Shown here: piece by piece, positions 1 to 24,913 of the stretch
Layout: the number at the start of each line of letters is the position of its first letter
Numbering within the stretch: the stretch's first letter is position 1
Virus record (IMG/VR): IMGVR_UViG_3300005529_000442
Coordinates: 1 to 24,913 of that record
Reading direction: 5' to 3' (one strand)
From: a virus
DNA: 24,913 bases
The notes under the pieces: generated by a model
The model's input: the letters and a program-made list of their open reading frames with translations, nothing else
Database searches by the model: none
What the model was told of the DNA's origin: nothing
Translations under genes and position numbers: made by a program

Positions 1-200
1 GCCGGCGGCAGCGACGTGCAGGCGGTCGGGATCGCCGAGGAGCCGGTAGGATTGCAGACGACGGCACCAGGCGGCACCGCCTGCAGGGCATTGAGAGGGG
101 TGGTGCCCGGACGGATGATGGATCCGTTCATGGTCTGCTGAGCTGCGGCACTCGCGCACAGCAGCAGCCCCGCCAGGCCAACGGCGATCTTGCGGTACAT
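1..200 (-). CDS. Secreted tail-end protein, partial (3' end outside window)
   Basis: This reading frame starts with ATG at 200 and runs off the window edge after 66 codons without a stop. A GAGGGA Shine-Dalgarno lies about 8 bases upstream, just after the stop of the preceding fibre-like gene at 213. Residues 1-20 (MYRKIAVGLAGLLLCASAAA) look like a Sec signal peptide: basic start, hydrophobic core, small residues at the cleavage region. Downstream, residues around 37-60 contain a GAVVCNPTGSSAIPTACT segment. It resembles the 'G-N-x-T-G-S-x-A-x-P' segments seen in many phage tail-fibre proteins; this is recalled, not searched. It is the last tail gene in view, so a fibre-related or host-surface role is possible. 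No function can be assigned from 66 residues. Confidence 0.6.
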   Translation of the reverse strand, partial: MYRKIAVGLAGLLLCASAAAQQTMNGSIIRPGTTPLNALQAVPPGAVVCNPTGSSAIPTACTSLPP

Positions 201-212
201 GGGGGAAGTCCC

Positions 213-1094
213 TCAGATGTAGGCGACGGAAACCGTCTGGAAGGTTGCGTACGCCGGCAGCGTGAGATTGCTGCCGGACAGGGAATATGAGCTCTTGGGC
301 TGCAGGCGCCCGTCGCCGAAGACCATCAGCATCCGGCCGAGCGGCTTCGGTGAAAGCGCAAAGACGGGGCCGGTGTTGGCGGCGAATTCCAGGTACTGCG
401 GCTGGTCCGAGGCGACATAAACGACCGATACCGTCTGGAACGTGGCATAGGTGCCCAGGGTGAGCACGGTACCGTTCAGCGCCCAGCTGCTCCGCGGCTG
501 CAGGGCGTCATCGCCGAAGACGAGCATCCAGCCGCCCACCGGAATACCGGAGAGCTTGAAATTGGGGCCAGAACCGGCATTGAACGTATCGACCGCCATG
601 TCGTGCGAGGAGGCCTGCGAGGCCGGTACGAACCAGGCGGTGACATCCTGGAAGGCCTGCCAGTTCGGCAGGGTGAGCACCCCGCCAGGGCCGAGCGAAT
701 AGCTTTCCGGCGCCTGCAGGCCGCCGTCGCCGAAGACCAGCGCGATGGAACGCGGTAACGGCGCCAGGCTGAAGCTGGGCCCGGTGGGCTGGAACGACTG
801 GCGCAGCACCGTGAGGCCCGGCGCGCTGGCAATGGCGAACACCACCAGCTGCCAGTGCGCGGGATCGTTCGCTGGATCCAGCGTCGCATCGTCCACCTCA
901 GCGATGCAGGCATAGATGTTGCCGCCGCCGCTGCGCGCCAGGTTGCCCTGCAGGTAGCTGGCACCCGCCACGAAGTCCGGCACCTGGTCGGTGCTGTAAC
1001 CCTGGAACGTGTCCAGATGCACGCGCTTGAAATTCGCGTTGAGAGCATCGGCAACGCCGTCGGTCATCTTCCTCAGGAAAGTGAAGAGGCCCAT
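213..1094 (-). CDS. Tail fibre-like protein with three tandem ~58-residue beta repeats
   Basis: The protein has 293 residues. Residues about 1-90 include a GASYLQGN...IYACIAEVDDATLDP...HWQLV stretch resembling small carbohydrate-binding or fibre-adaptor modules (weak resemblance). Three imperfect repeats follow at about 100-157, 170-228 and 236-293. Each has the pattern F-x(3-5)-GPxFxLxxxPxxxxxxVFGDxxLQ-x-xxSYxL...LTL...FQxVxxxYV. It follows a fibre assembly gene and a gp53-like fibre gene, so an adhesin, spike-tip or receptor-binding role at the tail end is the natural inference. The ATG at 1094 is preceded by a GCGGAG Shine-Dalgarno and by a 10-codon mini-ORF ending 3 bases upstream. The repeats are also visible in the DNA, so the gene probably grew by internal duplication. 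No enzymatic motif is seen. Confidence 0.75.
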   Translation of the reverse strand: MGLFTFLRKMTDGVADALNANFKRVHLDTFQGYSTDQVPDFVAGASYLQGNLARSGGGNIYACIAEVDDATLDPANDPAHWQLVVFAIASAPGLTVLRQSFQPTGPSFSLAPLPRSIALVFGDGGLQAPESYSLGPGGVLTLPNWQAFQDVTAWFVPASQASSHDMAVDTFNAGSGPNFKLSGIPVGGWMLVFGDDALQPRSSWALNGTVLTLGTYATFQTVSVVYVASDQPQYLEFAANTGPVFALSPKPLGRMLMVFGDGRLQPKSSYSLSGSNLTLPAYATFQTVSVAYI

Positions 1095-1121
1095 CGTTCA
1101 GGCTCCGCGCGGCGGTTGGCT

Positions 1122-1137
1122 GTTTCCCATGGGAAAC
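1122..1137. repeat. 16-bp palindrome GTTTCCCATGGGAAAC, copy 1
   Basis: This is a perfect dyad with no spacer. It lies 3 bases past the stop codon of the tail-fibre assembly gene (1141) and upstream of the fibre-like gene (1094). Identical copies lie at 7502 and 21419 and a one-mismatch copy at 14348. The ATG at its centre, read on the minus strand, opens a 10-codon ORF (MGNSQPPRGA, 1098-1130) that stops 3 bases before the next gene. Function unknown; a protein-binding site is the simplest reading. Confidence 0.9.
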
Positions 1138-1140
1138 GGA

Positions 1141-1596
1141 TCAGGCGGGAGGGACCGGCATGACGAACTTCGCCGGATCCACGGTGGTGAGGGCGAACAG
1201 CGCGGCGCGGTACTGCGACCAGGCCTGGCGCTGCTCGCCCGTGAGCGGCGCCTCGGGAAACGCGGTCCACAGGCAATGGGCCAGGGCGGCATCGCGACGG
1301 CGCAGGATTTGCGCCCGGGTCAGCGGCGGACGCGGGGGCGGCTCGACGTCGACGAGCTCGCCGTCGACCAGGGCCTTGGTGTGCGGCTGGGAGCACAGCG
1401 CCTGCCACTGCTCGTCCGAGATCTCGACCGCGCCGGCGGGGATCAGCGTGTGCGGATTCGGCACCCGCCGCAGTTGCGGCTCGGCGTCTGACTCGTCGGC
1501 CGCTTCGAGCTGTGTAAGCTCGCGCGGTCCATGCACATCGTCATGGTAGAAGGCGAGCGGCCGGCCTTCAGGGTTCAGCATTGCGTAGCGTTTCAT
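1141..1596 (-). CDS. Tail fibre assembly protein
   Basis: The protein has 151 residues, in the range of Mu gpU / lambda Tfa-type fibre assembly chaperones, which help fibres fold and trimerise and are encoded directly after the fibre gene. The pattern fits: an N-terminal MLNPEGRPLAFYHDDVH segment, a central 'PAGAVEISDEQWQAL' stretch typical of this family, a proline-rich linker, then a helical C-terminus with 'QRQAWSQYRAALFAL' and a WP/VP-type tail (VMPVPPA). The start at 1596 follows the fibre stop at 1598 by one base, so the two genes are probably translationally coupled. The family call rests on recognisable pattern and position. Confidence 0.8.
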   Translation of the reverse strand: MKRYAMLNPEGRPLAFYHDDVHGPRELTQLEAADESDAEPQLRRVPNPHTLIPAGAVEISDEQWQALCSQPHTKALVDGELVDVEPPPRPPLTRAQILRRRDAALAHCLWTAFPEAPLTGEQRQAWSQYRAALFALTTVDPAKFVMPVPPA

Positions 1597-1597
1597 G

Positions 1598-2230
1598 TCA
1601 GAACCCCACCGTCAGGTAGCCATAGCCGTCGGACTGGTCGCTGGGCTGGCCATCCCACTGGACCATGATTGCCCCGGCGCTCAGGGTGGTGCCGGCCTGG
1701 TCCCACTGCGCCCACACGTCGTCGCTGGTACTGGAGGTGTTGTTCAGCACGAGCGGCACCAGGACCAGGCACTGGTTCGGAAACGCGATGGGGAATGGAA
1801 ATGTGTAGTGGCCTTCCGATGCGGAGGTGACCACGTAACCCCATTGCATGATCAGATTCTTCTTAATGCCCCCGATCGACAGCGGGATGACCGCGTAGCC
1901 AGGCACGGTGAGGCTTCCCGTGAAGCCCAGGTTGGCGAGGGCCGCAGGCAACGATGCGAGGTCGGAGAGGTTGTTGGCCTTGAGCAGCGCGTTGCTATTG
2001 CCGAGGACGCCGATGGCATCGCGCAGCTGCGTCAGCACCGCCTTGTTCGGCGTGATCCCGGCCGCGACGATGACGTTGCGGATCTCCTCGATCAGCGCGT
2101 GCAGCAGCCAGGCGCGGAAGGTTGTCGGCGCCTGCGTGCCCGGCACGCCGTCGGTGGGATAGCCCGGCGTGCCGGGCGCGGGAATCGTCGGCGGCGTGGC
2201 GATGCAGGAAGCGTCGTCGTATCTGTCCAT
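1598..2230 (-). CDS. Tail fibre protein with gp53-like C-terminal domain
   Basis: The protein has 210 residues. The N-terminus is rich in Pro/Gly/Thr (PPTIPAPGTPGYPTDGVPG), followed by a helical segment (FRAWLLHALIEEIRNVIVAAG...TQLRDAIGVL) of the kind that attaches fibres to Mu-like baseplates. The C-terminal half has the signature of gp53-like receptor-binding domains: 'LIMQWGYVV', 'HYTFPFPIAFPNQCLVLVPLVLN' and a final aromatic 'YGYLTVGF'. It lies directly after gp48 (stop 2232) and before the fibre assembly gene, the expected order. It should recognise the host surface at the tail tip. It is short for a fibre, so the next long fibre-like gene may supply a second adhesin. Confidence 0.8.
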   Translation of the reverse strand: MDRYDDASCIATPPTIPAPGTPGYPTDGVPGTQAPTTFRAWLLHALIEEIRNVIVAAGITPNKAVLTQLRDAIGVLGNSNALLKANNLSDLASLPAALANLGFTGSLTVPGYAVIPLSIGGIKKNLIMQWGYVVTSASEGHYTFPFPIAFPNQCLVLVPLVLNNTSSTSDDVWAQWDQAGTTLSAGAIMVQWDGQPSDQSDGYGYLTVGF

Positions 2231-2231
2231 T

Positions 2232-2768
2232 TCAGGTCGTGCCGAAGAAAAGCGGGGTATGGGCCTGGTTGACCGAGTTCATCTCGCACTCGAGCACCGC
2301 ATCGAGCGCCGGGCAGACCACCTCCCAGGTGGACATCCATTCCTGGCCACCCAGCGGCTCGCCCATGTGGCTGCGGCCGCAGCGGAACGGCGCGAAGTAG
2401 CGGATGGTGATGCTGTAGCCGAGGTTGGCGGCGAAGTTGATGTAGCCGAGGCGGGTGTTGCTGCCCACGCCGACGAAGCGCGCCAGGACCTGCGCCTGCT
2501 GCTGGTCCAGCGTGGGGCTGGTGCCGGCGCAGAGATCCGGCAGGCCGAGCGAGTCCTGCCATTCCGGCAGCAGCTGCACCGGCGCGCGCGGGAAGGCGTC
2601 GGCCAGCAGCGCATTGGCCGCGATCACGGTGCGCTCAGGGCTCTTGGCCAGGGCGGCGAGCACCTTGGTCTGCGTCGCATCCGGATCGCGCGGCCAGGCA
2701 CGGCCGCGCGGCATCAGCGCCTGAAATGCGCCAAGGAAGTCGTCGGCGGAGTAAACCGGGGCGGCCAT
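2232..2768 (-). CDS. Mu gp48-like baseplate protein (DUF2313)
   Basis: The protein has 178 residues. It begins YSADDFLGAFQALMPRGRAWPRDPDATQTK, the characteristic start of the DUF2313 / Mu gp48 (YmfQ) family: a short helix, then 'LLP.G.aWp.d'. A 'LLPEWQDSLGLPD' motif follows, also typical. The C-terminal half ends with aromatic and charged residues around a Cys-containing segment. Its ATG overlaps the gp47 stop (TGATG at 2768). gp48 proteins sit at the baseplate periphery between the J protein and the fibres, which agrees with gene order. Nothing is unusual in length or content. Confidence 0.87.
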   Translation of the reverse strand: MAAPVYSADDFLGAFQALMPRGRAWPRDPDATQTKVLAALAKSPERTVIAANALLADAFPRAPVQLLPEWQDSLGLPDLCAGTSPTLDQQQAQVLARFVGVGSNTRLGYINFAANLGYSITIRYFAPFRCGRSHMGEPLGGQEWMSTWEVVCPALDAVLECEMNSVNQAHTPLFFGTT

Positions 2769-3907
2769 CAGACGTAGCTGACCGTGCCGAGCACGGGCAG
2801 ATGCCCCTGGGGCGGCGTGATATTGCCAGGCGCGCCGCCGTTGATCTGCGTGATGACGAAGCCGGTGGTCAGCGGCACCGCGGCGATCGCGGATTCGATG
2901 TCGCCCAGGTTAACCGTGCCCCGGTTCGGCGAGCCTTCGCGCAGGAAGGTGTCGGTGATCGCCTGGGCGATGGCGGCGCGAGTGCCGCCGCTCGAGCCGG
3001 CCAGGCCGCTGATGGTGAAGTTGTAGACGGACGCGATGGGCGCCACCACGTAGACCAGGGCGGTGTTGGTTTGAACGGTGTAGATGTGGTTGGCCACCGC
3101 CAGCTGGTCGCCGGTCGCCGCAGTGTCGCGCGGGTCGGACAGCGAGACGCCGTCGCTGCCCTGGGGGAATCCGCCATGCGCGGCCTCGGTCACGTCCAGC
3201 ATGATGTAAACGACGACCGTGCCGCCGCCCATGCCATTCGGCCAGCACCAGGCGCGCGTGACGCCGTTCACCTGCTTTGCCCACGTTACGTAGTCGCCCG
3301 TTTTGCCGATCAGCGGATCGGTCTGGTAGGCCTCCAGCATGCGGGTCTTCAGGGACTCGTCCAACTCCAGGTCGGCGCCGCCGGTGAAGGCGGAGGATCC
3401 GGTGCTTGAGCTGGCGATCGTCGCGATCGCGGTGCCGAGGGTCCAGACTGTGTTCGCCTCGCAGTTACCGAACGCGCCGGTCCGGCCGGAGGGGTCCGCA
3501 TTGACCACCGCCGTGACGGTGACGCTGCCGCCGCTGACCGAGGCGCCGACGGTGACCGTGGCCTCGATGCCGTCGCCGCGGCTGATCGGCGTGCCGATCG
3601 GGATGGGGACGCCGTCCAAGGTGCCGGCGAAGGTCACGGTGCCGGTCGCCGAGGTCGCACTCTCGCGGAACACGTCCTTGAGCCCGGCCCAGGCCTCCAG
3701 GAACTCGTCGGTGGAGGTGTACGGCACTGCCTGCTTCGCGATCCAGTCCAGGTATCCCTGGTCCAGGTTCTCCATCGCCGCCTGCACCGCGCCCATGATC
3801 TGCAGGTTCGAGAAACGCAGCAGGGGATCCGAGCCTTGCAGCGCGGAGGCGATGTCCTGCGCCACCTGGGCGCGGAGCTGCGTCAGGGTGGGGCGGGAAC
3901 GAGGCAT
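2768..3907 (-). CDS. Baseplate wedge protein J (Mu gp47-like)
   Basis: The protein has 379 residues. N-terminal sequence 'RPTLTQLRAQVAQDIASALQGSDPLLRFSNLQIMGAVQAAMENLDQGYLDWIAKQ' fits the Baseplate_J (Mu gp47 / P2 gpJ) family, whose members form the baseplate wedge of contractile tails. The middle contains Ser/Thr/Gly-rich beta segments. A 'KTRMLEAYQTDPLIGKTGDYVTWAKQVNGVTRAW' stretch follows, as in other family members. The start at 3907 is 3 bases after the gp46 stop at 3911. The 3' end overlaps gp48 by TGATG. Length matches Mu gp47 (about 360 residues). Neighbours on both sides are Mu-type baseplate genes, so I regard the call as firm. Confidence 0.92.
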   Translation of the reverse strand: MPRSRPTLTQLRAQVAQDIASALQGSDPLLRFSNLQIMGAVQAAMENLDQGYLDWIAKQAVPYTSTDEFLEAWAGLKDVFRESATSATGTVTFAGTLDGVPIPIGTPISRGDGIEATVTVGASVSGGSVTVTAVVNADPSGRTGAFGNCEANTVWTLGTAIATIASSSTGSSAFTGGADLELDESLKTRMLEAYQTDPLIGKTGDYVTWAKQVNGVTRAWCWPNGMGGGTVVVYIMLDVTEAAHGGFPQGSDGVSLSDPRDTAATGDQLAVANHIYTVQTNTALVYVVAPIASVYNFTISGLAGSSGGTRAAIAQAITDTFLREGSPNRGTVNLGDIESAIAAVPLTTGFVITQINGGAPGNITPPQGHLPVLGTVSYV

Positions 3908-3910
3908 AGG

Positions 3911-4357
3911 TCAGTTCAGTTGCTTCCAGCTCCACTGGAACTTCATGGGAACCACGGTGCCGTCGGTGCGGTTGATCGTGATCTCGACGCCCAGCATCTC
4001 GCGAGCGGGGAAGAACGCGTTCACGTCGATCGACGCGGCTACGCCATCGTCGATCAGCCATTGCAGCGCCTCGGCGCAGCAGTCGTTGGCCCTGGCCAGC
4101 ACTTCCTGCGTCTGCACCGAGCGGTCCAGCAGCCACAGCCGCGAGCCGATGGGGTGCTGCGGATCCGTGTCGCCCCACCAGCCGCGCGGATTGCTGCTGC
4201 CGTCCGGGATCACGTCGTCCGGGGCGGCAGTGCGATCGGTGAACAGGCTGATGATCACGGCCGTGTCCAGGTCGTTGCCGTCCTGCAGCTTGCGGCCGAC
4301 CAGCACCCAGTCGCCGCGGCCGTTCTGAACATCCCAGATGGTGGCGGTGTCGGTCAT
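3911..4357 (-). CDS. Mu gp46-like baseplate protein
   Basis: The protein has 148 residues, like Mu gp46 (GP46 family; functionally similar to P2 gpW/T4 gp25 components). It shows the family layout: an early 'DLDTAVIISLFTDRTA' segment, a 'RGWWGD...GSRLWLLDR' core with the conserved GWWGD motif, a helical 'NDCCAEALQWLIDDGVAASIDV' segment, and a C-terminal beta 'VEITINRTDG...FQWSWK'. The ATG at 4357 overlaps the gp45 stop by ATGA. It lies between the spike gene (gp45) and the wedge gene (gp47), the canonical order, so it should be part of the inner baseplate ring or wedge. Confidence 0.92.
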   Translation of the reverse strand: MTDTATIWDVQNGRGDWVLVGRKLQDGNDLDTAVIISLFTDRTAAPDDVIPDGSSNPRGWWGDTDPQHPIGSRLWLLDRSVQTQEVLARANDCCAEALQWLIDDGVAASIDVNAFFPAREMLGVEITINRTDGTVVPMKFQWSWKQLN

Positions 4358-4968
4358 TCGAGCGCGTCCGGCACGTTGGAGAGGATGGTCGACAGCCCGG
4401 TCTGGACGTTGGCCACCTGGTGGTGGTGCCCGTTGTAGATCACGCGCATTTGCGCCATGCTGCGTGTGTTCGGCGTGAGGCCGCCGACGTTGTCGATGAT
4501 GTCGCCGGTGACCTCGAGCAGCGGCGTCTCGAAGCGCGCCTTGACCGAGGCCTGCACCAGCAGCTGCTGCGCGCCGTTGATGTTCACCACCGGCGCATTG
4601 TTGACGTTGATCGGGTTGCCGCCGCCGTTGACCACGATGCCGGTCCGGCTCAGGTACACCGACTGGCCGTTGCCGTCGTAAACCATCACCTCGCCGGGCT
4701 GCAGGTTCTTCGGCCGCAACGCCTGGTTGTTGGTGCCGATGACCACGCCGTCGGTCCGGTCGCCGTCGATGAAGAGGGCAATGCCATCGGTGCCGGCGGG
4801 CGGATTGCTCGCCAGGCCGAATTCGGCGATGCGGCGCAGGGTCTCGGTCTCAAACGGCCCGAACACCACCTGCACGCGCTGCGTATTGCCGCTGTCGTCT
4901 ACCAACTGGATGCGGCCGCGCCCCACCAGGTAGCGCACCAGGAAGCGGATGCGGTCAACCAGGCTCAT
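4354..4968 (-). CDS. Baseplate spike protein V (Mu gp45-like)
   Basis: The protein has 204 residues, like Mu gp45 (197), the trimeric membrane-piercing spike at the baseplate centre. The N-terminal half is an OB-fold-like region (RGRIQLVDDSGNTQRVQVVFGPFETETLRR...). It includes a hydrophilic 'IDGDRTDGVVIGTNNQ' segment typical of the family. Residues about 100-150 hold short repetitive beta segments (VYLSRTGIVVNGGG, PVVNINGAQQLLVQA) expected of a beta-helix spike. Near the C-terminus is 'YNGHHHQ', a histidine cluster in the position where the apical metal is bound in related spikes (inference). It follows gp44 by 2 bases. Confidence 0.92.
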   Translation of the reverse strand: MSLVDRIRFLVRYLVGRGRIQLVDDSGNTQRVQVVFGPFETETLRRIAEFGLASNPPAGTDGIALFIDGDRTDGVVIGTNNQALRPKNLQPGEVMVYDGNGQSVYLSRTGIVVNGGGNPINVNNAPVVNINGAQQLLVQASVKARFETPLLEVTGDIIDNVGGLTPNTRSMAQMRVIYNGHHHQVANVQTGLSTILSNVPDALE

Positions 4969-4970
4969 GG

Positions 4971-6089
4971 TCAGAGCCCGGCCTTGCCGAGGGCCTGCTC
5001 CACGTCGCGCGCCAGTGGCTGGTAGGCGATCGGCTCCGGGATGAAGGCCTGCTGCGGCATCAGCAGCAGCTCGGCGGTGGTGCCGGTCTGCGCGTTGCGG
5101 CTGTAGGTCACCTCGTTGATCAGCCAGTCGTTATAGTTCACGCCGCCCACCACCGGCGTCTTGCCGCCAATGCGCAGGCTGGGCAGGTACAGCGGCACCA
5201 GCTTGTTCGGCTGCCACAGCTCACCGGCGCTGTCGCGCCAGCTGTCGCAGGTCAGTGTCAGTGCGTTGGAGCGGCCGATCTGCCGCGCATAGTCCCACAC
5301 CGCGCGACGGATGCAGATGTCCAGCCCGCTGACCGAGGACTCGGCCACGATCGCCTTGGCGCGATGACGCGGCACCGCCTTGTCCTCGATATCCGCCAGC
5401 TCGTTCCAGCCCATGCCGACGTCATCCAGCATGTCCATGGCCTGGATGAAGGCCCTATAGTTGCTGTAGCGGCCATTCATGCTGTAGCGCGCCGTGGCGC
5501 GCTGCACGTTGACGCCTTCCTTGAAGCCGCTGGCGTGGTAGGTGGTGCCCACCCCATCCAGCACCAGGTTGCCGTCCGCGTTCTCGTAGAGCAGCAGGCC
5601 GCGATAGCGGCACATGCGCTCCAGGATGTCGTAGGGCGCCTCCAGCACGTTGAGGTTGGTCTGCGGAATCACCGCGCCGATATCGGCCTGCGGGCCTGCG
5701 ATCGCATCAATGTTGTATTTTTTGGCCAGCTTTTGCGCGATCTGCAGCACCGTGTTGTTGCTGATCTGGCCGCCGGGCCATTCGGCGGAGCAGTCCACCA
5801 GGTCCTGGCACTTGCCGCGACCGCTGATCAGGATGACGTGGCCAGCCGGATCGATGGTCGGCTCGAACACGTCGATATAGCCGGTGACCACCACGTCGTT
5901 GCCCAGCTTGACCTGGCAGGCGTCGCCGGGCTGTACGACGACCGCCTGCATCTCGGGCGGGAACAGCTCGGTCATGTGGATTTCGAAATCGCTGGGGAAG
6001 CGCTCGATGCCGCGCGTGACGCGGATATCGGTCCAGCCCCGCAGCTGAACCTGGCTGCCCTTTACGAGTAAAGTAAGCTCGTCCGCCAT
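4971..6089 (-). CDS. Baseplate hub protein (Mu gp44 / gpP-like)
   Basis: The protein has 372 residues from the ATG at 6089; a GTG at 6101 would add four. Start 'ADELTLLVKGSQVQLRGWTDIRVTRGIERFPSDFEIHMTE' is typical of Mu gp44 / P2 gpD / T4 gp27-type hub proteins, followed by 'VQPGDACQVKLGNDVVVTGYIDVFEP' and 'ISGRGKCQDLVDCSAEWPGG'. These form the hub that connects the tube to the spike. Length agrees with Mu gp44 (379). GGAG on the minus strand lies 11 bases before the ATG, within a dyad that also supplies the GGAG of the divergent gene at 6105. Upstream is the accessory island rather than gpN, so late transcripts must cross the island to reach this gene, or it needs its own promoter. Confidence 0.9.
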   Translation of the reverse strand: MADELTLLVKGSQVQLRGWTDIRVTRGIERFPSDFEIHMTELFPPEMQAVVVQPGDACQVKLGNDVVVTGYIDVFEPTIDPAGHVILISGRGKCQDLVDCSAEWPGGQISNNTVLQIAQKLAKKYNIDAIAGPQADIGAVIPQTNLNVLEAPYDILERMCRYRGLLLYENADGNLVLDGVGTTYHASGFKEGVNVQRATARYSMNGRYSNYRAFIQAMDMLDDVGMGWNELADIEDKAVPRHRAKAIVAESSVSGLDICIRRAVWDYARQIGRSNALTLTCDSWRDSAGELWQPNKLVPLYLPSLRIGGKTPVVGGVNYNDWLINEVTYSRNAQTGTTAELLLMPQQAFIPEPIAYQPLARDVEQALGKAGL

Positions 6090-6093
6090 GACC

Positions 6094-6105
6094 CGGAGCA
6101 CTCCG
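6094..6105. promoter_or_regulatory. Dyad CGGAGCACTCCG giving a GGAG on each strand
   Basis: The 12-bp dyad (5-bp arms, 2-bp centre) lies in the 15 bases between two divergent starts. On the plus strand its GGAG sits 6 bases before the GTG at 6105. On the minus strand its GGAG sits 11 bases before the ATG at 6089. It can therefore serve as the Shine-Dalgarno for both genes. There is no room for promoters between them. Confidence 0.5.
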
Positions 6106-6620
6106 TGAAGCCTATGAAAATTGGGTTGATGCTGCTTCTGCTATGGCCACTACTCGCTGACGCGGCGCCGCTTTGGCGCACGACACATGAGGGGACCATC
6201 GCCTGTTTTGTGGAGGACTCGCCCCATGCCGCGGAGGTAAAGTTGCATGAAGCACGCAAATCGGGCGCAGCCATGCCGCCTGGGTGCGGCCACCTAAAGA
6301 AAGGCTTCCAGTTTTCCCGCTATAACGAAGCCTGCTATCAGGCGCCCTGCGAACCCGGCGTCAACGATATAGACGCCTACGGCGCCGTCCTCAGAACCGA
6401 TGGGGATCGGGACTTCTTCTACGTTTCGGAAGCTGATACCGAACCAGTGCTCGACGCTGATGGCCAGCCAGTTTCTGATCCGTGCGATGCCGCCGGAGCC
6501 GGCGGCGAGTTCGACCGCCTGGAAGCCGCGCCAGACGGCCGGCTCTACCTCAAGCGCTACCTCTTCACGACGCGGTGCAAGGACGGGCGCGTGCAGCAGC
6601 ACGTCAAGCGGTTGAACTGA
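6105..6620 (+). CDS. Exported protein of unknown function, only plus-strand gene (moron-like)
   Basis: The protein has 171 residues from GTG at 6105 (GGAG 6 bases upstream) or 168 from ATG at 6114. Residues 4-22 (MKIGLMLLLLWPLLADAAP) form a clear Sec signal peptide with a small-residue cleavage region. The mature part is acidic and soluble-looking, with seven Cys residues (CFVED, GCGH, ACYQAPC, DPC, RCKDG), which suggests disulfides in the periplasm. I do not recognise a family. It is opposite to all other genes and convergent with the 90-codon gene, with a long GC-rich hairpin immediately after its stop. Slightly lower GC at its 5' end and the inverted position suggest a lysogenic-conversion or superinfection-exclusion type moron; that role is inference. 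Confidence 0.75.
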   Translation: MKPMKIGLMLLLLWPLLADAAPLWRTTHEGTIACFVEDSPHAAEVKLHEARKSGAAMPPGCGHLKKGFQFSRYNEACYQAPCEPGVNDIDAYGAVLRTDGDRDFFYVSEADTEPVLDADGQPVSDPCDAAGAGGEFDRLEAAPDGRLYLKRYLFTTRCKDGRVQQHVKRLN

Positions 6621-6657
6621 GCCCGCGCGTTCCCGCTGGGGCGGGCAACGCGCGGGC
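6621..6657. terminator. Long GC-rich hairpin between convergent genes
   Basis: GCCCGCGCGTT (6621-6631) pairs with AACGCGCGGGC (6647-6657) and CCCGC (6632-6636) pairs with GCGGG (6641-6645) around a TGGG loop, with a single C bulge. The 16-bp stem starts at the first base after the stop of the plus-strand gene and ends 9 bases before the stop of the minus-strand gene. There is no T-tract on either side, so it may act as a transcription barrier, an mRNA 3'-end stabiliser or a weak bidirectional terminator. Confidence 0.6.
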
Positions 6658-6666
6658 CCAGGGCCT

Positions 6667-6939
6667 TCAGCGCATCAGCTCCTCGGCGTTGCGCAGGTTA
6701 CGCGCCATGTCCACCAGGTTTCGCGCCCCATACAGCGCGGCCGAGGTCACAACGTCCTGGCCCTCGATGTGCAGCAGCACCAGGTCAATCATGGCCGAGG
6801 CGTTCTGCAACAGCATGCCGGCGTCCGCGGACAGGGCGGCCGCCGGCGTGTCGGGCGGGATGACGTAGGTCCCGGACATGGAGAAGAAGACCTGGGTCGG
6901 TTCAGGCCCGGGTTGCTGCTCTTGCGCTTGTTTGGCCAT
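6667..6939 (-). CDS. Small C4-RNA-controlled protein (position of ant/icd in P1-type loci)
   Basis: The protein has 90 residues. The ATG at 6939 is chosen because a perfect AGGAGG (6947-6952) lies 7 bases upstream; the frame stays open further upstream only through the structured leader. Residues 1-15 are Gln/Pro-rich and probably flexible. Residues about 33-85 are helical (AAALSADAGMLLQNASAMIDLVLLHIEGQ, YGARNLVDMARNLRNAEEL), with a faint resemblance to the small DUF3077/DUF6124-type proteins of pseudomonads (from memory, unverified). Its leader carries the complementary site of the C4-like RNA at the ribosome-binding site. It would therefore be silenced in the lysogen and made when the antisense RNA fails. 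An antirepressor, cell-division inhibitor (Icd) or other immunity role is inferred from context only. Confidence 0.75.
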   Translation of the reverse strand: MAKQAQEQQPGPEPTQVFFSMSGTYVIPPDTPAAALSADAGMLLQNASAMIDLVLLHIEGQDVVTSAALYGARNLVDMARNLRNAEELMR

Positions 6940-6950
6940 GGATGGCCCTC

Positions 6951-6967
6951 CTACTGGACTTTTGAAC
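6951..6967 (-). promoter_or_regulatory. C4 RNA target site 2, overlapping the Shine-Dalgarno
   Basis: The minus-strand sequence GTTCAAAAGTCCAGTAG is complementary to CTACTGGCGGTTTTGAGC in the C4-like RNA (7014-6997): 7 bp for CCAGTAG/CTACTGG, and 8 bp including one G-U for GTTCAAAA/TTTTGAGC. Its last two bases are the first two of the AGGAGG of the downstream gene. Pairing should block ribosome binding. Confidence 0.75.
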
Positions 6968-6988
6968 CCAATCCCCTTTTGAGAGGGA

Positions 6989-7064
6989 TGCCGGGCGCTC
7001 AAAACCGCCAGTAGACGGCGGGCGTATTCCCCCGAAGGGTCTTGTATTAGCCTCACGCCCGGCA
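6989..7064 (-). ncRNA. c4: C4-like antisense RNA (P1/P7 C4 family)
   Basis: This is a 76-nt element on the minus strand. TGCCGGGCG (7064-7056) pairs perfectly with CGCCCGGCA (6997-6989) as a closing stem. Inside are a CCC-UUCG-GGG hairpin (about 7039-7030) and a CCGCC/GGCGG hairpin (7021-7017 with 7009-7005), whose loop GTCTACT and following single strand TTTTGAG are free. These unpaired parts are complementary to two sites, 7123-7147 and 6951-6967, that flank the element. Known biology: the C4 RNA of P1/P7 is about 77 nt, has this tRNA-like closed shape, is processed by RNase P from the same transcript it regulates, and pairs with flanking a/b sites to silence ant. Size, shape, order and complementarity all agree. 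No covariance search was possible here. Confidence 0.82.
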
Positions 7065-7070
7065 AAAGCA

Positions 7071-7090
7071 TTGTGACCTTACGGCCACAA
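7071..7090 (-). promoter_or_regulatory. GUAA-tetraloop hairpin just upstream of the C4 element
   Basis: Minus-strand TTGTGGCC-GTAA-GGTCACAA forms 8 pairs with one G-U and a GNRA-type loop. It lies between the terminator-like hairpin and the 5' side of the C4 closing stem (6 bases before it), so it may set the 5' processing boundary of the antisense RNA. Confidence 0.5.
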
Positions 7091-7117
7091 AAAATCCGCA
7101 TGTCTATCGGGTGCGGA
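7089..7117 (-). terminator. Intrinsic terminator or attenuator in the C4 leader
   Basis: On the minus strand TCCGCA (7117-7112) pairs with TGCGGA (7100-7095) across an 11-nt loop, followed immediately by six T (7094-7089). It lies after the first C4 target and before the C4 RNA. It may end transcripts of the upstream tail genes or attenuate the C4 transcript itself. Confidence 0.65.
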
Positions 7118-7122
7118 CTCCG

Positions 7123-7147
7123 CTACTGGTGTAAAGGTGTTTTGAGC
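7123..7147 (-). promoter_or_regulatory. C4 RNA target site 1 (leader copy)
   Basis: The minus strand reads GCTCAAAA (7147-7140), a 10-nt spacer, then CCAGTAG (7129-7123). Both halves are perfectly complementary to the C4-like RNA segment 7014-6997 (8 bp and 7 bp). It begins about 6 nt after the expected transcription start, so it may compete with the ribosome-binding-site target or pair in cis. Confidence 0.7.
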
Positions 7148-7159
7148 ACCTGAGGCCGG

Positions 7160-7188
7160 AATCTACGCCGAGCTGTTCACTCCGTCAA
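7160..7188 (-). promoter_or_regulatory. Sigma70-type promoter for the C4 locus
   Basis: The minus strand shows TTGACG (7188-7183), a 17-bp spacer and TAGATT (7165-7160), a near-consensus vegetative promoter in otherwise GC-rich DNA. Start of transcription would be near 7153, just before C4 target 1. The -35 box overlaps the last codons and stop of the small membrane-protein gene that ends at 7177. Confidence 0.72.
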
Positions 7189-7326
7189 TACTGCTGTACA
7201 TCTTGCCGCGAGACGCCGGCGCAGTTCGGCATCGTCCCGCAGCAGCCGGCGGTGGAATTCGCGCCGCCGCGCCTGAGCCCAACACAGCATGCCGAAGGCG
7301 AAAAGGGCGAAGAGAAATGCATCCAT
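7177..7326 (-). CDS. Small single-span membrane protein
   Basis: The protein has 49 residues from ATG at 7326, chosen for the GGGAG 7 bases upstream. Residues 3-17 (AFLFALFAFGMLCWA) are hydrophobic enough for one membrane span. Residues 19-42 are strongly basic and helical (ARRREFHRRLLRDDAELRRRLAARC), predicted to face the cytoplasm. It lies between gpN and the C4 locus, 13 bases after the preceding small gene. The length and design are compatible with a small exclusion, holin-like or regulatory membrane peptide, but no family is recognised. Its 3' end doubles as the -35 region of the C4 promoter. Confidence 0.55.
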   Translation of the reverse strand: MDAFLFALFAFGMLCWAQARRREFHRRLLRDDAELRRRLAARCTAVLTE

Positions 7327-7339
7327 GGTCGTCTCCCGG

Positions 7340-7510
7340 TTAATCCCCGATCGGGCGCGGATCCATCTCGATCTGCACCATGCCCTCAAGCAGATCCTCG
7401 ATCACAGCCGCCGCTTCATTGAGCAGCTCTGGTGTATTGGAGCTGGCGGCGGCTTTGCGCAGCCGCTCGAGCAGGTCCGCCTGGCGGTTGTCAGTTGTCG
7501 GGTTTCCCAT
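7340..7510 (-). CDS. Small helical protein starting inside the 16-bp palindrome
   Basis: The ORF has 56 residues from the ATG (7510) at the centre of palindrome copy 2. The sequence is mainly one or two amphipathic helices (ADLLERLRKAAASS, LLNEAAAVIEDLLEGMVQIE). This is similar in style to the 'LLeeAAdaIe.L' segments of small phage early-type proteins such as Ea/Ead families (style only). There is no Shine-Dalgarno at normal distance before this ATG, because the palindrome occupies that place. Translation may therefore depend on coupling to gpN (stop at 7536), or the start may differ. The open frame continues upstream into gpN without a better start. Probably real but weakly supported. Confidence 0.5.
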   Translation of the reverse strand: MGNPTTDNRQADLLERLRKAAASSNTPELLNEAAAVIEDLLEGMVQIEMDPRPIGD

Positions 7511-7517
7511 GGGAAAC
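7502..7517. repeat. 16-bp palindrome GTTTCCCATGGGAAAC, copy 2
   Basis: This copy is identical to copies 1 and 4. It lies 18 bases after the stop of the gpN-like gene (7536). Its central ATG is the apparent start of the 56-codon gene below it. The distance from copy 1 is 6380 bp and to copy 3 is 6846 bp. Confidence 0.9.
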
Positions 7518-7535
7518 AGACTAAACGCTTGAGGC

Positions 7536-8858
7536 TCAGCTCGCCAGCGCCTTGAAGCGGGCCGGCAGGAAGGCCGGGTGCGGCACGTCGCCAGCAAACT
7601 CGACCAGCTGGTCCGCCCGGGCGGGATCCCGGTACAGGCGCTGGGCCAGGACCAGGGACGGCACCGGCGCCGGCGAGTCCACCTCGACGATATCCGGCAG
7701 GCCGGCGCCGCGCGAGGCCAGGTCCTGGGCGACGTCTGCGCGGAGCTGGCGCAGGGCGGCGTAGCTGTCATCGTCACCGGCGTCGCCGGCGGTGGTGATC
7801 TCCAGGTCGATCAGGCCACAGACCTGGCTGCGGACGGCCGCGGCGTCGTCGGCCGAGGCCGGCTGGTAGGCCGCGGCGGCCTGGGCCAGCGCCTGCAGGG
7901 TGGCGCGGCGGAACAGGCCCAGGCAGGCGGTCTGCGCGGACAGTATGGCCAGGGGGATGGCGGAGTTGCCCAGCACGGGCTCCTCGGTGTAGCCGTAGAG
8001 GCTTCCCAGCAGGCGCAGGGCGCTCCTGGGGTCCTGGATCGCGGCCAGGAGGGCCTGGGCCAAGGCCTGGACGGCGTTGCCGATGGTGGCCGGGTCCCCG
8101 CCGGTGGCGGCCGTATTCAGCGCCGCGACGGCCGCCGCGACGCTCGCCCGGTTGGCGGCGCCGGCGGCGATCAGGGACGCCGTGGTGGCGCCGGTGGAGG
8201 CCTGCGGCGACACGTTGATGTTGGCGAAGCCCACCCGGCCGCCGCCGAAATATCGGCCGTAGGTGCCGGAGATGTTGGTCGGCAGGCTGACCAGCATGCT
8301 GAACAGGTTGGTGGCGTCGTTGGCCAGGCCGCTGATCTGCGCGCTCCAGCCGGTGACGGTGTCCACCACCTGGTGGGCCACGGCCGAGCCGAGGGACAGC
8401 GCCGCCCGCAGCTCGGTGACGAAGCCGCCCAGGGCGGCCTGGAACATGGCCAGCGCCGAGGCCTGGCTCGCCGCCCCTGTCGCGGACTGGATGTCCGGAA
8501 AGACCTGGTCGCCGCCGACGATGAAGCTGAACTGGATCTCGATGACGCGGCCGCGCTCGGTCTCGCGGAACGGCTGCTCGCCCAGCACGCTGACCTGCAG
8601 CCGGCCCAGGCTGGGGTGCACCAGCGTGCCCGGACCCGGCGTCTCGATCGCCTCCAGCATGCGGGCGCGCTGCGCGGCGACATCGTCGCCCACCAGCCGC
8701 CCGAGGATCGACAGCCGCCGGACGCTCTTGCCCATGTCCTCGGGCCAGTAGTCCTCGCGGTTAGGGTACTCGTGGATCGCCTGGCGCCGGCCCGGGCGCA
8801 GGTCGTTGCTGTTGACGAAGAACGGGACCCCGCGAAAGGTGGCTTGCTTGGTCGTCAT
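7536..8858 (-). CDS. Mu gpN-like tail/DNA circularisation protein
   Basis: The protein has 440 residues. The N-terminal domain (about 1-110) matches the DNA_circ_N family seen in Mu gpN: 'ATFRGVPFFVNSNDLRPGRRQAIHEYPNRE...YWPEDMGKSVRRLSILGRLVGDD...IETPGPGTLVHPSLGRLQVSV', then 'IEIQFSFI'. The remainder is alanine-rich and helical, as in the family. The name 'DNA circularisation' is historical. In Mu-like phages gpN is a baseplate/tail component encoded after the tape measure, exactly its place here. It starts 24 bases after the tape-measure stop. Length is slightly under Mu gpN (about 490). The next expected gene (gp44) is displaced by about 1.4 kb of accessory DNA. Confidence 0.88.
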   Translation of the reverse strand: MTTKQATFRGVPFFVNSNDLRPGRRQAIHEYPNREDYWPEDMGKSVRRLSILGRLVGDDVAAQRARMLEAIETPGPGTLVHPSLGRLQVSVLGEQPFRETERGRVIEIQFSFIVGGDQVFPDIQSATGAASQASALAMFQAALGGFVTELRAALSLGSAVAHQVVDTVTGWSAQISGLANDATNLFSMLVSLPTNISGTYGRYFGGGRVGFANINVSPQASTGATTASLIAAGAANRASVAAAVAALNTAATGGDPATIGNAVQALAQALLAAIQDPRSALRLLGSLYGYTEEPVLGNSAIPLAILSAQTACLGLFRRATLQALAQAAAAYQPASADDAAAVRSQVCGLIDLEITTAGDAGDDDSYAALRQLRADVAQDLASRGAGLPDIVEVDSPAPVPSLVLAQRLYRDPARADQLVEFAGDVPHPAFLPARFKALAS

Positions 8859-8882
8859 GTCAGGGGCTGCCGGCTTCCGGCA

Positions 8883-10649
8883 TCAGCTTGCCGTCGCCAG
8901 CGGATGGCGCATATGCACGGGCACATGTCCGCCATCCTTGCGGCGCGCCTCCACCTTGGTGCCGGGAGCGGCGCCGTGGATATGGATCTCGATCTGCGCG
9001 GCCAGGTCTGACCGCGCGTTCAGCTCGGCCTGGTTGTCGCCGAAGACCTCGTAGTCCTTGCCGACCACGCTGGCCGCAAAGGCGGCGGTGCCGGCATGGC
9101 GCAAGCGATCGCCGACGCCGCGGTACTTGCCCTGGGTCAGCTCGTAGTTGGCGAACTCCAGCTGCTCCTGCAGGGAGGAACCGCGCAACGGATGGCCGGC
9201 CCAGGCGGCAAAGTCGGCCTGGCGCGCGGCATCCCACTGGCCGACGCCGAGGTGCCCCTTGTTGAACCAGTTCTCCCGCACATCCGGGTTCAAGCCGCTT
9301 TCGCGGATGAAGTTGGCGACGATCCCGGACGCCTGCGCCGCGCTCCAGCCCTTGCCCTGGAAGAAGTCCAGCGCCGCCTGGGAGTTGGCGGTGGGGTTGA
9401 ACTTGGCCGTGCCCTCCGGGTGGGTCCAGTCGAACAGCTTGGTGCCCAGGGTCGCATCTTTCTCGCCGGTGAGCTTCTGGATGGCGGAGTCGATCGCGCC
9501 CGACACCACCGTGCCGACGGCGTAACCCGCGCCCAGGGAAGCGAGGAGCGGCCCGAGCGTGCCCAGCGCCGGCACAATCCTGGCTAGCGACACCGCCAGC
9601 GAGAAGAACGGCGCCACCAGGTTGGCGGTCATCAGGCCGCCCAGGGCGATCAGGATGGTCTTGAAGCCGCCGAGTTTGTCGACGATGTTGCCGAGCGAAG
9701 TGAGGAAGCTGTTGGCCCGCGCGGCGATCTTGTCGAAATCCAGTTTGGCGAGCCAGTCGCCGAAGCGGCCGAAGAAATCGCCGATCTTGGTCCGGTTGGC
9801 GCTGATCCAGTTGGTCAGGTGGTCGAAGAACTGAGTGAGGCCGGGGCCCAGCCGCGCGCCGATCTCGTTCTGCAGGCCGCCGGTGGCCACCTTGAGCCAG
9901 CCGAACGACTCCGCCAGCTTGTCCGCGGTGCGCAGCTGCGCGTCGGTCTGGACGCCGCCCAGGGCCGCCACGCGGCGGTTGTACTCGTCGATGCCGGCCG
10001 GCCCCTTGCGCAGCAGCGGCAGAAAGTTCTCCATGCCCAGCGTGCGCGCGATGAGCCGCTGCACGGCTGGGTCGCCGATGCGGGAGATGACGCCGGAGAG
10101 CTGCCGGAACGCATCGCCTGTGTCGATCGCGCCATTGCGGGTGCGATGCAGCACGATGCCCATGCGGTTGAGCAGCACCAGCGCTTCCGGATTGCGGCCG
10201 AACTGCGCGCCCTGCAGGATGTCCTGGAAAGCCTTGAAGCTCTCGCCCAGACCTTCCGCATCCAGGCCGAGCGCGGTGGCGGTGCCGCGCAGACCCTGGA
10301 ACTGGCCGGCGGCAATGCCGGCCGCCTGGGCGCTGCGCTGGATCATGCGGCCGAGCATCGCCCAGCGCTCGGCCAGGGTCACGGTGCCGGCGATGGTGCC
10401 GCCGCCGACGATGGCGGTCAGCGGTGCGGCCAGGGCAAGGACGTGCTGCGCCGCGTTCTTGGCGGCGCCGGCGAAATTGCGTGTGGCCTTGGCCAGGCGA
10501 TCCAGTCCGGCGACCTTGGCCAGCTTGCTTGTGTATTCCTGCAGCTGGCGCACCGGGCGGGTGAGGCGCGACAGCTGGTCGTTGATGCGCTTGATGGTGG
10601 CGATGACCTTGTCATCAGCGCTGATCTCAATCGGGAACTTGTTGGTCAT
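8883..10649 (-). CDS. Tape measure protein with C-terminal tail lysozyme domain
   Basis: The protein has 588 residues. It starts with a coiled-coil-like N-terminus (residues 14-50, 'IKRINDQLSRLTRPVRQLQEYTSKL'), followed by hydrophobic helices (68-92, 331-390) typical of tape measures threaded through the tube. Residues about 421-510 match a phage tail lysozyme fold: 'AALDFFQGKGWSAAQASGI', 'FIRESGLNP' with the likely catalytic Glu450, then 'HLGVGQWD' and 'LQEQLEFANYEL'. It should cut peptidoglycan as the tail penetrates. The C-terminal tail has a HIHG/HVPVHMRHP histidine-rich end. At about 1.5 angstrom per residue the tail would be under 90 nm, short for a contractile phage. The ATG overlaps the stop of the chaperone extension (ATGA). 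Family and position are both firm. Confidence 0.93.
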   Translation of the reverse strand: MTNKFPIEISADDKVIATIKRINDQLSRLTRPVRQLQEYTSKLAKVAGLDRLAKATRNFAGAAKNAAQHVLALAAPLTAIVGGGTIAGTVTLAERWAMLGRMIQRSAQAAGIAAGQFQGLRGTATALGLDAEGLGESFKAFQDILQGAQFGRNPEALVLLNRMGIVLHRTRNGAIDTGDAFRQLSGVISRIGDPAVQRLIARTLGMENFLPLLRKGPAGIDEYNRRVAALGGVQTDAQLRTADKLAESFGWLKVATGGLQNEIGARLGPGLTQFFDHLTNWISANRTKIGDFFGRFGDWLAKLDFDKIAARANSFLTSLGNIVDKLGGFKTILIALGGLMTANLVAPFFSLAVSLARIVPALGTLGPLLASLGAGYAVGTVVSGAIDSAIQKLTGEKDATLGTKLFDWTHPEGTAKFNPTANSQAALDFFQGKGWSAAQASGIVANFIRESGLNPDVRENWFNKGHLGVGQWDAARQADFAAWAGHPLRGSSLQEQLEFANYELTQGKYRGVGDRLRHAGTAAFAASVVGKDYEVFGDNQAELNARSDLAAQIEIHIHGAAPGTKVEARRKDGGHVPVHMRHPLATAS

Positions 10650-10794
10650 GACTCAGCTCCCGATTCCGATGCGGCCTGGCGGTTGATCCGCTGCGCCTGC
10701 GCATGCCACCAGGCCAGGCGCGTCCAGGTTTCGCCCCAGGCGTCGCGCGGCCCCCAGTGATAGAAGAACGTCAGATCCGCGATGATTTCCCGCC
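10646..10794 (-). other. E' extension of the tail assembly chaperone (-1 frame)
   Basis: An open -1 frame downstream of the chaperone gene has no start codon of its own. It encodes DWREIIADLTFFYHWGP, then RDAWGETWTRLAWWHAQAQ, the aromatic, Trp-rich signature of gpE' / gp42-type extensions. It ends at a TGA overlapping the tape-measure ATG. It must be reached by -1 frameshifting before the zero-frame stop at 10771. The overlap contains GGCGGGAAA (10794-10786) but no canonical X-XXY-YYZ heptamer in the zero frame. Confidence 0.7.
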
Positions 10795-11121
10795 AGTCTC
10801 CGGGAAGATGTCGTCCAGGCTGACAAAAGGGATGAGGAATTTCATCGCCTCCTTGATGTCCAGCATGCCGATCTTGCGCACCGCCGGCTCCGGCACCCCG
10901 CTGACCGCCGATATGAGGAAGTACATCGCCGACATGGGCTTGCCCGGATCGTTGCGGCCGAGGAAGCGATCGATCTCGTCCGCTGTCGGCTCGCGCATCG
11001 TCAGCTCGCTATAGACGAGCTGCTGATCCTTGTCCTTGCCGAGCCGGACGGGCTTGCGCAGGACGATGGTCTTTTCCAGCTCGATGGGCGCCGGTACGGC
11101 GCTTTCGGTGTTCTCATCCAT
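10771..11121 (-). CDS. Tail assembly chaperone (P2 gpE / Mu gp41 type)
   Basis: The protein has 116 residues from ATG at 11121, chosen for the GAGG 7 bases upstream; a TTG at 11127 would add two. The fold signature is 'PIELEKTIVLRKPVRLGKDKDQQLVYSELTMREPTADEIDRFL', then 'PVSL..DI' at the end. It matches the phage tail assembly chaperone group (E/gp41/gp14; Phage_TAC_7), which coats the tape measure during tail assembly. It lies between tube and tape measure, as required. The family normally makes two products by -1 frameshifting, and the -1 frame downstream does encode the expected extension. The 5' part overlaps 121 bases of the tube gene reading frame. Confidence 0.85.
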   Translation of the reverse strand: MDENTESAVPAPIELEKTIVLRKPVRLGKDKDQQLVYSELTMREPTADEIDRFLGRNDPGKPMSAMYFLISAVSGVPEPAVRKIGMLDIKEAMKFLIPFVSLDDIFPETGGKSSRI

Positions 11122-11498
11122 GCCCAATCCTCGATCACAGAGCCGTCACGGCCCTCGAAGCGGACATCGGTGACGCCTTCCTGCGTGTTGACGCCGATCT
11201 CGCCGACCTGCCACAGATTGCGGCCGATGACGGTGAGTCCTGTAGCGAGGCCGACGACGATGGTGACGTTGGACATCGCATTGACGTCGCGCAGCTTGAG
11301 ATTGCCGGATGCACGCAGCTTGAAGGCAATGTGCGGCGCGTTCGGCATCTCGCTGTAGCCCTGGACTCCGGATTGCCCCTTGAGCGTCTCCCGCGTCACC
11401 AGCGCGGGGTCGTAGGTGCATTCGCCGGCGACGTCGTAGGCAATGCCGTCGATGGTGAGATTGACAATTCCGCCGCGGCGGTTGGTGGTATCGCCCAT
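11001..11498 (-). CDS. Tail tube protein (Mu gpM-like) with apparent stop-loss extension
   Basis: The ORF has 165 residues, of which about 124 look authentic. Start 'TTNRRGGIVNLTIDGIAYDVAGECTYDP' and end 'TQEGVTDVRFEGRDGSVIED' fit the Mu gpM / Phage_tail_tube family, normally about 115-125 residues; the tube forms the inner conduit of the contractile tail. After residue 124 the frame continues with a Ser/Arg/Pro-rich stretch that is simply the chaperone gene read in another frame. A TGG codon at 11126-11124 stands where a TGA would give a normal end. So either one base changed the stop, or the protein carries a 41-residue tail. ATG at 11498 follows CGGAG by 8 bases and the sheath stop by 27. 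Confidence 0.85.
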   Translation of the reverse strand: MGDTTNRRGGIVNLTIDGIAYDVAGECTYDPALVTRETLKGQSGVQGYSEMPNAPHIAFKLRASGNLKLRDVNAMSNVTIVVGLATGLTVIGRNLWQVGEIGVNTQEGVTDVRFEGRDGSVIEDWAWMRTPKAPYRRPSSWKRPSSCASPSGSARTRISSSSIAS

Positions 11499-11525
11499 GC
11501 TGGTGACTCCGGAGTGGTGGTGCCT

Positions 11526-13028
11526 TTACGCGCGGAACATCGCGAGCAGGGCGAAGATGTTGAGCTGGTCGGTGAGGATGCCGTCCCAAAGGACGTCGAG
11601 GCGGTTGCGATCCTGCGCGTTGCGCTGGACGATCAGGCCCTCTGCGAAGGCGTCGGTGTCCTGTACGTAGCCGAGGAATTCCAGCTCCGCGTATGCCGCG
11701 ATGAGGCGCGCTCGGACGATGGAAGGGGTGACGATGGGACTGCCGGGCGCGAAGCGCGTGCCGTCATCGGCCAGCGCCATGCGGCCGAACTCGCTGGTCA
11801 CAATCCCCTTGAGGAAGCGCAGTACGAACATCAGCTGATACATGCGCTCGACCGGCAGGTAGCTGTTGTCCGCCTGGCCGAAGGCGTTGGTCTGGTAGGT
11901 GGTGATGAGGCGTTCCACCCGCACCGTGCCGTCATCGTCGACGGTGAAGGTGCTGATGCCGTTGAAGAGGAGCGCGTTGCGCTCGCTCAGCGGGAAGCGC
12001 GAGGACAGCGGCGGCGCCAGGGCGTCGGCGATGGCCAGGGTCTGCAGCGGCTGCGGCGCGAAGTTGCGCAGGCTCGGGGCCACCGCCGCCGTCTGCTGGG
12101 CGGCCCAGCGCCAGGCCGGCGTCGGCGTGTCGTAGATGCCCATGACGCAGGCATGCTGATCGTTGCGGCCGGAGCCGAACGTGGTCAGCGCGCCATAGGT
12201 GCCGCGGTACGCCGCGAAGCAGCCGCCGTAGACCTGCTCGTCCCAGCTCCAGCGGCCGGTGTTGTCGTCCAGGAAGGTCTTGAGCGCGTCCAGGCTGGTG
12301 CTGTCGGTGTAGGGCAGCACGATAAAATCGAAAGCTTTATCGCCGAGATTTGAAAGCGGCGTGGACAGGCTGGGCGCCGTGGCGCCGCTCGCCATGGCGA
12401 TGATGGTGAAGGTCAGGCCGGCCGGCGTCGCTTCGCCGGCCTTGGTGCCGCCGTAGTTGACGCGCAGATCGATCTCGTTGCCGCCCGGCCCGGCGTTGAG
12501 CGCGGTGAAGTTCACCTGGAAGGCGTTGGTGCCGTCGACCGCGGCGCTGACCGGCAGATTGGGCGTGGCGTTCACCGCAGCGGCCAGGGCGGTGGCGAGC
12601 TGGTTGACGGTCTGCGTGGTCAGCACCGGCAGCGAGATCTTCGTGCCGCCGATGTAGAGAGACAGCACGCCGTTCGCGGTGGCGATGTGGGTGAAGGCAA
12701 AGCTGCCGATGGCTGCCACCGCGCCGCCATCGTCCTGCAAGGGCAGCAGGTGCACCTCGGCGAACGGATCGCCATCGAAGTAGTCCGCGGCCATCAGGTG
12801 TAGCATGGAGCCGGCGCCGGCCAGCTGCGCCGCCTGCGCGGCACCGCCGCAGATGACGGGCTTGCCCGGCGTCGCGGTGCCGGCCTTGGCGCCGCTGGTG
12901 AACATCTGCCCCAGGATCAGCGTGCGCTGCGCCTGGACGGCTGTGTTCGCTTTCGAGTTGTTGACCTCTGCATAGAACAGCGGCGTGCGGATCTGGCTGC
13001 CGGCGGGGAGCTTGGTGAAAGGCAGCAT
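11526..13028 (-). CDS. Contractile tail sheath protein (Mu gpL-like)
   Basis: The protein has 500 residues, the size of Mu gpL (495). N-terminal 'FTKLPAGSQIRTPLFYAEVNNSKANT...QRTLILGQM' is the standard start of this sheath family. The middle contains 'FDFIVLPYTDSTSLDALKTFLDD', typical of the sheath core. The C-terminal half holds the 'AWRWAAQQTAAVAPSL' and 'ERNALLFNGISTFTVDDDGTVRVERLITTYQ' segments that form the conserved contractile core. The order DUF2635, sheath, tube, chaperone, tape measure is the Mu order, so the virion is a myovirus-type particle. Start at 13028 lies 3 bases after the preceding gene. Confidence 0.95.
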   Translation of the reverse strand: MLPFTKLPAGSQIRTPLFYAEVNNSKANTAVQAQRTLILGQMFTSGAKAGTATPGKPVICGGAAQAAQLAGAGSMLHLMAADYFDGDPFAEVHLLPLQDDGGAVAAIGSFAFTHIATANGVLSLYIGGTKISLPVLTTQTVNQLATALAAAVNATPNLPVSAAVDGTNAFQVNFTALNAGPGGNEIDLRVNYGGTKAGEATPAGLTFTIIAMASGATAPSLSTPLSNLGDKAFDFIVLPYTDSTSLDALKTFLDDNTGRWSWDEQVYGGCFAAYRGTYGALTTFGSGRNDQHACVMGIYDTPTPAWRWAAQQTAAVAPSLRNFAPQPLQTLAIADALAPPLSSRFPLSERNALLFNGISTFTVDDDGTVRVERLITTYQTNAFGQADNSYLPVERMYQLMFVLRFLKGIVTSEFGRMALADDGTRFAPGSPIVTPSIVRARLIAAYAELEFLGYVQDTDAFAEGLIVQRNAQDRNRLDVLWDGILTDQLNIFALLAMFRA

Positions 13029-13031
13029 GGC

Positions 13032-13214
13032 TTACTCCTGGATGTCGGCGGCGGCGGCGCCAGCGGCGGGACGCGGATCGGTGGTGGTGACATCGCCATC
13101 CTGGAGACGGCGGTGCCAGAACGGGGTCGGGGGCACGGTGCGGCCTTCCGCCGGCAGGTAGTCCTTCAGCTGCGGGTCGAAGACCTTGAAGCCGGGCTTG
13201 GGGTAGACGTGCAT
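13032..13214 (-). CDS. DUF2635 / Mu gp38-like small tail protein
   Basis: The protein has 60 residues from ATG at 13214, preceded by GGAG at 5 bases; a GTG at 13220 overlapping the previous stop would add two. The sequence 'HVYPKPGFKVFDPQLKDYLPAEGRTVPPTPFWHRRL' carries the hallmarks of DUF2635 (K-P..G..V.DP....LPa.G..VP...yW.RR..dGDV), a family always found just upstream of the Mu-type sheath. Its role in the tail is not established. The C-terminus is Ala/Pro rich and likely disordered. Confidence 0.85.
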   Translation of the reverse strand: MHVYPKPGFKVFDPQLKDYLPAEGRTVPPTPFWHRRLQDGDVTTTDPRPAAGAAAADIQE

Positions 13215-13216
13215 GG

Positions 13217-13990
13217 TCACTCCAGGGTGGAGATATCGAGCATGAAGCCCGTGTAGTCGCCGGAGTCGTCCAGCGCGCCAGGGCCCAGGTAGTTGAGGTT
13301 TTCCAGCAGCAGCCCGGCCTCGATGCGGCCGTCCGGACCTGCGGTGCGCGGCGCGGGGACCACGGAGTCCGGATCAGGCGCGCCGAAGTAGGTGCCCCAC
13401 GGATCGAAGACGTTGCGCAGGTCCATCTGCAGGCCGATGGTCTCGAGCGGGACGATCGGGTTCGGCGCCACCGGCCAGCTGCTTTCCGGAGGCGGCAGCA
13501 CGCTGGCGTCGAATTCCTCGTAGACCTCGAGCACGAGGGTCATGAAGAAGCCGGCCAGGTGCTGTCGCCCTTCGGCGCTGATCTCGCTTCGGGTGCGAAC
13601 CTGCTTGTAAGCCTGCACCACGTCACCGAGGGGCTTGTCGGTGAGGACGAGGTTCTCGACGGTGTAGGCGAGCGCCTCCAGGCTGTCCTGGGCGCTGATC
13701 TCGTCCGGCGCCTGCAGCCGCGCCTCGATCTCGATCTCGACGTCGGTGTTGAACTTCGGCACGCCCATGGTGGCGTTGCGGTCGGCGTTGGCCTTATCGT
13801 CCTGGCCGCAGCGCACGAGGATCCGCGCATGCCCCACGGTGAGCTCCAGGCCCTCGGTCGGCCAGTCGCCGGGCGAGTCGATGGTCCAGTCGAAGCTGTT
13901 GGCCACCTTTGCCCGTTGCAGCGCGTCGACCACCGCCAGGCGCAGCAGCCGCCGCGCCAGCATGGGGCGCATCTGGACCACCATGGCCAT
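13217..13990 (-). CDS. Tail terminator/completion-like protein
   Basis: The protein has 257 residues. The ATG at 13990 follows CGGAG by 8 bases. Residues about 12-160 show the pattern of a gpU/tail-terminator or Mu gp37-type protein: an N-terminal helix for ring packing (LARRLLRLAVVDALQRAKVA), a beta segment 'LTVGHARILVRCGQDDK', 'FNTDVEIEIEARLQA', a helix 'QDSLEALAYTVENLVLTDKPLG', and 'GFFMTLVLEVYEEF'. Residues 165-257 are an extra Pro/Asp-rich tail not expected in gpU, ending YTGFMLDISTLE. It sits between the head-tail joiner and the sheath genes, the right place for a protein that closes the tube. No motif makes the family certain. Confidence 0.6.
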   Translation of the reverse strand: MAMVVQMRPMLARRLLRLAVVDALQRAKVANSFDWTIDSPGDWPTEGLELTVGHARILVRCGQDDKANADRNATMGVPKFNTDVEIEIEARLQAPDEISAQDSLEALAYTVENLVLTDKPLGDVVQAYKQVRTRSEISAEGRQHLAGFFMTLVLEVYEEFDASVLPPPESSWPVAPNPIVPLETIGLQMDLRNVFDPWGTYFGAPDPDSVVPAPRTAGPDGRIEAGLLLENLNYLGPGALDDSGDYTGFMLDISTLE

Positions 13991-14003
13991 CCGCGTGTCT
14001 CCG

Positions 14004-14333
14004 TCAGGCCGGCGCGCCGAGCGCGTTCAGCAGCAGCAGCGCATGCCCGTGGCTATCCGGCTTGGGCTTGCGCACCGTGAAGCTGACGCCGGTGCGGATG
14101 CAGGTGCACTGCTCGCCCTGGCGCGGCAGGCGCGGAAAATCGGAGACGCGGATGCCGACCGCCGGGCCGGTGGTCATCACCGGCACGCCGCCGGCGAGCG
14201 ACTCCTCCTGGTAGGCCTCGTCGTAGACGCCAGCGGCCTGGAACGGCTGCAGGCCGGCCAGGCTCCAGGTGAAGGGCTCGCCGAAAACCCCGAGCAGGGG
14301 CCCGATGACGAGGCTGTTCCAGTCCACGCTCAT
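14004..14333 (-). CDS. Head-tail joining protein (lambda gpFII-like)
   Basis: The protein has 109 residues, close to lambda gpFII (117). The layout fits: N-terminal helix with 'GPLLGVFGEPFTWSL', an unstructured middle, then 'VPVMTTGPAVGIRVSDFPRLPRQGEQCTCIRTGVSFTVRKPKPDSHGHALLLLNAL'. The latter corresponds to the FII beta-barrel pattern (PSL.V...D...LrrGd.v.I....f.V....pD..G...L.L). gpFII caps the portal-gpW complex and docks the tail. In lambda it follows gpE; here the homing endonuclease sits between them. Its ATG overlaps the endonuclease stop (ATGA, 14330-14333). Confidence 0.75.
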   Translation of the reverse strand: MSVDWNSLVIGPLLGVFGEPFTWSLAGLQPFQAAGVYDEAYQEESLAGGVPVMTTGPAVGIRVSDFPRLPRQGEQCTCIRTGVSFTVRKPKPDSHGHALLLLNALGAPA

Positions 14334-14989
14334 GCATCAGCCTCGCCGTTTCCCATGAGAAACGAATCAATACCCCAACGGGCGGCGCGTACCCGCGCGA
14401 TGACTTCCGGCGATCGCTTGCGGCGCATCTTGGCGATCACTTCCGGAGGTCGCGGCTTCCCACGCTTTGAAGCAGCAATGGTTTCGGATATCCGGGCGCG
14501 TTCTTCGGGCGTGCGCCGAGCGTTAGCTGCCGCCATCTTTGCAGCCAGTGCCGATCGCTGTTCCGGCGTTCTCTGCGCATGTACGGCGCGGAGTCGTGAA
14601 CGCGTTTCAGGAGAAACCTCTTTACCACGATGAATGTGCGAGATACGAAGCTTGAAGGATTCGGGCTGCGGGTGGCCGCTACGTCCATCACCGCCTATGG
14701 TGAGGTTATAACCACCACCAAACGTGCCAAACAAAGCTATGGCATCAATTTCAGCACGCGCCGCAGTCGGCCAGTCTGGATATGACGCGAGCTGTTCGAT
14801 GCCGAAGGCATCCGCACCATGCTTGCGAATCGCAGCACCGAGTAAGGTCTTGCACCGTAGGCTGGAACGTCTAGAGTTTCGGATATGTTCACCCCACCGA
14901 ACTCGGAGGGTCTTTGAGGTGATGCCTACATAGCACCTGCCATTTGCATGGCAGGTGACTAGGTAAAGCAAGACCTCACACGGGGACAT
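14330..14989 (-). CDS. GIY-YIG homing endonuclease with NUMOD3 repeats
   Basis: The protein has 219 residues from ATG at 14989, where the GIY-YIG module begins; the frame upstream is only the capsid gene out of frame. Domain order: GIY-YIG catalytic module at about 6-100 with 'LLYLVT' (7-12), 'CYVGITSK' (19-26), Arg31, His35 and the likely metal-binding Glu80, ending 'GGYNLTIGGDG'. Residues about 110-200 then hold three NUMOD3-type DNA-binding repeats (SPETRSRLR, TPEQRSALAAK, TPEERARIS). Free-standing members cut unoccupied alleles in rival phages and spread by repair. It separates the capsid and head-tail joiner genes. GC near its 5' end is about 52% over 100 bases, clearly below its neighbours, which suggests recent arrival. 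The last codons contain palindrome copy 3. Confidence 0.92.
   Translation of the reverse strand: MSPCEVLLYLVTCHANGRCYVGITSKTLRVRWGEHIRNSRRSSLRCKTLLGAAIRKHGADAFGIEQLASYPDWPTAARAEIDAIALFGTFGGGYNLTIGGDGRSGHPQPESFKLRISHIHRGKEVSPETRSRLRAVHAQRTPEQRSALAAKMAAANARRTPEERARISETIAASKRGKPRPPEVIAKMRRKRSPEVIARVRAARWGIDSFLMGNGEADA
14348..14363. repeat. 16-bp palindrome, copy 3 with one mismatch
   Basis: Plus-strand GTTTCCCATGAGAAAC differs from the other three copies at one base. It lies within the last codons of the endonuclease gene, 15 bases before the head-tail joiner start. Read on the minus strand its ATG is in frame with the endonuclease and would give MGNGEADA, ending on the ATGA overlap. Confidence 0.8.
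14934..14957 (-). promoter_or_regulatory. 10-bp hairpin with GCAA tetraloop in the endonuclease 5' coding region
   Basis: On the minus strand CACCTGCCAT pairs perfectly with ATGGCAGGTG around a GCAA (GNRA) loop, 32-56 nt into the endonuclease mRNA. Hairpins near the start of phage homing-endonuclease genes are known to limit their expression (for example in T4). The same role here is inference. Confidence 0.55.
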
Positions 14990-15002
14990 AAGCTGCGCTT
15001 GA

Positions 15003-16199
15003 TCAGGCGCCGGCGCGACCTGTGCGCAGCACCTCCGGCCTCGTAACGATGTGCAGCGGGTACGAATACACCTCCATCTTCCACCAGGCGTTGCGGTCCC
15101 GGTCGATGATGGGGATGACGTAGACCGGCTTGCCCGGGGTGTTGACCCACTCGAAGGTCTCGCCCGGCGCGTAGGCGACCTGGAAGACGCCGGGGGCGCC
15201 GACCGGGAAGAACTTGACCTTGTCGTCCGGGATCTTGATGGTGCTGTTGTCGTCCGAGCCGCGGTAGTTGACCCAGTTGATGCCGCCGAACTCGAACGAG
15301 CCGAACGCCGCGCCCTGGGTGCCGCCGCGGATGTCGCGCGCATCGCTCCAGTTCAGAAAGGTGCGGATGACGTCCGGATGGTTGACGAAGCTGTCGTAGA
15401 AGCCGTCACCGCAGAGGGCGTAGACCTGGGTGCTCGGCAGGAACGCGCCCTGCGCCGAGCGCGCCATGCTGCGGATGATCTGGTTGCACAGCGGGCGGAT
15501 CGAATTCGCCGTGCCGGCCGACAGGTTGAAGCCGATCTCCGCCGCGGCCTGGACGCCGAACTCGGCGAAGTAGTCGTAGTACACCGAGCCGTCCGCATCG
15601 AGCAGCTTGCCCTGCAGCGCCGCCAGGCGGTGATATTCCCAGGTGTACTCGATGTTGCTGGTCAGGCCGGTGGGGCCGTTGAGGCGGCGCGCCACTTCGG
15701 TCTGCAGCTGCATCAGCTCGGTCTCGGTGCCGAACTGGCGGATGCTCTGCAGCTCGTCGGCCTTGATGGTGTCGTCGTGCATCAGGCGCGGGCACTCGAA
15801 GTAGCGCGCCTGGCGCTTCTCGGTGGTGCGCTGGGTGCCGTCCGTGCCGCGCTGGCTGAACGGGATCAGCACCAGCTTGCCCTGCCGCTGCTCGATGATC
15901 AGCGCCTTGGTGCGGATCGGGAACGGCTCGAAGATGCCGAGGGAGCCGATGCCGGTCGGCCGGTAGGGCGCCTTCTCGATCGCGCTGGTCAGCTGGATGG
16001 TGGTGAACGGATCCGTGTGGAACACGTCCATGCTGATGCCGGCGAAGGCGACGAGCAGCAGGCCGCCATGGCCGATATCCGCGGCCGGCAGGGCGGCAGC
16101 CTCGGCGGGAGTGAGGCCGGAGACGGCGAACAGGCAGCCTGCCACCAGCGCGAACAGCGCCGCGGCCGCCCAGGAGAAGCGGGGGAACAGCTTGCTCAT
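15003..16199 (-). CDS. Major capsid protein (lambda gpE family) with hydrophobic N-terminal extension
   Basis: The protein has 398 residues. ATG at 16199 is chosen for AGAGGA 7 bases upstream; no Shine-Dalgarno precedes the internal Met57. From residue 57 (MDVFHTDPFTTIQLTSAIEK) the protein follows the gpE/Phage_cap_E pattern: 'EPFPIRTKALIIEQRQGKLVLIP', 'FECPRLMHDDTIKADELQSIR', 'HRLAALQGKLLDADGSVYYDYF', and a C-terminal 'FFPVGAPGVFQVAYAPGE...RPEVLRTGRAGA'. Residues 1-56 are unexpected: a 20-residue hydrophobic segment (9-28), a signal-peptidase-like 'PAEAAALPA', and a second hydrophobic stretch (45-56). They may be a delta-like domain removed by the head protease, or a membrane anchor. A terminator-like hairpin lies in the 76-base gap before it. 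Confidence 0.92.
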   Translation of the reverse strand: MSKLFPRFSWAAAALFALVAGCLFAVSGLTPAEAAALPAADIGHGGLLLVAFAGISMDVFHTDPFTTIQLTSAIEKAPYRPTGIGSLGIFEPFPIRTKALIIEQRQGKLVLIPFSQRGTDGTQRTTEKRQARYFECPRLMHDDTIKADELQSIRQFGTETELMQLQTEVARRLNGPTGLTSNIEYTWEYHRLAALQGKLLDADGSVYYDYFAEFGVQAAAEIGFNLSAGTANSIRPLCNQIIRSMARSAQGAFLPSTQVYALCGDGFYDSFVNHPDVIRTFLNWSDARDIRGGTQGAAFGSFEFGGINWVNYRGSDDNSTIKIPDDKVKFFPVGAPGVFQVAYAPGETFEWVNTPGKPVYVIPIIDRDRNAWWKMEVYSYPLHIVTRPEVLRTGRAGA

Positions 16200-16218
16200 G
16201 GTTGAGTCCTCTTTCTTC

Positions 16219-16253
16219 AAAGAAAAACCCCGCCTCGAGGCGGGGCGGGGTTT
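16219..16253 (-). terminator. Terminator-like hairpin upstream of the major capsid gene, two alternative folds
   Basis: On the minus strand CCCCGCC-TCGA-GGCGGGG (16245-16228) is followed by TTTTTCTTT, a textbook intrinsic terminator. An overlapping alternative pairs AAACCCCGCC (16253-16244) with GGCGGGGTTT (16234-16225) across a 9-nt loop. It lies between decoration (stop 16276) and capsid (start 16199) genes and ends 12 bases before the capsid Shine-Dalgarno. Confidence 0.75.
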
Positions 16254-16275
16254 GGTGGACAGCACGGGGCCGGGG

Positions 16276-17202
16276 TTAGCGCGCGATGATGCCGATGGCG
16301 GCGAGGGCGGCGAGGCCCGCGGTGATCTGCGCCGGGGTGTAGCTGGGATCCCAGATCAGCTCGGAGGCGTTGACCTCGCAGGACCGCGTAACGACGGCGC
16401 AGGCCACATCGCCCAGCGTGGCGTCGCGGGTGCCGTACAGGATGCCGGCCGGGGTCTGGCTGCCGTCCACCGCGGTGGCGACGCTGGTCAGGAACTTGCC
16501 GGCACCGGCGGCGGCGGCGACGGTGACGGTGAAGCTGTCGCCGGCGACGAAGGCAGTGCCGCCCGCGGTGATGGTGAAGCCCAGGCCGCCGCCGCTGAAG
16601 GCCGTGCCGGTGACACCGTGGCCGACTTCCTGGCCGTTGGGCGCGGTGACGACGAAGTGGGTGGCGTCGTCGAACTCCACGCCATAGACGCCGAGCTGCG
16701 GGGCGTGGCCGGTGGTGGTGACTGCGCTGCTGGTGCCGTTGCCGGTGTTGCCGCCGCCGGCGACGGCCACGGCGCTGGGCTTGTCCTGCGCGTCGGTGGT
16801 GGTGATGGCGAAGGTGTCGCCGGCCACGAAGGCGGTGCCGCCCGCGGTGATGGTGAAGCCGATGCCCAGCGCGCTGAACGCGACGCCGGTGCTGCCATTG
16901 GCGGTCTGGCCGTTGGGCGCGGTGACGGTGAAGTGCGTGGCGTCGGTGAAGACGAGGTTGTAGACGCCGATCTGCGTGGGCACCGCCACCGGGGTGATGG
17001 CGCCGAAGGTGCCGTTGCCGGTGTTGGTGCCCAGCGCCGCGGCGACCGCGGTGGCGCCGACCGTCTTTTTGCCGAGCACGGTGCCGGCGAGGACCTTGGC
17101 CGCGCCGGTGAGCACGGCCTGGTCGATGTAGCGGTGGCCGTTGGCCTGGGAGACGAGAAATCCGCCGTCGTGCCAGGTCTCGTTCAGGGGAGTCTGTGCC
17201 AT
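16276..17202 (-). CDS. Head decoration protein (gpD-like) with two inserted repeat domains
   Basis: The protein has 308 residues against about 110-130 for the HDPD/lambda gpD family. The family body is split. Residues 1-50 hold 'FLVSQANGHRYIDQAVLTGAAKVLAGTVLGKKT'; residues about 236-308 resume with 'ATAVDGSQTPAGILYGTRDATLGD...NASELIWDP...ALAAIGIIAR', the standard C-terminal half. Between them are two tandem homologous units, about 61-134 and 153-227, each with the pattern TGNGT...GVYxxxFxDATHFxVTAPNG...GxGFTITAGGTAFVAGDxFxIT. Decoration trimers stabilise the expanded capsid; the insert should project outward as a surface domain. ATG at 17202 follows AGAGGA by 8 bases. Immediate neighbours are scaffold and capsid, as expected. 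Confidence 0.88.
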   Translation of the reverse strand: MAQTPLNETWHDGGFLVSQANGHRYIDQAVLTGAAKVLAGTVLGKKTVGATAVAAALGTNTGNGTFGAITPVAVPTQIGVYNLVFTDATHFTVTAPNGQTANGSTGVAFSALGIGFTITAGGTAFVAGDTFAITTTDAQDKPSAVAVAGGGNTGNGTSSAVTTTGHAPQLGVYGVEFDDATHFVVTAPNGQEVGHGVTGTAFSGGGLGFTITAGGTAFVAGDSFTVTVAAAAGAGKFLTSVATAVDGSQTPAGILYGTRDATLGDVACAVVTRSCEVNASELIWDPSYTPAQITAGLAALAAIGIIAR

Positions 17203-17264
17203 GGATGAATCCTCTTGCGTAGGTGGAAGCCGGAAGCCCGGCCCGACGTGGGGGTTGAGAACGA

Positions 17265-18032
17265 CTACTTCAGGTCCGGGCGGACCTGCTTCATTGCGCG
17301 GTCCCAGCTCGCCTGGGAGGCCTGGGCACTGGTGTGGCCAAGCTCGCCGCCCGGACCCAGGTGCGGGTTGCGGTCGGCGCGCTGCTGCTGGCCGGCGCCG
17401 CTGGCTGGCGTGCCGCGAAGGACATCTAGCGCTTCGGCGCGGGAGAGCGTGGTGTTGAAGGCCAGCTTTGCGGCGAGCTGCGGATTGCGGGCGGCGGCGC
17501 GGTCGTTGAAAATGGCGGCGCAGCGCTGGCGCTCGCGGCGCCGGGCCTGGGCGATGGGGGAGTTGCCGCGCATCTCCTCCTCGTCGTCCCCATCCTCCAT
17601 CTCCTCGTCCTCGGACTCGCCGGAGTCGTCGGCCTTCTTGGACTTGCCCTTCTTGTCCTTGGGCTTGTCGTTTTCCTCTTCCGCGTAGTCCTTGTCGTCG
17701 TCGCCCTTCTCGGACTTCCCCTTCTTCTTGGAGTCGCCGTTGGAGCGGTCCTGGTCCTCGTGCTCGTCGTCCTCGTTGCCGCCCTCAGCGCCGGCCTCCT
17801 CGTCGCCGCCTTCGGCCTTGCCCTTCTTGCCCTTCTTGTCCTTGGGCTTGCCGTCTTCCTCTTCCTCCTCTTCGCGCTCGTCGTCCCCGGAGGCCTTGGG
17901 CTTGCGGGTGCCGCCGCGGCCGAGGCCGGCCAGGTGCGAGAAGGAAAGGGCGCGGCCGAGGCTGGCCATGAGGGTGGGCGCGGACGAAACCGTGCGCGGC
18001 GCGGCAAGGCCGGCCTTGAGCTGTGCAGCCAT
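17265..18032 (-). CDS. Capsid scaffold-like protein, acidic/lysine-rich
   Basis: The protein has 255 residues from ATG at 18032, chosen for AAGGAG 8 bases upstream; a GTG at 18041 overlaps this spacer. Residues 1-45 are small and hydrophobic. Residues about 46-155 are extremely charged, alternating Glu/Asp runs with PKDKKGK-type lysine clusters, and must be disordered. Residues 158-208 form a helical module (ARRRERQRCAAIFNDRAAARNPQLAAKLAFNTTLSRAEALDVL) of a type seen at the end of S49 protease-scaffold proteins. In lambda the scaffold (Nu3) is encoded inside the protease gene C. Here it is a separate gene 21 bases after the S49 gene and before decoration and capsid. The scaffold role is inferred from position and composition. 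Confidence 0.7.
   Translation of the reverse strand: MAAQLKAGLAAPRTVSSAPTLMASLGRALSFSHLAGLGRGGTRKPKASGDDEREEEEEEDGKPKDKKGKKGKAEGGDEEAGAEGGNEDDEHEDQDRSNGDSKKKGKSEKGDDDKDYAEEENDKPKDKKGKSKKADDSGESEDEEMEDGDDEEEMRGNSPIAQARRRERQRCAAIFNDRAAARNPQLAAKLAFNTTLSRAEALDVLRGTPASGAGQQQRADRNPHLGPGGELGHTSAQASQASWDRAMKQVRPDLK
17643..17850. repeat. 25-bp direct repeat inside the scaffold gene
   Basis: CTTGCCCTTCTTGTCCTTGG plus five more bases occurs at 17643-17667 and again at 17826-17850, 183 bp apart (61 codons, in frame), encoding the same KPKDKKGK segment. Recombination between the copies would delete 61 codons of the disordered region without a frameshift. Confidence 0.85.
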
Positions 18033-18053
18033 GGATGTCACTCCTTGCTTGGT

Positions 18054-18914
18054 TTATCCCAGCTCCTGGAGCAGGGCCTGAAATGCGGCGTCCGGCGCCA
18101 TAACGGCGTCGGCGAAGCCGAGGTCGACGCCGGCGGCGCCGAGGTAAGTGGCGGCCTCGGTGGCACGCACGCGCGAGGCCTTGAGGCCGCGGTTGCGCGC
18201 GACCGTGTCGACGAACAGCTCGCCCATGGTGTCGACGTCGGCCTGGAAGCGGGCGAGCGCCTCCTTGCTCAGCGGGATGACCTGCTGGCCGTCGGCCTTG
18301 CGCTTGCCGTACTGGATCAGCGTGACGTTGATGCCGCTCTCGCTCAGCGCCTGGCTGAAGTCGACGTGCATGCAGATGACGCCGACGCTGCCGGTGCCGC
18401 CGGTGCGCGGCACGATGATGCGGTCGGTGGCGCTGGCCAGGGCATAGGCGGCGGAATAGGCGTATTCGCTCAGCACCGACCAGATCGGCTTCTCGCCGCG
18501 CACCTGGTAGACCGCGTCGACTAGGTCGAAGCAGCCCGCCACCTCGCCGCCGGGCGATTCGATGTCCAGGACGATGGCGCGCACCGCCTCGTCCTCGAGC
18601 GCCATCGAGAGGCAGGCGCGGATCCCGTCGTAGCCGGTCATGCCGCTGTATGGCCGCATGGTGCCGAGCTTCTGCACCAGGGTGCCCGTGACCGGGATGA
18701 TCGCCACGCCTTCCACCACCTGGTACGGCCGGCTCTCGGCCGGCTCGTCCTCCAGGCCGAAGCTCTCGATCGCGAGCGTTTCGCCGTTGGCGTTGAACAG
18801 GTGCGCGATGCCGAAACGGTCGGCCAGCGCGGCCATGACCAGCTCCGCCTTGCGCGGCGTGATCGCCAGCGGCACGTTGAACAGGCGCTGGGCGAGGTGG
18901 GGCAGGTTGCGCAT
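18054..18914 (-). CDS. S49-family prohead protease (lambda gpC-like)
   Basis: The protein has 286 residues. The S49/SppA-like fold is clear: 'VEGVAIIPVTGTLV' (68-80), 'GYDGIRACLSMALEDEAVRAIVLDIESPGGEVAG' (94-127) with the conserved SPGG oxyanion motif, nucleophile Ser154 in 'YAYSAAYALAS', then 'GTGSVGVICMHVDFSQAL' and the general base Lys206 in 'KRKADG'. Such proteins cleave scaffold, portal and capsid N-termini during prohead maturation. The N-terminal 60 residues (NLPHLAQRLFNVPLAITPRKAELVMAAL) are the usual phage extension. Unlike lambda C, no scaffold is fused at the C-terminus. The ATG overlaps the M50 protease stop (TGATG at 18914), so the two proteases are translationally coupled. Confidence 0.92.
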   Translation of the reverse strand: MRNLPHLAQRLFNVPLAITPRKAELVMAALADRFGIAHLFNANGETLAIESFGLEDEPAESRPYQVVEGVAIIPVTGTLVQKLGTMRPYSGMTGYDGIRACLSMALEDEAVRAIVLDIESPGGEVAGCFDLVDAVYQVRGEKPIWSVLSEYAYSAAYALASATDRIIVPRTGGTGSVGVICMHVDFSQALSESGINVTLIQYGKRKADGQQVIPLSKEALARFQADVDTMGELFVDTVARNRGLKASRVRATEAATYLGAAGVDLGFADAVMAPDAAFQALLQELG

Positions 18915-19417
18915 CAGCGCACCAGCTCGGCGGCCGGCCGGCCGAGCAGCCAGCGGGCGATGTGCGCACCGTCGAACGGCGCGAACGGCAGCAGGTTGAT
19001 GACGGCCATCGAGGCGTTGACGATCACGCCGGCGTGGCCCATCGCCTGCAGGCCGGGAGCGACGTCCATCCGGCTCAGGGCATACCAGGCCAGGCTCATC
19101 GCGAGGTTGGCGGCCGGGCCGGCGGCGTGGACCAGCGCCAGGTCGCGCCGCGGGCGACGCAGCAGGCGGCTGTTGATCGGCAGCGGCCGGCCCCAGCCCA
19201 GGACCAGACCGGTGCCGGTGAGGATCAGCAGCAGCGGCAGCACCAGGGTGCCGGCCGGGCTGACGTGGCGCAGGGGGTTGAGGCTGAGGCGGCCGAGCGC
19301 CCGCGCGGTGCCGTCGCCCAGGGCCAGCGCGGCGTAGCCGTGGGCCACCTCGTGCAGGGTCAGGGCCAGCAGCACCGGCAGTAGCCAGACCGCCAGGGTG
19401 ATCAGCGTTGCGTTCAC
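18914..19417 (-). CDS. M50 (site-2 protease-like) intramembrane metalloprotease
   Basis: The protein has 167 residues, starting with GTG at 19417 that overlaps the portal stop (GTGA). It has all landmarks of the small bacterial site-2 protease group (YwhC-like): the zinc motif HEVAH (His22, Glu23, His26) inside a first hydrophobic helix; 'GRLSLNPLRHVSPAGTLVLPLLLIL' (42-66); 'GWGRPLPINSRLLRRPRRDLALVHAAGPAANLAMSLA' (74-110); and 'NLLPFAPFDGAHI' (141-153) with the third zinc ligand Asp149. Three to four membrane spans are expected. It should cut substrates within the membrane. The family is common in bacterial chromosomes but is not part of any phage head set I know. Overlaps on both sides show it is an established member of this operon, not a loose insertion. 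It is slightly shorter at the C-terminus than typical members (about 200-220). Confidence 0.9.
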   Translation of the reverse strand: MNATLITLAVWLLPVLLALTLHEVAHGYAALALGDGTARALGRLSLNPLRHVSPAGTLVLPLLLILTGTGLVLGWGRPLPINSRLLRRPRRDLALVHAAGPAANLAMSLAWYALSRMDVAPGLQAMGHAGVIVNASMAVINLLPFAPFDGAHIARWLLGRPAAELVR

Positions 19418-21078
19418 TTCGCCTCCGTCGCGGCTTGCAGCGATTTGTCGTCCGTCCCGCCGGCGCCGATCCAGGACGGGTAGGGCAGCCCGCGGTCGGC
19501 GTAGGCGCGGCGCTCGATCTGCCGCTGGTCGAGCTGCTCCTCCCAGTCCTCGCCGTAGAGCTCGGCGGTCTCGCGCTTGAGCGTGCCCATGCCGATATCC
19601 ATGGCCATCGCCGAGCCCTGGATCTCCTTGGGCTTGTCGATGAAGCCGCGGCCAGGGCCGAGCCAGCCGCAGCGGGAGTACTCGGTCATCGCCTCCTGGT
19701 AGGACGGGGCGTCGTCCGGCAGCGGCACTTCGCCGCGCTCGAACTCCTCGGCCAGCCAGGTGGCATACATCGGGGTGGCAGTCTCGGCGCAGAACTCGCT
19801 GCGCCGGCGCACCACGGTCTTCCAGGCGTCGGCGAGGGCACCGCGGAGGTTGGAGTAGTTGCTCTTGCTCCAGTCCTGGCTGACCTGCTCGATGGTCTGG
19901 CCGGTGCAGGCGGCGAAGACGCGCAGCATCTCCTGCGCGAACGGCGTGAACTCGGTGTGCGGGTGCGCGCCGCTGACCTGTTCGATCTTCTCGCCGGGCG
20001 CCAGGGTGGGCACGCGCACGCCGCCCATCATGGCGGGGCGCTCCTTGTGCCAGTCCGCGCGCAGGCTCTGGTACCGGGACAGGTCCGCGTTGCTGCCGTC
20101 GTCCAGGGCGTCCGAGACCTGGGCGGGATCGTAGGGGCTGGTGACGTAGGTGCCGAGCACGCTGGCCAGGGTGGCGGCCTGCAGCTCGACGCCGTAGTAG
20201 CGCGCCAGCATCTTCATGTGGGCGATCACCGGCGCGAAGATGCCGATGCCCCGGGACTGGCCGGCGCGCTTCTTCTCGTAGCCGTGGAAGACGCGCTGCC
20301 AGCCGTCAGGGTCGTGCTTCTCGACGCGGTCCCAGATCATGCTCTCGACGGCGTTGTACCAGTCGTTCTGGTGCGCGCGGCGGATGTGGTAGGCGATGTG
20401 GGCGCCGTCCTCGTCCAGCTCCACGCCGCCGCGCAGATAGCGGGTGTCGACCATCTGGTACGGGTTGGACAGCCGGTCCGGGTCCACCACCTGGAAGCAG
20501 GTGGCGTAGCGCGCGGCGCCGGCGCCGATCAGCTCCGGCTTCCAGTACGAGACTGCCAGGTTGTCGCCGTCGACCAGCTTGTGCGACATCATGAGGTACC
20601 ACTGCTGCCCCATGGTCTGCTCGCGGGTGACGTCGTTGAAGTGGTTGACGTCGTAGGCGAACGTGCGCCAGCAGGCCTCGACGTACTTGCGGAAGTCGTC
20701 CGCCCACTTGGCGTCGAATTTCTTGCTGAACCGCTGCAGCGCGCGGTAGTCCGGCGAGGCGTGCAGCCTCAGGTCGCATCCCAGGGTGTTGTCCAGGATG
20801 CGCATGATGCCGCCGACGATCCAGCCGTCGTTGCGGTACAGGTCCCGGCTGCGCGCGACCATGCGGTCGCGGAACTGGTTGATCTCGGCGTCCGGGCTGC
20901 GGATCCACGGCAGCCAGTCGCCCATCTCCTGCGACTGCCAGCGCGCCGCCTCGTAAGGGAAGACGCTGCGCGCGTAGCCGTCGCCGCCGGGATAGCCCGG
21001 TGCGCCGTCCGCGCGGGCGCGCAGGGGCCGGCCGCTGCTGTCGACCAGCACCGGCAGGTTGGCTCGGGGCGCGGCCAT
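19414..21078 (-). CDS. Portal protein (lambda gpB family)
   Basis: The protein has 554 residues, close to lambda gpB (533). The ATG at 21078 overlaps the gpW stop (TGATG); the same frame stays open far upstream through terminase but is not coding there. Family features: 'YEAARWQSQEMGDWLP' and 'RDLYRNDGWIVGGIMRILDNTLGCDLRLHASPDY' near the N-terminus, 'QWYLMMSHKLVDGDNLAVSYW', 'VDPDRLSNPYQMVDTRYLRGGVELDEDG' and 'CTGQTIEQVSQDWSKSNYSNLRGALADAWK'. The portal dodecamer is the DNA entry channel and binds terminase and gpW/gpFII. In lambda, gpB is trimmed at its N-terminus by gpC; the protease is encoded two genes downstream, after the unusual M50 gene. The firm family pattern and context make this call secure. 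Confidence 0.95.
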   Translation of the reverse strand: MAAPRANLPVLVDSSGRPLRARADGAPGYPGGDGYARSVFPYEAARWQSQEMGDWLPWIRSPDAEINQFRDRMVARSRDLYRNDGWIVGGIMRILDNTLGCDLRLHASPDYRALQRFSKKFDAKWADDFRKYVEACWRTFAYDVNHFNDVTREQTMGQQWYLMMSHKLVDGDNLAVSYWKPELIGAGAARYATCFQVVDPDRLSNPYQMVDTRYLRGGVELDEDGAHIAYHIRRAHQNDWYNAVESMIWDRVEKHDPDGWQRVFHGYEKKRAGQSRGIGIFAPVIAHMKMLARYYGVELQAATLASVLGTYVTSPYDPAQVSDALDDGSNADLSRYQSLRADWHKERPAMMGGVRVPTLAPGEKIEQVSGAHPHTEFTPFAQEMLRVFAACTGQTIEQVSQDWSKSNYSNLRGALADAWKTVVRRRSEFCAETATPMYATWLAEEFERGEVPLPDDAPSYQEAMTEYSRCGWLGPGRGFIDKPKEIQGSAMAMDIGMGTLKRETAELYGEDWEEQLDQRQIERRAYADRGLPYPSWIGAGGTDDKSLQAATEAK

Positions 21079-21350
21079 CAGAACTGCGGCGAGATCGCGG
21101 CGCGGCGGTTGATGCACTGGCCGTTGGCGCGGTCGATCTGCGTCTGCAGCGTGAGGATGGCCTGCACCAGGTCGCCGAGGTTGGCGCGGGTGTAGGTCAC
21201 CGACTTGCTGCCGTCGCCCTGGGCGTAGCTGGCCACTTCCGCCTTGCCGCCGCTGGTGAGGTCCAGGTAGGCCTGCTGCAGGGCGGCCAGGCGCGACTGC
21301 AGCGTGGCGATGTCGATGCCGTCGAGGATGCTGGTGCGGCGCGTGAACAT
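21078..21350 (-). CDS. Head-tail connector gpW
   Basis: The protein has 90 residues. 'DIATLQSRLAALQQAYLDLTSGGKAEVASYAQGDGSKSVTYTRANLGDLVQAILTLQTQID' is the classical gpW fold: helix, beta hairpin with the 'SY.qGD.Ksv.Yt' strand, helix. gpW binds below the portal after DNA packaging and prepares the site for gpFII. The order terminase large, W, B is the lambda order. The start at 21350 lies 9 bases after the terminase stop (21360). The protein is a little longer than lambda gpW (68) by a basic C-terminal tail. Confidence 0.93.
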   Translation of the reverse strand: MFTRRTSILDGIDIATLQSRLAALQQAYLDLTSGGKAEVASYAQGDGSKSVTYTRANLGDLVQAILTLQTQIDRANGQCINRRAAISPQF

Positions 21351-21359
21351 CTGCAGCTC

Positions 21360-23471
21360 CTAGGCGAGACGGCTGGCCAGCGAGCGCCGCTCGGGCGCTC
21401 CCGCCGGCGCCGCCCCGGGTTTCCCATGGGAAACGGGCGGCGTCGGCGGTGCAGTGGCGGTCGCTGGGTTGTCGGGTGAGGCCGGCGCCTGGGCGTCGAC
21501 CATGGTGTTGTTGTCCCAGGGCGCGGCCCAGGGAAAGGGCTGTTCCCAGTTGATGCGCGAAAGGCCGTGCAGGTGCGCGGCGACGTGCGTCAGGACCATC
21601 AGGTCCAGCGCTTCGTTGCGCGCGTTCGCGGACTTCTTTTCCCAGCGTCCGTCGGCGCGGCGGTGCTCCGCGGCGAGCTGCTCGAAAAACGGGTGCGGTG
21701 CTTCCTTGGCGCGCAGGCCGCGCGGGAAGTGCACGTAGCCCGGGCCGGGCTCCGCCACCTTGAGCTGGGCGACGAGCCCGTCCTTGAACAAGTTCGGGTT
21801 GAACGAGGCCAGCGGCACCTGGCCGCGGGCGATCTTGCCGGCCTTGCGCTGCGTGTCCGGGTAGACGACGACCAGGCGCTGGGCGTTGACGGCCTTGGCG
21901 CCCTTGGACGGCAACAGCGACCACGCCTCGCGGCCGTTGATGAGGCCATAGGAGCGCAGCTTGCGCCGGCGGTGCCAGCGGATGAAGGAGCCGTAGGCCT
22001 GGTCGGTGACGCCGGGCACGCCCTGCGAGTCGAAGATCGCGCCGCGCGGCCGCATATGCCGGCCGCTGCCATCGGCCAGTGGCCAGCTCTTGCTCAGCAC
22101 CTGGTCGAGCAGCTGGTCCCAGTCCTCGGGTGAGGTGTCGACCGAGGCCGGCAGCTTGCCGTGCTCGATGATCCAGCTCTCGCCCTTAACGCCCCAGCCG
22201 CGCACGAGCCACTCGAAGTGCGCCGCCTGGATGTCTGCCGCGACGGTGATGAAGCGCACGCCGTCCGGCACGACACCACGCGTGAGCGACGACTCGGCGC
22301 GCTCGGCCAGGACGTTGGCGTCGACCGTGCCCTCGGCCTTGAGCGTGAGGCGCGGGTAGCCCCACTGCTTGGCCATGACCTGGTGGAAGGTCTTGATGGC
22401 GTCATCGCCGCCGTTTTCGGCGTCGCGCTCGGCCTTGGCGCGGGCGCGCGCCAGGGCGCCGATGCCGCCGTCGACGAATAGGCTCATCGTGCCGACGATC
22501 CAGAAGCCGGCAATGCGGTGTGGCTGCAGCTCGCCGGTGACGACGCCGTCCTCGCTGATCTCCTGGCCGAGGCCGACGTAGCGGCCGTAGCGCAGCATCT
22601 CGCGTCGGTAGCTGTCCTCGATGTGGCAGCCGGCGGTCGGGCAGATCAGGCGCGCTTCGGCCTGCACCTCGTCGAGCGGGGCGTTGGCCGGATACCAGAG
22701 GCCCATGTGCCGCGGCGCGATCGGGATCGGGCTCGACCAGGCGCCGCAAAGCGGGCAGGGCCAGTACCACATGCGCCGGTCGCTGTCGCGGTACCAGGCG
22801 AGGATGCCCTCGGTCCACTTCTCCGGGTCCAGGCCGTAGGCCAGGTCCGGGTGGCTCATGCCCAGGATCTTGCCGTGGCGCCCGAAGTTGGTGATGCGGA
22901 CGTCGAACTGCGCCTTCACGTCTCCGAGCGAGCGCAGGTAGGCGTCGATCTCGTCGGCGACGATGCGCGGCGCCGTCTTGCTGATCAGGTTCGCCTGGGT
23001 CGCCGACAGGAACTCGGCGCGCATGCCGGCGAAGCGCTTGAACTTCATGCTCCGGTCTTCGGGCCGCGAGCCGAGGCGGCCGGAGAGCTGCGGGTGCAGC
23101 TCGATCATCGGGTTGATCTGCGCCTTGACGTAGGCGTCGCGCAGATCGTCCGTCGGCATGTACCACAGCATGTCGCCCGGATCCGTGGCCACCGACTTCA
23201 GCAGCCAGTTCTCGGCGATGCTGGTCTTGCCGCTGCGGCCAGGGCCCACCACGGCCACCGCCTGGTGCTCCAGGGACGTGAGGCAGTCCATCGGCTCGAC
23301 CAGGAACGGCGCGAGCTCGTGGTTCCACGGGCCGGAGTAGGCACCGGCGGGATTCGACAGCAGGCGCTTGCGGGCCGCGTACTGCGACACCGTCTCGCGC
23401 GCGCGCGGCCGGAGGATGTCCAGCACGTCGCGGAACACCGCGCGGGCGGAGGCGTAGGGTGCGTCGAGCAT
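21360..23471 (-). CDS. Terminase large subunit (lambda GpA family)
   Basis: The protein has 703 residues (lambda GpA 641). The ATPase has Walker A 'GPGRSGKTS' (76-84) and Walker B-type 'RIVADEIDAYL' with Asp173/Glu174. A zinc-binding-like 'CPLC' and 'CPTAGC' insert follows, as in many GpA proteins, then the nuclease half with 'VRFITVAADIQAAHFEWLVRGWG' (acidic active site), 'AIFDSQGVPGVTDQAYGSF', and 'NEALDLMVLTHVAAHLHGL' near the end. It packages DNA and, in this family, cuts cos ends. Residues from about 655 are an Ala/Pro-rich disordered tail. Palindrome copy 4 falls in this tail and encodes VSHGKP. Start at 23471 is 4 bases after the small subunit stop. Confidence 0.95.
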   Translation of the reverse strand: MLDAPYASARAVFRDVLDILRPRARETVSQYAARKRLLSNPAGAYSGPWNHELAPFLVEPMDCLTSLEHQAVAVVGPGRSGKTSIAENWLLKSVATDPGDMLWYMPTDDLRDAYVKAQINPMIELHPQLSGRLGSRPEDRSMKFKRFAGMRAEFLSATQANLISKTAPRIVADEIDAYLRSLGDVKAQFDVRITNFGRHGKILGMSHPDLAYGLDPEKWTEGILAWYRDSDRRMWYWPCPLCGAWSSPIPIAPRHMGLWYPANAPLDEVQAEARLICPTAGCHIEDSYRREMLRYGRYVGLGQEISEDGVVTGELQPHRIAGFWIVGTMSLFVDGGIGALARARAKAERDAENGGDDAIKTFHQVMAKQWGYPRLTLKAEGTVDANVLAERAESSLTRGVVPDGVRFITVAADIQAAHFEWLVRGWGVKGESWIIEHGKLPASVDTSPEDWDQLLDQVLSKSWPLADGSGRHMRPRGAIFDSQGVPGVTDQAYGSFIRWHRRRKLRSYGLINGREAWSLLPSKGAKAVNAQRLVVVYPDTQRKAGKIARGQVPLASFNPNLFKDGLVAQLKVAEPGPGYVHFPRGLRAKEAPHPFFEQLAAEHRRADGRWEKKSANARNEALDLMVLTHVAAHLHGLSRINWEQPFPWAAPWDNNTMVDAQAPASPDNPATATAPPTPPVSHGKPGAAPAGAPERRSLASRLA
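21419..21434. repeat. 16-bp palindrome GTTTCCCATGGGAAAC, copy 4
   Basis: This is an exact copy within the terminase large subunit 3' coding region, about 60-75 bases before the stop, in the part encoding a low-complexity tail. It is 7071 bp from copy 3. Being read in a different frame from the copy in the endonuclease gene, it is conserved as DNA, not as protein. Confidence 0.9.
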
Positions 23472-23475
23472 GGGC

Positions 23476-24045
23476 TCAGCCCAGGAGCGGCTGCAGCTCG
23501 GCGACCAGCTTGCCGCGCAGCTCGTTGCAGATCTCGCGGACCCGTTCGGACTCTTTCTCCTCGATGCCGAGGATCTTCACGATCTGTTCCGGCAGGATGT
23601 CCAGGCCGCGGCTGAATACCGCCATGGTCTGGGCCGCCACCTGGCGGACGTCATCCCGCTCGAGCAGCTCGCCGCGGTCGCGGCGCAGCTTGTCCTCGAG
23701 CAGCTGCGCGCTGGCCTGGTCGCGGCGCTGCTTCGCCGTTGCCTCGCCCTGGTGTACCGCCGGCGCGGCAGCGGTCGGAGCGGTCGGAGCTGTCGGCGCC
23801 GCCGCGGCGAGCTCGGCCTCCTCGTCGGCCTTGGTCTTCGGCCGCCGGCCCGGCTTGGCCTTGCCGCCTCCGGCCGCCAGGTATTGCGTTACGAGCGGCA
23901 GGCTGAAGGTCCAGCCCTCGGGGCTGTTGCCGCGCGTGCGCACTGGAAAATTCGAATCGCGCTCCAAAACGCGATCCAGGCGCGGCCGTCCCCAGCCCAA
24001 CACGGCGCAAAGCTCCGCCTTGTTGAGGATGGAAGTGTCAGCCAT
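23476..24045 (-). CDS. Terminase small subunit (Nu1-like)
   Basis: The protein has 189 residues from ATG at 24045; a GTG at 24054 adds three. Neither start has a strong Shine-Dalgarno (AAGTGG at most). N-terminal 'ILNKAELCAVLGWGRPRLDRVLERDSNFPVRTRGNSPEGWTFSLPLVTQYLA' is a winged-helix DNA-binding module like lambda Nu1. A flexible linker follows with the repeat APTAPTAPTAAAPA (about 85-98). Then a long charged helix 'QLLEDKLRRDRGELLERDDVRQVAAQTM' and C-terminal 'FSRGLDILPEQIVKIL...ELRGKLVAEL' bind the large subunit. It recognises the packaging site, which in lambda-type phages lies nearby. Small direct repeats are present just upstream of this gene. Confidence 0.9.
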   Translation of the reverse strand: MADTSILNKAELCAVLGWGRPRLDRVLERDSNFPVRTRGNSPEGWTFSLPLVTQYLAAGGGKAKPGRRPKTKADEEAELAAAAPTAPTAPTAAAPAVHQGEATAKQRRDQASAQLLEDKLRRDRGELLERDDVRQVAAQTMAVFSRGLDILPEQIVKILGIEEKESERVREICNELRGKLVAELQPLLG

Positions 24046-24056
24046 ATCAGCCACTT

Positions 24057-24084
24057 ACGGCGTCACGGCGTCATGTAACGCGTA
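24057..24084. repeat. Short direct repeats upstream of terminase small subunit
   Basis: ACGGCGTC occurs twice in tandem (24057-24064, 24065-24072), followed by GTAAC-GC-GTAAC (24075-24086 region). They lie in the 143-base gap (24055-24197) that also holds a 17-nt hairpin (24147-24163) and a short AT-rich tract. Terminase-binding or cos/pac sites sit at this place in lambda-type genomes; assignment here is tentative. Confidence 0.35.
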
Positions 24085-24146
24085 ACACCAAATATTTCCT
24101 CGAAAACTGTGCCTGTTCGCGCGCGCGCAGTGCCCGCGTCTTGGAG

Positions 24147-24163
24147 GGGTCCGGGAAGGACCC
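24147..24163. promoter_or_regulatory. GGGTCC-GGGAA-GGACCC hairpin in the gap upstream of terminase
   Basis: A perfect 6-bp GC-rich stem with a 5-nt loop lies between the stop of the first gene (24198) and terminase small subunit. There is no T-tract on the minus strand, so it is not a standard terminator. It could be an mRNA structure or part of the packaging site. Confidence 0.35.
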
Positions 24164-24197
24164 GTCGGCCCTGGGCTCTCCCTGAGGCGTATCGAGC

Positions 24198-24875
24198 TCA
24201 GCGGCGGGCGGTGGCGATGGCGTTGGCGATCGCGCGCTCGAGCTCGGGTTTGAACTCGCGGCGGATGATGCGCTCGGCGTTGGTGAACCATCCCAGGCGC
24301 TGGCGCACGGGAATGGCGTCGCCGAAGCGGACGATGAGGACCAGCTGGCCGGTCGCCGGGGCGATGCTGCCTTTCTTGGCGTAGCGGCCGGCGCGACGCT
24401 GGCCGCGCACGACCTTCGGGCGCTGCCAGATGCCGTTGACCCAGCCGGCCTTGGTCTTGACCGGGCCGATGAAGATGTCGCCGCGCGCCTTGAGGCGCTT
24501 GAGCGCGCCGGCGGGGATGTTGCCGTACGCGTTGAGCTGGATGTGCTTGGGGTTGAACCAGGTCACGCCGCGGCCGATCAGCTTGTGCATGCCGCCGAAC
24601 TCGAACGGCTCGAGGTAGGCGGCGGTGATGTCCTTGACGTAGATGACCAGACGCGGGTCCGCCTTGGTCGCGGCCTTCATGGCGATGGCGTTGAGCGTGA
24701 AGGGCGTCGGATCCTTCAGCTTGCGCTTGAGCAGCTCGCGCTGGCCCGGCACCAGGTGCTTGCGGCCGAGGGCGTTGAGGCCCTGGGCGATGGCGAACGG
24801 CAGCTGGCGCCGGGCGAAGTCGTCGAGCGAGCGCTGCAGGCCGCGGACATCGGCGCGGACGGAGATCCTGAACAC
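24198..24875 (-). CDS. Phage minor structural protein upstream of terminase
   Basis: The protein has 225 residues. GTG at 24875 is preceded by GGAGG 9 bases upstream. The sequence is basic: 'VRGLQRSLDDFARRQLPFAIAQGLNALGRKHLVPGQRELLKRKLKDPTPFTLNAIAMKAATKADPRLVIYVKD' and 'YLEPFEFGGMHK', later 'GDIFIGPVKTKAG...GIWQRP' and 'PVRQRLGWFTNAERIIRREFKPELERAIANAIA'. It resembles the loosely defined phage minor tail/capsid proteins (gpZ- or HK97 gp10-like) often encoded just before or after the head genes; this is pattern memory, not a search. It is probably a virion component. The gene lies at the window edge and upstream partners are not visible. Confidence 0.6.
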   Translation of the reverse strand: MFRISVRADVRGLQRSLDDFARRQLPFAIAQGLNALGRKHLVPGQRELLKRKLKDPTPFTLNAIAMKAATKADPRLVIYVKDITAAYLEPFEFGGMHKLIGRGVTWFNPKHIQLNAYGNIPAGALKRLKARGDIFIGPVKTKAGWVNGIWQRPKVVRGQRRAGRYAKKGSIAPATGQLVLIVRFGDAIPVRQRLGWFTNAERIIRREFKPELERAIANAIATARR

Positions 24876-24913
24876 GCCGCGCGCCTCCGGTATAAAAGCG
24901 CCGGCGAGCGGCG

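What the first reader, a model, noticed from the sequence alone, without database searches (positions are those of the whole stretch)
1122..21434. Four copies of a perfect 16-bp palindrome at near-regular 6.4-7.1 kb spacing
GTTTCCCATGGGAAAC lies at 1122, 7502 and 21419 exactly, and at 14348 with one mismatch; intervals are 6380, 6846 and 7071 bp. Three exact 16-mers in 25 kb cannot be chance. Copies lie at gene ends in different frames or between genes, so selection is at DNA level. Candidates: dispersed repressor operators or stoperators (as in P1 and mycobacteriophage L5), a host-factor or partition/condensation site, or a tiny mobile palindrome.
Basis: seen in the sequence. Interest (0 to 1): 0.72.

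Follow-up and report, generated by a model that had tools for sequence, protein, structure and literature searches.

The report
Dispersed loading sites for phage ParB
A 16-letter mirror-image DNA word sits every few thousand bases along this bacterial virus, and it is most likely the docking site for a virus-encoded DNA-clamp protein (ParB) that works without its usual partner ParA; the same arrangement, with other words, occurs in dozens of other temperate bacterial viruses.

Summary
In detail: three exact and one one-mismatch GTTTCCCATGGGAAAC in 24.9 kb, 0 of 100 shuffles. The 51.7-kb closest relative (G001) carries seven copies, four at the same gene junctions as in the window; the 16 bp are kept while flanks differ by 25-50%. 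G001 shows what the window fragment lacks: an orphan ParB gene (ParB_N + KorB HTH, 522 aa) with no ParA and with one copy inside it. A blind search for dispersed inverted repeats then found a different perfect palindrome in other ParB-carrying phages (GCGAACGnCGTTCGC x17; TGCGAGCGnCGCTCGCA x4; GTGCA[CG]ACGT[CG]TGCAC in dozens of phages, typically 3-7 per genome) but not in ParB-less relatives. Conversely, 31 of 35 viral contigs chosen only for holding GTGCAGACGTCTGCAC encode ParB. I conclude that the copies are parS-like loading sites for a phage-encoded, probably CTP-dependent ParB clamp, dispersed so that clamps can reach the whole genome. What the clamp does there (long-range regulation, compaction, protection) is inferred, not shown. 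Repressor stoperators are disfavoured: no copy lies in the immunity region. Not all phage ParBs have such sites. I found no report of this arrangement in the literature held.

The parts
1122..1137 (.). parS-like palindrome GTTTCCCATGGGAAAC, exact; junction between tail-fibre-assembly-like gene 1141-1596(-) and gene 213-1094(-)
   Evidence: syntenic with G001 6263 (one mismatch) while flanks are 53-62% identical
7502..7517 (.). parS-like palindrome, exact; after baseplate-hub gene 7536-8858(-), ATG is start of small ORF 7340-7510(-)
   Evidence: syntenic with G001 12251 (exact), flanks 49-60% identical
14348..14363 (.). parS-like palindrome with one mismatch (GTTTCCCATGAGAAAC); 14 bp upstream of head-closure gene 14004-14333(-), overlapping the end of a homing-endonuclease-like ORF
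   Evidence: syntenic with G001 19958 (exact); window/G001 DNA alignment ends at this site
21419..21434 (.). parS-like palindrome, exact; inside terminase ORF 21360-23471(-), in its C-terminal tail, encoding VSHGK
   Evidence: syntenic with G001 26704 and G002 1620, both exact
21360..23471 (-). terminase large subunit (context; used to find relatives)
   Evidence: phrog_15 3e-159
14330..14902 (-). homing-endonuclease-like ORF inserted between capsid and head-closure genes (context, not part of the system)
   Evidence: phrog_314 5e-13; the window/G001 alignment breaks here

Best explanation
The copies are loading sites (parS-like) for an orphan ParB encoded elsewhere on the same phage genome. 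ParB binds the 16-bp palindrome as a dimer, is expected to bind CTP there, close into a clamp and slide onto neighbouring DNA; several dispersed sites let clamps reach most of the genome although each clamp travels only kilobases. SHOWN: sites are real, syntenic and conserved above their flanks; the nearest relative has a ParB gene with a site in it and no ParA; ParB and dispersed perfect palindromes co-occur across unrelated phages in both directions of search. INFERRED: that the ParB binds these sites, that it is CTP-dependent, that the window phage has the same parB (its fragment ends before that region), and the outcome. My guess for outcome: genome-wide clamp loading for organisation or long-range regulation of the phage genome (KorB-like regulation about 0.4, compaction or segregation with host factors about 0.3, protection or other about 0.3).
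For: (1) G001, with 7 sites, encodes ParB_N (2e-22) + KorB HTH (3.5e-9) at 41309-42877, with site 42566 inside it; its sequence keeps GERRWRA and ENLQRE; nearest solved proteins are Spo0J, ParB, Noc and KorB by sequence and by fold. (2) Blind inverted-repeat search: log10 p -12.6 window, -24.3 G001, and four further ParB carriers from -10.2 to -30.9, each with its own palindrome; five ParB-less relatives no better than -3.2. (3) In 80 viral loci picked for a VarioGold-like ParB, GTGCASACGTSTGCAC occurs 150 times (66 loci) against 0 for each of 12 permuted palindromes; 34 whole records chosen for having sites have 3-7 each and 0 of 34 has ParA. (4) Reverse: 31 of 35 contigs of at least 30 kb picked for the bare 16-mer encode ParB_N. 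(5) A copy lies inside parB in G001, G028, G030, VarioGold, Aval (two mismatches), Yong-DA and 50 of 80 loci; in the last set codon choice is bent to the DNA word (GCA 47/55 against 14%). (6) Spacing more even than random: window P 0.002, G001 0.05, G030 0.001, median 0.11 over 31.
Against: No binding data. The window itself contains no parB; the link runs through one metagenomic relative, G001. Ten ParB-bearing Paraburkholderia-type relatives, three other ParB-like phages (Schnabeltier, Roos, ctl617) and some VarioGold-like phages show no strong repeated palindrome, so ParB alone does not predict sites. The constant in-parB position in the VarioGold family coincides with a conserved protein motif, which weakens that point apart from the codon bias. 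Even spacing is only a tendency, and related phages are not independent. The C-terminal half of the G001 ParB model is of low confidence.
Confidence: 0.83

Rival explanations
1. Repressor stoperators or operators: sites bound by the phage immunity repressor to silence the prophage, as in mycobacteriophage L5.
For: Several near-identical dispersed copies in a temperate phage; in the relative G020, TTTACCCATGGGTAAA and near-copies cluster at 35.3-36.3 kb, as operators would.
Against: G001 has no copy between 30313 and 40579, which includes the S24 repressor gene 38567-39424 and its upstream region; VarioGold has none of its palindromes between CI and Cro (33665-33740). Sites are perfect palindromes without orientation. 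They track ParB in both directions of search.
Confidence: 0.05
2. ParB sites, but acting as KorB-type operators: sliding ParB silences phage promoters at a distance, perhaps with a promoter-bound partner.
For: The HTH of G001 ParB matches the Pfam KorB domain and solved KorB. KorB slides from its 16-bp OB to promoters up to 1.5 kb away (PMC11790492).
Against: Most sites sit inside long same-strand structural gene runs, at gene ends, not beside obvious promoters; no KorA-like partner was sought. It differs from the best explanation in outcome only.
Confidence: 0.33
3. Multiple centromeres of a plasmid-type prophage partitioned by ParA-ParB, as in N15.
For: N15 uses four separate IR centromere sites (PMC7205306); Yong-DA (ParA + ParB) has five dispersed GTTCAGACGTCTGAAC, one inside parB.
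Against: No ParA in G001, VarioGold, Aval or 34 further phages; G001 and VarioGold encode tyrosine integrases.
Confidence: 0.08
4. ParB sites that mark phage DNA for modification or packaging, as proposed for phage ParB-terminase loci.
For: Published proposal quoted in PMC6536676; G001 encodes a DNA-adenine-methylase-like protein at 33684-34520 (read from sequence only).
Against: parB is not next to terminase or methylase in G001 or VarioGold.
Confidence: 0.06
5. Tiny mobile palindrome or homing target, spread by transposition or by the adjacent endonuclease.
For: A homing-endonuclease-like ORF abuts the 14348 copy and the window/G001 alignment breaks there.
Against: Same gene junctions in relatives, no shared flanks between copies, ParB association; G001 carries the 14348-equivalent site although the window/G001 alignment gives no sign of the endonuclease there.
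Confidence: 0.02

Closest known systems
Chromosomal ParB-parS (Spo0J and relatives)
   Same: 16-bp perfect palindrome, few copies per replicon, a copy can lie within parB; ParB_N CTPase fold with HTH
   Different: No ParA; different word (chromosomal parS is TGTTTCACGTGAAACA, from general knowledge); sites spread over the whole phage genome
KorB-OB of plasmid RK2
   Same: ParB-family clamp with the KorB-type HTH Pfam domain; 16-bp sites; also a long-range regulator
   Different: OB sites are placed by promoters (PMC11790492); these are mostly within structural gene runs; no KorA analogue known
Noc-NBS of Bacillus
   Same: ParB relative without ParA, dispersed NBS; half-site TTTCCC/GGGAAA resembles NBS ATTTCCCGGGAAAT (from memory)
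   Different: Two extra central bases; phage-borne; no evidence of membrane targeting
N15 SopB and its dispersed IR centromeres
   Same: Phage genome with several separate palindromic ParB sites
   Different: N15 has SopA and a plasmid prophage; G001 and VarioGold lack ParA and encode integrases
Orphan phage ParBs of the 2025 ParB-CTPase survey (PMC12704722)
   Same: Orphan ParB-CTPase proteins enriched in prophages
   Different: That paper treats fold and nucleotide; no palindromic DNA targets are mentioned (0 hits for 'palindrom')

Membership tests
ParB-parS | ParB_N CTPase fold with conserved nucleotide motifs encoded on the same replicon | tested here: met
   Met in G001; the window fragment ends before this region (none in G000)
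ParB-parS | HTH DNA-binding domain after the CTPase domain | tested here: met
   PF08535 3.5e-9 in G001; confident in model to about residue 200
ParB-parS | Palindromic ~16-bp site recurring on the replicon | tested here: met
ParB-parS | Canonical parS sequence TGTTNCACGTGNAACA | tested here: not met
   No match within 3 mismatches in the window; one unrelated 2-mismatch match in G001
ParABS partition system | ParA ATPase partner | tested here: not met
   PF13614 and PF01656 absent in G001, VarioGold and Aval; PF13614 absent in 34 more phages
ParABS partition system | ParA-binding motif (L/F/I)G(K/R)G(L/F/I) in ParB | tested here: not met
   Not seen in the G001 ParB N-terminus on reading
ParB-parS | ParB binds the site and loads as a CTP clamp | not testable with these tools
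   needs biochemistry
KorB-OB | Dispersed sites on one replicon | tested here: met
KorB-OB | Sites positioned at promoters with a co-repressor (KorA) | tested here: inconclusive
   Most sites at gene ends within gene runs; promoters were not mapped, partner not sought
Stoperators (L5 type) | Sites include the repressor/early promoter region | tested here: not met
   No copy in G001 30314-40578 or VarioGold 33665-33740
Stoperators (L5 type) | Asymmetric sites oriented with transcription | tested here: not met
   Perfect palindrome

The most novel reading that the evidence does not exclude
Many temperate phages carry an orphan ParB plus a handful of roughly evenly dispersed loading sites so that sliding clamps coat the entire phage genome, a ParA-free genome-organising or protecting system whose site sequence diverges between phage lineages.
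Probability: 0.4. Interest if true: 0.8.

Novelty: new variant of a known kind. Interest (0 to 1): 0.64.

Why it matters
Orphan ParBs are common on phages but their DNA targets and purpose are unknown. These data give concrete 16-bp targets for several orphan phage ParB lineages, including isolated phages such as VarioGold, so binding, CTP-dependence and function can be tested at once. They also suggest that ParB clamps serve integrating phages without any partition ATPase, widening the known uses of this clamp.

Tried and rejected
Scan of relatives for the same 16-mer: absent in 25, so the word is clade-specific. Canonical parS search: nothing convincing. Ranking repeated palindromes by count alone was swamped by GC-rich words, hence the background-corrected search. 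Covariation of site base 6 (C/G) with the HTH was dropped: both bases occur within one genome. ParB of G001 alone found no viral relative. Paraburkholderia-type ParBs: no repeated site found. Five phages picked for few or no GTGCAS sites gave no strong alternative. No paper held contains the 16-mers.

Full report
OBSERVATION. Shuffled sequence gives 0.05 matches on average and never four. Intervals 6380, 6846 and 7071 are correct. The window (68% GC) is a fragment of the structural half of a temperate-type myovirus: terminase, portal, S49 protease, decoration protein, capsid E, sheath, tail lysozyme, baseplate, nearly all on the minus strand.

RELATIVES. Only 14 stretches of 2.9 million viral contigs hold the exact 16-mer. 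Five of these stretches, with six copies, belong to one contig, IMGVR_UViG_3300013767_000215 (G001, 51,681 bp), and one to a close relative, G002; the other contigs have one exact copy each, which I take to be near chance (one of them, G009, has a second site with two mismatches). G001 shares 75-83% DNA identity over the window's genes and has six exact and one one-mismatch site; four are at the window's four places. Sites are kept at 15-16 of 16 bases while 120-bp flanks are 49-75% identical. Twenty-five phages with more distant terminases (roughly 48-58% identity) lack it.

A PARB IN THE SAME GENOME. G001 supplies the half that the window lacks: tyrosine integrase, S24 repressor and a 522-aa ParB at 41309-42877. 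One site (42566) is inside parB, another (40579) at the end of a gene upstream of it. ParA families are absent and no ParA-binding motif is seen in the N-terminus. By sequence the nearest solved proteins are Spo0J, ParB, Noc and KorB; the AlphaFold model is confident for the CTPase domain and HTH only (residues ~10-200) and matches the same structures, including Noc bound to its site and KorB.

A BLIND TEST. I searched whole phage genomes for dispersed inverted repeats, corrected for composition. Six records stand out at log10 p of -10 or below: the window, G001, and four that encode ParB: G030 (GCGAACGnCGTTCGC, 17 copies), G028 (TGCGAGCGnCGCTCGCA, 4), Variovorax phage VarioGold (GTGCAGACGTCTGCAC, 5-6) and Acidovorax phage Aval (GTGCACACGTGTGCAC, 4-5). 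VarioGold and Aval were fetched because ParB was annotated, before any palindrome was sought. Five ParB-less relatives give nothing better than -3.2. A plasmid-like ParA+ParB record, Yong-DA, has five dispersed GTTCAGACGTCTGAAC.

GENERALITY, BOTH DIRECTIONS. A scan for VarioGold-like ParB returned 80 loci; GTGCASACGTSTGCAC occurs 150 times within one mismatch in 1.3 Mb, in 66 loci, against zero for each of 12 permuted palindromes. Of 40 whole records then searched, 34 chosen for having sites carry 3-7 each; six chosen for few or none carry 0-5. None of the 34 has ParA. Conversely, of 35 contigs of at least 30 kb chosen only because they hold GTGCAGACGTCTGCAC, 31 encode ParB_N. In 50 of 80 loci a copy sits 742-850 bp into parB; it overlies a conserved S/G-A-D-V-C-T-D protein motif, but alanine is spelled GCA in 47 of 55 there against 14% elsewhere in these genes, so the DNA word itself is selected. 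G001, G028, G030, VarioGold, Aval (two mismatches) and Yong-DA all have a site inside parB; by my arithmetic about 3 in 10,000 if placement were random and the six independent.

LIMITS. Not every phage ParB behaves so: ten Paraburkholderia-type relatives, Gordonia phage Schnabeltier, Faecalibacterium phage Roos, ctl617 and some VarioGold-like phages show no strong repeated palindrome. The window's own parB is inferred from G001. Related phages are not independent samples. The host chromosome was not searched for the 16-mer.

MECHANISM. Shown: conserved dispersed palindromes tied to an orphan ParB. Inferred from ParB, Noc and KorB biology: binding, CTP-dependent closure and sliding (for KorB, PMC11790492). 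Sites lie mostly at gene ends, in short junctions or in protein tails, where a 16-mer is tolerated, and are spread more evenly than chance (window P 0.002; G001 0.05; G030 0.001; median 0.11 over 31 records). That fits whole-genome clamp loading better than promoter-by-promoter control, though long-range silencing like KorB's remains possible. The immunity regions of G001 and VarioGold contain no site, against stoperators.

NOVELTY. No paper in the library held contains these 16-mers. The 2025 survey of orphan ParBs does not mention palindromic targets, and the VarioGold paper reports ParB but no sites. Dispersed ParB-family sites are known on plasmid RK2 (KorB) and phage-plasmid N15 (with ParA). 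I therefore call this a new variant of a known kind.

Noticed in passing
G001 (L077) 46479-49443 of G001: Likely diversity-generating retroelement: reverse transcriptase (PF00078 3e-17) next to several repeated Lcl/C-lectin-like ends (...FVRAVRSVSPASPG).
   Followed up: no
window 18914-19417 (-): Peptidase M50-like membrane protease gene (PF02163 1e-9) between S49 protease and portal; also in G001 at 24189-24692.
   Followed up: no
window 14330-14902 (-): Homing-endonuclease-like ORF (phrog_314) inserted between capsid and head-closure genes; its last codons contain the imperfect palindrome copy.
   Followed up: partly
G030 (L130-L132), 59.9 kb: 17 copies of GCGAACGnCGTTCGC about every 3.5 kb and a ParB with an N-terminal Cro/C1-type HTH; a small ParA-like gene lies at 54.2 kb.
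   Followed up: partly
G020 35297-36282: Cluster of TTTACCCATGGGTAAA-like palindromes, probably repressor operators of that relative.
   Followed up: no
ON073792 (L177): Record named Aphanizomenon phage Yong-DA looks like a plasmid (replication protein, ParA, ParB, polysaccharide genes, no annotated structural genes).
   Followed up: no
G001 36611-37777: ISL3-family transposase inserted upstream of the S24 repressor gene.
   Followed up: no

Follow-up and report, generated by a model that had tools for sequence, protein, structure and literature searches.

An sRNA-Xcc1-type RNA in a putative C4-like antisense switch controlling an orphan gene among viral tail genes

The 24,913-nt stretch of viral DNA analysed here (positions 1 to 24,913 of IMG/VR record IMGVR_UViG_3300005529_000442; hereafter the window) carries a short minus-strand cassette among its tail genes (7188–6667), which a preliminary description took for a complete C4-type antisense RNA immunity locus. 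This raises the questions of which RNA the cassette encodes, what that RNA would regulate, and what such a locus does in a tail operon. The elements named in that description (promoter, sites, terminator, RNA and a 90-codon gene) are all confirmed in the sequence and the predicted fold, and lie where they had been placed (Table 1).

Table 1. Features of the cassette, listed in the direction of transcription.
Feature	Position	Strand	Basis or remark
Promoter-like TTGACG–17 bp–TAGATT	7160..7188	-	consensus scan 9/12; weak evidence alone
Leader hairpin AGGTG-CTCAAAA-CACCT presenting a1	7135..7151	-	sequence and fold
a1 GCTCAAAA	7147-7140	-	complementary to a'
b1 CCAGTAG, followed by CGG	7123..7129	-	complementary to b'
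Leader terminator TCCGCA..TGCGGA + TTTTTT, loop motif CCCGATAG	7089..7117	-	motif common in sRNA-Xcc1-type loci
GUAA-capped hairpin TTGTGGCC-GTAA-GGTCACAA	7071..7090	-	sequence
76-nt sRNA-Xcc1-type (C4-like) antisense RNA with perfect 9-bp P1 stem	6989..7064	-	RF02221 match, fold, covariation
b' CTACTGG, P3 loop, specificity element	7008..7014	-	own-target complementarity
a' TTTTGAGC, between P3 and the 3' strand of P1	6997..7004	-	own-target complementarity
Extra a-site CTCAAAA, small hairpin directly 3' of the RNA	6977..6983	-	sequence; CCCTCTCAAAAGGGG also in E. coli homologues
Target a2 GTTCAAAA	6967-6960	-	pairs with a' through one G-U
Target b2 CCAGTAG	6957-6951	-	overlaps Shine-Dalgarno AGGAGG 6952-6947
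90-codon gene P0001, putative regulated gene	6667..6939	-	ATG at 6939; codon signal

The RNA consists of the P1 stem, a P2 helix with the core AAUACAA.ACCC..GGGGAAU, a P3 helix with b' in its loop, and a single-stranded a' (predicted fold, z -2.18). It matches the full 87-position covariance model of the sRNA-Xcc1 family (RF02221) at 7064–6981 with 75.3 bits (E 2.5e-12; curated cut-off 53 bits). Both b' and a' are complementary to two pairs of sites, a1/b1 in the leader and a2/b2 before the gene. The minus strand of the whole window has just two copies of CCAGTAG, at 6951 and 7123, and two of CTCAAAA, at 6977 and 7140; the CTCAAAA at 6977 is a third a-site that had been overlooked. Sites as good as the promoter are expected 0.5 times in shuffles. 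For this single locus the duplex energies are equalled by 11 and 18 of 1000 mononucleotide shuffles, a modest level of ~1–2%; the strong evidence for pairing beyond chance is comparative, and comes from 104 loci and from compensatory changes in homologues. The GUAA hairpin, which had been counted as part of the locus, is present but is not conserved in the alignment of the nearest homologues, and it is therefore probably incidental and not essential.

Two queries, the core ATACAANACCC..GGGGAAT and the leader hairpin, were used to collect viral loci; the closing stem was located in each locus, and 104 loci with distinct P3 loop segments were kept, a few of which may be chance core matches. For every loop, complementarity to the flanking sequences of its own locus, downstream and upstream, was compared with complementarity to the flanks of the other loci, using 2000 permutations. 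Own-target complementarity exceeds the permuted values for both b' (z 21.8 downstream, 19.7 upstream) and a' (z 13.0 downstream, 17.7 upstream) across the 104 loci; these loci share ancestry, so that z is not a strict probability, and permuting relatives favours foreign pairing, not own pairing. In 73 of 84 loci the b2 site abuts a Shine-Dalgarno-like sequence, against an expectation of 19% from random 15-mers; the start codon usually lies 7–11 nt past the downstream site, and CGG follows b1 in 61 of 88 loci. In 60 of the 104 loci the leader terminates with a hairpin whose loop is CCCG[A/T][T/C/A]AG, or a close variant, and a T-run (0.24% when shuffled), and this terminator takes the position that isrK has in true C4 loci. 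Among 18 relatives, 12 of the 22 consensus stem pairs show two-sided changes. As in C4-type loci, a' and b' are complementary to leader and ribosome-binding sites and change together with them between relatives. The same exact b'/a' specificity was found nowhere else in viral contigs, and no pattern close to the window RNA was found in genome contigs.

The closest homologues of the leader and RNA lie in E. coli prophages, where identity reaches 79% over 97% of the query, and a match is present in 239 of 5,426 genomes. Two of these prophage loci, L335 and L336, were fetched (74–79% identical over 92–97% of the query), and each has an ORF6N-domain gene directly downstream. In the alignment the b' CTACTGG of the window is matched by CCAGTAG at b1 and b2, the CTATCGC of L335 by GCGATAG at both sites, and the CTACTTG of L336 by CAAGTAG at both, such that the two complementary sites are kept in relatives with compensating changes; GGTGCTCAAAACACC in the leader a1 is also kept in the E. 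coli homologues. At a plasmid locus (L126) a' (TTACGAGC) and a1 (GCTCGTAA) have changed together; its b2 match is imperfect, the second site not being kept in every locus. The 104-locus pairing and the compensation in homologues together support the proposed C4-type architecture, with two target sites of which the second covers the ribosome-binding site.

The position of the cassette is between the gpN and baseplate hub genes, with 1.4 kb intervening in the window, while these two genes are adjacent (within 150 bp) in 66 of 74 tail relatives, in support of the insertion into the tail operon that had been claimed. The nearest relative (L251; hub 57% identical) shares the small ORF after gpN (73%) and a convergent secreted protein (35%), and at the cassette position it carries a different 108-aa ORF with no RNA match; by this comparison the cassette appears to be an exchangeable insert in a variable spot. 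An sRNA-Xcc1 RNA is annotated among the tail genes of Vibrio phage VPBES, so the tail location is unusual, not unique. The locus had also been described as far from any visible immunity region, and only late (head and tail) genes are indeed recognised among the window genes examined, but this carries little weight as the 24.9-kb virus record is possibly a fragment.

Several other features of the window deserve mention. The convergent gene at 6105–6620 (+), which runs against the tail operon, encodes a 171-aa signal-peptide-like protein. L251 has a relative of it at the same place, Pfam and PADLOC give no match, and L330, L287 and L306 carry other secreted-looking ORFs on that opposite strand. 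Among the head genes, 18914–19417 (-) has a Peptidase M50 (site-2 protease-like) match (E 1e-9), which is unusual for a phage, and an ORF at 14330–14923 (-) contains a GIY-YIG-like stretch (LYLVTCHANGRCYVGITS) and is possibly a homing endonuclease, with no Pfam match at 0.01. A 14-bp palindrome, TTTCCCATGGGAAA, is present at 1123–1136, 7503–7516, 14349–14362 (one mismatch) and 21420–21433, the three exact copies being GTTTCCCATGGGAAAC. Intervals of 6.4, 6.8 and 7.1 kb separate the copies, which are spread over the late region and lie close to the start or end of a gene; shuffles expect none, and L251 has two copies of TCCCATGGGA; the palindrome is possibly an operator or an anchoring site.

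The 90-codon gene has a clear coding signal (frame 0 at +0.41 bits/codon, the other same-strand frames at about -1.2; GC3 0.87). Its product, P0001, has no relatives in Pfam, PHROG, NCBIfam or PADLOC, nor in translated viral, genome, phage and plasmid collections. DUF3077 (PF11275) was considered for P0001 and ruled out, as the Pfam profile gives no match at E<=10. The AF2 model (single-sequence; pLDDT 78.6) is a beta-hairpin with two helices, and a fold search with it gives no match in PDB or BFVD at E<=0.001. P0001 contains no antirepressor domain, in line with the earlier view of a small protein unlike P1 Ant; none is recognised downstream of the gene, and the next gene is convergent. At the other sRNA-Xcc1-type loci most downstream genes are of antirepressor types as judged by Pfam, the 91 downstream proteins including KilA-N (19), Rha (17), P22_AR_C (14), Bro-N (10), ORF6N (10) and AntA (9) domains, some co-occurring, and a minority are small orphan proteins of ~70–140 aa. 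In L060, L070, L192, L074 and an Azospirillum plasmid a small ORF precedes the antirepressor-type gene, an order that recalls Icd-Ant of P1; unlike these, the window gene is a stand-alone case.

Two readings of the protein's role keep the antisense mechanism and concern the role alone. The 90-aa protein may be an antirepressor or a helper, the cassette then still being an immunity locus despite its tail position; the ORF6N genes behind the nearest E. coli homologues of leader and RNA and the small ORFs ahead of antirepressor-type genes make this a possible, if tentative, reading, whereas the missing domain, the lack of a recognised antirepressor downstream and the convergent neighbour weigh against it. 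A toxin or cell-inhibiting moron, to which the RNA would be a type-I-like antitoxin, is rather doubtful: P0001 stands alone with no antirepressor detected after its gene, cell division is blocked by P1 Icd, whose gene lies in the immI region that C4 controls (PMC8201110), and sRNA-Xcc1 is located upstream of symE in an integron cassette of Xanthomonas integrons (13 species; PMC12444791), but P0001 is similar to no toxin and to no known protein.

Some of the other loci merit separate description. In an Stx-converting phage (L124, 369–600) an sRNA-Xcc1-type RNA lies ahead of ant, with leader and ribosome-binding sites that match it, and it is possible from this pairing that the RNA regulates ant in addition to the 24B_1 RNA that the literature proposes. 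A tie between the 20-nt 24B_1 RNA of phi24B and the sRNA-Xcc1 family was dropped, 24B_1 being encoded elsewhere (lom-vb_24B_43). On a Xanthomonas plasmid (L127, 2400–3900) ISXfu2 lies in the b' loop and splits an sRNA-Xcc1-type RNA upstream of symE; a short ORF preceded by TAGGAGG overlaps the symE start with its end. Adjoining isrK and C4 RNAs are found in the same phages as sRNA-Xcc1-type loci (L028 2422–2605 and 3565–3753; L065 843–1028), and one prophage can therefore hold both C4-like classes.

Sequence and structure, the specificity of pairing, the layout and the site of insertion are shown, and the locus is probably a self-contained C4-like antisense switch carried as cargo (a moron cassette) within the tail module. 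We infer that a single promoter (~7188–7160) would express a leader containing a1/b1 that ends largely at the terminator (7117–7089), and that read-through transcripts would carry both the sRNA-Xcc1-type RNA and the 90-codon mRNA. By comparison with P1/P7, the RNA would be cut out at the P1 stem to ~76 nt with RNase P acting at the 5' end; RNase P recognition appears less typical here because the 3' end after P1 is A-UCCC, instead of the C-rich, RCC-like end of most relatives. Pairing of b' and a' with b2/a2 over the Shine-Dalgarno sequence would leave the 90-codon gene untranslated in the lysogen, and both processing and occlusion of the ribosome-binding site have been described for C4 RNA (PMC5320573). 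The same RNA would also pair with a1/b1, so that the short terminated leader may act as a decoy, titrating the RNA away and thereby switching the gene on. This role is suggested by analogy with Gifsy-1, where the short terminated IsrK acts in trans and the read-through mRNA becomes translatable (PMC4825925); the orf45 region of Gifsy-1 presumably corresponds to the C4 RNA. Alternatively, pairing of the RNA with a1/b1 could help transcription to terminate. A newly entering copy would be silenced by an element of the same b' and would escape one whose b' differs. That the cassette is instead a decayed relic of an immunity cassette is improbable; the weak promoter, the orphan downstream gene and the missing ordinary antirepressor would fit decay, but the stems, both target sites, the terminator, a perfect Shine-Dalgarno sequence and the coding frame are all intact.

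The C4-type identity proposed in the preliminary description holds for the mechanism and fails for family membership. A covariance search of the locus with the Rfam C4 model (RF01695; cut-off 45 bits), the check suggested there, gives no match even at E<=10, nor do the leader families c4-a1b1 (RF03163) and isrK (RF01394), and membership of all three is ruled out at the level of the models, with RF02221 matching instead; a functional equivalent of the C4 leader is present as a1/b1 with a terminator. A true P1/P7 C4 RNA is thus very unlikely: the order a1b1-terminator-RNA-a2b2/RBS-gene and the size are similar, and isrK/C4 pairs do share phages with sRNA-Xcc1 RNAs, but none of the three models matches and the conserved core differs. 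There is good comparative support for reading the locus as a C4-like antisense switch built on an sRNA-Xcc1 RNA, to be filed under sRNA-Xcc1 and not under C4.

In Xanthomonas, sRNA-Xcc1 is an 88-nt RNA by Northern and RACE (PMC2996969). It is cited, through the title of Chen 2011, as an integron-encoded trans-acting virulence sRNA (PMC12444791, PMC12189769) and is referred to as under HrpG/HrpX control (PMC12444791); Xylella homologues are likewise discussed as trans-acting (PMC12189769). In the literature covered, outside which the original 2011 paper falls, no paper was found that ties sRNA-Xcc1 to C4-type regulation. A trans-acting sRNA on host genes, as the family label and the many trans targets predicted in these papers would have it, is highly improbable at this locus, as the loops are highly variable and track their own leader and ribosome-binding sites, where a conserved trans role predicts otherwise.

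The pairing statistics indicate instead that the phage and prophage members of sRNA-Xcc1 act in cis, as antisense RNAs that belong to mobile elements and target the gene directly after them. Such a cis role gives sRNA-Xcc1 a directly testable function and would explain its position upstream of symE and of antirepressors. It also provides a reading rule for phage immunity specificity, in which b' is the complement of a short word found twice, once in the leader just before CGG and once at the gene, where it leads into the Shine-Dalgarno sequence. New here are the tie between sRNA-Xcc1 and C4, the a1b1-terminator leader of the sRNA-Xcc1 class, and the use of such a switch outside immunity regions, for an orphan cargo gene within a tail operon. 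Whether all of sRNA-Xcc1 forms a second C4-like class of antisense immunity RNAs in phages, with no detectable sequence relation to C4 and with fast-diverging loop specificities, which phages have uncoupled from antirepressors and reuse as a portable cargo lock (on an orphan tail-operon gene here and on symE in Xanthomonas integrons), is evenly balanced.

The locus can be set against four known systems. The window RNA is like sRNA-Xcc1 (RF02221, a member of no Rfam clan) over the full covariance model, but sRNA-Xcc1 has been described as trans-acting, integron-borne and from Xanthomonas, whereas the window RNA is a predicted cis antisense RNA in a tail module, and the sampled family members show locus-specific cis targets as predicted from pairing. 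With C4 of P1/P7 (RF01695, in clan CL00128 with c4-a1b1) it shares a three-helix RNA of ~77 nt with a'/b' loops; C4 is cut from the transcript of its own operon and its b' occludes the ribosome-binding site, for which the window would have counterparts, and it differs in covariance model, in the core, in a target that is not Ant, and in lying among tail genes. IsrK (RF01394) of Salmonella Gifsy-1 is similarly a short terminated leader ahead of a C4-type RNA, with read-through making the mRNA and an antirepressor downstream (PMC4825925), but the window leader is unrelated to it in sequence and may act as a decoy only by analogy. The E. coli prophage loci L335 and L336 have different b' specificities with matching sites and precede ORF6N genes near integration or recombination genes, whereas the window carries an orphan gene in a tail operon.

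Follow-up and report, generated by a model that had tools for sequence, protein, structure and literature searches.

A site-2 protease gene between the portal and prohead protease genes of a lambda-type phage, found together with a signal-peptide-like extension of the major capsid protein

When pro-sigmaK is bound to the site-2 protease (S2P) SpoIVFB, the N-terminus of its pro-sequence lies outside and the protein itself is cytoplasmic, and the cut is made inside the membrane-spanning pro-sequence; the linker/CBS region of SpoIVFB helps to bind this substrate (PMC11486902). A membrane is also involved in the assembly of T4 heads, as T4 proheads remain membrane-bound until maturation cleavage, so that the head is tied to the inner membrane and released after proteolysis (PMC9958956), a course of events resembling the one that we propose below. 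In T4, however, the membrane-bound part is the portal and not the capsid protein, and the protease is the soluble prohead protease. The lambda-type head operon, finally, provides the gene order against which our locus can be read, with gpA, gpW, portal, S49, gpD, and gpE homologues following one another.

The window analyzed here is the whole stretch of 24,913 nucleotides that makes up positions 1 to 24,913 of IMG/VR virus record IMGVR_UViG_3300005529_000442, and all features given below lie on its (-) strand. Judged by Pfam, its head operon is an otherwise ordinary lambda-type one in which the homologues keep the same order, namely the terminase large subunit gpA (21360..23471; PF05876 and PF20454), the head-tail joining protein gpW (21078..21350; PF02831), a lambda-family portal protein of 554 aa (19414..21078; PF05136, E 2.9e-87), an M50 protein, the S49 prohead (head maturation) protease of 286 aa (18054..18914; PF01343 and phrog_53), a highly charged ORF that is probably the scaffold given its position and composition (17265..18041; no Pfam match), a gpD-type head decoration protein of 308 aa (16276..17202; PF02924), and the gpE-type major capsid protein. 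A terminator-like hairpin (16227-16246) separates the gpD-type and capsid genes, and the same hairpin is present in a second phage introduced below. Directly downstream of the capsid gene we also observed a GIY-YIG endonuclease gene (14330-15013; PF01541). Compared with a lambda-type operon containing S49, the window thus adds the M50 gene between portal and S49 as well as an extended capsid protein, both of which are absent in 63 distinct relatives.

The added gene (18914..19417; GTG start at 19417, stop at 18914) encodes a protein of 167 aa that reads MNATLITLAVWLLPVLLALTLHEVAHGYAAL...NLLPFAPFDGAHIARWLLGRPAAELVR. It matches the Pfam profile PF02163 with 38.5 bits, where the curated cut-off is 27.2, which places it in MEROPS family M50, the site-2 intramembrane metalloproteases. 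The four motifs on which this identification had originally been based (HEVAH, NPLRHVSPAGT, AGPAANL, and NLLPFAPFDG) were all recovered from the ORF. In a 20-row alignment (A2), His22, Glu23, and His26 of the zinc-binding and catalytic motif HEVAH (residues 22-26; 19340..19354) are invariant, and so are Asn141, Pro147, Asp149, and Gly150 of NLLPFAPFDG (18968..18997), where Asp149 is the third zinc ligand. The set formed by HExxH and the distal Asp ligand (His22, Glu23, His26, and Asp149) is thereby shared without exception with the cellular relatives.

An AlphaFold2 model of the M50 protein is confident (pLDDT 88.8) and has mjS2P of Methanocaldococcus jannaschii (3b4r) as its top Foldseek hit, with probability 1.00. 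The seven best structural matches returned by VIA-align are all S2Ps (Z 12.1 to 8.2), comprising RseP orthologues, mjS2P, an integrative RasP-EcsA model, and SpoIVFB with pro-sigmaK. Unrelated rows appear from Z 7.9 down, a modest margin under the lowest S2Ps, and the family assignment is carried by the sequence motifs and Pfam. RseP (E. coli, Kangiella) gives the best match (7w6z, Z 12.1, 137 residues, rmsd 3.1), but it exceeds 400 aa in these structures, whereas the phage protein consists of the membrane core only. The match to mjS2P (Z 10.3 over 133 residues) likewise leaves out the flanking gate helices, which are missing from the phage protein. SpoIVFB shares the S2P core fold (8vjl, Z 8.8, 131 residues, rmsd 3.4); the phage protein, ending 18 residues after Asp149, is without the C-terminal linker and CBS domain of the SpoIVFB type, and no partner resembling BofA or SpoIVFA was seen. 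By profile, motifs, and modeled fold, the gene is a true member of the S2P family, and proteolytic activity is predicted for its product.

The origin of the gene can be traced to some extent. Its 80 best genome relatives are 42-54% identical over 145-165 aa and chromosomal, mostly from gammaproteobacterial records. These "site-2 protease family proteins" have the same HExxH, N-x-x-P-x-x-P-x-D-G, and re-entrant loop motifs, and the chromosomal loci that we read have the gene order Sua5/YrdC-like, M50, TrpS, ScpA, ScpB, RluB. At least one of Sua5, TrpS, ScpA, and ScpB is nearby in 71 of the 80 loci, and none of the 80 gave a match to the phage portal, S49, terminase, or capsid protein. In contrast to the phage protein, the cellular relatives usually measure 211-230 aa, sit in this housekeeping context, and carry C-terminal helices; since the phage protein stops so soon after Asp149, some 50 C-terminal residues, i.e., the last helices, have been lost. 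Neither PHROGs nor PADLOC gave a match for it. On these sequence comparisons, the phage gene is a captured one, probably corresponding to the S2P core of a protease from a gammaproteobacterial chromosome, and the donor can be placed only to Gammaproteobacteria because the phage pair stands on a long stem in the tree.

One other phage with the gene was found, namely IMGVR_UViG_3300013767_000215 (L003), which has it at the same portal-S49 site and is about 77% identical overall. Between the two phages, dN and dS amount to 0.178 and 0.53 for M50 (dN/dS ~0.34), close to the capsid core (0.175 and 0.52), and to 0.138 and 0.45 for the portal. One may ask whether the gene is nothing but a passenger without a role, or an assembly artefact. 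Its rarity is in keeping with this, but its presence on two separate contigs at ~77% identity with dN/dS ~0.34 and all catalytic residues kept is not, and the signature of purifying selection and sequence conservation largely refutes such a reading, which we regard as scarcely credible. With an intact homologue in the same place on an independent contig, the gene is not a chance ORF by sequence comparison.

Beyond this pair, no phage with the gene was encountered. For the relatives examined, we could confirm the claim that such a gene is absent from lambda-type head operons, as it is present at this site in none of 63 distinct M50-less operons (counted as distinct capsid sequences with both junctions visible); 58 of these have no gene-sized insert at the portal-S49 junction, and 5 have a longer insert, which was a GIY-YIG gene in the cases looked at. 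Eighty relatives found by portal show the junction without M50, and no PF02163 match was obtained anywhere in 43 other related phage records. A tblastn search of 50,697 phage records brought up no phage head operon carrying such an M50, and scans of IMG/VR with the M50 pair and profile yielded no second independent lineage. A third contig of the lineage (L084) ends inside the portal gene, before the M50 site.

Several candidates were rejected along the way. The IMG/VR loci L202 and L203 and the "phage" records MT835961, MT835598, and MT835614 hold a bacterial M50-trpS or M50-scpAB locus, OR846731 gave neither a phage nor a Sua5/TrpS/Scp match, and in L208 a partial M50 frame is fused to unrelated sequence. 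As a side note, apparent phage genes (e.g., a sheath-like one in L203) adjoin the chromosomal M50-trpS or M50-scpA genes in L202 and L203 and perhaps mark prophage ends, and the three MT records, UNVERIFIED "bacteriophage" entries with a bacterial M50-scpAB locus, possibly reflect bacterial contamination. The record of the second phage has some peculiarities of its own. Its S49 (6494-7300) is about 68% identical to that of the window, with dN/dS ~0.62, whereas 70-74% identity to the latter is reached by the S49 proteins of several M50-less relatives; the copy in L003 thus seems to evolve fast or to have been exchanged. Elsewhere in that record, an Lcl_C-domain protein, a bAvd-like protein, and a reverse transcriptase (PF00078) follow one another (L207:14164-18844), likely forming a diversity-generating retroelement, and an ISL3-family transposase adjoins an S24/HTH repressor-like protein (L207:5793-8825), pointing to a temperate phage that carries an insertion element.

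The gene is tied to its neighbors by overlaps on both sides. As the earlier note had read from the sequence, its start codon overlaps the portal stop codon by GTGA (19414..19417) and its stop codon overlaps the S49 start codon by TGATG (18912..18916). The further argument that such fixed overlaps speak for a late function is no more than half right: the overlap with the portal gene is identical in L003, but the one with S49 measures 1 nt in the window and 11 nt in L003. Coupling to head assembly, on the other hand, is supported by the overlaps and the conserved position together with the lack of a promoter-like site between 15800 and 21500, owing to which we expect its expression to go along with that of the head genes.

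This expectation bears on an unlikely but by no means negligible alternative, namely that the gene is a moron acting on the host, whose product acts late in infection or in lysogeny by cutting a host membrane protein (e.g., an anti-sigma factor), and for which the site among the head genes is simply convenient. The gene does derive from a host protease, S2Ps typically act on regulators (see the review PMC10202637), and the S24/HTH repressor-like protein in the record of L003 suggests a temperate phage. Moreover, the portal-S49 junction tolerates cargo. A gap of ~880-900 nt is found there in six loci (L087, L097, L104, L142, L150, and L152), each with a GIY-YIG-like ORF, which Pfam confirmed in both loci tested. 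An expression program shared with the head genes fits such a role less well, and the alternative also leaves unexplained why the capsid protein of the same two phages has changed.

That change concerns the start of the major capsid protein (15003..16199), which measures 398 aa from the ATG at 16199. PF03864 covers residues 67-394 only (E 1.6e-91), so that the Pfam domain begins past a hydrophobic, signal-peptide-like N-terminal extension of 56 aa (16032..16199), which among relatives is present only in the window and L003. In the window the protein begins MSKLFPRFSWAAAALFALVAGCLFAVSGLTPAEAAALPAADIGHGGLLLVAFAGIS-MDVFHTDPF and in L003 MIRKLFPSSGATMALVALLVASVLAVAGITPAEAAALPIPHFSDTGLMLVAFAGIS-MDVFNQDPF, whereas relatives start with M-A-S-LDVFHQD or close variants. 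The 56 codons upstream of the core are open in both phages, up to an ATG behind an AGAGGA or GAGGA-like site, which in the window is a ribosome-binding-like AGAGGA 7 nt before the ATG (16207..16212). An internal start at MDVF was rejected, as MDVF lacks a preceding ribosome-binding-like site, which the upstream ATG has in both phages.

By eye and by hydropathy, the extension has the layout of a Sec signal, with MSKLFPRF, SWAAAALFALVAGCLFAVSGL, and TPAEAAALP as n, h, and c regions. Its hydrophobic helix (residues 8-29; 16113..16178) reaches a maximum 19-residue Kyte-Doolittle mean of 2.25, and 2.49 in L003. The signal-peptidase-I-like (A-x-A) site TPAEAAALP follows (16086..16112), with all nine residues identical in L003 although six of the nine codons are synonymously changed, and the extension closes with LVAFAGIS (16032..16055), which adjoins the capsid core, is identical in L003 at eight of eight residues, and is a candidate region for the M50 cut. 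This last part belongs to a second hydrophobic stretch (residues 47-56, LLLVAFAGIS) that is weaker and, by a crude scale, falls short of a good transmembrane segment. AlphaFold2 modeled the capsid protein poorly (pLDDT 56).

A hydrophobic N-terminus of the capsid protein is absent from all 63 distinct M50-less relatives, in each of which an ATG lies at most six codons from the core, and other relatives retrieved by means of the capsid protein or its N-terminus had plain starts too. The locus L177, considered for a time as a relative with the extension, was rejected for its plain start (MAS-LDIF). Scans with the capsid N-terminus found no second lineage with an extension, and the hits inspected from a profile of it, run over 369 genomes of one class and 399 of one order, were plain starts or chance hydrophobic frames. 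The DNA pattern of TPAEAAALP was found in nine stretches, among which only L165, from the L003 contig, gives any match to the phage proteins.

As a whole, the extension evolves fast (dN/dS ~0.73 between the two phages), which taken alone is weak evidence for selection. We turn to a crude neutral simulation in which 44 random substitutions, the observed number of nucleotide differences, were placed with a GC-rich composition in 20,000 runs. TPAEAAALP was kept in 0.2% of the runs and LVAFAGIS in 0.3%, the peak hydropathy of L003 was reached in 0.5% of the stop-free runs, and 32% of the runs gained a stop. Hydrophobicity and the two motifs are thus kept more than the simulation gives. Because it ignores transition bias and two small gaps, and because the motifs were chosen after the alignment had been viewed, these figures are a guide and not a set-level test.

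The conserved motifs also allow two other accounts of the extension to be weighed. Host signal peptidase I alone might remove it at TPAEA/A, leaving the M50 protein to degrade the leftovers as RseP does. The A-x-A motif, unchanged in the two phages despite six synonymous changes, would suit this account, as would the RseP structures among the top structural matches and the elimination of signal peptides from the membrane by RseP (PMC8144685). It has no need, however, for LVAFAGIS, which lies past the signal-peptidase motif and is fully conserved as well, and M50-type proteases are already part of the hosts' own repertoire (PF02163 matches in all 14 control genomes); we deem it improbable. Alternatively, the two traits may be unrelated: the extension may be an added structural or scaffolding part that the S49 prohead protease deals with, and the M50 protein may serve another purpose. 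T4 prohead proteases do remove N-terminal peptides of head proteins (PMC9958956), and a fast-evolving extension confined to one lineage would be compatible with this. Yet the extension reads as a membrane signal with n, h, and c regions and not as a charged scaffold domain, and both phages retain a scaffold-like, charged ORF apart from it. We consider this account very improbable.

The M50 gene and the capsid extension occur together in both M50-bearing phages, and neither occurs in the 63 distinct M50-less relatives, which suggests that the protease may free a membrane-held capsid precursor. The window and L003 form one clade (support 100 in the portal tree, 94 in the capsid tree) and hence represent one joint event at most, so the link between the traits is correlative. 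A random single gain of the extension would fall on the stem of the two phages with a probability of 0.058 on the portal tree and 0.012 on the capsid tree, values whose true weight is lower because the co-occurrence was found post hoc by looking at several neighboring genes. The gpD tree, by contrast, puts L085 and not L003 closest to the window, and as L085 is without both traits, the operons must have recombined. The pairing has been kept through some exchange, which is not the same as a second origin.

How could the two traits work together? We propose that a minimal S2P would be produced from the late operon alongside the head proteins, and that it would most likely act on the major capsid protein of the phage itself, synthesized as a pro-protein whose N-terminus carries a membrane segment of 56 aa. 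Residues 8-29, the hydrophobic helix, would insert into the inner membrane with the A-x-A motif facing the periplasm, where host signal peptidase may cut, and the stretch 47-56 would lead back to the cytoplasm, giving an N-out/C-in orientation like that of pro-sigmaK bound to SpoIVFB (PMC11486902). The M50 protein would then cut at or near 47-56 and release the capsid core (MDVF...), and assembly would wait for this release. The proposed substrate would resemble pro-sigmaK in being cytoplasmic with an N-terminal membrane pro-sequence, but it is a capsid protein and not a sigma factor, and the likeness is drawn from sequence. Cleavage by the M50 protein of a pro-capsid protein inserted in the membrane, in the manner of SpoIVFB and pro-sigmaK, is in our view plausible though somewhat short of probable. 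The full account, in which a membrane-anchored major capsid precursor is freed by a dedicated intramembrane protease of the head operon, that is, regulated intramembrane proteolysis in the service of capsid assembly, we put forward more tentatively.

Critically speaking, this proposal has its weak points, i.e., the marginal second segment, the missing C-terminal helices and linker, and the single lineage. Instead of holding the capsid protein, a signal peptide could bring about its export, and the association may be a single coincidence. The earlier note listed cleavage of a membrane-held virion precursor as the first of its options and did not mention the capsid extension, even though it is evidence for that option. 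The evidence is real but circumstantial, as the extension occurs only in M50 phages and both genes are conserved, with cleavage as the step that we infer. The pairing with an extended capsid protein makes that option, as a hypothesis, the leading and a testable one.

Within the collections searched and a partial literature search, the place of the M50 gene in a head operon is unreported; that literature search found neither an S2P in a phage head operon nor a tailed-phage capsid protein with a membrane pro-sequence. Should the link to the capsid protein fail, the locus would remain a clear case of an essential phage operon that has captured a housekeeping protease of a host. If the link is true, it would mean that phage capsid assembly can start at the membrane and be gated by intramembrane cleavage. 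The phage protein would then also serve as a natural S2P of compact size whose substrate is known and abundant, and the pair would offer a direct way to ask whether HK97-fold capsids assemble from membrane-held subunits.
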